In this document: positions 1-64,000 of the stretch, piece by piece | Numbering within the stretch: position 1 is the first letter of the stretch | How the letters are laid out: each line of letters begins with the position of its first letter | The notes under the pieces: generated by a model | What the model was told of the DNA's origin: nothing | The model's input: only the letters and a program-made list of their open reading frames with translations | Database searches by the model: none | Source of the DNA: Atriophallophorus winterbourni | Lineage: Eukaryota; Platyhelminthes; Trematoda; Plagiorchiida; Microphallidae | Reading direction: 5' to 3' | NCBI GenBank assembly: GCA_013407085.1 | Contig: JACCGJ010010804.1 | Coordinates: 1-64,000, forward strand | Length of the DNA: 64,000 nt | Translations under genes and position numbers: made by a program

Positions 1-1505
1 CCACCAGAAGCTCTGAAGGCTGATTTGGGCACCTCGGCTGATATGTTACTTCCTCTGCTGCAGAAAATCTGGTCAGAAAGACGGGTCCCAAATGATTGGA
101 AGAGAGGTCATTTGGTCAAACTTCCTAAGAAAGGGGATCTGAGGCTATGCAAAAACTGGCGAGGTATCATGCTGCTCTCAGTCCCTAGTAAAGTACTTAC
201 ACGCATCATCCTTCTGCGTTTGCGCGACGCTATCGACCAAGTGTTACGGCCAGAGCAATCAGGCTTCAGAAAACAAAAGTCTGGTATCGACCAAATTGCG
301 ACCCTCCGCATAATAATTGAACAAAGCATTGAATGGCAATCGCCTCTTTGCCTCAACTTCATAGATTTTGAGAAAGCCTTCGACAGTGTGGACCGCGAAT
401 TTATATGGAAGCTTTTGCCACACTATGGGGTCCCACCGCTGTACATGGACCTCATAAAGCAGCTGTATGAAGGTGCCTCCTGTCAGGTAATTCACAACGG
501 AAGACTGACCGATCCATTTGGAGTTGAGACTGGCGTTCGCCAGGGATGCCTGTTGTCCCCAATGATTTTCTGTTGGTAATAGACTGGATAATGAAACAGA
601 CAGTAAAAGGTGAGAGGAATGGTATCGATTGGAAGGAATCCGAGCATTTGGAGGATCTGGAATACGCTGATGATGTCTGCTTGATATCACGTGACCCCCA
701 ACGTCTCCAGAGAAAGACCGATAGACTAGCACACTTTGCTTCATATGCAGGACTTCGCGTGAATACCGAAAAAACAGAAGTCCTCCGTGTGCTAACTGAT
801 GAGCACCCATCAATCACCATCAATGGTAAAGCAGTCAAAGACGTCACGCAATTCGTCTACCTCGGCAGCATTGTTTCAATAAGTGGTGGCACGGACGAAG
901 ACATAATCGCCAGAATCGGCAAAGCAAGATACGCGTTCATAGCTTTGAAACCCATTTGGGAGTCGAAGGTTCTATCAAAACGCACGAAACCCCGTATATT
1001 CAGAAGCAACGTCAAATCCGTGCTACTCTATGGATCGGAAACCTGGCGAGTGACAGCAAAGTCTTCTGGCCGCTTGCAATCATTCCACAATAATTGCCTT
1101 CGTCGAATTATTTGGTAAAATGGCCAGAAAAGATAAGGAATCAAGACCTGTGGCAGATTGCTGCTGAGGACCCGATCGCCCAGCAGATCAGTAGAAGAAA
1201 GTGGAGATGGGTTGGGCACACCTTGCGAAAACCTTATGATGACATCACGCGTCATGCTCTGGTATGGAACCCAATCGGGTAGAGACGGGTCGGACGCCCA
1301 AGACTATCTTGGAAGCGCTCGTGTGAAGAGGAAATCCGCAAAGTGGGCCTAAACGGAACGACATCAAAACTGGCTGCTATGGACAGACCAAAAAGTGAGA
1401 CAAGTGAGCTCGAGGCCCAATCTTCCTCCAGGACTCCAAGGGATTTATTCAAGTAAGTCATAATTCAACCCTGTGCATTGAGAAATGCTAACGGACTGCA
1501 CAAAA
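1..1505 (+). pseudogene. RTE-like non-LTR retrotransposon, 3' part (reverse transcriptase), frameshifted
   Basis: This is the 3' half of an RTE-type LINE. The first frame (25-579) carries fingers/palm motifs: NWRGIMLLSVPSKVLTRI, a motif A region NFIDFEKAFDSVDRE, and GVRQGCLLSPMIF. A frameshift near 575 moves the reading to 546-1118. That frame has the catalytic YADD box (LEYADDVCLISRD, about 655-695), followed by the thumb and the LLYGSETWR segment. A stop at 1116 breaks it again, and the conserved tail (RRKWRWVGHTLRKP) continues in the 1094-1282 frame. The endonuclease lies left of the window or was lost. Two frame breaks mean it is inactive. The family assignment comes from motif order and wording; RTE is the best fit and the schistosome SR2-type group is likely. 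Confidence 0.85.
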
Positions 1506-2419
1506 TATAATTATTAAAATTAATTCTTATTTAAAATCAAATTGTACGGAAATTTATTCATTTAACACTTCCTGTACACTGTGTATCACCCGATCATACA
1601 TAGTAATATCAAAGATTAATTTTAAACATCTCCATAAGTATAATGACCATTTTATCATTTCCATTGCAACTCGCGAGGATCAAAATGTTGCGGTGGTTGT
1701 CTGTAACAGTTGTGAAATCTTGTTACCTTTCCATTGCCCGTTCAATAAATTGATTTCAAATAAAATAAATACATTTTTTATTAATGTCCCTGAATCATAT
1801 AATCATAACTGACCATAAAATATAATTTAATAGCATGATTTGACTGATTAGTATTCAACTTGCGTTTCATTTCCACTGATAAAAGTAAACCGTGACAAAT
1901 GCTTCCTATGGGTGACCTTTTATAAACTCAATTATAAAATATGCGGCTTATTTCGACCTTTCTTCGGTGTAACAGCCCAAAAATATTGATTAATATTTTA
2001 TGTGAACACATGAGTTCTATGTATTTGACAGTTGAGTTTTTGAAATATGAGCTGAAAATTTGCATGAAAGCTAGTAGCGAAATCCGTTTGAATTAAAAAT
2101 TCTACTAAGATAATATTGCTATATTTCACCTTTAATTATTTGGTTCATGGCGATAAGACTCAGGCACATTTTACGTTGGGGTAGAGTTGATTAGATATTA
2201 TTCAAGTATAACTTTGTTTATTCACATTTAAATTTATAGAAAATTCAAATCCTTATAAATGTTGTTTTTTCATAAAAATATTGCTTTGACTTTCTCTTCA
2301 TAATGCGTCATTTGAATCGGGTTAATATATCGTGAGGGAATTTGCTGGAAATTGCAACCGAAAATGCTTTGAAAATTTCAATTAATAAATAATCTATTGA
2401 TTTTTAATTATTAATACAG

Positions 2420-2440
2420 TCGAGATTAAAGGCAAATTTG
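2420..2440 (+). CDS. Gene A micro-exon, 21 nt, phase 1-1 (EIKGKFG)
   Basis: The exon lies between TTAATACAG and GTGAGT. It reads x-TC GAG ATT AAA GGC AAA TTT G. Its 21 nt are identical in the duplicate at 60165-60185, where the donor is GTAAGT, so a splice-competent donor is kept despite a base change. Confidence 0.85.
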
Positions 2441-5400
2441 GTGAGTGATTTCGGAAAACCATTTATTTATGTCTACATGTTTCATTGAATTTGCGAAGCA
2501 ATTCTCGAATGATAAATGTTATGTTCTACAATCTTAAATATTAATGCAGATAAATCGCATAAATTTATTTTTATGGTTTTATAAGACCATGGGTCTACTG
2601 CAAATTAAAAAAATTTCGGGATGGAATAGAATAGAACTGGTTAAATTTTCTCAATGAAGCATCTCAAATAATATGATTTTTTTATAAGCAAATCAAAAAC
2701 AGATGTATTTAACGTGATTATCGTTGAAACTCTAGTTTTATGTTTAATAGAAAAATCCATAATGAACCGACATTCTATTCTCTGCAATCGGTTGTTTATC
2801 GACATGAATGAGAAAAAGAAAAGTTAATTGATGAATATTAGTAATTTCGGGTGCTTTTCAATGTTTAAGTTGAATTAATACATTTTTATCATGAAAATTA
2901 TAATTCATAAGGTGCATATCATATTAACGATATTAAATTCATCTCAATTATTTTGTATATTGCTTCGTTTTCCCAAACGACATCTTGGTTCAAATGTATA
3001 AACCGACGTATTATACAGCAAAACGTGTTAAAATAATGAAATTAATATTTTTTTAAAAATAATTCTAAGAAAATCTTGAAAATCATTTTCGCAATTTCAA
3101 AATTAATTTGCCTTGGTGTGTGGTCGCCGGAACAGAAAACGATTATTAATAGTTTGATCGATTCTGCACAGTGATCATAACGATAAAAGGTGAGTCACGT
3201 TTCGTTTGAGAGAAAAACAGTTGCCACTCAAAAATAAACACTAATCAGTACGTAGATTGGCACACATTGATAAATCGCTTTTTGCTCATTTGCAATTAAA
3301 CATTTATCTCAAGATTCAAGATTCAAGATTCAAGATTTATGGTGATAAAAACCCTACAATACCCTAGAATATACGTCTAAAAGTTAAACAAACCGTACTT
3401 CAATGTTTGCGTTCATGATTTTTAAAGGAGTCGCAAAAGTAATTTCATTATGTCATTGATAATGGAACTTTCGTCCGGAAATATATGTTTGATTAATTTG
3501 TGTGTTTCCATTTGTGTGTTTAAGAACGAAGCACTCAATATTGTACACCTACACTTTCCCTTGCCTTGTGTACATCGTAGATATGCTCGTAGCCACACCT
3601 TGAGAGTTTGTGAAGGATTTCAGCAAGGTAAACATGAATTATGAACCACGATCAGAGTGTACGTATGATGGCATGCCGAAACCCAAAACATTTCAATGAA
3701 CCGTGAAATGACAGTAGCGCTTGATATATCGTGGCATCAGAAAGCGAAAGCAAAACGGGAACAGTCTAGGATAATTGATAATAAAACCTCTTTAAGTTGG
3801 AATAGATATCGTTCCTTGTAAATCAACACTCAAAAACTTGAACGGATGATTTGATTTGATCAAAGATCCATTATGTGGATTAAAAAATTAGGTTTCAGTT
3901 GTGAACAGAGAATGCTTTGTCAAAAAACAGCTTTTAAATCCTCTAGGGATAGGTTGATTTTTTGAATAAGCACGTGAATTTTAATGATATGAGTGGTGAA
4001 TAATCTTCAGCTTCTACATGGTGTGAACACTTGTGCAAAAAGCACGAAAGTATCAAACACAGTATTATCTGAATATATTCTTTCCAAGAAATTAGTATTT
4101 TTCATCAATCATTTTTATTAGATACTTTTATTGATCGTAGAGTTTGTTATTATGCCGCCAGGACTCAAACACACTACTTTTCAATGTATTTCATATTTCA
4201 TTAAAAAATGTTAGGCGACAAACGTAAATAACATTTCTCGACCAGTTACTTATCAACTCGCTAACATTGTTAAGCTTTTTCAGATGTTTCTTCGCAAAAT
4301 TTGAGAATAATCTCTTTAAATGTTTCAATAGTTTGAATAAGCAAAATATATTTGCAATTCTGCTTTCCTACCTTTTCCTATTACTGCTCCAAATTTCTTC
4401 ATCATTTAACCTCATTCAAGTGGATACACAGAGTTTTTATAACAGCTAAGTAGTCGATTTCGAGTATCGCATGGCATCCCTGTGCATGTAATGATTTATC
4501 TCGTTAGTAAAAAAACATGATTACCGGATACAAATACACAGCATTCGTCTAAGTGTAATGTTAGAAAGCTAATTAATGATCAATGATTTCTGATACTACA
4601 ATTTTAGCGATTGGAAATCAAGTGTTTAAGCGATTAAATGGCACATTAAATCGACGGTTGAACGTGAACAACTAGTATAAAATACTTGTATATGTCGTAT
4701 GTTCCATATGTGAAAGCTTTGAATATATGTGTTTCGGATATACAGTAGTCATCGATACTAAAGTTGTCAGGATATTATAACGTATAGGTTATGTAAAGTT
4801 CATTCATTATTTTTTGTGACTACTCACAAGTACTAAATACATAGAAAATATCCGACTATATCCGCCCATATTGGACTAGTGTTTCACGCTTACTTTAGCT
4901 CAAAAGCAGTGTATATGATAACTTTTCTTGATAGTTCCTGAGATTATAGCTCTCACGTATAGCTATATATTAGTAAATTGTTCATTTTTAAAAGGTTTCT
5001 TTTATTAAGTTGTCGTGCCATTAATATAAATACGTTCCTCTAAACTTAAGGACGAAAACTTCTGCCAATTCAATCATGTCAGTTTCATTATCGAATAATT
5101 TCAAAGCCATAATTATCCGTAGAAAACGCTTAAATTTCATGTATTTGCTAATTCACCATTTAGTTGATATTCGTACACAGAATTTCAGATGATATTTACC
5201 ACTGAGTGTCCAGCTATTTTTATTTCAAGCCATCTTGATCAGATTGAATTTAGAATCTACAATTCTAACTATTGTTTCTCGATCGACTCAAGAAAAGTAT
5301 ACTAAATTTAACTCTGCCAGTTATGTCTATAAATCACATGTCATTCGCCAAATGTAGTGAGAAAATTTTAAATTATCTGCAGTGAAGGTGGAAACGTATT

Positions 5401-8400
5401 CATAAGTTACGAAAAGTATTGTAGGATAATTAGAGTCACGTTGATATTATGGAAACCATTTTCGGCTAATCATTGACCAGAATATCTTGTGTATATTCCC
5501 TAGGAAATCGACCATTGGGAAGACCGCACTTGCGTTACGAAGACATTTGCAAAACAGATATGAAATCTCTTGGCATTGACACCGCGAGTTTGGAAGAACT
5601 TGCTATTGACCACTCACATTGGAGGCATTATGTAATGCGTCGTGTGCAAGCTGGGAGGAGCAGATACAGCTCTTGGCTGCTGAACGCAGATCACCCTGCT
5701 GGCGTGCAGCTGATGCAATACAACCGAGTTCTGACCATCGTTGCCAGCGCTGCCGTAGAGATTGTTCCTCCCGAATCGGACAGTTTAGTAATTCCAAAAG
5801 CTTTAGAACATTAACATTCTTGCGATTATGATGTACATCCATGGTCGACATCGACCGGAGGAAGCCAACAACAACAATCCCTAATATTTTTCAAACTACA
5901 TATCAACATTTTTGATTTACATTTTGCATAATCCTTATTGCATTTTTAAATACGTGCTAACATTTTTGTGACTTTGAAGTATAATCCCGGACGCTCATTA
6001 TCAGATATACAACTGCATGTTACATATATATGTCAATTTGTTGTCCCAGTTAGAGGTCCAACAGAAAAAATGCACTGCAATTCAAATCAATAGATTTCTG
6101 GTTGTTTGTAGGAAGAACTTGATGTTGTAGTTTAATGCAAAATGCATACACTTGACAAACCTATACGTTGCATTTGTGTTATTCAAAGCACAACGTCTTC
6201 ATGTCGCAAGCATTCGAGTAAGCAACTAAAATTGCTTTTGATAGCAATGCCAAAAATATTTCGCGGCGCATGTAACTAACGCAAGTCATATGTTAAATAG
6301 TTACAAACTTCAATATTCACCAAATCTCGGAACACAATACTGTTTCTTCGTTCATCAAGCTGCCAACCATGCTGGTAGCAGTTGTTTCGAGTCCAAGGGT
6401 CGTACACCTGTTGATCGCTTTTTAAGATGGGCCAATTTTCATGTCATTGGTGGTATTGGGAACGTGTTTCTGTAAGCAAATCAGGCCAGAACATAAGATG
6501 ACGTATCCCTGATAGTTGCTTTTTTTCGTTTTGGGGTGTGGCACAGAAGGTAAAATAAAAACTGTTTAGCAGTTGGTGAGATAGTGTAAATTTAGCAACA
6601 TGAAACAAACAAACAAACAATTAATAACAGCCAACCCTGAAAAAATGTAAAAAAAATTCGTTGCAAACATTAAAATTTACTTTGTAAGTATTTGTGGCTG
6701 TCTCATTTGGATCGTCACCTCAAAGTGGCTCAAAAAGTGTGATGGATACCTCCTAACAATTTGGCATGATTCACCATTCACCACAATGATTTGCGGCACA
6801 AAGATTGTCGGAACTTACGATCGTCAGTTAATTTCACTAAGAATGCACTGCAAAAGACCTTTGGAATCTGTGTAATAAAAATAAAATAAAATGAAGTAGG
6901 GGTATATATTAAGCTAAGGTCCCAAAATGTTTAATTGATGGATGAAGGAAATCCGAACATGCGTCCGTTCAAATAACAGCAAAACCATCAAATTTTTAAT
7001 CAAATTAACTCTCTTGGAAACACAAAATAAATTTTCACAAATTTAGTATTTGAAATGACCTATACAGACTGAAAACATTAATCCATTAATATCTTTGTGC
7101 TTATGTCAAACTTTCACATACACCTCTTGGTTTCCACAACTTACTCTATCAGCTATGCGAAATTCCGTATTACGTGGGTTTTTAATTTTTATAATTAGAT
7201 TAGTTTTTTTCTATTTCACTAAAATGACTTTTATTATTCTGTTTATGCGTATGTTCACATTTGAAATTTTTCGTTCATTCTAAACAGCGTTGCATCTAAA
7301 TATAAATGATTTTGAAATACCAACTTTTACTCGATTTGAAGCATAGAATTGAACAGTAGCAGTGTGTTGCACGCAATTGTGCATCTTATTTCAAACATCC
7401 AAATATATGTTGATCGTTTTCTTAACGGATTCGCAAGCACCATAATAGCTACAGTTTCATCAATAGAATGTAAATCAAAAGCTACGAATTCACAAACCTG
7501 ACGCTCTGTAGGCTGGAGAAATTGAATAACGACGATTGTAGTAAACCATTTTTTACCTGAGTTCATTGAAAGATTCGCACGTGCATACGATTCTCGAGGT
7601 TGCAAACTTGAATCTAGTTTTAAATGAACTTTATTTGCTCCATGCCATCATGGTATCGGGGATTCCCTTATAATATTTTAAGCTGTTATGTATGTTTTAT
7701 CCTTTTCACAATTATAACCTCTAAACAAATTGTGGGCACTCAACCACAATAATTTTCAAATAGGCTCACTTGCTGGCAGTTCCATCACACACACACACAC
7801 CACGACCGGTTTCGTGCTGTTTGCACTCATCAGATAATCAGGGACAATAAGGTGACGATCCGCATACGCTTGAGACAGTGAAAGAACGGTACACTGGTTT
7901 CACTTGTATGCCACTATAGAATAAGGTTGGTACCAACAACCTATTTAATCACATGAGCCCCAAATTACTTAGATAGTGTTAAAACCCATTACCGTGAACA
8001 AAAAGCTCATTTAAATGCATTTCCATCACACACTGTTTGAACTCATCAAGAATGGACAGTAGGATCTGGATACGCATGAGCTTGAAACAGTGGATTAATG
8101 GTAAACATTTAGCGCCTGTATGCCACTGTTGGAAAAAGATGGGGTGTGATGGAAATGCATGCAGTTTAGTCATTTTCATGGGCATGGGTGTAAACCCTAA
8201 CTAAATGAGTTCAAGCTCATGTGATTGAACTGGGTGGTCGTACCAACCTAACGCAACAGTGGCATTCAAGCGCAAATTGTTTACAATAATTTTCATTTAT
8301 GGCCAATTCTAGTCATCACTAATTTTATTTTCTACAACATTCTAGTGCCTGTAATAAAACAATGTAAGTCCAAGTTCTCAATATTTATTTTCAAAATAAG

Positions 8401-8543
8401 GATATTACTTTTAATAAAATGATCACGAATGTTGTCAGAAATGTTTTGATGAAAATTCAAAATGGGTTACAATATTAGGAATAATTATTTATTCTTAACA
8501 GAAAACGTGTTTTTAGCACATGTATCGTGTTTCAACTTCTATA

Positions 8544-8585
<42 letters not shown>

Positions 8586-11500
8586 TCACTAGTTTCTGTT
8601 TCGCGGTGATTTATACTGCTAATCGAGTTTAAATAACTTTTACTAGTTGAAAAGCACTTTATATTTGACATCTGTTAAGAGCATTGCATTTGCTGGATTG
8701 GTTTATACTGCGTGCATTCTAGGCATTGCGACTGATATAAGCGTCGACCTCATCATTTAAAAACCTCAATCTTTGTCAAATTACCTTGATCTTCTGTTTT
8801 ATAACAATTTAATTAATGAATACATAGAACATTGATATGCATTATTCAGGATAAACTAAATAGTTCCGAATGTTGTTCATGGATATATTTAGCTATTGAT
8901 GTTACAAACATTAGAAAGGCCATTGCAAATACTATCATGCTATAATCATCGATATATGATAATAAATCACGTTGTATTTAGTTGATATATGTTACTTATC
9001 ATCATTTGTATTTTTTGCCTAAATATATATAGATATATATTGTAATAAATTTTAGGTCAAACATCTAGTTTTTATATTAAGTATGGATGAAAAACGCGAT
9101 CAAACCATCATACGTTTAATTTGTTTCACGAATATTTGAGAATATTCGTCAAAAATCAGAATTAACTACTAACCACAGAACATTATAGTCTATAGTAACC
9201 AGTCTATTAACCGACTTCCTTATGTATAGGTAAACTCAAATACATATTTTAGCGCTATGTTAGTTTACTTATCCTGCAACAAAGGAAGAATATCTATTGA
9301 GAGAGATTCGCTATCAAATTAGAGACTACCATTCGCAACCAAGTTATTTCGCAGGTATGTATTATTTTGATAGCCTGGATTGTGGGGGGCTTAAGTGAAA
9401 GTTGAAAAACATTGAAATTTCTCTCACATCTATAAAAGCAATCATTTATTCATGAGTGAAGCCGTAAAAGCTTATATAAGTGTTCAAGCAAGTTAATCAT
9501 TTTCAAGTTATCGTAGCGATAGTAATACATAGATTTTTAAGTTTTTGTCTCATCTATCTATATTAATCTTTTATACATTTTACATCAAAAATCAACCAAT
9601 ACCATCGCGTTTTGAACACCGCAAATTATCCTCCAGACATTCAGATTTTGGTTCAGCTATGTCTGGAATGGAATGTGATCTAAAACTCCCTTTGATCCCA
9701 ACGATCATTCTAGCTCATTTATTTATAGTTCAACATCCAACATTTTTCAAATTTGAGTGGTGTTTATATTTAGTTCAGGTGAATATTTGTGCCAAAAATG
9801 TATATGGAGCATCGAATGTTCCGTTTTTCTACATGGGTTTGAACGAGCAGACATGAAATGTGGTTGCTGATAAAACAAAATATATATGTAAAATAATCAT
9901 TGATTGCGGGTAGTAGATAGACGATGAATTTCGTATGAAGATACCAATTTCATGTAGTGTTTGATCATGACGAGATCTTCTCCAACACCGAACATTGTAT
10001 GACAAAGTATATTACGTTTATTTTAGCATTTATGGAAATGTACACTGAATCGAGAAACAACTGTCTGCGTATAAAATTCTGCCATGACGATTTTAGAATG
10101 ATACACATTCGGATGAAGTTCTTACGGGCCAAACATGAAACACTTGAGCGCGCTTTTATACTATTTGCTCGAGACCATTCGGACCATTACCAATACATTG
10201 AAAGTGATATTATACTGATGTAAAGTGCATCAGTTTTGATTGATTATCTTGAGCTTCTGTATGGTATAAAGAACAACAAACTCAACCATGGCGCAAGGGC
10301 AGAAAGCACCGAAAGGACGGATATGATTAATTTGGAACAGTAGAACGTTTGTCGAAATTGAGACGCTATCGAAAGTGAATGTGAAACGCGGGGAATTACG
10401 CAAACAATATTGCATCCATGATGCTCGGGTCCTGTGCAAGCAAAGTGAAAGACGTTAGGTTTAGTATTGCAATATGGCCTCAATATAATTGACGCAATTT
10501 GATCTTTTCGCTCACTCTACAATATTACCCATTATAGCTGATGTTGGTAAGATCCTTATGTTTATATACTCATGTAGTGCACTTCGGTAATTATGTTATA
10601 ATATTTTTGACCACTGTAGTTGTTACAATCGATGCATCTGCTAAAATGTATTTGTTTCTTTCGTAAACCATAAAGATTTGTTCGATAATTTTCAAGTGCG
10701 GAGACAGTGCTTTAATTTAATTCATCCTAATGTGCAAGTTCAAACTTTGCTAATAAACTAAGTTGACCGAACATATCATTAATTTCGTACAACGAAATTT
10801 GAACAGTAGTTTGCTTTAATCAATTAACAACACTACTCACACTACAAACTCGAAGATAAATCAAGGTCAAATATTTGTTATTATGTTTGTGGATAAGATA
10901 TCTGTCATTTTTCAAATTATAATGAATTTAATAATCATCAGATGTTTCTGGGTTGGGTATATATAATTATAGTACTAAAATACAGAATCTAATTGAACGG
11001 TCAGTTGTTTTCGTGATGATTACGAATTTGTTTCTTCCACGAGGCTCGTTATCTCAAAGCAAAGTAAAATATGGTTTTGAATACTGATATGGTACTCAAA
11101 ATCCTGCAACATCTATATACTTTCGTAATATTCGTTACGTATTTCTAACAAAATGTGAACCTATATCTATTTCGATATATCATACTTTTAATGTTAAAAG
11201 TTTTACATGAAGAACTTTTGATAGGTTAATTATATCGGTTTTATGTATAATTAAAAATCTTGCGGTCTCCGCGAAACTCATTAACGATTTCAAAAAGTCT
11301 ACCAAATGTTTGATAGGAATAATGAACACATATATAGACACGCACATTTCAGTTAATGAATACGCGACTAGTTATTAAGGTTACGCTACAATCTTGTGGA
11401 GACTGATTAAGGAAATCCTCCAGGGAATTTTTTTTTCAAACATTATGCCTTCGGAACAATTCATGAGTAATAGTGCATTTGTGAGTGACACCTTCAAGAT

Positions 11501-14500
11501 TACGAAAATAAATTGATGGTCAAATATCACAAAGAATATAATGCGACATGTGGATTCTGAATATCAATGACATGTTTATTTTTAATTTATAATAACAAAT
11601 CTTTTAATTCCAAGTATTAATGTATGTTCGAATTTTATCAATTACAGATGGAGATAAATTTATGCGTAGGTCTACCATCAATTTTCCCATTACTAGATGA
11701 GCAATTAAATAGATTTTCGGTCATTGTATTGTATCCATTAATTCTAAATCCTTTGGAATTCATAATAATCATCAATGACCTTTAAATAATATATATGTAA
11801 TAATGTTCGTCATTTAAATATGTAACGATCAGCTTATGATTATATTTTATAAATTTAGTTATAAATTTTAATGAGAGAAAAATGAATTTAATGTATAAAT
11901 ATGCGAATACATAAAGAAAACACATCATTGAAACCGATCGTCTCTTTTCTAAATTCGCCGTACGATACCAAAGTTATTGTGCGAAACGCTAGATTCTAAC
12001 AAAAATAATTCGGTGACATTTGTCGACTAGATAATCAATGTATTTTTCAGCCAAAAAGAATTATATCACTTGAATAATCTTTTTTGTTCAACAATGTACC
12101 ACTGATATAAACCGTTGAATTTGTATGTGATACAGTTGCGCGACAAAGGTTCTACTTTCCTGTTTTAATCACCACGTTGAGAGATTTCTACTTCAAAGAT
12201 GCACAATGAACGTACAATGTCAATTAGACTGCAAGATGTTTCGTCAAATCGATGGAGTTACCATGGTTTCGCCTCAAGGACTGATATATTCCTGAATTGC
12301 AATGGAGATTTGGACATGGTAAACTAGCTCACACATTTTAACCACACACATGATAACATCCCTTTTGCTTACGGACTTAAAAACAATGGACGCCGAGCAT
12401 TTCTTGTCCTTTTACTTACAACAAATTTGGACGAACCTTGGATTAGCCTGGAATTTAAATTGGTCACGGCAGTATACACATTTCATTAGCGCTATTCCAG
12501 TGAAGATAAACCAAAATCTGGTGCATAAACTATTCACGCTAGCAACTCCATTTTTCTCTCAAGAGAATTTTGTTGAAGATCTTGCACTGAAAAGCAGTTG
12601 TATAATCAGAAATGGCTATCCTTGAACGATATATTCCCTCAATGTCAAACGTAATATCTATAACAACATTACATGAGAGAACTTTACATCCATTGTTTCA
12701 ATTTGAAGGCGAAGCCTCTAGTGACTTCTAAGGCTCAAGCCTTAATGAATAGTTTAAAGGACGTTCACTTCTGAAAAGTGCGACAAAACCTTCACCAATA
12801 GGCCAATAATCAGACTTTATCTTAATGACTAACTACCAAGTCAGACAATTCAAATATATATTTATGAATTCACCTGTTCCTGTGAAGCAGGATAAAATGG
12901 CTTAAGGATGAAGAAGCTGGCAAAGCAAATATATGAACATCATCTTAATTGGTTAGGCAAAGACTGTTGTAAGGAGGTGAATGGTTCGAATTCATATCAT
13001 CTAATTGACATAGCCCTCTCGAGTAAAGCCTGAACATGCGTTCCCGATTGTTTGCACGGTCCCTAACAACATTTCATGTGGAGCTGGCTGGAACATCTTG
13101 CAAATATCTAAGGCGATTGCACAAAAAAACGTTTTAAGCAATAATTATGAGTACAACAATGACTAGTGCGTGATTTTGTCTTGGTTAACACCAATATCGA
13201 CCAAACAATTTCAAGAACCAACACATGACATTTAGTTTTGTTTAACGGTTGATGCCGATCAGAACCATTTCTATTTTCTTACGCTTGTATTGTAGAGCTA
13301 GATGAGAAATGCCGGAGAGAAATCTCATCACTTTCTTAAGTTTTTCAATAAATTGTTTTAATGTGCAGTCCTAGTTTCATTATTGTATCCATTAAGTAGC
13401 AAATGAATCCACCATTTATGGTTTGATTGATCGAAAAGAGAAGAGTATCAGTTCGTTTAATAATGCAATAAATTTCAGAAATATATTTTGTAAAAATGAG
13501 TATATTACCTAATTACAGTAGAATACACCCCGGGAGAGGAATCAGGTAATGTTTCATGTAAATTGAATTAATTTCATTGATATTATTACATTTTCGTTAT
13601 GTAATCTTTATTTCAAAATTGTGAATAGTTAAGAAGTTGTTTCTCTGAAAATTTGCCACCAAATAACCATCTAGTTAGCTTGAATGCAAACAATCGCGAT
13701 TATAAATGATTTCAAATAAAAAGTTAATTTATCGATTATTGACATGGGTAACAGCAAAACATTATTGAGTACAAAATGGGTGACTGAAAATTATTCTTTT
13801 CAAAAAGGCTAAAATTTATTGCGGAATATCACATGTAAATTATGAGCACTTGAATGAAATTTGTTGAAATCCAACATTTAATTCGGTTTAAATTCTGTGA
13901 TGTCTGGTTGGCATTAAACATTTAAATAACAAAAAACCCATTTGCATCCATCTACGTCACACACACTCCACAACCGGTTTAGTGCTGTTTGTACTCATCA
14001 GGTAAGGGCAGTAGGATCAGAATCCGCATGCGCTTCAAACCCAGTCTACATGAGTGTGGGCTATTGTGATTGAACAGGTTGGTGCTAACAACCTTATCCA
14101 ATATAGTTTTATGTTATGAAAAGTAACTACTCACCCAGTCTCACATTCTTCATCTTCGTCAATAATTTTTGACAAGGTCATTAACATGTCGGAATTATTT
14201 TATTCTCAGTAATTCCTGCCTACGGTGAGTTACAATATTCGGTATTCAAAGTTCGTTGTCATTAGTTTGATATCAGTTTGATTATAAATATTTTTGCATT
14301 TAGGTTTATTAATTTAGTTTTGTATTTAATCAAATTAAACTCGATCCTTATCTAATAATACATTTCTGTTTGCGGAAAGTTTGACTCAATCCATATATTT
14401 TTAGTTTCTGTGAAAACGAACAGAGGTAAGTTGGAATTTTTATATAACTTTTTAATACTGCGTGCATTTATCTCAACGTTTCCAACTATTCCGCAGTTTC

Positions 14501-17500
14501 AGTGGATATATTTTGGCCTAGTATTCGACCAGGTAGTTTTATGATGAAAACACTTATTTCGAGTTTTAAAATATACATTTTTCCAAGTAATAAACAACTT
14601 TTTCTCATAGTGGCACAATTTGGGAGTAAGTTTAAACCATAAAGATATCAATAAATTCAATCGCAATGAAGATTACTTTCATACCGATTTTAATTATTTA
14701 TTGACTACCATGGAATCAATTATAAAATTTAACGGAGCCTATTTTTTTAACCTAATGAATTATATGCAACTGTTATTTAAAACGTTTCATGAGTATAGTA
14801 TACACTAAATCCGAATGAAAATTCAGAATTAAACATAAACGACCACATTGAAAGTTAACGTACTTACGATTCGTAAAACATCCAACAATTTCTCATGTTT
14901 TAAAATTTTTGTCTTCAGTCACCGCAGAAACAGGTGTGTACAACTTTAATACATCATAAAAATTTAATGCACAAATTAGAAATTGAAATAATCAGAAATA
15001 TAAAACACCGAATTTTGTTACAATATAATTAATTTACTTTTTTAATTTTTGCATGAACTTCACTTTAATAATTGTGTTATTGTTTATAGTAAAATTGCCA
15101 ACGTCAATTTCATTATCCTAAATAGATGAAACAAATATAAGACATAGACATTAATCAACGCATGTCCACATTTGATCGGATTTTATATAAAATAGGAAGC
15201 CGGAGTGTTAAATTTTATTTACCCTTACCTATACTAGAACAAAGCTTGGTTATTACATTCGAAATCAATTAAAATCCTCTACCATAATATTGGTTTCGGA
15301 ATAAAGGATTTATGTCAGAATATAAACTACTTAAGATGATACTTTATGATGCTAATTTTTTTCGAATAAAAAGTCTACGGAAATATCAAAACTCTGTCGA
15401 GACGGAGTGTAATTTTGTTTCTTACACCCACTAAAAATCAGCGGTGTTAAACACATATAGTTATATTTCTTGTAAAATCACTCGTCTATGTTTCCTGCCA
15501 AGATGACTGAATTAAATAAATTAATGTGAATTTTATTTCAGTAACCTACGATTGGCAATCCAATTCCGCAGTCAGAGGTAAACATTAATGCGAAATCCTA
15601 ATTTTTCACCGAAATTTACAATTAATTATTCGCCCGCTTGAGTTCACCAGCAAGCTGTTTTTATATGACATTTAAATCAATTTTTATGTTTACAAAACTA
15701 GTTTCCGTTCAAGAAAATGCAAAATGACATTAATTTGTAAAAATATTAAGCTATTCCGTCCAAGTCTGGAAGTGATGTCAAATAATACTATAATCTATAA
15801 AATATATTCTTAAAATATTTAAATTTTTTCATGAAATCGTACGCTCAGAACATAAGCGCGCAAACCCGAAGCTATGAAACAGCGATAACTAACTTCTGTT
15901 GTAGCAATCAAATACCTTTCAATCAACCTTATAGTATGCTTACACAAAAGCACAAATATTCCTTTGACTAAAACGTCTATACTGCAAAGATTTGAACTGG
16001 ATAGTCGAGTCGAAATGCGAAATTCCTAGACTACCAGGTGCCACTGGTGCGTTGAAACACACAGCGGGTGTGCCCGGTAGGAAAAGCTGCCATTTTCTTA
16101 ATGATTGTTAAGCACAACGTTCGAAAGCTTTTCGTTGTTTTCATTTGTTTTGCGCCTAGACAGAAGCAATTTGTTATGCGACGATATTACATTTCAGTGC
16201 AGCATGTTAATTATTTGTTGTGGCTTTATTGGTGTCAAACTTGAATTAACTAGGTAAACTTGATATTCAAGAAGAGGATTGCCTGACGCGTTTTGTGAAG
16301 TGCTGAATTAATAACCAAAATAGCGAACGATATCCTCTACATTTAGCGCCTTGATCTGCTCGAAAGCTATTTTAACATTATCTGATACTATAGTAGTTAT
16401 ATATATAGATTCTTGCTTATCACGAAGTTCAACACACGGTTTTTCGGAACGATAACTGTTAGTCCAGCCTCAACAAATCCTGGTAGTAATTTTTCGAACT
16501 TGCTTGTGAGATTTCTCATGTACTAGCAAATAGAAGCAGATCATCTGCATAAGCGATTAAATTGATTAACTGGCCCGCAATTTCCACGTTCAGAATTAGA
16601 TCATACAATTCCGAAATCTGGCCATAATTGACAACGGCGAGAATAGTGAATCCATTCGTCTAACATATTTCTTTTGTATATTGCAAACATCATTCGGTAA
16701 TTGTGGGATGCTGTATTATAAGAATTCTTAATTTTCCTAACAACAGCTGCGTATCACCAAATTAAGCCACAGTTAAGAGAGTAGTCTCCTGAGAAACCGA
16801 GTCAAAATCCTTCGACAACACTATACTAGCGACCGAAGCCGGTATAACGTGAGTGTGTGCGGTACGCAGAATAACATGTAATACAGCTATTGCTTCGCAG
16901 TATCCATCGCGTCGAAGAAAAGCGTTTTGCTTTTTCAGCTGTTCGAAGTGTTTAAACCACATTTACCTAAGATATTATTGAGACAACGTACCATGACAGA
17001 AGTAATTGAATTTGGACTGTAGTCTTTAGGAGTTTGCAGCATTAACACTTTGAAAAAACTCTACTTTAGTTTTGTTAGGCTAGTTCCACGTGTAGATTGG
17101 ACGGCTTAATTGATGTCTCAAATCGATTAGATTACACAGCATATTAATAGTCGGGAAACGGTTAATTAAATAAACGCATGGTTTAAGTTACACAATATTT
17201 TGTAAATAAGATAAGATCTTTTGTGATATTTCACTTACGTGTTCTGTAAAAGTCTTATTCAAGTCAATGGATGGTGTTCCATTTAGATTTGTGATGTTAT
17301 TACAGTTACTCAAAATAATAATACTATTAATACTAGTACAACTAAACGTAATGATAAACCAATGGCAATCATTATTTTGTATCATGTAACTTCGATTAAT
17401 TGTCTGCATATTTGCAATCACTGGCACTCCACAACTGGTTTCTGGCCGTTTGTCGATCATCAGGTTGTAAATGTATAATTAGGCTCAGTAAGCCTTGACG

Positions 17501-20500
17501 CCGTGGCATTGGTAGAAACATGAAACTTCCATGCCAACCTTAAATGGGGTCATTAGAAAGCACCATCATGTTCAAAATACACAATCACAAAGGGAATTCG
17601 GGTGAACTACGTGCGACACTTAAAATTGACCAATATAATGTGGTGTGCTTACATTCTCCACACATACAGGATATAACCTGGCCGTCATCATGTAAAGACA
17701 GTGAACCGTTCGTGGGGTGTATCTGGAGATGATGTGCGTACATCATATTATTTGCTCATTTTAAGCTTCCTGGACACTTGAAAAAAAATCACTTCATGGT
17801 TCTGTGATTGCATATCAGGGGTCATTTTAATAACTCTATTTAACATCGACATTTAAATATAACTTTTTTATTCTCTGAATGAACTCAGCTGTTTGATTTT
17901 TTCTTTTTTTGAAATGTGGTGTGATAATACTGGGCATTTAATATGATATTCTTTCATACAACAAAATTTCGATTACTCTGCATTTCATAGCCACCACAGC
18001 TATTGGTTGAACCGTATCACAATATACGTTTATGACGTGATAATAAATGAATCTTTTTCTTTTAACAAATATCAAAGTGACCTCTGAAGTAAATTTCATT
18101 TACATACCACAGGTTTGCTTACGAATGCAGAATACCTAGCAGGTAACGCCATCACTTATAGCTTATAGCTTAGCCTTGGTTGAGTATATTTGATAATTCT
18201 TCGCGAAGCTCAGTTCATCGTGCGGTAAAAGCAATATGGCTTAATCTAGCATTGAATTATAACTTTGTCTAGCAGATATTTATTTGTTATTCTATCATAA
18301 GGATGATACCATAAAAAAGCACATAAAACCGATAATTACATAGCCTTAAGATGTGAAGATTCGAAAACGATACTTCAATTTATAGAACAGATTCCCTAAA
18401 GTTTATTGGGTTTGAATTATAAACAATTTAAAAAATAAATGGTAATTGACGAAATTGTGTAATGTGTTTTCTGTAAGTGGAATAAATGTTGATTCGCGAT
18501 GTATATAGCGCAAAACGATGGGAATTTTTGCGTTAAATGTAACGATTGTTTTCATCGGCAAAGCTGCTTGCTACTACTTCAGATAATTATATTCCAAACT
18601 AATCTAGTAACAATTGAAGACCAAAGTTATGTGTTGCTCACATCCCCCGCAATCACACACCACTATCGGTTTGTGGCTGTTTGCCGTCATCTGGTGGTGA
18701 CAGTATTATTAGTTTCACTGAGCCTTACAACAGTGGATTAGTGGCAAACAATACTATGCTATACTTGAATGCCACTGTTACATAGGGTTCGTACAACGAA
18801 CCATGATGTTCAAACACAGATTCACATAGTGACTCTTGGTCAAGCACTCAACCATAAGCGCCTTGAGTGCTAGATCAAGAATCACTAAATTGAAGACCAT
18901 GTTTATATTTTCAATTACGTTACTCGCTCGGTAAATCGATAAGTTTTTTGTATGTATCACACTTGAGTAATAAATTCCGTTTTATATCCTTATAAAAATA
19001 CAGGTAATGGGTTATTATAATATTGTGATTCATTTTCCATTTGAAAAGTTGAAGCTGATTTACAAAGTAAGTATGAAATCCATAAACTAGACCGCTGGCC
19101 TGCATAATCCTTCCTCTGATTAATCAATAAAAATTCTTCAAATTTCAGGTAGAACTGGTGAGCTATGATACATTGTGACATCTTTTATTTTATACATTTC
19201 CGTGGGCCAAATATATCGATATAAACCTTGATGAATTGCTGTTTGTTTGTTTGTTTGTTTAGCGTGTTCGATAATTTATAAGCATCGTGATCGCCTGAAA
19301 TGCACTATTTTTTGTGATTCCTACTTGAACAACTTGGTTGTTCATTTAGATTCCTATATTACACTGGCTTCGAATTTTAACGAAAAATTAGTGAATCGCA
19401 ATCAGTGTATAGTAAGACTGTGTAGAGCAATATTATACCAGCTAATGAAAATGAATTTGCAATACTATATTAGGAGAGTGTTTTAGGCCTAGCTTCGCCA
19501 GTAACCGCTTGGTAATTTATCTCATATGGTTAAGTCTACGTCCGTTATCTTGCAGTAAAATTTGCGTCACATATGAAGCGTGAGTTTGCATGATAATTAA
19601 ATTAATGGATGCCATATTAATGTTCTAAAATTGTAATATTTGAAATGATTCTGAAGATTGACTTTCAATTCCGATTATACTCTAATGGCACCGTTCTCAC
19701 CTAGCCTCTGGCATTCAAGTCTAACTCATGGCACGTTTGCTTGGTTCTGTGTGACGCAGAGAAATTTCTTATAGTGACTCTGAAAACGGTGGAGTTGGGT
19801 GTCTAGAACGCTAGCACGGGTCACTGGAGCTCGTAAGTTCATTAAAGCCGTTTACCCACAAAATACAAAGACCTTATCTAAATCAAGCACTTTCTTTTGT
19901 TGTTTATTCAATGATGGAAAAGTCTCCAAGCACCGATCTCACGGGAACATCCTGAACCGGAGTCCCGTTGAGCATTTTTGAATTTATAATCAACGCGTTC
20001 TGGCAACTCATGCTACAGCATCGTTATCCAAATATATCACCTTAGCAAGTTCTTTATTTTCAATGGTGTCCTGCAAAGAGATCCCTTGTTTAATCGGCCA
20101 CTTCTAGCTCTCAAGATTGAACTCTCATGGCCTATATCTAATAGCACCAAAGAAGGGGACACTCCATACCACTTCTGTGGTTCCATCAGCAATCAAGTTT
20201 GACGTCACACTTCAGGTTAACAGTACCATGATAAATAAAGCAGCTAATGTGTCGTGTTTCATGATTTCCCTCCTACCGACAAATTTGGCGCACGTGACCG
20301 CCATTGCTGAGCTTCGCTTGTAACGTTATGACGCAGAGGTGAGAACATTATTGACCGATCAATGATAAATTAGCCTGCACGAAATCTAGTCTGAAGAGGA
20401 TGACAATTTGCTGGAGTTGGATGAATGAACAATCTCGCCTCCATGAAAGGTGAATAACAAGAGTCCTAGTAGCTCTTTGAGATTTGATCGGATTATCCAA

Positions 20501-23500
20501 TCCAAGGTGTCGAGTGAATTGGGAAGACGAGTTCTTTCGAATGATTGTAATGTTATTCGTAAAATCAGTGAAATAAATTTATTTGGTCATTTTGCACTTG
20601 CGTCAACAGGAATCCAAAACGGTGTAATTTATCGCGAGGTGTGAGTGAATTCAATTCAAAAACGTTGGAGCACAGAAATAAGCGTCCACAGCAATGCACT
20701 CCGATATCGAACCTTCGTAAAAAATTCAGTTTATCTACGCTGAGATTTTGTCATCAGATTCTTCGACAATTTAGGTCGCAGGCCTCCCAATTTATGAGCT
20801 TAATGTTGTTTAATTGGTTGAAAAGATAAATATATGGTTTTTACCTGATGATGATGATTTAGATTAATTTGATTTAAAATATTATCGAAATTTTTTAAAA
20901 AGAAATTTCACCGATAGGAGAAAATTAAATGTTGCTTGATCTTGTGTACGTAATACAATACAGCATGTATCTATATATTCGTGAACAGAAATCAGGATAA
21001 GTGAGTTACATAAACGTTCGTATGCAATTTAGTGCCAATTGATTCCTCAATCGCTTTGTATTGTCAATTTTGCATTTACATAGGAGGAACTATAAACTTT
21101 TCACCGGAGAAAGTTGAATATCCAGGTATGCTTTTGAAAAGAAAAACGATTTAGCGTGAAGAATCATGCTTTTCATTAGATCTCAAAATGTTGAATGAAA
21201 TATTGATGATATGTTAATATTTCAATGAAATATCTACCCTAAAATTTTATTTTTTCAATTGTAAGATTGCACCGCCGAACCTTATGCAGAAACACTTGGC
21301 AAGTTATATTTCGCGTTAACAAATTACTTTAATCCAGTTTCGAGCAAGTACGAGCTTGTTTGTTATTATAACTTTGTTTCCATTTTAGCAAATCATTTAA
21401 ACATCGGAATTAATTTGGTTTACACTGGTGAGATCTTGAAATTGATTTCAAATATTTGGGAATATATATATATATATATATATATATATTGATATATATA
21501 TTACATGGTTATCAAACTTTATGACTGTGGTGTCGCACCCAGCATACCTTACCGGATAATCTCCTACTCTAAAGACCATCTGCAATGTACTATTGTTAAT
21601 GGCGAAGTCACTAATTGGATCACGATACCTCGCGGTGTTCTGTCGGGCTCAATTCTTTCTCCCTTCGTATCGTCTGAATACATTTCCGATTTTCCGCGTT
21701 TTCATTCCACCCTCTTTCTAAAATACGCTGACGACGTTGCAGATGATGTTGACCACCATAGGCATGCTGCCCCCTGCATCTGAAACTATTTAAATAAAAT
21801 TGGCCTGTGGTCATTATCTCTCGGTTTATCGTTAAAGCCTCAAATTTGTGAAGAGCTAATATTTTCAAAATTTATTGATCAGCGATGTAAAACCCTGCTT
21901 CGAGGAATTCCTCCGGTGTCCTTCAATGACTTCGAGTACAGCAGAAGCACCTGTTTAAAGTTTCTTGGGATTGCGTTATCACAAACTCTTAACTGGACTA
22001 ATTATGTGACTACACAGTTCTTGAAGGTTCAAATGCTATTTTTCGGTGCCCTCCGCCTGTGTTTCCTATGAGTCCCGCCTGATGTAGTTAGACATTGTTT
22101 TCTCAGCATTGTTACCCACTTCTTCTATGCATCTCCTATCATTATCTTGGTCTAATTATAAAGGATTTCCTGATGATAAAATGAGATATTAAGGTTATCG
22201 CTAGACTGAGCTTTGCCACCACCGAGTTAATTCGAGATATGATCGTCGAACGACATTTCCGTAAATGTGACAGATTGGTCAGAGTCATAACTTCCGATAA
22301 TGCACACCCACTGTATGAGGTTCTCATGACTTGCAAACTGTCCTCATCCATGCAAAGTGAATAGCGCCTCCCCTATTTGAGAACTGAAAAATTCAGGAAT
22401 TCTTTCGTTCATTAACTTGACTGTTATTTGGTTGATTAATCGAAAGTTATTCTGGAGGCGTCTGACAGTTTGAATTTCGACATTGAATCCTCACCCGATT
22501 TTTACGTAACATAACGCAGAGTAAACTGTAATTCCCATGATTTCATATATTAAAGTCAATACGAGATCATTTTACGAGTGAAGTTTGAAATACCAACTTT
22601 CCTATTATAAAGTATAACAAACACTGTTGACCACTCGTTTACCGTTTAACGGCATACTTGAAAAATACATTACAAGTGAATTGAATAGCCAGTTCGAAAC
22701 TGATGGTGCATTATAACAAATCAATAACGAAGCATGTACGATAAAGCAAATAAAATATATATAGTAGCAAAAACACCTCATTTTAGTCTAATTTACTTTT
22801 ATCCTCGCTGTTCAAATAATGTACCTTGAAACTGTTCAATGTTACCTCTCAATATGTTAACCGTAACGTAACTAATCATTCGCATTTTTATATTAGTGTA
22901 AAAAAAATTTTCCAAAATTGGCGGTCATTTTTTCCAGTTACGTGTCTGGATAAAGTGAAAGGTAAATCTGTATGCTACTCATCGCATCATGTATCCTCTC
23001 ACTTAGCGGTCGTACATATTGATAGATAGCCAGTCACAAAAAATATTATCAATTGAATTTCTTTGGAATTGATTATAAAACAGTGCGCTGAACCGACCTT
23101 CAGTAATCAGAATTATATTGATCATAAAACGTCAGGATGCTACCTTGCCGGTTTAATTTACAATACAAAAATGTCCAGTTGCTTCCTGTGTCAGTGATTA
23201 ATTTGGTAGGGCGGTGTATACGTGTAAACGTTTAATGGATTGCATACGTATGTAGACAAGTATTTCATATACAAAAAATCGAATTTTGTTATGATTAACG
23301 GTATACATTTTTATTTCATTGATTTTTAGAATCAACGCAGTTTTGTCGAAAAATCCAGTATATTTATCAGTATCAAAGAAAATTATAAAACTCGCATAAG
23401 GATTCGTTTCAGATATAATCAGTTTAATTTTGGTCTGAGTGGTTTCTCGGAATATTCGTGAAACTTTTGTCAATTAAATGTAACCTTACGTTACGAAAAT

Positions 23501-26500
23501 TCAAGATTCAGGATTTATAGTAGAAAATCAATTAACTTTACAATAACCACAGAGTTTAAATGTAGATCGTCAAGTTTGGATTTGAAGTTTGGATTGTGAT
23601 ATTTCCACATGTAAACATGAATTCGGATGTTCCTAGAAGTTCGCAGTTCGAATAAGATATCCAGGGGTGGGAAACACTTTACAAAACTTTGAACGTAAAG
23701 ATAAGATCGTCTTGTGTTCTCTTTTGTGGAAGCGTCCTCAGGTCCAGTCGTCTGAGTTGCTTGACATAACGCACAAATTCCAAACCATACACAAGCTTGG
23801 AAGCGTTATGATACTAGCGGTCCAGAAGTAAAACATTTTTCTGTGCAACCACCGTCACAGTAATCAATCACTCACTCAAAGTAGGTCCATAACGTTTAAT
23901 GCCGGATTCTTGAACGGGCTGTGGATTCCGGTGTGAAAATTCCAGAATTAAAGTCTGCTGATAGACTATCGGTTTTTCAAACGGATTCAATTAATCTAGA
24001 TAATCTTTTCAAAGCAAAACTCCAGGTTTAATTTTAGTTCTTACATTCACGAGTCAATATGAGAGCTTTGATTTGTGGCGAAACTGAGAAATCGAATGTG
24101 ATTGAACAGTTTGTTCATAGTCTGGAATTGAGCGGGTAATTTTGTTTCGCAGTCGAGTAAATTGTGATAATGAATTAGCTGTGCTTTTAGCCTTATGAAA
24201 CTTCCATCCTCTAGCCCTTAGTTGCATCCCTTTGCCCCTCCGTCGTAGTTTAAATTTATTATTTTAAGGAGCTTTCTTTAGGACGAATTTTGTCTATCAA
24301 GATTATGATAATCCAATTGTACATTTTAAAGCTGCACGCCGCGCGAGGGGTTTTCATTTTCTGACGCGTTTTGTGTTCGGTTTATTTTGCGACTAGAGAT
24401 AGTAGCAAAATTCGGAGCCTAGCACAAGCTATCACTCTGACCGAAAGGGGCATATAGTCAGTACCCTCAAAGGTACCCTCTCTCTGACTCGGAATGAAGT
24501 GTTTCAGAAACATTGTTTGTCCGTGGAGGTGTCAATATCGAACGAATTTATGATCGATTTGTATGAGGAATGATGTTGATCTGCAAGATGAGGAAATCCT
24601 CGATGACAAGTGATTGGTGAGCTTTGTATTTCACAGCGTAACGTGTTAACGCGACAACTTGTAATCATTAAGAATCCGTTAAAGACAAATGGCGATAGAT
24701 TACTCATATGCTGCTACACCAGAGGGGATCTTTTAGTTCGATATTGAAAACTTCACAGTGTCGTTCCTTACAGTATAAAGCCATGTTGGGGATCGACAGT
24801 TCGCTCTCAGTCATTCAAGATTAAAACCACGTTTCGGTAACAGCGATGGGGTCGAGTTTGCACAATTCGTGTAGTTCAGTCATTTACTGAGCAAACTTAG
24901 GGTTTTCGTATAGAGAAATTAGTGTGAGCTTTTAGCATGTAGCGTTGAGTCAGTAACACTATTTATTGATCCGATTCTTTCGACGTTGGACCTTTTACGT
25001 ATTTTGGAGCAAGTTTCGGTGTTGGTGTCCGTTAAAATTCCCACCAAGGTACTTCGGCATAATTACGGCGATATGAGTCAGTTTGTGCTTGCAGCAAATA
25101 CGAATTCCGTAGGACATCTTCAATGTCCTTTCCTTTAACTAAAAGTAATCCTAGCGCTAACCTTGAAAACATATCTGTTTTGTTTCAATTTAAGCGGCTA
25201 TCTGAACAAATGTTATTCTGTTCGAGTATAACGAATTTTCTATGGGCTCTTTGCCAGTAACCTTCAAGCCTGGCATCACTGTTACATTAATGACGATTTT
25301 TACTAGTTCAATAAAATTTATGAATGCCTGATTCAATTCCATTTGGGCATGCTTCAATTTCATTCTCAGGAGGTTTAACCTCTGTGCATTTCAATGTTGT
25401 TCTGTGCTTGCTCACCTGGCAGACATAACAAACACCAGGTCAAATATCTCCATCAATAATTGCGAATAAATCCCTGGTCCGCGATTTACAGCACTTTGTG
25501 TTCACTTTTGACGAGGCCATACGTGACTGCCCACGCCTTGATGCTTACCAAGTTTTGGCGCACACCGTATGAGGCACTTTGTTTCATTTTCCGGGTTATT
25601 CAGTCAGAGTAGCTATCAGCACAGATCAATGGGTGTTGCACACTCAGTGGTTCTGTCGTCGATCAATGATGAATAGCGAAAGATAAAAGCGGCGATCACG
25701 ATCACTGTCAAAATTCGAATTGTGAAACAGACTTCAAGACTTAAACGTGCGTTGTTGAGAAAATAACCAGTCGTTGCAGATGAATACACACTTTTCGATG
25801 ACGTTAATCCCTTTGAGGACTTGATGAGTAGTGAAAGCGTTGCGGCGTGGATCCCATATGAAGAAATTACTCAAAAAAACCAAATTTGCACGTAATGTCG
25901 AATACGGAAATAAAATTTAAATATTCTTCTCGGATATAATCACAGTACTCAGCGCGTATAAAAATAATACACTCTTGTAAATTTTCTTATTTCAGGTTTT
26001 TGGTTCAAACACTAAAAACCTGACATGGCTAGTATTTGGAGTCGAAATGTACATGTATTTTTCGATCAGAATAACCTCACAACATTCAAAACTATTTTGC
26101 ACCTGCTTGAACAACGCTGCAAAACATTCCCTGAAATATTTCGCCCTGCCAGATTTGATTTACATTGCTAAATATGAGATAATTTACGCCAGTTTATTGG
26201 CTGTTTAATGAACGTTTCCCATCTGTCATGGGGATAACTTTCAATTTTGAATATCGAATGATTAGATTAAATGCGTTAGGAATACATATTGAATATGTAA
26301 ATGTTTTTCAACGGTGGAAGATTTAGCTAATTGATGAGCCGTGCTATTTTATTAACTTCATATAACTTCAACTCTGACCTGTATAATGAATTTTTGGTAT
26401 CTGTCAGTCAATTTCAACCATGGTTGTATACTGGGAGGGCATGATAGTTCCATATTTCACTCCGCCTTACAAGACTATACTCTCAGATCCAAGAGTTGTA

Positions 26501-29500
26501 ATTTCTCCTGGTATAAATTAAATACAAATTGTTGAAACTGTAGAACATCTATAAAAAAACCATATTGAATTAATTTTATTATCGCGTTTTGATTAAAGAT
26601 GTGGCTTTATTTTACTGCAGGAATATGGTGGCCCCTTGCTTATGGTATGTCAGGAATGTTTACACAAATAATATTCTATCCCGATTACGAGGAAATTTAA
26701 AATTTCCTTTGCGACTGGTGTGCTTTTAACATGTCGTTATTATGATGAAGCTCTGTGTTGTTGTGAGGCGAATTTCAATAAAACAAATTAATTTCTTCAA
26801 GATTAAAGATTGAAGAAATTATGTTATAAAGAGCTCGTATCTCTACGAAACCTTAGGATTTTCGTTGAAATAAAAATAAAAGTTATGACGTTGGGAAGAT
26901 CCATAGTTATTGTAGACAGGAAAATGTCTCGGTATAAAGGATAAAGATTCGCTAGGATAAATGTCGTGTGAAGTTGCTTAATTAAGTTATATAAGCGGTT
27001 TGTAGGGTGGAATTACTGAGCATAAATATATCCTGTTTGTTCCTAAAAATTATATCACAAGATGAATATTTCAGCGTCTGACGGTAATGAGTTCTAAAGG
27101 AATCAAGAGCTCGTCGAATAGAATAACTTCGATAGGAATGCGGTATATCTTATGCCAATGTGTGAGTGCGTGAGGTATAGCTTGATCGGAGGCGTAATAG
27201 ATGCTTTAGAGTGAAACTTTGAGTTCAGTCTTTTGTAAGTGAGGACTAAATCCGATCAAACTCTTTTGCGAGCCGGTGTATCCAAATTAAAATGCAGCAT
27301 TCGATCCTCATAAGGGAGGTCGCGAAGACAAACTACCATTTTTGTTTCGCCGCTATAAATCCTTTCGAGCAACTTGCGTTGCTTTTGTAGTCATGGTGTC
27401 CATGCCTGCTTCGAGTAATCAAACACTGGGTTTATATAATTGTTTAGGAGCAGCATCGTTTTTAGTATTCTCAGACTTAGTCATGTGGTGTTAATCAGGA
27501 ACAGAAATTTTCAGTGGGCATATGCATGGTTGAAAATTGAAATAGTAAATAATTAATAATTATTTAAATAGTTGCGATATTTCTACCTGAACTGTGCTCG
27601 ACAAAACAAAGAGGAACCATAGACCGATTATGCTAAGATTAAAAAAATATTGTTCTGGTAACCTAGAAGATAAAACGATTTATTAAATCATATTTATGGT
27701 TATATACTATTGAGATTGCAATGAGGTGTTTGTGAAGGATTTCGTAGCAAACATCAAAAACTCTTTTCAAACAGTGTGGTAAAATAGTTATTGACTCATT
27801 CACATTGACGTCTGTTAATATTTTCTATAACTCAATTACTATTTGAAATATTATTAAACTAATATTTCAAATTATTCATATCATGTTGAAGGCGTCATGG
27901 TTAAATTTCAAACATTTATCAAACAAGTTTATTTTTAAAAAATCTATCATTCCAAAAAGTAATACATGAACCAAGTCTTCTCTCAGGTAAGCGTAAATGA
28001 ATGCTTAATACGAGAATCAAGATTGGTATTTCAAGTTAACAATAAACATATGATAATAAATATTATGAAATTGTTCGGGTATTAATTATACATTATTTAT
28101 TTTGACACGTATTTCAGATTTAATACAGGAATTCAAGTGTTGCACATTGGAATTGTTTTTAAATTTTATTCTATGGTAATATATCAGCAAACATCATATC
28201 AGTGTGGATGATTGATTTCAAAATTATCCCTGAATGTAGAACATATATATTGAATGAATCAAGTCATCATATTCGTCCAAATGTCGAAAATTCGAAACAC
28301 TTCAGGAAACACCCTGTACACAACACCATACTCACATCGTGATGAATCACAGGACGCATCTTGAATGCAGGGCAATAAAACCCGCACTTCTGTTTCCAAC
28401 TTTCGTGTAATGTGCGCCAATAATTTTTTAGTAAATATTAAATAACATATCTGATCAATAAAATTTTTTATCTTTGTTAAACACTTGCTTCGAATTTAAG
28501 ATTAGAAAATATGTAATATTTTCAAATGTTTTCTCCAATTATATTTTTTCGCAATCGAATGCTTCCGTCTGATTGTCATTCTACCATTTTCGACACCTCA
28601 AGCAGTAACTTCTTTATGGAAATTGTTTACAAAATCTAAAGAAATTAATTTTAACTCATAAAGATGGATAGACTTTCGCATTATTAATTTAATTTTATTT
28701 CAGCAAATGTTACCGAAATCATCGAACCGTATCCGGACGGTAATATTTTTTATTTCAAGCAATTGCTATGATTTTCCGAGATTTCGATAACCAATGTCAT
28801 TTTTCAGTTACAAATAGAACAATAAAATTCAACAGTGAGTAATTTCGGTTTTCGTGCTTTAGGTGTTTTTAAACAAATTGCTCATACATATTTGATGAAA
28901 AGCTAATCTTTAATAATTAGAGATGGGAAATTATAGATTGCATAAACTGAATTGTTTTGTAATAAAAGATTCAGTCCCAGACATATTTCATAACAACGAC
29001 ATTTTTTAAATAAGTTTGATGAAACCACAAATATTATCGCGCAATTTCCATGTCAGTAGTATATTCAGCTCAAAATTGAAATTCTGTTTAAGGTGTTTCA
29101 TACGATTATTTGATTTACAAAAGTGAGTTTTAAAATAAAATAGTGAAATTTTATCGTCTCTATAACATTAGAGAGTGTTTAGAATAAAATACTTTTGAAT
29201 TTATCTAAATATATATTATGCAAACATCACCAAAAGCTACACCTATAGTGATTTGATGTCATGTCGCTAAACTTGCGGTGCAGATACGATGACTTAATTA
29301 ATAAAGATTAAAATCTAGAAGAAAATGTCATTTTATTAGGCTCTAAATGTATTATTTATCAAACTAGTTTCAAAAAAAGGAATTACTAAATTTCTTGCAT
29401 ATTGCGCGAGAAGGTGTAGCCGGTCTTTCACAATCTAATTTTCACTGAAATAATTTTATCTATACCGAAGTGTTGAGAATCTGTTCCGTTTTACCGTAAT

Positions 29501-32367
29501 TTGTTCCATAGCACATTAAATTTCTCACCTTAAAATATCTTATTTTTGGGTTTTATGCGTCTGCGATGACTACTGCATTGGACGAAAAATGGTCAGTGTT
29601 CTGGTAGATTAAACAAATGCCAACCGATGAAACTTACGATTTTTAGAGCAGCAGACTGCTGGGCGATGTGCATCTGACTATTGATCTTAAATTAGCCTCA
29701 GTACAAATTAGCTGCGAATATCGGTATGAAGCCTTGGTCGAAACAAACTTGAACCGGCTCCCAATAATTCAGTATCTAATAGCCCGATGTTTGAAAAATT
29801 CGACATATGGAAACATGGGTAGAGCACTTCTTATCGCTCTACATGGAGGACAGCACGTTTTTACCGTATGAAATTGAAAATAGTGATCATTTGACTATAA
29901 CAGAACACCTAGAGCCTCCAAGTACTCTTTATGAGGATAATAAAGCAATTGACCGCTCAGCAATTATGTAGGCCTTTAGTGACGACCGAATTACAGCCAC
30001 TTCACTTTACGTATTTTCATTAGTAATTGGTGGAGTGTGTCCCACAGAAGATTCGAGACACTAAGATCATCAAACAATTCAGTAATAAAGGTGATCAAGG
30101 CGACTGCAACAATTACCAAGGAATCAATCTTCTGAATGTTATAAGTGAGTAGTTTTGTATTTTTTACGGAGGTGGCTACAAGAATTAGCTGATAGATTTT
30201 AGTCAGTATCTAAATGTAGTTTCTCCAGGGAAGATCAAACTTTGACACCAAATTCTGTCTGACAAAACCTCATGAATAGTGGCAGAAAAAGTGCAAGCCA
30301 TTAAACGCTGTTCTTATTGGTTTAACTAGGGAATTCTAATAGGTCAGCAGAGGTCTTTTCACGAAGTTTTATTTTTAATCTCCTTTCCAATCTTGAATGA
30401 AGTACTCAGTCCAATTTCACGGTTGCAGTTCAGAAACCTTCAAAATTCGCGAAGGCGTCAAACAAGGATTTCTTCTTGCTCCTACGATATTCGGCAGCTC
30501 TTTCATTTCTTCAAAAGCACGATTTTAGGACGAGAACAAGAGGAAATTACCTACAGACACCAAGAGATGGCAAACTCTTCAACCTGAACGGGATAAAAGC
30601 ACAATCTGAGGTGCGGGATGTGCTAATGCATGATCTACTGTTTGCTGATGATGTAATCAATATTACTCACTCGCGGGAGCATCTCAAGTCGCTAATAAAC
30701 TGTTTTTTGTTGGAATATCAAGAATTTGGACTGACAATCAGCAGTCTTTAATCGAGAGACACTATTGACTCCTTACAGCACTTTTTATAACTGACCGCTT
30801 GAAGCAGCCCATGATTTCACATACCTTAGTTCAACCGTTGCGGATAACCTTTAGCTAGACATCGCGATTTATAAGTGCAGTAAAGCAGCTGACATCCTTT
30901 CCGGTTTGAACCTTTATCTCTGAACAACCGAAATTTAACTGTATACAGTGCGTGTGCATTAAATATTTAACTGTAGCGCAGCGAAACCTGGACCATCACT
31001 GCGATACATGAACAGAAGCTGAATGCTTTCCGTTTAAAAAGCATCAGCCAATCTTTGACATTATGTGGATGAAAAAAGCACCGAATGCTAAAGTGTTATC
31101 TGAAGTTGGTCAACAAAGCATGTTTACCGACCTGCTCAGGACAAAATGAAACAAATCTCAAGCAGTTCGGACAAACATAATTATTTGCGGATTTGATAAT
31201 GTCCCTTGCAATTGCAGTTCGTTATAAACAATGCTAGGGATTACTGACATATGTGTACATGTAGGTTTGCGGGACCCCAATTTTGAATAGACAAGCACAA
31301 ACTACGCTAGCGCATCATCACACGTTTGGATTGGGTTTAAATGCTTTCATCCATCCTGAAGCGTTTGGAGTAATTATTAACATTATTAATATTTTTTCCA
31401 AGCGATTCGAAGAGACAACTTCAAAGGTAACATAGATAGTTGCTAAAGCATTCGATTTAAAACTTTGGATTTTTAACCTCGCAGATTTTATACATAACGA
31501 AATAATTTATCTTCGATTATCCTATAATGAAAGGCATTAATTCTGTCCATTATTGCATTTTACATTGCGGTCAATATTCGAATTGACACCTGAACCGTTA
31601 TCAAAATCTCGAGAGACTGTCGTGTCAGTTGATAGATTCGTTTTAATTAGTTTTCAGTAAAAAATAATCATTTATTTCAACATTTATTTCTTGAATATAA
31701 TTGATCAAAAATGCATGGGAATTTCTTAATGGCTAGTCGATCATTGTTCTTTTTCGCTTCTAACTATACAAATTGAAGAAACTCGTATTGTCATGCGAAA
31801 AATGAACGGTCATCCACACATTCACACAACAAGAATGACAGGATATTTTGGTACAAATTATCCTGAAACCAAAATGACGGTGCGACATGTACTTGCTTGT
31901 TATTCGATGCCTGTCAATTCGATACCATGTGTCACTTCTAGTTACAAAGCGAGTGTTACACGGGATTCTCTAGATGTTCACGTGGATGCCATCAATATGC
32001 ATCAGGATAAACCTTATCGTGTTGTTTGAGTATATAACAACTGCATACTAAATGTGACCATTAGTTTCAATTCTAAATATTTGTTTACAAATTCAAAAAT
32101 TTAGAAATTTCATTATTGGAGAGCCATCAGCCTAATAAATTAACCCAAAGTTTCGATTGTTCAATTCAAGCAAATTTAAAATCAATGGTTTGACAAATTT
32201 GCATACAGTTTCAATGTAAATTGGTTGAATATTAATCATTTTTTTACATACCAGACAGTGTCATCCTAATTTTCATGTTTGTCCAAGGGTTAACAACGTT
32301 TTGCGAACTTCTTTCGAACGATTTCCTCGTAACTGTCAAACGACCAGAGCCATTAAATTTAAATTGA
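2420..32367 (+). CDS. Gene A: long micro-exon gene (MEG-like), 5' end off window
   Basis: This is a proposed spliced gene, not a continuous ORF. Firm exons are 2420-2440, 3172-3189, 8346-8363, 13519-13545, 14210-14224, 14406-14426, 14497-14532, 14611-14625, 14919-14933, 15542-15577, 18113-18142, 21084-21125, 21389-21427, 22938-22961, 26621-26644, 28704-28739 and 28808-28834. Tentative ones are 10538-10546, 19149-19157, 21290-21298 and 31403-31426, with a terminal exon at 32255-32367. Every exon length is a multiple of 3 and every exon is open in phase 1. For 21084, 21389, 22938 and 28808, phase 1 is the only open phase. Introns range from about 70 nt to several kb. Symmetric micro-exons of this kind define schistosome MEGs, which encode small secreted proteins. 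The signal-peptide exon is not visible; by comparison with gene B it should lie left of the window. Function unknown. Exons at 8346, 18113 and the terminal one are the least secure of the listed set. Confidence 0.72.
3172..3189 (+). CDS. Gene A micro-exon, 18 nt, phase 1-1 (IITIKG)
   Basis: The acceptor is ATTCTGCACAG and the donor is GTGAGT. The duplicate at 60877-60894 has the same length, splice sites and phase, with peptide LISVKG, so the coding bases changed but the exon frame did not. Confidence 0.78.
3190..5482. other. AT-rich intron sequence of gene A
   Basis: No gene is supported here. It contains a short GATTCAAGATT tandem at about 3311-3340. A reading frame at about 3535-3635 stays open in both duplicated copies, but its substitutions do not look constrained. 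The 60-aa hydrophobic frame at 4267-4449 has no splice support, and I found no equivalent frame in the right copy. Confidence 0.6.
5483..5903 (+). pseudogene. RTE-like 3' terminal fragment, left copy only
   Basis: About 0.4 kb that is absent from the matching point of the right duplicate (about 63215). It encodes the end of a LINE polyprotein: GNRPLGRPHLRYEDICKTD, then a tryptophan-containing block (HSHWRHYV). In another frame follows a C-terminal zinc-finger-like piece (HRCQRCRRDCSSRIG). A frameshift separates the two parts. It ends in AACAACAACAATCC, a typical low-complexity LINE tail. It therefore inserted after the duplication, or was lost from the right copy. Confidence 0.8.
5904..7780. 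other. Intron/intergenic AT-rich DNA
   Basis: This holds the end of the duplicated segment (to about 6690) and then unique AT-rich sequence. An ACAAACAAACAAACAA run sits at about 6604-6619. A GTAAGC after TGTTTCT at about 6470 is kept in both copies, but no exon upstream of it stays in frame in both. No gene can be supported. Confidence 0.5.
7781..8290 (-). repeat. Hammerhead-ribozyme repeat, tandem dimer plus inverted piece
   Basis: Two head-to-tail units start at 7781 and 8022 (spacing about 241), followed by an inverted partial copy (about 8130-8290). The first unit carries an intact hammerhead core on the minus strand. It has CTGATGA (complement of 7827-7833), stem II GTGC/GCAC with loop AAACA (814-826 of the 7-kb block), GAAA at 7810-7813, and a palindromic stem III ACCGGT (7805-7810) followed by C as the cleavage base. 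Stem I is weak in this copy. The second unit has lost the core. Confidence 0.8.
7803..7834 (-). ncRNA. Predicted type I hammerhead ribozyme core, short stem III
   Basis: All core residues are present: CTGATGA, GAAA, and a NUH site made of U (end of ACCGGU) and C. Predicted cleavage falls between plus positions 7804 and 7803. Stem III is only three base pairs with no loop (self-complementary ACCGGU). In known hammerheads of this architecture, cleavage is favoured when two motifs pair as a dimer. Confidence 0.7.
8346..8363 (+). CDS. Gene A candidate micro-exon, 18 nt, phase 1-1 (PVIKQ)
   Basis: It lies between the pyrimidine-rich acceptor TTTCTACAACATTCTAG and the consensus donor GTAAGT, and reads x-TG CCT GTA ATA AAA CAA T. 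It is isolated from other exons by kilobases, so it is less certain than the 14-kb cluster. Confidence 0.55.
8535..8583. repeat. (AT)n microsatellite
   Basis: Nearly pure alternating TA/AT tract of about 45 bp with one GT interruption. Confidence 0.95.
10029..10223 (+). CDS. Paralogue of gene B exon 2 (possible stand-alone small gene or pseudo-exon)
   Basis: An open frame begins after GTTTATTTTAG in phase 1 and ends in TAA at 10221-10223. Residues ESRNNCLRIKFCHDDFRMIH align without gaps to NSLNELLRILSYHETYIVIH of gene B exon 2, with seven of 20 identical plus several conservative pairs. Both lie a few residues after the acceptor. Towards the end, SDIILM matches YDFILI. An alternative start at an upstream ATG (about 9999) gives MTKYITFILAFMEM, which looks like a signal peptide with no intron. 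The GTAAAG overlapping the stop could be a donor, but only in phase 2, which does not fit the flanking phase 1 exons. I infer an ancient exon duplication; whether it is expressed is unclear. Confidence 0.5.
   Translation, partial: FMEMYTESRNNCLRIKFCHDDFRMIHIRMKFLRAKHETLERAFILFARDHSDHYQYIESDIILM
10538..10546 (+). CDS. Tentative 9-nt micro-exon, phase 1-1 (DVG)
   Basis: CTGATGTTG lies between TTACCCATTATAG and GTAAGA. The length and phase fit gene A, but a 9-nt call by eye is weak. Confidence 0.3.
10547..13518. other. Gene A intron, AT-rich
   Basis: No repeat family or coding signal is recognised. Frames at 10230-10483 (minus) and 12350-12625 (plus) have no family resemblance and no usable splice frame. 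Confidence 0.5.
13519..13545 (+). CDS. Gene A micro-exon, 27 nt, phase 1-1 (EYTPGEESG)
   Basis: The acceptor is CCTAATTACAG and the donor is GTAATG. Phase 0 begins with TAG, so only phase 1 or 2 is usable; phase 1 agrees with the cluster downstream. Confidence 0.7.
13955..14110 (-). repeat. Hammerhead-type repeat, single decayed copy
   Basis: It has the same layout as the 49-kb units: CA-rich lead, ACCGGTTT, TCATCAGG, the CGCATGCGCTT block and the AACAGGTTGG end. On the minus strand GAAA has become TAAA, and stem II has a mismatch, so the ribozyme core is broken. Confidence 0.75.
14210..14224 (+). CDS. Gene A micro-exon, 15 nt, phase 1-1 (IPAYG)
   Basis: The acceptor is TTATTTTATTCTCAG and the donor is GTGAGT, both near consensus. 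Phase 0 starts with TAA and is excluded. Confidence 0.78.
14406..14426 (+). CDS. Gene A micro-exon, 21 nt, phase 1-1 (SVKTNRG)
   Basis: It lies between CATATATTTTTAG and the perfect donor GTAAGT. Confidence 0.8.
14497..14532 (+). CDS. Gene A micro-exon, 36 nt, phase 1-1 (SVDIFWPSIRPG)
   Basis: The acceptor is CCAACTATTCCGCAG and the donor is GTAGTT. The intron to the previous exon is only 70 nt. Phase 2 contains a stop. Confidence 0.72.
14611..14625 (+). CDS. Gene A micro-exon, 15 nt, phase 1-1 (AQFG)
   Basis: The acceptor is CTTTTTCTCATAG and the donor is GTAAGT; the preceding intron is 78 nt. It ends on A, so the junction codon with the next exon (TC) is ATC. Confidence 0.8.
14919..14933 (+). 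CDS. Gene A micro-exon, 15 nt, phase 1-1 (TAETG)
   Basis: The acceptor is ATTTTTGTCTTCAG and the donor is GTGTGT. Confidence 0.75.
15542..15577 (+). CDS. Gene A micro-exon, 36 nt, phase 1-1 (TYDWQSNSAVRG)
   Basis: The acceptor is GAATTTTATTTCAG and the donor is GTAAAC. Phase 0 starts with TAA. Joined to the previous exon it reads V-T-Y-D, which resembles the start of the first visible exon of gene C (V-T-Y-D-G-D-P). Confidence 0.75.
15578..16299. other. Gene A intron, AT-rich
   Basis: No coding or repeat family is recognised up to the R2-like fragment. Confidence 0.5.
16300..16962 (-). pseudogene. R2-like non-LTR reverse transcriptase fragment
   Basis: On the minus strand, 16962-16762 encodes KKQNAFLRRDGYCEAIAVLH and then SKDFDSVSQETTLLTVA. 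These resemble the R2-clade QRAF-D-GC-EN box and the RT motif A (AKAFDSVSH). Further along, the complement of about 16535-16560 reads LIAYADDLLLFAS, the catalytic motif in the form usual for R2 elements, followed by a broken frame. Stops and frameshifts make it non-functional. The clade call rests on motif wording only. Confidence 0.7.
16963..17419. other. Gene A intron, no recognised feature
   Basis: AT-rich. A minus-strand frame (17188-17460) has no family resemblance and runs into the hammerhead-type repeat. Confidence 0.45.
17420..17545 (-). repeat. Diverged hammerhead-type repeat
   Basis: The complement reads CTGATGA, then a weak stem II, GAAAC, and CAGUU before GTGG. The core letters are there but the stems are poor. 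The next stretch (about 17550-17590, ATCATGTTCAAAATACACAA) is shared in style with 18805 and 41205, so it belongs to a variant family. Confidence 0.6.
18113..18142 (+). CDS. Gene A candidate micro-exon, 30 nt, phase 1-1 (LLTNAEYLAG)
   Basis: The acceptor is TTACATACCACAG and the donor is GTAACG. A second internal AG would give a 12-nt version (18131-18142), also phase 1-1, so two acceptors are possible. Confidence 0.5.
18620..18870 (-). repeat. Variant hammerhead-type repeat with TGTGTTGCTCACATCCC lead
   Basis: It shares its lead and its GTTCGTACAACGAACC/TCTTGGTCAAGCACTC tail with about 41108-41240. On the minus strand the core is mutated (CAGATGA for CTGATGA, CAAA for GAAA) but stem II GGC/GCC is kept, so it is a decayed ribozyme. 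Confidence 0.65.
19149..19157 (+). CDS. Tentative 9-nt micro-exon, phase 1-1 (RTG)
   Basis: GTAGAACTG lies between the strong acceptor TTCTTCAAATTTCAG and the donor GTGAGC. It is short, so chance is a real possibility. Confidence 0.35.
19680..19870 (+). pseudogene. 5' fragment of the same RTE-like element as 52155
   Basis: The order AATGG...CTAGCCTCTGGCA...GCTAG...GGAGCTCGTAA...AAAGCCGTTTACC parallels 52158-52340 (AATGGCG...TTAGCCTCTGACA...GGAGCTCGTAAATCC...AAGGCGGTCCACC). Both encode GARK followed by KAV. Downstream to about 20830 the sequence is of unknown nature, with small unassigned frames. Confidence 0.5.
19871..21083. other. Unassigned stretch in gene A intron
   Basis: Less AT-rich than its surroundings, with frames at 20117-20323, 20450-20644 and 20641-20829 that I cannot place. 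It may be the rest of the decayed element that starts at 19680. Confidence 0.4.
21084..21125 (+). CDS. Gene A micro-exon, 42 nt, phase 1-1 (GTINFSPEKVEYPG)
   Basis: The acceptor is TTTTGCATTTACATAG and the donor is GTATGC. Phases 0 and 2 both contain stops; only phase 1 is open, in agreement with the other exons. Confidence 0.8.
21290..21298 (+). CDS. Tentative 9-nt micro-exon with GC donor (ETLG)
   Basis: AAACACTTG follows CCTTATGCAG and precedes GCAAGT, the consensus of the rare GC-AG intron class. Length and phase fit gene A. Confidence 0.3.
21389..21427 (+). CDS. Gene A micro-exon, 39 nt, phase 1-1 (NHLNIGINLVYTG)
   Basis: The acceptor is CTTTGTTTCCATTTTAG and the donor is GTGAGA. Phases 0 and 2 contain stops. 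This is among the best-supported exons. Confidence 0.82.
21462..21505. repeat. (TA)n microsatellite
   Basis: A TA tract directly precedes a CR1-like fragment, a common landing site or remnant. Confidence 0.9.
21505..22360 (+). pseudogene. CR1-like non-LTR reverse transcriptase fragment
   Basis: The frame contains IPRGVLSGSILSPF (the RGVPQGSxLSPxLF box with changes), then LKYADDV with the catalytic YADD at 21724-21735. After a stop, the frame continues with SLSLGLSLKPQICEELIFSK and CLKFLGIALSQTLNW, the region that follows the catalytic box in CR1 elements. Several stops and a frame break occur between 21780 and 22160. It sits inside gene A, in the intron between exons 21389 and 22938. Confidence 0.8.
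22938..22961 (+). CDS. Gene A micro-exon, 24 nt, phase 1-1 (TCLDKVKG)
   Basis: The acceptor is GTCATTTTTTCCAG and the donor is GTAAAT. Phases 0 and 2 have stops; only phase 1 is open. Confidence 0.8.
22962..24059. other. Gene A intron, AT-rich
   Basis: Contains a short TTCAAGATTCAGGATT motif (about 23498-23515) followed by AATCAATTAACTTTACAATAA. That motif recurs near 3320, 38780 and 61020 and marks a small dispersed repeat. No gene seen. Confidence 0.5.
24060..25720 (-). pseudogene. CR1-like element: ORF1 end, endonuclease and linker, no RT
   Basis: The complement reads from 25.7 kb down to 24.06 kb. A cysteine-rich stretch with a CxVC pattern (about 25400-25440) fits an ORF1 zinc-finger region. 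About 24830-24890 reads ELCKLDPIAVTETWF, the CR1 endonuclease TETW motif. About 24240-24310 reads LKKAP then NNKFKLRRRGKG, and continues as FTRLRNKITRSIPDYE, the basic linker between endonuclease and RT. Stops are frequent. The RT domain is missing on this side of the fragment. Confidence 0.65.
26621..26644 (+). CDS. Gene A micro-exon, 24 nt, phase 1-1 (IWWPLAYG)
   Basis: The acceptor is GGCTTTATTTTACTGCAG and the donor is GTATGT, both strong. Confidence 0.72.
27170..27480 (-). pseudogene. CR1-like RT C-terminal fragment
   Basis: The complement of about 27390-27220 reads KMVVCLRDLPYEDRMLHFNL, then DTPARKRV and DLVLTYKRL, with one internal stop. This is the CR1 C-terminal block (RATKL...LRDLSYEERLKxLxLxTLxxRRxRGDLI). 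It is a small decayed piece. Confidence 0.7.
27481..28703. other. Gene A intron, AT-rich
   Basis: A CAG followed by GTAAGC at about 27986 lacks a partner acceptor. Nothing else recognised. Confidence 0.5.
28704..28739 (+). CDS. Gene A micro-exon, 36 nt, phase 1-1 (NVTEIIEPYPDG)
   Basis: The acceptor is TTTAATTTTATTTCAG and the donor is GTAATA. It contains NVT, a possible N-glycosylation site. Confidence 0.78.
28808..28834 (+). CDS. Gene A micro-exon, 27 nt, phase 1-1 (TNRTIKFN)
   Basis: The acceptor is GTCATTTTTCAG and the donor is GTGAGT; the intron to the previous exon is 68 nt. Phases 0 and 2 contain stops. NRT is another possible N-glycosylation site. Confidence 0.82.
29560..31130 (+). 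pseudogene. RTE-like element fragment with RT (FADD)
   Basis: Same family as 52155-54300: the segment reading ACGAAAAATGGTCAG...ATGCCAACCGATGAAA at 29580-29640 matches ACGGTCAGCATTC...ATGCCAACAGATGAAA there. It encodes NYQGINLLNV (about 30110), FKIREGVKQG-like DNA at about 30440, DGKLFNLNGIKAQSEVRDVL, and the catalytic box LLFADDVIN with FADD at 30641-30652. Frames change at least three times, with many stops. Confidence 0.8.
31403..31426 (+). CDS. Tentative gene A micro-exon, 24 nt, phase 1-1
   Basis: It follows ATATTTTTTCCAAG, a pyrimidine-rich tract but an AAG acceptor, and is followed by GTAACA. Peptide TIRRDNFKG. Fits by length and phase only. Confidence 0.3.
31720..32029 (+). other. 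Open frame of unknown nature
   Basis: A roughly 94-codon frame runs from a stop at about 31728 to TGA at 32029 and includes MRKMNGHPHIHTTRMTG. I see no splice sites in a matching phase and no family resemblance, and hold it as an unassigned frame. Confidence 0.25.
32255..32367 (+). CDS. Possible terminal exon of gene A
   Basis: After TTTTTTTACATACCAG, phase 1 is open for 36 codons (starting NSVILIFMFVQG) to TGA at 32365-32367. AATAAA occurs about 40 nt later (about 32405). An open frame of this length arises by chance fairly often, so this is a candidate only. A hydrophobic start would be unusual for a MEG C-terminus. Confidence 0.35.
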
Positions 32368-32859
32368 TCTGTATAATTTTAGCGATTCTTGTATCAAATG
32401 AAGTAATAAAAATCTTTCTTTCGTGTGCGTTTAGCTCATGTCGCGTTTGTGCCGGACACTATAAGTATGTTTAGTTTACCGCCAAATATCAATAATATAT
32501 TTGACTGAATTATCGGTGAACAAGCTGATTTTCGTACACTCTTTATCAATTTCCACTCTACAGTGTCAATCTACATACAAGTGCGCAGACGTCTTTCCAA
32601 TTATGGTTACAGTTTTTTTTTACAATAATTGTTCCAAACTTTGACTGAGTATGCAATGCATTGTATTTAAAAATACCGCTGTTTTAATTACCATGGCTGT
32701 ATACGATACATTAGTGTTTCCTAATATTTTAAATCGAATAGATAACAAAGATAACCGATTTGAGGATCGCATAATAAAAAATTTAATTCAAATTTCCCCA
32801 AAATGTAACTCTCTTTTTTCCCATTTTACTTTGTGGAACTACTTTATTTGTCACTCCAG

Positions 32860-32889
32860 GTAACGTATGATGGAGATCCAGTGCATACT
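32860..32889 (+). CDS. Gene C micro-exon, 30 nt, phase 0-0 (VTYDGDPVHT)
   Basis: The acceptor is ATTTGTCACTCCAG and the donor is the perfect GTAAGT. Phases 1 and 2 hit stops at once. This is the first visible exon of gene C. Confidence 0.75.
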
Positions 32890-35800
32890 GTAAGTTAGCC
32901 ATAATTGAACAGGACTAACATTATAAATATGTTTCGCACACGCAATAATAAATGCAAATGTTTATTATTGGTGCAAATGTTAACATTTCATTTTAGTAAT
33001 AAGTTATAAACATCTCATTCAACATTCACATATGTTTGTGTTTTTGAAGATCGCTAATATCGAAAAAGCAATTTGAATATTTTAGACACCGATTGACGTC
33101 CCTCATTGGATTATACGACCGCACCAACAAAACGAAGTAAATCCCATTAAATTAGTTAAGCTGTTTATCATTAAGTATCATTAAGTATATGTTTGCGCTC
33201 CGTTCACAGTTGAATGTCTACAACAATTATTTTTTTGGCGTGAGTCATTATTTTCAATCGAAAAAGAACAATCGGTTTTTGTATATTTTACATGCGTGAG
33301 CGTGAACCAAACAATTTTGAAATATGGGTTGAATGAATATAATTGAGAATCGTGCATAAATTTAAAAACCACTTGTTGGTAGCAAAGTTTTAATAATATA
33401 TTTAGTACTCTATAGGATCCATATTATCCCTTAATGGTATCACCAAATAACACGAACCTGCTATGCAATTGAAAAGCGTAAAAATACAGACACTTGCACA
33501 AGATTATTCTTTTGAACGAAGTTAAAATATTTTTATTAGAATGAACTGGATGTTATTTCCGGTTTAGTCATGGTCATACCAACTACGATTAAAATAAGAT
33601 GCGATGATATAGTATAACTCTCAATCAGTAGTAGTAAGCAGTCAGAAAATATCCGTCAAAATGATGTTGAATGTTTTCGAATGACCTAAAACAAGATCAG
33701 TCGATAAAATCGTTGTTTCAATCATCTACCTAGTTTGATACACTCTAAAACTCGAAAGATGGAACATATTCTGTGTTAAACATATTTTTTCAAGCAGTGC
33801 ATGGAAAAGAACAGGGTTAAATATAATTTACAAAATTTATAATTTAGTAAAAACCACGTCTATTTATCGATTGACATTTTCGTATGAAAACTGAGTAAAA
33901 TTCATTTTGTAAAAAAATTTCCAGAAATTAGGAAAAGAACGGGCAGAAACACGAGTGAGTGTGCAGAATCTTTGAACAAAAAGCATCGCTGGAAGTAGTT
34001 TTGTACCATTTTCGCACAGTAATCAATTTTGCTTCGAACCCACTACCTGATATTTAATGTTTCTCTTATGGATTCTTCGGCAAAATTATTCAGTCGGAAC
34101 GGAGAACAAAAGTTTGAAAATGATACATTTAATTTACACTTACCTAATATTTCTTTATTACCTATGTTGCCCCTAAATATGTGACATTAAACTTCGTTTT
34201 TAGCTGCCTAATTATTATTGGGTGAGTAAAATGTTCAAGAAATTCCGAAGAAAAACTCTCTCAACTCTCATTATCGCTAGCTTCATTAGAATTAGTCAAC
34301 GCGGTAGAATCAATTGCAAAACAAGTGTTATTTGATGATGTTCAAATGTTCGAGTAAATTATAATTGTGGTTTATTATTTATAATTTGGCATATTTTTAT
34401 TAATTAGCCGATGTATAACATCCGGAGAGCTTTCATCGTGAGTACATATTCAATTATCACTTTATACTTTCGGAAATTGTTTTTCATATTTTACTCTATT
34501 ATTTCATTATAATACCCCAAACTATAAATTCAATATTTTGACGCAGAAAAAAATTTCTACGCTCATCTTCACAAAAATGAAACGATTAAATATATCTATG
34601 TTCTATAACATTTCTGAGACAAGCATAGGCGGAATACAGCATTTCTCTCTGAAACGGCTGGAAACGTTGAGAAGTTCTGAAACTGTAGCGGATATGGGTG
34701 AGAGGTTGGAAATGATTACTTTAGGTCAATCCAGGTTCACCTTTGGCAGCCGGTAATCGGTCCAACTATGAGTACTTTACTCATTTCGTATTACATTTCA
34801 AATCTAATCAAAAATGTTCAGTCAGCCGAACCATCATATCGTTTTTAAACAGTGTGAAATAATAAAAATGTCAGTGCATATAGAATGACCGTTTGATAGA
34901 CTCGCTAAAATTATATTTTTGAATTTGTCCTGTTGGTAAATGATAAGCCCGAAAGATTATGATCATCAATTCACGTGCTCCCTTTGAATAAATCAACATG
35001 AATTAAAGACACGGACAACAAGGTTTAAAGGAACCATAGAAATATTAGCAGAAATAAGATCTATTTCCTAAAATTTGTATATCAAACGAATCGTGTTTCA
35101 TTAAGGTTGGGAGCGGACATATGCCTCCAACATTCGTGAGTCGAAACATTCATTAACCTGATTCAAATATGGCTTGTTTCATGTACTATTTGTTTATATG
35201 TCATTATTGACCGTTTTGCAGCACGAAGCCTTGTCGAATCCTCCGAACTATGTGAGTTGCATATATTAAAATCGCCGATAATAAATGACAGCTTAATCCG
35301 CACAATTAAATATGACACTCAGCAAATATGATTTGTGCATTTCAAAATCAGTTTAAGCAAAGAGTAATGCGAATACATCGAACATTTTAAATCAAACAGC
35401 ATGCAAATAAACTTCTATGAACATTTATGATATTTTTAAGATTAACTTATAACCGTTAATTCTGTGTTAGCGTTGCAGAATTTTTCTTCGGAAAAATCTC
35501 CGAAACTTCGTCCCGGCTGTCAATCATTATTTTTTTAAATATTTTATTCACAAATTTTGTTAAGACTATGAGAATGTAAGAAAGCAAAGTATTCATGACA
35601 GAGGATATATTCAGTTAGCATTCAATTTCAATTATTTAGCTGACAAAATAAATTTGAGGTCGGCATGTATGTGAAAAATTAAATGATATACAAAAACACT
35701 AATCAAGAGTATAATAAAATCGAAATGGTGAAGTATTCTTACAAGTCGATTGGAATATGTTTGGTACCGATCGTGTATTCATAATGCAAAGAAATTTGAG

Positions 35801-37400
35801 TGTAATCGGTTAGAGAACATTTTGGGTAATTCACCTTTATCCAGCGTTACGAACAGCTCTACAGATTCAACTGTAAGGACAGTTCGGTTGTTTACATAGG
35901 GCAGACTGCCAGGGAAATTCATACTAGGATCGAAAATCACCGATAGCGTGTCCAGCGACAGACCCAGGATTCGAGCGAATATCAATCCCTTATTCCTAAT
36001 TACGCATTGGTAGAGTATGATTTAGATACAGGACACAGCGTTGATCTAGACAATGTGGAAATATTGATACGCGGTATTAAACCGTATAGCAAACTCCAAA
36101 ATGCTGAGGCGGTGGAAAATATAAAGGTAGGTCGACTGGCGGTCCATAAGGTGGATGGGGCATGAATCTCCATAATCTGGTGCTCGGCACTGATGCGAAA
36201 GTAAATAGTTTTTATTCACTTTATACCTACCAGTTAATTAGATTTATGTTTTTCTTCAAAAATAGTTTAACTTTAGCACCGTTATTTATGCACGTTTACG
36301 CATGTGGGCCACTGTGTCAACCGACCTTGAACGTGTTCACCTTCATTAGATTGATGTGGATACACACTAGCAGGCAAATCGACCACTGATCTTGGTCATG
36401 CCTACGAGACGTGACACACGCTAAGCATACTAAATGTTGTTCAGCTGCATTGTTAAATCTGTGGTGGTGGGTTGACTGCTATTTAGTCATGTTTCTTCTC
36501 CTGACTATCACCATTTGTCTGACGAAGCTTCTGTGTCAAATATGAAACTTTACCCGAAACCTGCTCTAACCGATTGCACTCACATTTCTTTGCACAGTGT
36601 AGTGTCCTCTTTATTGTTGCGCTGAGAAATATACCGGAGCAGTTAAATATAGAGAACAAACCGTTTTTCGGACAGCAAATGCTCCTGTTACACGGAAGTG
36701 GATAAACAGCTCAGCTATTAAATTTGGATCATGTCCTCGGAGGAGATATCACGAGAAAACTCAACAATCAGTACAAAAATAACTAAACTGTGTTTCGGGC
36801 CAACATTTTTAATCGAGGTTGAATCCAGCAGCATTTACCACAAGTAACTAAAGGTTTCAAAGTAAGATTTTACCATCTTCATGGATTTACGAACATCGAA
36901 TTTCCGTAGGAAACTGATTTGAAGGCGACAGACGTTCGACTTAGTACTTCCACTCATTAGTAGAAGCTGTCCCACCAGGCCACACAGGACTGGAATTGCA
37001 CATCATGAGCTCAATTTTGTGGGGTTTAATGCAGCGCTACCCTTACGTGCATTTTGAAAATGGGAGCTTATTCCCCAAACCAATCTGACTGGCAACCTCA
37101 GTGAGTTGAATTTAAATTAATCAGAATTTTTATTTGAGAATCGAACGCGCATTTAATTGTAAAATGCTTATATGTGTGCATTCTCATCCATAGTCACTAA
37201 ATATTCTATAGGATGCAGATCGTTCTGCTTTTTAAACGAGTATAACCACCAACATTTGCAGGTTAATGAAAGCATATTACCCAGCTATGTGAGTCACATC
37301 GTTTCAAGTAAACATTTAATTGTTTCAGTTTCCCAAATCATGGTCACACCAGTACCAGTGTTATGCGAAAGACTGTGGATTGTATACTCAGCCTCAATGA
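32860..37400 (+). CDS. Gene C: micro-exon gene in phase 0, 3' part complete
   Basis: Exons are 32860-32889, 33925-33954, 34204-34221, 34408-34437, 35222-35251, 37262-37288 and terminal 37329-37400 (TGA at 37398-37400). All internal lengths are multiples of 3 (30, 30, 18, 30, 30, 27). Phase 0 is the only phase open in all of them: 32860, 34204, 34408 and 37262 have stops in phase 1, and 32860 and 33925 have stops in phase 2. AATAAA lies at 37414-37419. The encoded segments are rich in Pro, Tyr, Asn and His, with two Cys near the end (CYAKDCGLY). No start exon was found; it may lie between 32.4 and 32.86 kb, or these exons may be the end of gene A after an unseen phase-changing exon. A Penelope-like insertion splits the 35251-37262 intron. 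Confidence 0.7.
33925..33954 (+). CDS. Gene C micro-exon, 30 nt, phase 0-0 (KLGKERAETR)
   Basis: The acceptor is AAAAAAATTTCCAG and the donor is GTGAGT. Phase 2 has a stop. Confidence 0.72.
34204..34221 (+). CDS. Gene C micro-exon, 18 nt, phase 0-0 (LPNYYW)
   Basis: The acceptor is ACTTCGTTTTTAG and the donor is GTGAGT. Phase 1 has a stop. Confidence 0.75.
34408..34437 (+). CDS. Gene C micro-exon, 30 nt, phase 0-0 (PMYNIRRAFI)
   Basis: The acceptor is TTTTTATTAATTAG and the donor is GTGAGT. Phase 1 has a stop. Confidence 0.75.
35222..35251 (+). CDS. Gene C micro-exon, 30 nt, phase 0-0 (HEALSNPPNY)
   Basis: The acceptor is TTGACCGTTTTGCAG and the donor is GTGAGT. Its last bases plus donor (CTATGTGAGT) match those of exon 37262, suggesting exon duplication. 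Confidence 0.75.
35836..36200 (+). pseudogene. Penelope-like element, GIY-YIG endonuclease fragment
   Basis: The frame from 35872 reads CKDSSVVYIGQTAREIHTRI, then ENHR and a stop. This is the Penelope-type GIY-YIG domain, with the second half of the motif as VYIG and the catalytic Arg and His in place. In a shifted frame, 36010-36100 reads TGHSVDLDNVEILIRG, the next conserved block (GHxIDxDxVxIL). The upstream RT is absent. Confidence 0.8.
36430..36600 (+). repeat. Shared 3' tail, probably of Penelope-like elements
   Basis: GGTGGTGGGTTGACT...CTGACGAAGCTTCTGTGTC...GAAACTTTACCCGAAACCTG...TTGCACTCACATTT parallels 54285-54430. The GIY-YIG piece lies just upstream here, while at 54.3 kb the same tail follows an RTE fragment. 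That may be a separate insertion there. Confidence 0.6.
37262..37288 (+). CDS. Gene C micro-exon, 27 nt, phase 0-0 (VNESILPSY)
   Basis: The acceptor is CACCAACATTTGCAG and the donor is GTGAGT. Phase 1 starts GT TAA. NES is a possible N-glycosylation site. The next intron is only 40 nt. Confidence 0.75.
37329..37400 (+). CDS. Gene C terminal exon, 72 nt with stop
   Basis: It follows AATTGTTTCAG. Phase 0 reads FPKSWSHQYQCYAKDCGLY and a few more residues, then TGA. AATAAA 14 nt after the stop implies a very short 3' UTR. Two cysteines six residues apart could pair in a secreted protein. Confidence 0.7.
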   Translation, partial: FPKSWSHQYQCYAKDCGLYTQPQ

Positions 37401-37469
37401 GTCGAATTTAAATAATAAACATCTGTTATTGTGGCATCAAGCAGCATTTGAATGAAAAATGTGTATTTA

Positions 37470-37810
37470 TATGCATTTACATCACACACACACAACACAA
37501 CTAGTCTTGTGCTGTATGTACTCATTATGTACAGACAGTACGAACAGGATACGCTGGCTTATAAAATCGGAAAAATTGTAAAGATTCGAGCATGTAAGCC
37601 ATTGTCGAATGAAAACTCTTCAACCTACCTGTTTAATTACTTGTGCTATTACATATATTAATTGAGTGAAACCCATTGACACGAAACAAAAATTCGTATA
37701 TGAAAATATTTTCATCACACGCACCTTGGCTGGTTACGAGCTGTTTGCACCCATTATATAGGGACAGTACGATCAGTATCCTCACGCCTTGAAATTGTTG
37801 AAACATTGTA
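37470..37810 (-). repeat. Hammerhead-type repeat, decayed tandem dimer
   Basis: Two units start at about 37478 and 37711 (spacing 233). Each keeps the CA-rich lead, the GTGCTGTATGTACTCAT-like stretch and GGGACAGTACGATCAG. The ribozyme cores are mutated in both. Confidence 0.7.
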
Positions 37811-38879
37811 TACAAGTAGAGTTTGTAGTACGATTTTGAATAAAGAAAATAATACGAACCTGTGTTGCGACATATGTTTTTACAGATTGGACGTACCAGC
37901 TTTAAACAACAACGACTTACAAGCTCATATTGTTTTGTAATCAATTAAATTCATCTGGATATTCTTAACCCAACAGAACCATTTTAGCTAAATCTGTCAT
38001 GATTTCATAAAAAAATATTATGACATAATTATCAAAGTACTCTTCAGTATTTAAAGTTCTACATCGTTATGTGATTTGTAGTGCATATCTCAAAAAACTT
38101 CAAACATATAAATGATTTTTGATTCTTGAACCAAAATTATTATTACTACTAATTTATATGAATATGCAATCAAATTGAAATAATTATGCTGAATAAATCA
38201 GGAGGATTACATGCGAATGATGGTAAGTTGAAGTTTTTGCATCTTTCAAATGTCTAACTCTAAACAAGTGACTCATCATTGTGTCGTCGCATTGTATTGT
38301 TGGTCAAAAGCGATGGTTACGCAAAAGACGAATGAAAAACATGTCTAAGTTATAAAGGCAAATTAAACAAGCACAGCATTGGTAGGAATGCATGTCCGTC
38401 CTGGTTGTAACCTGGATCTGATTTGACAGTCGATTTCGTGCCAACAGTTACACTTCAACCATCGCCACACGGCTCGTGTAGCCAAATTGACAAATTGCAT
38501 ATAATTTGATTTCGGCTGACATTGTACAGCTTCTCATACTTCCAAAAATACTGTAATTGGAGCCGTTCTAAAGCAATTATTACGAAATTCAGAGTATTAG
38601 GATTTCGCAACTGTCGTCGTCTGTAATTTCGGGGATCCGTGCTTTTGTGTTGTGAGGTAGGCTGATGTTCTGCATATCATTCGTGATCAGCACTCATCGC
38701 TAATGAACATCACAGTTCCACATTATGAACTATTTTTACTTTTATTTTCAATATAAATGATATAATTTAAGATTAAACGTTCAAGAATTATGTTTGAATA
38801 AAGCAATTAACTTTACAATAAACACAATTTCGAATTATACGAACAAATGGATATATATATACATATATATACCTCAATT

Positions 38880-40900
38880 TCAGTCCTGCTTCGTAGTTTT
38901 AATTTATTGTGTTGAGAAGCTTTCTTCAGAACGAATATTGAATGTTCGTCCGATATATATTTAAGGTGCTATAAAAGAGAGAACCAATGACCATACTGAT
39001 AGGAGTAATCCAGTTCCGCAAAACTAGTGAATTGTAAATCAACACACAGAGCCAGGTATTTCACTCATTCGTACGCATTGTGTTCCGTCAGTTGTTGTGC
39101 CTAGCGCTACAAACGTACTCGAATTTTAGGACAACGCTTCGTGCGAATGGCAGTTTATAGACAACATTCTCTACAGCGGTAGGATCTGATGGAAGTATTA
39201 GGCCTAAGTTAGACGGTCGGTCTGATTTCCTCATACGAATTGATCCCGTAACATGGTTATAATTGAGTACGTAATCCAAGGCGGTTTGAAGTTGATAGTC
39301 AAGTGTCTCTTATGGATGATCATCCAGGCTCTGAAGCTGGGTAAGTTTAAAATCACCCATTATCAACATTTGAGTCTCATGAAGGGTTGTCGCAGCGCAA
39401 ACCGTGAATCAGTTTATTGTTTTGGTCAGGAGTTGCTGTTGGAGAAGTATAGATCATCCCGATAATGCTTTCGTATCCTGAAGTACTTGTCAGTGAGCGC
39501 CAAATTGTCTGCTATATCAATGGTCTATTCATTAATAATTCTACAGGTCAGCGACTGCTTGAATTAAAGTGATACTCCTGCTACATCAAGTAAACCGTCA
39601 CGCCATGATGGGAACGTGCTGGGAAATGCGAGTAGTTTGTCAGACAATGAGGTGTGGAACCACCTTTCTGTTAGAGCAACTTTATCCCGCATCGTTTCAT
39701 TTCAAATCTCGCTCAGTTCGATCAACTTGTTGATAAGGCCGTTTGCGTTGGTATAGATGCAATTGATCGTATTTTTCGTGAATTAAAACTATGGAGTCAC
39801 ACTTAGCAAGTTTGTTTTGGTTTGAGCTGTGGTAGTTACTTTTATCGATTGGGTGGGTGTGTTTCTTTGTTTGTGTTGATATTGCTTGAGTGACGGAATC
39901 GAAAATTGTGTCAGATTTTAGATTTTAATCTTAATCGATTTCGGATCTAGCGGCATTTGAATTATCCGTGTCATTGAAAACTTTCGTGGGTGTAAGTATC
40001 TCAATGTTTTCTCGTACTTTGACGCTAGGATCAGAAAGAAAAACCTGTTTTGTGAACTTATGTTTAAATGATTTCCACGTGCATCTTAGTCTATCGGCCA
40101 TGGTGCTATTTAAAAAGGCCACTTTCAGCGGATTTGAACAAACACCATTCTACTTCGGAGATCGTGGAAGACGGAAAATATCGACCGCAACTTCGTCGTA
40201 ATTGTTCATAATTTCTGATAAGCACCTCCACTGCTTTTGGCCGGGGCTAGTGCGTTCGTTAATGTGTGGAAGAATCACCAATGATTTCTGGAATCCCTAG
40301 TAAGACAAGACTACGGAGGAATGGTTTCCACGATCAGCGGTTGTGCAGTTTCTCTCGCACCATGGATTATCGGGGTAGACAAATTAGGTTGTTTCTGAGC
40401 TACTTCGTAGCATGTATAAGTTTTGCAATATATCTTCGAGATATGTTTCATTGTGTACAGTTCATTTAGGCAATTGTGGTCCGTCGTGGTGATGCGAATC
40501 ACGTTTTCTAGTAAGCCGATTCAATAAAGTGGACATAACATGATTTATTTTCATCATATTGCACAGGTAAAAACTCGCCTTATGATCGTGCTGCATTTGA
40601 GTCTCAAATTGTGAATTACTTGAATTGTGGAACCGGGCGTTTGACGATTATTTACAAATTTGTGGAGTTGGTTCCGATCGCTACATATGCTTCAACTTCA
40701 TCGCCCGAAACTCAATGATCTAGAGTTGCGTTGGCGTATGATTTCGTTGTTTGTGTCGGGTTTACGTGTTCTTCAGTTTGATATATGCGCTGGCTTCGGG
40801 AAGTCACGTTGGTGGGGCCATTATCGTTTACTTTGTTTTATGTTCACATTCGATGAGCGATATCTTCCTCAACTGCCAATAGACAACTAGCATTTAATGC
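38880..40900 (-). pseudogene. CR1-like element: endonuclease and linker, no RT
   Basis: The complement of 39279-39088 reads HVTGSIRMRKSDRPSNLGLI, then LPSDPTAVENVVYKLPFARS and VVLKFEYVC, the C-terminal part of a CR1 endonuclease with its SDRPS and catalytic SDH region damaged. Upstream, about 39690-39640 reads VALTERWF, the TETW motif region with a change. At 38886-38960 it carries the same linker block as 24240 (KKAS, NKLKLRSR). The part from 39.9 to 40.9 kb is probably ORF1 (a frame at 40122-39931 complement), but I recognise no domain. Confidence 0.65.
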
Positions 40901-41106
40901 ATGTTTGATATTTCAATACACTGGTTTCGTGTGAGCTTCTAACAAAGAATCAAGATTAAGTTCGAGTTTTGTATAACATGAATCGAGGTTGACAATTCGT
41001 GCCTTTGAAATTAGTGTTTACAGTTGCTGGGTCGCAGAGGCTTTGCGAAATGTCTGCTTTCGGAGCTGATGTAGCAAACCCCCATGATAAAATCGTCTTT
41101 TATTAT

Positions 41107-41147
41107 AATGTGTTGCTCACATCCCTATCCATTGTGAGCAACACATT
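41107..41147. repeat. Perfect 14-bp inverted repeat with 13-nt loop
   Basis: AATGTGTTGCTCAC (41107-41120) is exactly complementary to GTGAGCAACACATT (41134-41147). The same arm heads the variant repeat at 18630, so this is that repeat's terminus doubled back on itself. Confidence 0.85.
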
Positions 41148-41240
41148 TCTTTGGTTATCCATAATCGTCTTGAGTGCTTGACCAATAATCACTTTATGAT
41201 TCTGTGTTTGAACATCGTGGTTCGTTGTACGAAACCTATG
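41148..41240. repeat. Second piece of the variant repeat family
   Basis: CTTGAGTGCTTGACCAATAATCAC and TGTTTGAACATCGTGGTTCGTTGTACGA mirror 18800-18870 in reversed order and strand. A short relative lies at about 58049-58075. Confidence 0.7.
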
Positions 41241-41389
41241 TATGACTTGGGAACAAGTAGTATTTCGCGAAAGTGTCAGAGCGTAAAATTATTCCCGCTG
41301 ATCACGCTCGCTACGTGTCAAGTACATTGACATATGATAGCAATATTTTAAAAACACCACCTGAAATATGATCCAAAAAGTTCATTTGC

Positions 41390-41625
41390 ACGCATTTCCA
41401 TCACACACACACCACGACCGGTGTTTGCACTCATCAGGTAGGGACCGTAAGATCAAGATCCGCATGCGCTTGAAACATTAGAAAAATGGTATACAATATT
41501 GCTTGTATGCCATTGTTGATGGTACGACCAACCTGTTCAATCACATAAGGCCTTACTCGTGGATTCAAACTCAGTCTACAGTAGCATACAAGCGCAACTT
41601 GTTTACCATCTGAAATATATTTCAA
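41390..41625 (-). repeat. Hammerhead-type repeat with core deletion
   Basis: The unit has the normal flanks (ATTTCCATCACACACACACC, TCATCAGGTAGGGAC, GATCCGCATGCGCTTGAAAC), but the bases between ACCGGT and GTTTGCACTCATC, which carry GAAA and one arm of stem II, are deleted. It is inactive as a ribozyme. Confidence 0.8.
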
Positions 41626-44516
41626 TGCCATTTAGATTATCAACAAAACATGCAGGAGTGAAAACGGTATATGCGCAAACAACCGCAACATCCTAGTAAT
41701 CTGATTATCGTTTCATAGCAAATTATCTACGGGATTTGAGCTAATTAAAATGTGATGTGTAACACCGACCTGAAGAACTATAACGGCCTGAAAACGAGAA
41801 GAATATTTTCTACAGTTGCGTTCTTTTTTAGCATTATCTGAGAGTGAAAAATAAAATATCAAATTTGAGAATACCCGACAAAATCATCAAAAAATTGTAA
41901 AAATATTTTTTTGTATCGTTCGGTGTATTGTTTTTCACACAACCTTTCAAGCTGAATTAAAACAACAGTTTGATACTTTCAACTTTATTCCAGCCACAGC
42001 AACGAGACATGAGGTAGGTTCGTCGGTATTAGAAAGCCGGTTTTATTAATTTTTTTCTGGCGCATCATTTTTCTAGACCCGTGGCTTCCTAAGCACGAAC
42101 ATAAAATGAAGTTGACACTATCTTTTCGGGAACGAAATGATAAAAATCTTGTGATTGCTATGAGTATTGTTAATCTGGCGCACTTATTTAAATCCAAATC
42201 AAAAAGCAGATATTTATAAATTAAAACCTAGTCTTGATGTATTCAGTAGGAGAATGAAAAGGGATAATCGACATTCCATTAGCGGCCAAGATTCGAATCC
42301 TGTCGCGGTTCCGCAATTCATGGTGTCTGCTTAACACAGATTTGTACAAGATCATTAAACTTTTGTTTATGTCAAACTTCACACTATACCGTAGTAGGTA
42401 AAAAAATTAGTTGATGAAATATCTATGACAGCCTAGCACCTTGGCTAGAGGTTGAACTGATATTAGTCAACGAAACCGGAGATGTGCGTCCAACCTTTAT
42501 GTTGTGCAACAACTTGTATTGAATTTCTTAATAGTCATCTGTTTCGTGGTCTCTCTTTTATTGTGAGCTGTTTATCTCTTTTCAGTATCAGAGTCACTTT
42601 GCCGTTGCTTATTTTGCAAATAAGTATGATAAAAAACCAATCTATCATAAGTATCTTAACTTATTGAATATGGTAGTTTTTTACACCTTTTCAAAACATG
42701 GAATGTTTGGTGAACGTGCTTCGACTCTAATATTTCATTAAGCGAGGTATGATACATGATATCGCGTTATATCCCGGAAAACGTATACTTATTTCGTATG
42801 CAATTCACATTTAATTATTTGTGCAACAATGAATGCATAATTGAAATTAAACATAATTTCCATATTTCTTCTTTTAGCAGGTCGGCATAAAATAACTTCT
42901 TTCTTTAAATTTGCGTTACATGTTGACGAGTAGAAAATTAGCAATTATAATATTAGTTCAAAATGAATTATTTTACATCTATAGTGGGTTATTTGCACTT
43001 GAGCAGGCAAGAGCGGAAAATATCGAAAAGTGAGCGCAAAAAATTCAAACAAATGCAGGTTGTTGTATATGAGTAGTGACAGAGTGCGTATCATCGCATT
43101 AATTATACTTGATATTTGTTACCAAACCATGACAAATGCAATCCAGAACTATATGGTGTGCTATTGAATGTATCATTAATGATTAGGAACTAAAAGGCGA
43201 TTGCTTTATTGGTAAGAGTATATTGAAGTTAAATATTTCGTAAATAATAACTAAACCCATTATGTCTGTAATCACTGGTGGCCCAGTTGTGAGTAAGAGA
43301 GCATCACAAGCGATAATAAACTCGTTTATTCGCTTAATAAATGAATATCAAAAAGTCTGTACAGTAAACTATGCTCACATTAGGCGCCAGCGCTCAATGT
43401 TGATTGTTGCTCCATTGATAGTGCATTCATTTTCCAGACAACACTTCCCCTCCTTAAAAAGTTAAACGATTAAACAATGCGTTCAATCCTGAAGATGTTG
43501 AGTCGATTGTCTGTTTTGTTGTGAACATTTTGACGCAGTCTGTGTTGATTTTAAGTACATTAATGAGTGTGACTTCGAGCTTCAATTTTCAGTAATTACG
43601 GCGGGCCATCTGCGCTTCATGTATTGCATGACTGCTGGATTTGTTCCATCATTTGCTGATTCGTTGAAACATGATTGGCAAATGATCCAAGGACCGTGTA
43701 AAGATCGTGTTTATGTTTTTATCATTTTCATCCATTAATTTTGCAAATATTATTTATTATTCTGGCTTTTTGTTACTGTGAGCTTATTCTATTTGGCTGT
43801 AGTACATTTCTGATGTGGTTAATGAGCGGGATGCAAGTTGTACATCTGTTCGTCTACCATCTAGCAGTCTGTGCTGTAAAACTATTCCAAATCCATATTC
43901 AGGCATGTCTACTGCTGTTATCACTGTCAATACAGAATTATAATGCTCCACTAACAGGTCAGGCTTTAGAGTTTCCTTTATTCCTTCGAATAACCTCTGA
44001 CAACTGATTGATCATTTCCAATTTGAAGACTCTCTCAGTAGACCATTGAGTGGCAGTTGTAGTTAACCTTGAGTAAAAATTTGTGATGATTGTTCATTAA
44101 ATACAAAATGGACTGGTGTCGGGATTTTCTGTATGGCTTCTGTTTTTGACGGATCCAACCGTCAGCCAATACTATATAAGTTTCTGTAAAATTTGTAATA
44201 CGAAGCATATAGAATGAACACTTTTCGAAATTTCATTGTGTTCTAGAGTTTGATACAGCTGTTGTTATGTTATTTGCTATTCTAAAAGAAGTTTGCCATG
44301 AATGTCGGACGCATTCTTTGACACAATTTTTTTGTTGGACCAGCAATTCTACAATCCGGGCTTTGAATATAATTCGTTTATGTTTTGTACTGAACTGTCA
44401 GCTGATTGTCCTAAAATTGAGAATTAGCCATGTGAGGTATCGAATCTCTATATCAACTGCTGATGAAGATTGACGAATTCTTGTTCGAGTTTTGTTGTGG
44501 ACCAAAAATAAAACTC
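41626..44516. other. Intergenic AT-rich DNA
   Basis: Small frames (42482-42667, 43741-44007, 44267-44473 plus; 41985-42197 minus) have no recognisable family and no consistent splice phases. No gene supported. Confidence 0.5.
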
Positions 44517-44794
44517 TGCACTACACACAATACAATAAAAATGGATAGAAATCACTAAAAGACCAAAAGATCAAATGTCCAAAGAAAGATCCAGTGAAGT
44601 CCAAACATAGCGAGGTAATCCACACAGAAAAATCCAAGAGATGGAATCCAAGGTGCAGAAAGCGCCACCAAAAAGTATATTGTACAAGCAATAATACGAA
44701 TGATGTACGCTTGGACAAATAAACGAATATCCATAAAAGGCCAAAAGGTGTGTACAAAATATGGAAATACAAAGTGAAAGTAGTTAATTGCAAT
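44517..44794 (-). repeat. 3' LTR of the gypsy element
   Basis: About 278 bp, aligning throughout with 49037-49307: TGCACTACACACAATACA start, GCAGAAAGCGCC middle, ACAAAGTGAAAGTAGTT end. The two LTRs differ at many sites and by small indels, so insertion is not recent. Confidence 0.88.
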
Positions 44795-45183
44795 ACTCCC
44801 CCACCAGAACGTTAGTTAGGCTTGAGGAAAGGATAACGTACGCTCGAAATGTTCATGAGGTCACAGACTAAGCAAGACGTTTGGGCCAATGTATATGTCT
44901 ACCAGGTCGAGTTTGAACGGAGGTGGAAGGGACCGGAGGATTGGGATGAACATTGTGGAGGTAGGCACATGAGGACTATCACGCGGTTGTGATTGATGGA
45001 GTTGGAGGTTTAAGCTCAACGAAAGCTGGTTTCAGACGATCAATGGAAACCGTTTCACGTCGAATATTCATATCCAGAACTAAGTACTTAAGTTAACGCT
45101 CGAAAACTCTGTGTGGTTCATGATAGGATTGTTGAAGTTGTTTACAAACAGAGTCACGTCGCACAAAAACAAAATCACACGTA

Positions 45184-46076
45184 TCAAGATGAGGTGATTT
45201 CTGTTGGTGGATATTGCGATGTCGAGGAGGCGTAAAATCCAACTTGGACATAAACTATCACAAGCGAGAAATGTAATCTGATACAGGAGTTGATGGCTGG
45301 CAAAGCACAACTAGTCGATCTGGAAGACAGAAGGTAGTTCCATAAACTAACTCTGAGGCCGAGCATTGCATGTCTTCTTTGATAGTAGAACGAATTCCAA
45401 GAAGAACGAGTGGTACATTCTATTAGGATCGGACTGACAAGCCAGAGAGGCTTTGAGCTGCCGGTGGAAGCGTTCAACCAATCTATTGGAGTTAGGGTGG
45501 TAGGCGGTGGTTCGGATGTGCTGACAGCAAAGCAGTCGAGTCAAATCTCGGAACAATACATTGAAACTGAGCGCCACGGTCGGTTGTGATGCTAGATGTT
45601 TTGCCAAAGTTGACAATCCAGTGTTCGACGAAGGCGCGCGCTACAGTCTCATAACACGTGTCTTTGATCAGAACAGAAATCGGCCATCGAGTAAAGCGAT
45701 CAATCGCCGTTGGGATGAATCGATATCCGTTTCATGATGACATAGGACTGATGAATTTAAGATTTACATGAGAAACTTGACTGTTTGGATGCCTAAAATG
45801 AACGTAAGTTGTGATAGTATGTCGAGATATTTTGTTCTTTTGACAAGGAATACAATGCTGGACCTAGGTTCGTATATCCATATTCATGGATGGCCAAAAC
45901 AAACGATCTGCGATTAGCCTCACGGTAGCGCGCTTTCCAGGATGTGACATCGAATAAAAATGATCGAAAATGGCACGTCGTAGAGAAGGAGGAACAAGTT
46001 GTCTAGGTTTCCCCGTCGAGATATCACACGTCAACAAGGCATCGGCGTTCGGTGACTCAATTTGCTGCAAATTCAA
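45184..46076 (-). pseudogene. Gypsy integrase, broken
   Basis: 46076-45864 reads LRRAIFDHFYSMSHPGKRAT, then VRLIADRLFWPSMNMDI. This is the H-H half of the HHCC zinc finger and the WPxM box. 45616-45347 carries HIRTTAYHPNSNRLVERFHR, the conserved TTAYHPQSNGxVER block with substitutions (the usual Q and G replaced). A D-D-E triad cannot be fully traced because of stops. Confidence 0.8.
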
Positions 46077-46352
46077 GGATCAACACTTCGCAAGTTCGGT
46101 TTCATCAATCTCAGTTTAATGGTTAGCCAAAATAGAGAGATCGAATCGCATGCCTGCAGACAAAACAGAAATGTCAGGTCTTGATAAAGCATCGGCAACC
46201 AAGTTTGCTTCTTCTATGAAGTAACGAATATCAGTAAAGAATTGAGAAATGTAATCTAAGTGTCGAATCTCGCGCGGCGAATGACGATCGATTTAACAAT
46301 GCAGAGCAAACGTTAGTGGTTTGTGATCCGTAAAAATGATGAAGTCACGACC

Positions 46353-47063
46353 TTACAATAAGTGACGGAAATGCCGTATGACCAAATATATCGCAAGTAA
46401 TTCGCGGCCAAATATGCTATAGCGGGTTTGCGTCGGATCAGCTTTTGCGAAAACAGCCAATGGGCGGACTGTGTTCCAATGGTGTTTCTGTAAAACAGCT
46501 CCCACAGCCAAATTGGAGGCATCGGCCGTCAATGATAAAGGGAAGGTCGGGTCTGGATCAATTAAATAGAGTTCGGTGGAACTGCAAAGAGCTTTCTTGA
46601 ATGCGGCAATAGCTTCAGGCAAATCTGGCGAATGCTGAAGTGATTTTGCTTTAGAGTTGGGCAAATCAGTCAGCGGTGCAATGATTTTTGCACAGTTTGG
46701 AATGAGAGGACGGTCAATTTTGATCATACTGATAAAGCGACGCAACTGAGTTACCGTTGTTGGGACAGGAAGGTCGGAAATCGCCGGGCATTTTTCAAGA
46801 AGAGGTTTAATACCAAATCGAATGAGGCGATGACGGAGGAAATCCAGTGAATCTGAGCCAAAAATGCATTTACTGGGTTTGATCTTGATCTCGTAAATTA
46901 CTAAACGCTCTAAAATAAGACAGATATGCTTGACGTGCTCCTCTGGAGACTTGCTGGCAATTAAGTCGTCGTCGATGAATGAGTAGGCGAACGGCAAGCC
47001 TAGCAGGACTTCGGCGATGAAACGCTGGAAGGTTTGTGCAGCGTTTTTCAGACCAAAGGGCAT
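46353..47063 (-). pseudogene. Gypsy RT palm end and RNase H
   Basis: The longest frame of the window (236 codons). MPFGLKNAAQTFQRFIAEVL is the RT motif B region; AYSFIDDDLIAS is the catalytic box with F for the usual Y. Then come LRRFISMIK and LTDLPNSKAKS (connection), LTADASNLAVGAVLQ (RNase H first Asp) and RYSIFGRELLAIYLVIRHFR (RNase H Glu region). It is open only within this stretch. Confidence 0.87.
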
Positions 47064-47236
47064 CCCAGTGAATTCATATAAGCCGAATGGAGTTGTGACT
47101 GTCGTTTTATGTATGTCTTGTTCGGCTACCGGAATGTGTTAGTAAGCTCGAGCAAAATCAAGCTTAGTAAGGATATTTGTTGCACAAACATTCAATAAAT
47201 CGTGGATATGTGGTACTGGGTATCTGTCTGGTAGCG

Positions 47237-47470
47237 TTAGGTTGTTAAGTGCGCGGTAGTCGCCACATGGCCTCCAGTCATCTGAGGTCTTCTGGGAAGC
47301 ATATGTAATGGTGACGACCAGGAGCTGGAGGAAGGGCGAAAAATCATAAGCTTTAGCATGTGCTCAAATTCGGCTACTGCTATTTTGAGTTTACAAGAAT
47401 GAAGTCGCCTAGGTCTAAGAGAGACGGGTGGTCCACTGGAGACGACGTGGTGTTTCACAGAATGGGTCAC
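47237..47470 (-). pseudogene. Gypsy RT N-terminal part
   Basis: Reads VKHHVVSSGPPVSLRPRRLH and IAVAEFEHMLKLMIFRPSSS, then SSWSSPLHM, matching the PVxxRPRRL...E...L...IIRPSSSxWSSPLH block at the start of gypsy RTs. It is frameshifted before the DYRxLN box. Confidence 0.85.
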
Positions 47471-48360
47471 TGTGTCTGTCGGTCATGGTGATGACATGAT
47501 GAATAGGATTTCATGCAGTATAGAAGAAAATATCAATGTTTCTGGAGCGACAGCCTTGATACCAGAAGAAATTGTTCCAGTGGTGGTGCCTGACAGGTGT
47601 AAAGAGGTTGTTGCATCCACTAATCTCCGATGTTTTAGTTAGACAGTTCGACCGAAGTAAGACAAAAAGTCGATAACGATTTTGGGGCAATTAACCTCAG
47701 CGATGATAAACAGCCAGGAGAAGATGCGTCTTAGTCCTAAATTGAGGGCTAGAAGGCGTTAGCCTTAAGTGTTAATACGAGTGCCATTTGCCGCCTAAAG
47801 AATGTAGGACGACGGTTTTGAGAAACTGGATGCTGGAGCTAATTTCAGCGCCTTTATCGACTAGGGAGCGCAGGCCACTCGATTCGTCTGTAACATAGAA
47901 CAGGCGACTAGGGTTTGGTGGGCCGTGTACAGTAGTCACGGTTACTGGCTGACACTTGATTTTAAAGATCTTTGAACATGTGGAGATGCATTTTGAGGCT
48001 TTATATCCATATCTCTAGTAGTATCAACATATGCGCTCAGGGATTCTCAGTGGTCGAGATTTAGAGTTTGAGCTTGGTGGGTTGGAATAATTCGACAAAT
48101 GCGAGTACGCCACAAGATTTCGTTCAGCGACTTGTTTTTATAATTCCGAACGTGGACCGTGCGAGTTGAATGGTGCAGAATCTACAGTTATTTCATCGGC
48201 TTTCTTTGCTTTTAGCATTTTATCAGCCGCTTGTGCTAGTTGGTTTAATGATACGTAAGTTTTCAAATCAGCCAGCAATTGGCATATGTCAGTTTGGAAG
48301 TTCTTGAACCAAAATGTTTAAAAATTGTTTCGGCAATCCTTTACACTTCAAGTAGCTCTT
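47471..48360 (-). pseudogene. Gypsy gag C-terminus/protease region, unreadable
   Basis: By position this should hold the gag zinc knuckle and the aspartic protease, but stops are dense and I could not identify the D-T/S-G motif with confidence. Confidence 0.4.
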
Positions 48361-48950
48361 TCATCTGGCGAAGAAGCTGAGACGGTTTTTTAAATCACCA
48401 ACAGCCATTTTGGAAAAGAGGGTGTCGGGATTCTTTTGCTCGGAAATACCAATTCGATCTATTAATGCGAATTTGAGCTTTTCGTATGACTTGTCCTCAG
48501 GCATAGCATAAATACGATCACTGACCTCTTCAGCTAAGTTGAGAAGTAGCAGGAGCACCACATGAGAATACATAACAAATTCATCGGTGATGTCATATAC
48601 ACGAAAATTAGCTTCAGTTTGGCCGAATCAAAGATGGAGATTAGAAACATCTAAAACCGGTAATGTTCAAGTTCAAGTTCAAGTTGCACATGTGTGAAAG
48701 TGGCTAAAAGCCAATCACGCGCCCAGATTTCCTTTGACGGTATGTGGCTGAGCACCAGGCACTTCGATATCGAGTATACAGTTCGTACTTTTCGCACTTT
48801 CTTGTTTCCGGATATCTGGGAAGTAAGGTAGGGTTTCTCTCCACCAGCACGGTGCACAGAATACGTTTTAATTGTTGGGTTGGAGGAATTTGACTCACAG
48901 AAAAATCGCTCATGGTGGGGTATTAAGTGAGAATTCAAAAAATAACCCAA
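48361..48950 (-). pseudogene. Gypsy gag fragment
   Basis: 48573-48361 reads EEVSDRIYAMPEDKSYEKLK and ALIDRIGISEQKNPDTLFSK, then MAVGDLKNR, the style of flatworm gypsy gag proteins. The upstream stretch to 48913 (MSDFSVSQIPPTQQLKR) would be the gag N-terminus in another frame. Confidence 0.7.
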
Positions 48951-49036
48951 AAATGGACAAAAACGAAGTCATCTTAAATGAAAATCATTGCGGTTCGTTG
49001 GGCTCATAAATTGTGTAGTTGATCAAAATTTAAGTC

Positions 49037-49307
49037 TGCACTACACACAATACAACAAAAATGGAATGAACTCACTAAATGACCAAAGGAAAGAATGTCC
49101 AACGAAAGATCCAGTGAAGTCCCACGTTATCGAGGTAATCCAGACTGGAAAAAAGACATGGAATCCAAAGTGCAGAAAGCGCCGCCGAAACGTATATTGT
49201 ACAAGCAATAATACGAATGAAGTATACATGGCCAAGAAACGAATAAACATACAAGGCCTAAAGGTATGTACAAAATACGGAGATACAAAGTGAAAGTAGT
49301 TCACTAC
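49037..49307 (-). repeat. 5' LTR of the gypsy element
   Basis: About 271 bp; partner of 44517-44794. It abuts the hammerhead tandem at 49308 directly. Confidence 0.88.
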
Positions 49308-49346
49308 AAAATATTCATCTGCATGCTTTTCCTTTACAAAACACCA

Positions 49347-49384
49347 CACGACCGGTTTCGTGCTGTTTGTACTCATCAGGTAGG
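49347..49384 (-). ncRNA. Predicted hammerhead ribozyme, array unit 1
   Basis: The complement has CTGATGA (49373-49379), GAAA, the palindromic stem III ACCGGT (49351-49356) and C at the cleavage position. Stem II is GTAC/GCAC with one A-C mismatch around loop AAACA. Stem I pairs CUAC with GUGU next to the site. Confidence 0.68.
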
Positions 49385-49582
49385 GACTGTAAGATCAGGA
49401 TCTGCATGCGCTTGAAACAGTGGAGGAATGGTAAACAAGGAGCGCTTGTATGCCACTGTTGGAATAAGGCTGGTACGACCAACCTGTTCAATCACATGTG
49501 TCCAAACACATGTTTAATGGAGTTATACCCACAACCATGAAACAAAATATTCATCTGCATGCTTTTCCTTCACAAAACATCC

Positions 49583-49619
49583 CACTACCGGTTTCGCGCT
49601 GTTGCACTCATCAGGTAGG
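49583..49619 (-). ncRNA. Predicted hammerhead ribozyme, array unit 2
   Basis: The complement has CTGATGA (49608-49614), GAAA, stem III ACCGGT (49587-49592) and A at position 17, which hammerheads tolerate. Stem II is GUGC/GCGC (one G-U pair) with a four-base loop. Confidence 0.68.
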
Positions 49620-49906
49620 GACAGTAAGATCGAGATCCGCATGCGCTTAAAAAAGTGGATGAATGGTAAACAAGGAGCGCTTGTATGCCACTATTGGAAT
49701 AAGGCTGGTATGACCAACCTGTTTAATCGCATGTGTCCAATCACATGTTTACTGGGGTTAAACTCATAACCATGAAACAAAATATTCATCTGCATGCTTC
49801 TCCTTAACAAAACACCCCACGACCCGTTTCGTGCTGTTTGTACTCCTCATGTGTTTGGACACATGTGTTTAAACAGGTTGGTCGTTCCTGCCTTATTCCA
49901 ACAGTA

Positions 49907-51222
49907 GTTCACTACACTTTCCAGGATACAAACATTATGAGATATGTGAAAGAATTTTTCATCCACGTAACAAATTTTTATTTCTGTAAGCACTGCTGAC
50001 CAAGTCGTAGTTGAGAAAAAATCACGGCAGTTACTTAGTTCGATCATTCATTTTATTGATGAATGTCACGAAGTATTCAAATTAAATGATACGTTTGACG
50101 CCAGCAATGAATATTGATTGATGCTTTCACGGTATAGGGAACAATCATGGTTTTTTCGGCTTATTTTTCTTCGTCGCTTGGATATGTTTTTGATGTATCT
50201 GAACAACAATTAGGGTATATGTTGAAAATAGAATGCAGAAGAATTGGATTCCCAAAAATGCAAATTTAAATGCGAATATATGCAGGTTTGTGGAAGGTTT
50301 AGTGGAGTCTCACGTACTACGTTTGCACATGAACCGAGTGAATTTTCTAAACGATTTTTACTCGTGAAATATTGTTTGTTACGTGAATTACTTCTCCCGT
50401 AAACAAAGGAAAATAATTATTATCCTTTTCTGAGCATCTTCACAACCTAAATCATTGGTGAAATTTAAGGAATGAACAAGCCTTGTGAGTTGAGAATCAC
50501 CACAACATCGCTCAGAATTTCCAGTCCCATTTATCAGCAGATGCCGATTCAACGCGCTTATGAATAGCTGCTTTGACGTTATGGACAAGAGCTCGTTTAG
50601 TAGCAAGTTCAAATTTATCAACATCAGTGTGAAAGCATGCTCGCATCACTCAGATTGAAACTTCTAGGCTTTGTAAACTTACCTATATATAGACGAGTAT
50701 TTCATTGCAAAAAACTAATTTGATTAACTGGGAAAACCTGTCACGTTATGGAAAGAAAAAGATGCGACGGGTCATGGAAATATAGAACTTTCATATTCGA
50801 AGTTTAAACAGTGAAAGTTCAAGCAAGTTCGGTTTATCCTTCTATGAAAGGTGGCGCTTAATATGCACTATCAATGTAGACTACGTTTCATCCTCATTTT
50901 CGACTTTAGACTATGGGTACTCTTCGGAAAGCTTACAATCTAGAAATAAACGAACATCTGGCAAAACGTTTTGAAATATTAGCCTGGCAATAGCACATAA
51001 TATCCCACTAGATAAAATCTCCGACTTGCACTTCAAAGAATCCGTAACCAAAATACTTAAATTGTTTTTCGTTGGTAAATTCATGCACTTGTGGATACCA
51101 ACGCACACGCTAGAAGGAAGCCCTTTATTTTACACTGAATCGATATCTCTAAGTTTTTCGATCACAAATTTAAGTGTGTTCTTACTTTTCCTTCCAATTT
51201 AATTTTGTTCCTTTAGCTCCAC
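49907..51222. other. Intergenic, nothing definite
   Basis: Minus-strand frames 50624-50388 and 51108-50911 have no recognised family. I do not call genes here. Confidence 0.45.
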
Positions 51223-52050
51223 TTATGGCTTACCGGCTTCACGAACGTCAATCCATTCTTGTTCCCTCCTCCTGGCAGCGTGGACGGTGCGCCGTCCCAA
51301 GGCGTCTACAAACTTCTTTAAAGCTGAAAGTAGGGTCCCAATAGACCACCTTGTTACTGACGCAAGATGCGAACGGGTTTGGTTTCGATGACCAGTTTCA
51401 TGAGCGCTGAGTCCACCTTTTGGAGGACACGGCCAAACCAGTGTAGATTTCGCCGTTAGATTTGAACGGAATGAGGACATGTTTCGTTGCATCGCGCCCA
51501 AAAGTCATCGTTAGATATCTCCTCAGAATTTCAGACGCTTGAGATTAACAATAGGCACCAAGTGTCTAAAACGTCAAAGGATCTTAAGCCCTTGACCTTA
51601 GCGGCAATGTTTCATTTCTATAAAGCAGCTCGTGAAGGTTTTCTGCTTGATGAACTAGCATTTTAGATTTAATTCTGAATTCAGGCTTGCGCTAAAGAGT
51701 GCGTATTGATTGTAAAAATGCAATGCGCGCACGATCGAACCTCAGCTTCACTTCATTTTCCGCCTGATAATTTGGTAAAATATTTTAACCAACCTATTCG
51801 AAGACTGGAGTATACTCGAGCGGAGAGCCATGGACGTTCATATGTTAGATGTCAGATGTAACGGTATAAACAATTCTTTGGATTTAGCTTCGTTTATCGC
51901 AAGACCGACTTTTGCAGAAGTTCTACGTTTGCTGTCTAAAAGCCTTTGCATTATTTCGGAATGCTCGCTAAAATCATCTACATTATAAGCGTAGTCGAGA
52001 TCGGAGATCCATTGAAACTTGAACATCTTGACCGAACGCTGATGCATGGT
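51223..52050 (-). pseudogene. RTE/LINE-like reverse transcriptase fragment, strongly decayed
   Basis: The complement of 52047-51838 reads ISDLDYAYNVDDFSEHSEIM, then QRLLD and AKVGLAINEAKSKEL. This parallels DLDYADDVALLSE...MQ.LLD...S..VGL.IN..KTK. of LINE reverse transcriptases, with the catalytic YADD disrupted. 51501-51223 would be the 3' tail. It lies head-to-head with the next element (52155, plus strand). Confidence 0.6.
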
Positions 52051-52154
52051 TCATAATGTAGTCGATTCGGTGGTACAAATACGAAAACCAAAACTTGGTA
52101 TTAAGGTTGTCACGGCCTGTGCCATTTGTAAACAAGCTCCCAATTCCAAAAACT

Positions 52155-54300
52155 GCTACAATGGCGCGCGTCTCATTTAGCCTCTGACAACATAGTCCAG
52201 CTCCTGGTCTGCACGCATAGTCCTGTGTAACCTGGCGGAACTGCTTCTACTGACAGGAGAAAGGGTAAATGTGGCTGACTGCCGCCTAAAATCCAGCATG
52301 CTTCTAGCAGGTGGAGCTCGTAAATCCATGAAGGCGGTCCACCAAGGGGAAGAAAAACCCATATCTCAAAACTTCACTGCAAAGTGGCTACATCAAATCA
52401 TGGGAAAGACTTCAGGAGTCAACCTCGAGGAAACATAGAGGCAGCAGATGCCGGTTTGAAGCTGTGGCACGACTGTCGTAGAGCTCAGCCCCTGAGGCTG
52501 CTTTCGACGGTGTGAGAGATTTACAGGTCTCATTGGACGTTTACCGCCCGCCTCAAGCTAAACAGCCCCAAGTCAATACGTTGTCGTCTTGCCATGGTCT
52601 GTTATCTTCATTTGGTGATTATGGAGATTATAAAAGTACCGACAAGCAGACTGTATTTTTCTGCACCAGCGTGGAGTTGGGTTTGCCGTGCGAAACGACC
52701 TACTAAATGCAGCAGAACCGAGCAGCAGTAGGAGAGGACGGATTCGGACTCGAAATCTGAAGTGCGTTACTGGTACCATCACGTTCATCAACGTTTATTC
52801 ACCGACGCTCTCGGTGACGCCTGCTGAAAAAGATGATTTTTGTCGTAACCTCACAACAGTCCTCAAAATCATGACACACAGAAATTAAGTAGTGGTATTG
52901 GGTGATTTCGATGCCAGAGTTGGGGCAGATTATGAGTCTTCGCGAAACTGTCTCGAAGAGTTCGCGTAGGCAAAACCAATGAAAATGGATAACGCCTTTT
53001 AAAATTGTGCACACAGTTCAGTCTTTGTGTTAGTAACACTTTCCTTCAAACAAAACCACAGCATAAATCCTCTTGGAAAATTCCTCGCTCCAAGCATTGG
53101 CATCAGCTTGATCTTATTATTGTGAGGCGCACTAATGTAGGATGCATACTGCTCACCAGATCGTATCAAAGCGCAGGCTGCGACACTGATTACTTACTGG
53201 TCTGTGCAAAACTGAAGCTCCCACTCACGAGATTGCAGCGCACCAAGATGTCTGCTAAGCCTAGGATAGACGTTACTTCCATGTGCGAAACTAAACTCGC
53301 TGCGCGATTTTCAAAAGACTTAATAGACGAGTTCAACAAGACAACACTACTCGAATTTTCTTCAGAAAACTGGTAATCGATGAAAAGCTGCATATACTGA
53401 GTCGCACTTTTCACTCACGGTCCGTAGAAAGCTCGAACGAGCGACAGGTTCGAAGCAAAAGATTATGAGATGACTGCTGTGTTATATGAGAAACGGTCAG
53501 CATTCTCGAGATACAAAGGTATGCCAACAGATGAAAACTTACGACTTCTAAAAGGAGCTATAAATAAGGTCCAACAGACTGCTATTTAAGAATAAGGGAG
53601 ATAGAGGCGACTAAAATAATTACAGAGGAATCTTCCTTCTGAATATTGTAGGCGAATCGTTTGCTAGTCTCACACATCAGGCTACAAGTTTAAGCTGATA
53701 GAATTTACTCCGAATCTCAATGTGGCTGCCGAAGTGGGAGATCAGCCGTTGACATGATCTTCTCCCTGGGTCAACTTCAAGATAAGTGTCGGAAACAGCG
53801 TATGCCATTATACGCTGTTTTTTGCTTTAACAAAGGCATTTGAATAAGTCAGCAGGAAGGGTCTTCTCAAAATGCTTGATCTGATAGGTTGTTTCCTAAA
53901 ATTAACCAAACTCGTTGTTTCGTTCCATTCTGGCATAAAGGGCTCAGTCCATTTTAACGGTTTTAGTTCAGTAGCCTTTGAAATTCGCCGAGGCGTCAAA
54001 CAAGGGTGTGCTCTTAGTGCTACGCGTTTTGATATTTTTATTATTCTGCTGTTGGAGCACGTTTTTCGGACGAAAACAGACGGCATTTACTTTGCTATGC
54101 ATCTGAAGCACTCTTTTAAGGCGATGACAGAAGGCATTTACCTACGCACGCGAAGTGATTGCAAGCTTTTCAAACTGAACCTATTCAGAGCACAAAACAA
54201 GGCACGGGATGTGCTAATCCGTGACCTGCATGTTTGTCGATGCAGAATTCATTGCTTACTCCCAAGGCTGTTTAGCGGTAAGGTCAAGTAAGTGGTGGTG
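52155..54300 (+). pseudogene. RTE-like element with endonuclease and partial RT
   Basis: In order on the plus strand: a 5' leader shared with 19680; an endonuclease N-terminal region (52512-52706); GTITFINVYSPTLSVTPAEK (52770-52830); VVVLGDFDARVGADYES (about 52890-52940, the GDFN-R-G motif with D for N); KHWHQLDLIIVRRTNV (about 53092-53140). Further on are a linker (to about 53600) and RT pieces: NYRGIFLLNIVGE (53620), RRGVKQGCALSATRFDIFI (53985-54040) and CKLFKLN...ARDVLIRDL (54160-54230). It stops just before the FADD box. Stops and frameshifts occur throughout. Confidence 0.78.
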
Positions 54301-54440
54301 GGGTGACTAGAACTTAATCATGTTCCCTGTCTTGACTACCACACTTGGTCTGAAGAAGCTTCTATGTCAGAAGTGAAACGTTACCCAAAAACTGTTGTAA
54401 CCGATTGCACTCAAATTTATTTGCATTATAATTACACGAT
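54285..54440 (+). repeat. Second copy of the Penelope-type 3' tail
   Basis: GGTGGTGGGGTGACT, CTGAAGAAGCTTCTATGTC and TAACCGATTGCACTCAAATTT match 36465-36600 in order and strand. Confidence 0.6.
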
Positions 54441-54900
54441 CGGTCCCAAACATATGCCAATGGATTGAAACTATATTTTTTATCTATGTATATTTCAAAT
54501 ATGTTCTCGTTAGTAATAGTTGCAGCAGTTCTTCCGAGCGTTAATATTTTTTGTTAAGATTCAGTTTATGGAGTTGATAAAATCTGTTAAAGCAGAAGAT
54601 TATAATCTGATTTGTCAATTGCGTATGGTAGTTAGGTTTTTATAACAAATTTATTAATTTTGAGGTTGTCAATAATTCTTCGTCGAGTAGATCAGTTGCA
54701 TTGTAATTTCCATTATTAAGTGAACTTTACCATCGACGGAAATCCAAACTCACGTATTGGACTTTTTTTTGCAGTTAAAATCACTTTGAAACCAGTGATC
54801 GCCAATAGTATTTCTGCTAAAGTTGTGACTACTTGGATTGGTTGAATAGATGCTTCGAGATATATAATTCTGTCGCTAAATATCTGTTCACTATTAAACA

Positions 54901-54967
54901 ATGCGTCAGCTCAGGTTCCTGTGCGCTCTATTGATTTTTGTTACTATGTGCCGTAGATCATTAAGTG
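54901..54967 (+). CDS. Gene B exon 1: signal peptide
   Basis: 67 nt from ATG to the first base of a split codon. Arg residues at 2 and 5, hydrophobic FLCALLIFVTM, and cleavage expected near the end of the exon (SLS). The donor GTAAGT is followed by an intron of only 46 nt. Confidence 0.8.
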
Positions 54968-57900
54968 GTAAGTTTGGTCCGTTAATGCAACTTATTCCAT
55001 ATATGCATTTTAGTGTGTATTGATGCAATTAATTCATTAAATGAATTGTTGAGAATTTTATCGTATCACGAAACATATATAGTCATCCACAATTTTAATA
55101 TTCCAGAACTGTTTTTCCAATTCGGTAAGTTATATACCCTTGACAAATTATTGGTGGGACGTTATCTACACTATCCAACTTTAACTCAAGAAATTGTTAC
55201 AGAACACAACAACTACGATTTTATATTGATACCGCGTAAGTATATTTAGGTGTTATCTGTTTGTGTATTTGCATGCAGATTGTTGTTAAATACGTCAAAA
55301 ATCATATTTTCAAATGGTTAGTTATTCACTTCTTTACAACGATTGCCAATCTGATTTTTTAACTTTTCCATTTGATTAAACATTATTATTTTATATATCA
55401 ATGATTACAAATCGTAGATTCAATTATTCTTAGCAGTTTGCTTAGAGCTCGACAATTGGTGAGCTACCGTTGATTTACTTACACCAGTTAAGATTGGGCT
55501 TGGTAAGTTAATGAGAGCAGGAAAAATCACGCTCACAATATTCCTGAAGAATGTAGGGGGTTTCGAAACGATGACTTTACGATATCCTACAACCTCGATT
55601 TCCCTTCCAAAATTTTTTATGATAAAGATTCATATTTGACCTCTGATAAAGTTTGATGTTAAATATCGAACGGATTTACTTGTAATCTATATTACTAAAA
55701 ATGTTGAACGCAGATTTATCTCATTAATCTCGATGTTATATCTAACAAAAGACTTGAAAGCGAAAAAGTGGTAATGAAGTACTGTATTCTCGTGAACAGG
55801 AATAGCTTGTAAACAGATATATTTTAGTAATTAAGTTTGGATTTATTTTAGTTAATATCTTGCATGTGGCAATACTAGTTATCTAATTTTAAGCATTCTG
55901 CTTATTACGTCTCGCAAAAATCCATCAATCAGAATTAGTGTTTAGATTTTGAGATTCGCAACAGTTAAAACATAGCTATGAAAGACTTTTCACGTCACAT
56001 CAAAGTGATTTTATGAAGTGTAATGATTTTTTAATATTCAACAGAGGGTCAAAATGAAGGTAATATCGTATTTAATGAATGTTCTAAGAAATTTTTGTTC
56101 ATTGCCGATAACATAATATGTTTGAAAATTCCATTTCCCCAATTGACTTCAGGTATGATCACAAAGTCGTCAAATCTATAGCTCGTCACCACCTTAATTC
56201 GTTTGTAAATTTTCATAGGAAGAATAAACCCAAATATTAAAATTTAAAAATATATCAACAAGGGAAGATACGGAATATTACTGGTTTCACATGTTGATAG
56301 CTATACGATATTCTTGCACTTGGTTGTGATGCTCATGTCCAGTGGTTCTTAAAACGTCGTCAATGGTTATTATAACCTATGAAGAACAACTAGAGATGAT
56401 ACCACATAAGAACTCTGGAAAAAACAAAATAACTATTTTATCTTAATAATACAACTGATTTAAAATGAAAATAGCCCTAAATTTTACGATCGCAGTTATT
56501 CACGTATTTCTTCGAGCGAATGTACAGAAAGTATATCATTTATGCTGCAGACAAATATTATCCCATGACTCAACAGCGAAATAGTAATTTTTATTATGCG
56601 GATGATAATTTTTTCTTTTATGGAAATCAGAACTAAATGATTTTAAAAGCTCATTCAAACGCAATCTGGATTAAAATCAAACATTCATTGAAATACGCAA
56701 CCAATTCCATGCGAATGTTTCGAAATTATTTAATTATAAATAAGCATTTGAATTAAAGAACTTAAACACTCATCGTAAAAATTTGAAAATTGCTGTTTCA
56801 AGAAATTATTTTTGATTACAACATGTTAAGTCATAGCCCACATTTTTCTGCTTTCCACCAAAATTTATGGAACGTCATGAGGAATCTGGTTTGAAAAATA
56901 TTCGCCAGTGATTTTATAACCCAAATCTTTACATAGGTGTCAAATTATTGCAAACTATATTTAAAGAAATGAACACGACATCCATGCGTTCTAACCAGTA
57001 AAAAAACCATATCACCCGTATAGCTCCGTATTAAATAAACTTAAGATAAGCAACTTGTAAGAGCGAAAAACTCTTCCGTTATTGTTTAACTAATTTAAAT
57101 TTAAATTATTTACTTTACAGTCACCATATCTGAATGTAAAGGTAATGACGCTTGACGATCTAGGAACTCTCAGATTTTATTGTTTTCATTTTGTTATAAT
57201 AGAATCACACTTGAAACATTCTAACAATTTCTACATCTCCTAGATAAACAATCCAAAAAAATGTTTCGATTCAATCGTAGTGGCTGTAAGTTAATTGACT
57301 AGCAAATACATTTTGATTATTCGTAAACATTATCGTTCGATGATCTCAAGTTCATTATTCCGACTAATAAATTTTATCCTGTGTTTATTTCAAAAGCCAA
57401 AAAATGTGAAATATTTCTCATTGAAGGTATGGTATATAATTAAAAATGATAGTTTTTTACCTCGTCACGAATTGAACATTGGCGTTGTGCCGTACTTTTA
57501 TCGAAAATAAATAAACGTCCGTATTTCACCAATTGATGATATATGATCATGAGTTTTAGTATAATTGAATATTTTTGAAAATTTGATCCACGCAGTTGGT
57601 ATCAATCAGGAAACTGAACAAGGTTTGTCAAACTTTTCTTAAAAACGGAGTATAATAAATGATTGAATAAATGTTTTACTTTCACAAAACTGCAAGATTC
57701 ATTTTATTCGAAGCAGTCATTGTTATTGATTTGGTTGGAAATTGCTGTTCTTAGATTGATGAAACAGTGAGACGTACATAACGCTCGTTCAAAACCTTAA
57801 TTTCTAAATTATCTTGAAATATTCATTACTTTAATAATATTTAATAAAAAGTTTGCATTGTGGCTCAAATGTCCCTGAAATTTTGTTTTGGTAATTATTC

Positions 57901-60894
57901 ATCATCATTATTTATTTGACCGCAAGTTAAATACGCTGGTTCAAATGATACGGTTGTTCAGCAAATCTTGAAATTGTAGTCGCAGATTATGTAGGCATTG
58001 TACATTATAGACAAATTGAACGTTTTATCAACAACTCTGCGACTTTGTATTTGAACATCGTGATTCTTCGTACGATCCTAATAAAATAGTATACCTTTTT
58101 TATCAATTGGTAATTGTTCGGTAAAATTTTAACTCAAACATCATTGTTCTATGTAAGTGAACATAGAGAATGCTAATCATGAGACAATAAAACATTTCAA
58201 ATGTATATACAATATTTCTTATAAAGTGAAAACCAGAGCTGCTGACAGTGAGCGTTGCAAAATAAAAAATATATTCATAAGATATTATGAGTATTTCTAT
58301 AAAACATCTCGAATATTACGCAATTCTCTTCCAGAAAGTGTGGATGTTCTAGTCAGAGGAAGAAAACTCGCATGTACGAAACAGTCTCTACTACAGAATT
58401 ATCGCTTAATTCATATATCTATTTAAAGATAACATTACACAGATTGAAGATTTTATGTCAAAAACATTTTGCAGATCCAATTGATAAAGGATGCGACGTT
58501 ACCGGCATGTTTACTTTTGAACATTTTTTATGGGATTGTTGCCATATTTACGTAGAGATAAACACATTTTGGCAGTATTAGATCACTTTTGTGTACAATA
58601 TTTTAAAAAGGATTAAAATTAAATTGATTAAATGAATATTTAATATTTTCAGGAATTTCTTCAACTAAACATTATAACTGGAGATCAATTTTTTTATTAT
58701 TCAGAGTTTCTCAAATGCTTTACGTTTTTCGACATGCTGTACTCGAAGAAACTGCATTGAAGACTGCTTAGTTAAAATAATATAGATGTGTTTGAATATG
58801 AAACGTGACATAAAAATGCAAATTCGCTGCGAACTAGTCCACTCATCAGATTTTATTTCAAGATTCACTTGGGCGGGGTTGATAATTATTTGGCCTTGAG
58901 CGTACAAGTTTGGTTGCCGATATTGAGTGAAATGTAAACATTTGATAAACCGGTGAAAGCAATCCTGTCGTAGAACATTCTGATGAATCAAATTTATAGG
59001 GCTAGATATCACTAACTAAACGGCATGAAATTACTCGCAGTTGATTATTTTATAACGTATACGGATAAGAGTTTAGATCATATGTCGTTGCCTTAATTTG
59101 TATGAATATGATTTTTATTTCAAACAAAACATTAAAAAATATATTCGTTGTCAAATCTAACAGTCGAAAAAGACTATCCCTGCTACGTCACAGGTGTGTC
59201 TTTGAGGATTTTTTAAATACTATTTATCATCATAATAATACATGTTTGAAATTTATTCATTTAAAACTTTCTGTACACTGTGTTCAATCCGATCATACAT
59301 AGTAATATCAAAGTTTAATTTTAAACATCCCCATAAGTATAATGATCATGCTATCATTTCCATTACAACTTAGAGGATAAACATGATGCTGCGGTGTTTG
59401 TTTGTAACAGTTGTATAATCTTGTTAGCTTTACATTGACCGTTCAATAAATTGATTTCAAAGTGATTCAAAGTGATTCAAAGTTGTAATGGTCTAAAAAG
59501 CATTTAGCTTAACAATATCATTTTGTTCGATTTACCTGAAACATCTCATCATAATTTAGAATTAAAAAAATATAATTTAATAGCATGATTTCACTTATTA
59601 GTTTTCAACCTGCATATCATTTTCGTGAAAATTGCTTCCTATCTTTCAACTTTTATAAACTAAATTATAAAAGATTTGGCTTATTTGGATATTTCTTCGG
59701 TGTAACAACCCAAAAATATAGATTATTATTTTATGTGAACATATGAGATTTATGTATTTGACAGTTACGTTTTTGAAATGTGAGCTGAAAGTTTGCAGGA
59801 CAGCTAGTAACGAAATCCGTTTGATTTAAATATACTACTGAGATAATATTGCTATTTTTAACCTTTAATTATTTGGTTCATAGCGATAAGACTAGGACAT
59901 ATTTTACGTTGGATTATGAAACAGTGCAGTTGATTACACATTGTTCAAGTATAACTTTGTTTAATCACGTTTAAATTTATAAAAAAAATCAAATCCCTAT
60001 ATATGTTGTTTTTTCATAAATATAATTCTTTGACTTTCTCTTCATAATGCATCATTTGATTCGGACTTAAATATCGTAAGGGAAATTGCTGGAAATTGCA
60101 AACGTAATTGAATTGAAAATCTCAATTTATAAATGACCTAGTGAAAAATTAATTTCTAATACAGTCGAGATTAAAGGCAAATTTGGTAAGTGATTTCGGA
60201 AAGCCTTTCATTTATGTCTACACGTTTCATTGTTATGTTCTACAATCTTGAATAGTAATCCAGATATATCGCATAAATTTACTCTTATGGTTTTATAAGA
60301 CCATGGGTCTACTGTAGATTAAAAAAATTCCCGTGAAGAATAGAATAGAACCTGGTTAAATTAAATCAACTCGAGTAATATGATTTTTTAAGCAAATCAC
60401 GATTAATCTCGAACAGATGTGTTTAAGGGGATTATCGTTGAAACTCTAGTTTTCTGTTTATTAGAAATGAGCCGTCATTCTATTCTCTACAATCGGTTTT
60501 TGTAACTATATGAATAAGAAAAAGAAAACCTAATTCATGAGTATTAGTAATTTCAGGTGATTTTCAATGCTTAAGTTGAATTAATGCACATTTATCATAA
60601 AGAGTCTAATTCATAAAATGCATATTATATTACCAACATTAAATCCATCATAATTATTTTTTATATTGCTTCGTTTTTCGAAAAAAACCAGTTGGTTCAA
60701 ATGGATACACCATCATATTACACAGCACAACGTGTTAAAATAATAAAATTAATATTTTTTAAAAATTATTTCAAGAAAATCTTGAAAATCATTTTCTCAA
60801 TTTCGAAATTAATTTGTCTTGGTGTGTGGTCGCCATAACAGAAAAGATTATTAATATTATGATTGATATTGCTCAGTGCTCATATCGGTAAAAG
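54901..60894 (+). CDS. Gene B: micro-exon gene (MEG-like) with signal peptide, 3' end off window
   Basis: Exons are 54901-54967 (start), 55014-55235, 55488-55502, 56045-56059, 57121-57141, 57244-57285, 57596-57622, 59164-59193, 60165-60185 and 60877-60894, continuing right of the window. Exon 1 begins with ATG after AAACA and encodes MRQLRFLCALLIFVTMC, a basic start plus hydrophobic core typical of a signal peptide. It ends in phase 1 at a perfect GTAAGT donor. All following exons are phase 1-1 and multiples of 3 (222, 15, 15, 21, 42, 27, 30, 21, 18). A 119-nt open exon at 58653-58771 could be an alternative ending. This architecture (signal exon, then symmetric micro-exons) is that of schistosome MEGs, which encode secreted proteins. 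The last two exons are the duplicates of gene A exons 2420 and 3172, so B is most simply the next tandem copy. Role unknown. Confidence 0.78.
55014..55235 (+). CDS. Gene B exon 2 (222 nt, or 111 nt with an internal donor)
   Basis: The acceptor is ATATGCATTTTAG. The exon is open only in phase 1: VCIDAINSLNELLRILSYHE and onward to FILIPR. Two good donors exist, both phase 1: GTAAGT after 55124 (111 nt) and GTAAGT after 55235 (222 nt). The N-terminal half resembles the frame at 10029. It is the only long exon of the gene and could fold as a small helical domain. Confidence 0.78.
55488..55502 (+). CDS. Gene B micro-exon, 15 nt, phase 1-1 (KIGLG)
   Basis: The acceptor is GATTTACTTACACCAG and the donor is GTAAGT. 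Confidence 0.68.
56045..56059 (+). CDS. Gene B micro-exon, 15 nt, phase 1-1 (GQNEG)
   Basis: The acceptor is TTTTTTAATATTCAACAG and the donor is GTAATA. An AG two bases further in would break the phase. Confidence 0.65.
57121..57141 (+). CDS. Gene B micro-exon, 21 nt, phase 1-1 (TISECKG)
   Basis: The acceptor is TTATTTACTTTACAG and the donor is GTAATG. Phase 2 has a stop. It contributes a cysteine. Confidence 0.75.
57244..57285 (+). CDS. Gene B micro-exon, 42 nt, phase 1-1 (KQSKKMFRFNRSG)
   Basis: The acceptor is CTACATCTCCTAG and the donor is GTAAGT. Phase 2 has a stop. The peptide is strongly basic. Confidence 0.78.
57596..57622 (+). CDS. Gene B micro-exon, 27 nt, phase 1-1 (GINQETEQG)
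   Basis: The acceptor is TTGATCCACGCAG; the donor is GTTTGT, weaker than the others. Phase 2 has a stop. Confidence 0.62.
58653..58771 (+). CDS. Possible alternative terminal exon of gene B
   Basis: After TATTTAATATTTTCAG the phase 1 frame stays open for 38 codons (starting ISSTKHYNWRS) to TAG at 58769-58771. No clear AATAAA follows. It could be a real ending or a chance frame after a good-looking acceptor. Confidence 0.4.
59164..59193 (+). CDS. Gene B micro-exon, 30 nt, phase 1-1 (EKDYPCYVTG)
   Basis: The acceptor is TTGTCAAATCTAACAG and the donor is GTGTGT. It lies just upstream of the duplicated segment, in the part that is missing from the left copy within this window. Confidence 0.62.
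60165..60185 (+). CDS. Gene B micro-exon, 21 nt, identical to 2420-2440 (EIKGKFG)
   Basis: The acceptor is AATTTCTAATACAG; the donor is GTAAGT, where the left copy has GTGAGT. The exon sequence itself shows no change while both flanks do. Confidence 0.85.
60877..60894 (+). CDS. Gene B micro-exon, 18 nt, phase 1-1 (LISVKG)
   Basis: The acceptor is TGATATTGCTCAG and the donor is GTGAGT. It matches 3172-3189 in length, phase and donor, with several coding differences. Confidence 0.78.
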
Positions 60895-63800
60895 GTGAGT
60901 CACATTTAGTTTGAGAGAAAACATTTGCCAATCCAAAACAAAAATTACTCAGCACGCAGTTTGGTACTCATTGATAAATCGCTTTTCGCTAATTTGCAAT
61001 TTTAATATTCATCTCATGATTCAAAATTCAAGATTCAAGATTCATGGTGATAAAAACCAACAGCCTTACAATATTATAGAATATGCGTATAAACGTTTGC
61101 GTTCATGTGTTTCAAATGAGTTGCAAACGTCATTTCATTATGACATTGAGAATTGAAATTTCGACCATAAATATATGTTTGAGTAATTTGTTTTTCCATT
61201 TGTGTGTTTGAGAAGGAAGCACTCAATATTGTGCACCTACACTTCACGTTGCCTTATGTACGTCGTAGATCTGCTTGTGGCCACACCTTGAATGTTTATA
61301 AAGGATTTCATCATGGTAAACATGAATGATGAAGCATGATCAGAGTGTACGCAAGATGGCACGCTGAAAGCCAAAACAGTTAAATGAACTGTGAAATGAC
61401 AGTATCATTTGATATATCGGAACATTAGAAAGCGAACGGAAAACGAGAAAACTCTTTGATAATTGATGATAAAAAACATTTGAGGTTGGAAAAGATATCG
61501 TTCCTTTTAAATCAACACTCAGAAGCTTGAACGGATGAGTTGAGTTGATCAACGATCCATTATGTCGATTGCAAAAGTTGGGTTTTAGTTGTGAACAGAG
61601 AATGCTTTTTCAAAAAACAGTTTTCAAATCCTCCAGGGACAAGTATATTTTTTAAACGGATAAAATGAAATATGCGCGTTATTCCCGGGCGATATGAGTT
61701 GTATATAATCTTCAACTCCGGCATGGTGTTAAAACTTGCGCAGAAAGCGCCAGACTATCGAACACTGTATTATCTGAATACGTTTTTTTCGTAAGAAATT
61801 GGTGATTTCATTAATCATTCTCAAAAGGTATTTTTATTGAACGTAGAAGTTGGAATTATGCCACCAAGACTCAAACACACTACGTTTTAATTTATTTCAT
61901 ATTTCATTTCAAACAATTATGCGCCAAACGTGCATAACATTTCTCGATCAGTTACCTATCACCTTGCTCACATTGTGAAGCGTTTTCAATAATCTGACTG
62001 AGCGTACATGGGTAATGATCAATGTGGAAGGTGATTAATCTCTTTAAAAGTTATAATAGTTTGAATACGGATCTAATTTTGAATCAAAATTTATTTTCAA
62101 TTCTGCTTTTCTACATTATTATTACTGCTCAAAATTTCATCATCTTTTAACCTTATTCAAGTGGATAAACAGAGTTTTTATAATCGACAATTAGACGGAT
62201 AGAGTGCTGAATAGTATTCGTGTGAATGTAATGATCTATCTGGCTCGTAAAACAAAAAATAATTACCTGATACAAATTCACATAATTCGTCTAAGTGTAA
62301 TGTTAGAAAGCTTATAAATGATCGATGACTTCTGCTACTACAATTTTAACTATTGGAAATCAAGTGTTTAAGCGATCAAGTCGCCCATCAAACCAACGGT
62401 TGAACGTAAAACAACTAGTATAAAATACTTGGATATGTCGTATGTGTACCATATATATATAGTATTCATAGATACTAAAAATTGTCAGGATATATTATAA
62501 CTTATAGGTCTTGTAAAGTTCATTCATTATTTTTTTGTCACTACTCACAAGTACTAACTCTACCGAAAGTTTCCCACAATTAATCAAAACAGCCCACATC
62601 GGACTGGAGTTTCACGCTTACTTCTGCTCATAAGCAGTGTAATTGATAACTTTTTTGATACTTCATTGAAATTTTTTTATTTCTCACATAGTTATATATT
62701 TGTAAATTATTTATTTTATAAAGTTTTCGTTTATTAAGTTCTCGTGCCATTAATATAAATATTTTCATCTGAACATAAGGACGAAGATATCTGCCAATTC
62801 AAACATGTTAGTTTCATTTTCTATCAATTTCAAAGCCATAAATATAAAGACCAAGCTCTGTTATCTCATATATTTGCTAATTTACCATTTATTTGATGTT
62901 CGTACATAGAATTTCAGATGCGTGTGAATACCCGCTAATATATACCATTGAGTGTCGGGACACTCATCTTGATTAAATTGAAGTTCGAATCCACAATTCT
63001 AATTATTGTTGCTAGATCGACTCTCGAAACGCATACTAAATTTAACTTAGCCAGTTTTGCCTAAAATCACATATCATGTACCAAATATAGATAGAAAATG
63101 ATAAATTATCTGATGTGAAGGTAATAACGGATTCATAAGTTACGATTAGTATGGCAGGATAATTGGAGCCACAATAATAATATGGGAACCATTTTTGTCT
63201 AATCGATAACCAGAACTTCGATGTTTAGATGTACATTTAGCATAATCCTTATTGCATTTTGAAATACATGCTAACATTTTCGTAACTTTGCAGAATTTTC
63301 CCGGACACGTCTAAGCTCATCTTCAGATATAGAACCGCACTTTATATATAAGCTAATTTGTTAACCCACTTGTAGATCCGAGAGAGAAAATGCACTACAA
63401 TTCAAATCAATAGATTTATCGTTATTTGTAGGAAGAACTGCTGCTGTAGTTCATATCAAAGTGCATATACTTGAAAAACCTATACGTTGCATTTGTGGTC
63501 TTCAAAGCACAACGTCTTCTTGTCTCAAGCATTTGAGTAAGCAACTAGAGTTGTTTTTGATAACAATGCCAAAAATATCCCGCGGCGCATGTGGCTAGTT
63601 ATATGGTAAATAGTTAAAAACTTCAATATTCACCAAATCCTGGAACACAATATTTTTTTTCTTCGTTCATCATGCTGCCAACCATGCTGGTAGTAGTTGT
63701 TTCGTATCAGATGGTTATAAATATGTTAATCTCTTTTTAGGATAGGCCATTTTAACATGTCACTGGTGGCATTGGAAACGTGTTTCTGTAAGCTAATCAG

Positions 63801-64000
63801 ATCAGAACATTAGATGACTAATGCTTGAGAGTTAGGCATTATCGTTTGGGGATGTGGCACGGAAAGTAAGATAATAAACGGTGTAGTGTTTGGTGTTATA
63901 GTAAAAATTTACCAACATGAAACCAATATACACACATTAATAACAGCCAACCCTGAACAAATGCTGAAATTCGTTGCAAACATTAAAATTTAGTAGGTAT
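60895..64000. other. Intron sequence of gene B inside the right duplicate
   Basis: Homologous to 3190-6690 minus the RTE fragment. Contains the GATTCAAGATTCAAGATTCA motif at about 61024-61042. No further exon is conserved in frame in both copies. Confidence 0.6.

What the first reader, a model, noticed from the sequence alone, without database searches (positions are those of the whole stretch)
2420..60894. A micro-exon gene locus hidden from ORF-based annotation
At least 26 very short exons with AG/GT borders were found in three chains. Seen directly: all lengths are multiples of 3, gene A and B exons are all open in phase 1, gene C exons are all open in phase 0, and for several exons (21084, 21389, 22938, 28808, 55014, 32860) only that phase is open. 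Random AG...GT pairs would be symmetric in a given phase about one time in nine. Known: symmetric micro-exons behind a signal-peptide exon define the MEG genes of schistosomes. Inference: this is a new or divergent MEG cluster with unusually many exons and long introns.
Basis: partly seen in the sequence, partly recalled or inferred. Interest (0 to 1): 0.92.

Follow-up and report, generated by a model that had tools for sequence, protein, structure and literature searches.

The report
Tandem flatworm micro-exon gene locus
This stretch of what looks like a flatworm genome carries genes cut into many tiny exons whose lengths are multiples of three, including parts of two tandem copies of one gene, a layout already known from the micro-exon genes of schistosomes and tapeworms.

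Summary
With one acceptor-donor pair per strong donor, the + strand has 27 exon-like segments of length 3n against 3 and 1 in the other classes; shuffles give 5.2: 4.4: 4.2 (0 of 100 reach 27) and the minus strand 8: 4: 2. The symmetric ones are open in the claimed phase in 9 of 10 (A), 6 of 6 (B) and 8 of 8 (C). All six exons said to be open in one phase only are.

Exons 2420 and 3172 correspond to 60165 and 60877, the 2 of 18 conserved splice pairs that are equal-length, symmetric and open. So chain A is part of gene copy 1, and chain B, with its signal-peptide-like exon at 54901, the 5' part of copy 2. Chain C (phase 0) may be a separate gene or copy 1's 3' end.

Best explanation: micro-exon genes (MEGs) of a flatworm, for secreted proteins diversified by skipping symmetric exons. 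New member of a known kind: MEGs and their tandem clusters are published. Expression, skipping, family and species were not established.

The parts
1549..6679 (+). Copy 1 of a tandem segmental duplication (5483-5909 has no counterpart in copy 2)
   Evidence: blastn self-comparison: 1549-5482 = 59248-63215 at 78%, 5910-6679 = 63224-63992 at 81%; 3153 of 3800 gap-free columns identical over 1549-5482
59248..63992 (+). Copy 2 of the tandem duplication, about 57.7 kb downstream
2420..2440 (+). Chain A micro-exon, 21 nt, phase 1; same exon as 60165-60185
   Evidence: splice sites, length and 21 of 21 bases conserved between copies
3172..3189 (+). Chain A micro-exon, 18 nt, phase 1; same exon as 60877-60894
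   Evidence: splice sites, length and frame conserved; 15 of 18 bases, not above background
13519..13545 (+). Chain A micro-exon, 27 nt, phase 1
   Evidence: acceptor 6.7, donor 3.9
14210..14224 (+). Chain A micro-exon, 15 nt, phase 1
   Evidence: acceptor 10.3, donor 8.8
14405..14425 (+). Chain A micro-exon, 21 nt, phase 1
   Evidence: acceptor 6.4, donor 9.1
14611..14625 (+). Chain A micro-exon, 15 nt, open in all phases
   Evidence: acceptor 6.0, donor 9.1
14919..14933 (+). Chain A micro-exon, 15 nt, open in all phases
   Evidence: acceptor 8.8, donor 6.4
15542..15577 (+). Chain A micro-exon, 36 nt, phase 1
   Evidence: acceptor 8.2, donor 3.8
19556..19579 (+). Chain A micro-exon, 24 nt, phase 1
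   Evidence: acceptor 8.9, donor 8.8
21084..21125 (+). Chain A micro-exon, 42 nt, only phase 1 open
   Evidence: acceptor 5.2, donor 5.3
21389..21427 (+). Chain A micro-exon, 39 nt, only phase 1 open
   Evidence: acceptor 7.3, donor 7.2
22938..22961 (+). Chain A micro-exon, 24 nt, only phase 1 open
   Evidence: acceptor 9.6, donor 5.1
26621..26644 (+). Chain A micro-exon, 24 nt, open in all phases
   Evidence: acceptor 9.9, donor 6.7
28704..28739 (+). Chain A micro-exon, 36 nt, open in all phases
   Evidence: acceptor 9.6, donor 3.7
28808..28834 (+). Chain A micro-exon, 27 nt, only phase 1 open
   Evidence: acceptor 7.9, donor 8.8
32255..32367 (+). Tentative terminal exon of chain A (enters in phase 1, stop, AATAAA downstream)
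   Evidence: acceptor 9.1; 63 terminal-exon candidates on + and 51 on -, so weak
32860..32889 (+). Chain C micro-exon, 30 nt, only phase 0 open
   Evidence: acceptor 8.3, donor 9.1
33086..33136 (+). Chain C exon, 51 nt, phase 0, lower confidence
   Evidence: acceptor 4.4
33210..33239 (+). Chain C micro-exon, 30 nt, phase 0
   Evidence: acceptor 5.8, donor 8.8
33925..33954 (+). Chain C micro-exon, 30 nt, phase 0
   Evidence: acceptor 5.0, donor 8.8
34204..34221 (+). Chain C micro-exon, 18 nt, phase 0
   Evidence: acceptor 4.9, donor 8.8
34408..34437 (+). Chain C micro-exon, 30 nt, phase 0
   Evidence: acceptor 5.6, donor 8.8
35106..35135 (+). Chain C micro-exon, 30 nt, open in all phases, lower confidence (AAG acceptor)
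   Evidence: acceptor 3.3, donor 8.8
35222..35251 (+). Chain C micro-exon, 30 nt, open in all phases
   Evidence: acceptor 8.5, donor 8.8
37262..37288 (+). Chain C micro-exon, 27 nt, phase 0
   Evidence: acceptor 6.1, donor 8.8
37329..37400 (+). Tentative terminal exon of chain C (phase 0, stop, AATAAA 14 nt on)
   Evidence: acceptor 7.8; same caveat as 32255
54901..54967 (+). Chain B first exon, 67 nt: ATG, hydrophobic signal-peptide-like leader, exit in phase 1
   Evidence: hydropathy 3.33, donor 9.1; among 41 rows of hydrophobic ATG exons on both strands none is higher on both measures (17267/17294 has 3.34 but donor 5.4)
55014..55124 (+). Chain B exon 2, 111 nt, only phase 1 open (or the 18-nt 55107-55124)
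   Evidence: acceptor 3.8 (55014) or 8.7 (55107), donor 9.1
55203..55235 (+). Chain B micro-exon, 33 nt, phase 1
   Evidence: acceptor 3.3, donor 9.1
55488..55502 (+). Chain B micro-exon, 15 nt, phase 1
   Evidence: acceptor 6.6, donor 9.1
56045..56059 (+). Chain B micro-exon, 15 nt, phase 1
   Evidence: acceptor 6.9, donor 3.7
57121..57141 (+). Chain B micro-exon, 21 nt, phase 1
   Evidence: acceptor 10.5, donor 3.9
57244..57285 (+). Chain B micro-exon, 42 nt, phase 1
   Evidence: acceptor 6.0, donor 9.1
57397..57426 (+). Chain B micro-exon, 30 nt, lower confidence (AAG acceptor)
   Evidence: acceptor 3.8, donor 5.3
59164..59193 (+). Chain B micro-exon, 30 nt, open in all phases
   Evidence: acceptor 4.8, donor 6.4
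60165..60185 (+). Chain B micro-exon, 21 nt; copy-2 counterpart of 2420
   Evidence: acceptor 7.0, donor 9.1
60877..60894 (+). Chain B micro-exon, 18 nt; copy-2 counterpart of 3172
   Evidence: acceptor 5.2, donor 8.8

Best explanation
Parts of two tandem copies of a micro-exon gene (MEG) of a flatworm. Copy 2 starts at a signal-peptide-like exon (54901); the start of copy 1 is outside the window. Splicing strings together many exons of 15-42 nt that enter and leave in phase 1, so skipping any one removes a few residues without breaking the frame. The product would be a secreted protein made in many near-identical versions. A run of phase-0 micro-exons (32860-37288) between the copies is either a second MEG or the 3' end of copy 1 behind one frame-shifting exon. 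Shown here: the excess of symmetric exons, the common phase, the leader exon, the duplication, and the conserved splice sites and frames of two exons. Inferred: that the exons are spliced, skipped, expressed and secreted. The roles in the host (variation seen by immunity, blood processing) are taken from schistosome MEG papers, not from this window.
For: Symmetric-exon excess on the + strand, 27:3:1 against shuffles 5.2:4.4:4.2 and minus strand 8:4:2. Phase-1 excess in 7.7-29.2 kb and 54.4-61 kb, 0 of 200 shuffles each at summed score >=13. The phase exit of the 54901 exon matches the chain phase. Of 18 splice pairs conserved between the tandem copies (1549-5482; both sites >=3 in both copies, 9-120 nt), 2 are equal-length, symmetric and open in both, and they are 2420/60165 and 3172/60877; 2420 is 21 of 21 identical, reached by 1.5% of windows. 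Exonic donor bases, not used in selection, score higher in symmetric phase-1 pairs than in other pairs (p 0.013, 0.016, 0.0012 at >=11, 12, 13). Predicted chains meet the published operational MEG definition on exon counts (definition; 15 of 15, 9 of 11 and 9 of 9 micro-exons, longest runs 15, 9, 9).
Against: No RNA data. The exon list, region borders and cut-offs were chosen after seeing the sequence. Exon 3172 is no better conserved (15 of 18) than its surroundings (58% of windows do as well). Exon GC stands above flanks at one of three cut-offs only (p 0.012, 0.14, 0.19). Chain C is not significant on the looser cut. The minus strand also leans to 3n with strong donors (8:4:2, p 0.058). Neither chain A nor C has a well-supported last exon. 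Chain B introns (46, 78, 252, 542, 1061, 102, 111, 1737, 971, 691) fit the reported 5'-short pattern only in part. The FL-hydrophobic-F...W(K/H/R) motif reported after MEG signal peptides was not seen by eye in the 54901 exon.
Confidence: 0.85

Rival explanations
1. A selection artefact: AT-rich DNA offers many AG...GT pairs and the reader picked symmetric ones.
For: Pairs are abundant: 370 on + at summed score >=9.
Against: Length-class and phase bias on the + strand that shuffles (0 of 100), the minus strand and 37.4-54.4 kb do not match; two exons with conserved sites and frames in both tandem copies.
Confidence: 0.03
2. A different many-exon gene with symmetric exons rather than a MEG, for example a VAL-6-like composite (venom-allergen-like domain plus micro-exon part) or a long structural protein.
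For: VAL-6 is reported to have a MEG-like part, and MEG and VAL loci share transposon types (PMC4350168, passages). The 5' end of copy 1 and the 3' end of copy 2 lie outside the window.
Against: Copy 2's 5' end is inside the window and its predicted exons from the third on are micro-exons. Exon 2 has no Pfam match; the leader exon matches only DUF5373 at E 0.088, below its cut-off.
Confidence: 0.08
3. Chains A and C are one gene (compatible with the best explanation): one non-symmetric exon between 28834 and 32860 switches from phase 1 to phase 0, and the gene ends near 37400.
For: No hydrophobic ATG exon with a phase-0 exit was found between 28.8 and 32.9 kb. Five phase-1-to-0 candidates exist there, two with acceptor above 8 (32255-32328, 32564-32580), plus a terminal exon with AATAAA at 37329. 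Published MEGs may hold one or two exons not divisible by three.
Against: A phase-1 terminal exon is possible at 32255-32367. Dropping the hydrophobicity rule gives seven ATG rows with phase-0 exit (donors 5.1-7.2), one of which, 32275-32328, could be chain C's own start. Such candidates are common by chance.
Confidence: 0.45
4. A decayed, untranscribed MEG copy.
For: The copies differ at 17% of gap-free columns, and the window holds repeated and transposon-derived sequence.
Against: The listed exons are open in the chain phase (15 of 15; 10 of 11, the ATG exon being read from its own start; 9 of 9), though openness was a selection criterion. Strong donors persist.
Confidence: 0.1

Closest known systems
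Micro-exon genes (MEGs) of Schistosoma
   Same: Signal-peptide first exon, runs of short exons divisible by three, long introns, tandem clusters, enrichment in transposons (PMC10526429 and PMC4350168, parts read)
   Different: No match to a named MEG family was sought with a joined protein; one chain runs in phase 0; one apparent intron of 10.3 kb
Tandem MEG family on Chr6 of the tapeworm Hymenolepis microstoma
   Same: MEGs in one region that expanded by tandem duplication and share a leader-like motif (PMC7653826, passages)
   Different: Homology of the leader was not tested; host lineage here is unknown
VAL-6 (composite of a venom-allergen-like gene and a MEG)
   Same: Part of the gene is made of very small symmetric exons (PMC4350168, passage)
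   Different: No VAL domain seen in the three single exons scanned

Membership tests
Micro-exon genes (MEGs) | Exons under 70 nt and divisible by three; at least 7 exons, at least half micro, run of at least 4 (PMC7653826) | tested here: met
   15 of 15, 9 of 11 and 9 of 9 predicted exons; longest runs 15, 9, 9; more than chance. The exons are predictions, and selection favoured symmetric ones.
Micro-exon genes (MEGs) | N-terminal signal peptide | tested here: met
   54901-54967, by hydropathy and donor only, for copy 2; chain A's start is outside the window and chain C's was not found
Micro-exon genes (MEGs) | Introns of 0.1 to 5 kb, shorter near the ends | tested here: inconclusive
   Chain B's first five introns lengthen (46 to 1061) but then come 102 and 111; two are under 100 nt; chain A has a 10.3-kb gap and a 68-nt intron
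Micro-exon genes (MEGs) | Exon skipping gives many isoforms | not testable with these tools
   Needs RNA
Micro-exon genes (MEGs) | Sequence similarity to a numbered MEG family | not tested
   Exons were not joined; see referred step
Micro-exon genes (MEGs) | Host is a platyhelminth | tested here: inconclusive
   RTE-type ORF: best named hits Trichobilharzia szidati 53-57%, but gastropods at 52-54% follow closely (428 hits, 120 listed). Gypsy-type ORF: Spirometra/Sparganum 45-52%, Schistosoma 44-47%, Calicophoron 46% (2216 hits, 120 listed). No near-identical record among those listed.
VAL-6-like composite | VAL (SCP/CAP) domain in the same gene | tested here: inconclusive
   Three single exons scanned: no match for 55016-55123 and 37329-37397, DUF5373 at E 0.088 below cut-off for 54901-54966; most of both genes was not scanned

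The most novel reading that the evidence does not exclude
One MEG unit that runs through two phase regimes, a phase-1 block of at least 15 exons followed by a phase-0 block of 9 exons, six of them exactly 30 nt yet unlike each other in sequence. Exons could be skipped freely within a block but not swapped between blocks. It would sit in a flatworm whose retrotransposons match no listed species closely.
Probability: 0.2. Interest if true: 0.55.

Novelty: new member of a known kind. Interest (0 to 1): 0.4.

Why it matters
Micro-exon genes are easily missed by gene finders, and their number across flatworms is uncertain; PMC7653826 (passages) calls for a concerted curation. The window shows that a symmetric-exon and phase test against shuffles and the opposite strand can find such a locus from raw DNA alone, and that a tandem copy in the same window can serve as a comparative check. 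The copies also give a place to test whether micro-exons or their splice sites are what selection keeps. It does not change what is known about MEGs in kind.

Tried and rejected
Chance selection: rejected by the length-class test and region shuffles. A simple donor-plus-acceptor cut already showed the bias (at acceptor >=6, donor >=5: + 37:13:24, - 13:16:19).

Exon GC as independent support: only one of three cut-offs, not used. Identity of exon 3172 between copies: not above background, not used. The 30-nt chain C exons as recent exon duplicates: rejected, 3 to 10 of 30 positions identical between the six.

Terminal exons: 63 candidates on + and 51 on -, so the two named are tentative. Candidate exons looked at and left out of the list of 35: 11648-11665, 14497-14532, 20989-21000, 58335-58373 (all scored; 20989 is counted among the strong-donor pairs), 8346-8363, and one near 57596 that I entered with wrong borders and did not rescore. 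33086-33136 was also mis-entered (as 33087-33137) and corrected.

Species: two transposon ORFs were searched without a near-identical record among the 120 listed of 428 and of 2216. Rfam at gathering thresholds: 0 matches. The founding MEG paper (DeMarco et al. 2010) is not held; it is known to me only through papers that cite it. PMC12998952 (MEG-8.2) was seen in a search listing only.
Full report
What was claimed. Some 26 micro-exons in three chains, all divisible by three, with a shared phase per chain, read as a MEG cluster.

Test of the observation. I scored acceptors and donors by intronic bases only, with approximate weights typed from general knowledge, so that length and reading frame were free to vary. 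Taking one pair per strong donor (score >=8), + strand lengths mod 3 fall 27: 3: 1; 100 dinucleotide-preserving shuffles give 5.2: 4.4: 4.2 with a largest class-0 count of 12; the minus strand gives 8: 4: 2. The bias holds at weaker donors (>=7: + 40:9:17, - 15:16:13; >=5: + 96:50:59, - 55:53:59). It sits in 1.5-29.2 kb (10:2:0), 29.2-37.4 kb (8:0:0) and 54.4-61 kb (6:0:0), not in 37.4-54.4 kb (2:1:1), where gypsy- and RTE-like sequence lies. Phase 1 is open in 9 of 10 and 6 of 6 of the first and last groups, phase 0 in 8 of 8 of the middle one. An earlier region test agrees for the phase-1 groups (0 of 200 shuffles each at summed score >=13), more weakly for 1.5-7.7 kb (7 of 200) and for phase 0 in 29.2-44 kb (3 of 200 at >=13, 40 of 200 at >=11). 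The six exons said to be open in one phase only are so, 6 of 6.

The duplication. A self-comparison shows that 1549-5482 and 5910-6679 recur at 59248-63215 and 63224-63992, 57.7 kb downstream, on the same strand. Over 1549-5482, 3153 of 3800 gap-free columns agree, with 302 further gapped columns. Of 18 acceptor-donor pairs with both sites kept in both copies and 9-120 nt apart, 2 have equal lengths, divisible by three, and an open frame in both: exon 2420/60165 (21 of 21 bases; 1.5% of windows do as well) and exon 3172/60877 (15 of 18; 58% do as well). So base identity supports one of the two, while splice sites and frame support both. The 5' part of copy 1 lies beyond the left edge, where reverse-transcriptase sequence occupies about 1-1.4 kb.

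The start. Among 41 rows of hydrophobic ATG exons on both strands (20 on +, 21 on -), 54901-54967 has hydropathy 3.33 and donor 9.1; one other, 17267/17294, has 3.34 but donor 5.4. Its exit phase, 1, is that of the chain that follows.

Chain C. Nine phase-0 exons from 32860 to 37288, six of exactly 30 nt and mutually dissimilar (3-10 of 30 positions). A terminal exon with stop and AATAAA may follow at 37329-37400. No hydrophobic ATG exon with phase-0 exit was found just upstream, though seven ATG rows exist without that condition. Five exons that would switch phase 1 to 0 are possible between 28.8 and 32.9 kb, and so is a phase-1 terminal exon at 32255-32367. With 63 and 51 terminal candidates on the two strands, none of this is decisive. 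I give about even odds that C is the 3' end of copy 1.

What it is. The published operational definition (exons under 70 nt and divisible by three; at least seven exons, at least half micro, a run of four or more; PMC7653826, passages) is met by the predicted chains: 15 of 15, 9 of 11, 9 of 9. Schistosome MEGs are described with 10 to 20 exons, a signal peptide, introns of 0.1 to 5 kb that are shorter at the ends, clusters and nearby transposons (PMC10526429, abstract, introduction and first part of the results). Tandem clusters within 50 kb and transposon enrichment are in PMC4350168 (passages and one section). Counterparts of MEG-4 and MEG-8/9 in Trichobilharzia are reported in PMC5825161 (abstract and one section). 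The intron pattern here fits only in part: chain B runs 46, 78, 252, 542, 1061, then 102 and 111.

How it would work. Symmetric exons can be skipped singly or in groups without a frame shift, so one gene can yield many secreted variants. Whether this happens here is inferred. The host roles proposed in the literature were not tested.

Organism. 35% GC or so; an RTE-type ORF closest among named hits to Trichobilharzia szidati (53-57%), with gastropods close behind; a gypsy-type ORF closest to Spirometra/Sparganum at about 50-52%, with Schistosoma at 44-47%. A flatworm near the blood flukes is my inference; the species is unknown.

Limits. No RNA, no second species, no own-genome search, exon choice after the fact, and no joined protein, so no test against the numbered MEG families.

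Noticed in passing
window 49344-49385 and 49812-49856 (-); related repeats near 7.8, 13.9, 37.5 and 41.4 kb: A family of short interspersed repeats carries a hammerhead-ribozyme-like core: Hammerhead_1 (RF00163) at 25.8 bits, E about 0.00055, below the family's gathering score of 34; only 49290-49920 was scanned at that setting.
   Followed up: partly
window 45184-47138 (-) and surroundings: Gypsy-type retrotransposon remains with reverse transcriptase and RNase H domains (46356-47138); nearest named proteins about 50-52% identical, from Spirometra/Sparganum.
   Followed up: partly
window 1-1450 (+): RTE-type non-LTR reverse transcriptase sequence with RVT_1 and DUF6451 matches in 528-1115, just upstream of the left copy of the tandem duplication.
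   Followed up: partly
window 30084-30650 and 53591-54242: Two related stretches (67-72% identical), reverse-transcriptase-like by eye, without a Pfam match in the ORFs tested.
   Followed up: no
window 44490-44793 and 49011-49309: A direct repeat of about 300 bp at 83% identity, spaced about 4.5 kb around the gypsy-type sequence; might be its long terminal repeats.
   Followed up: no
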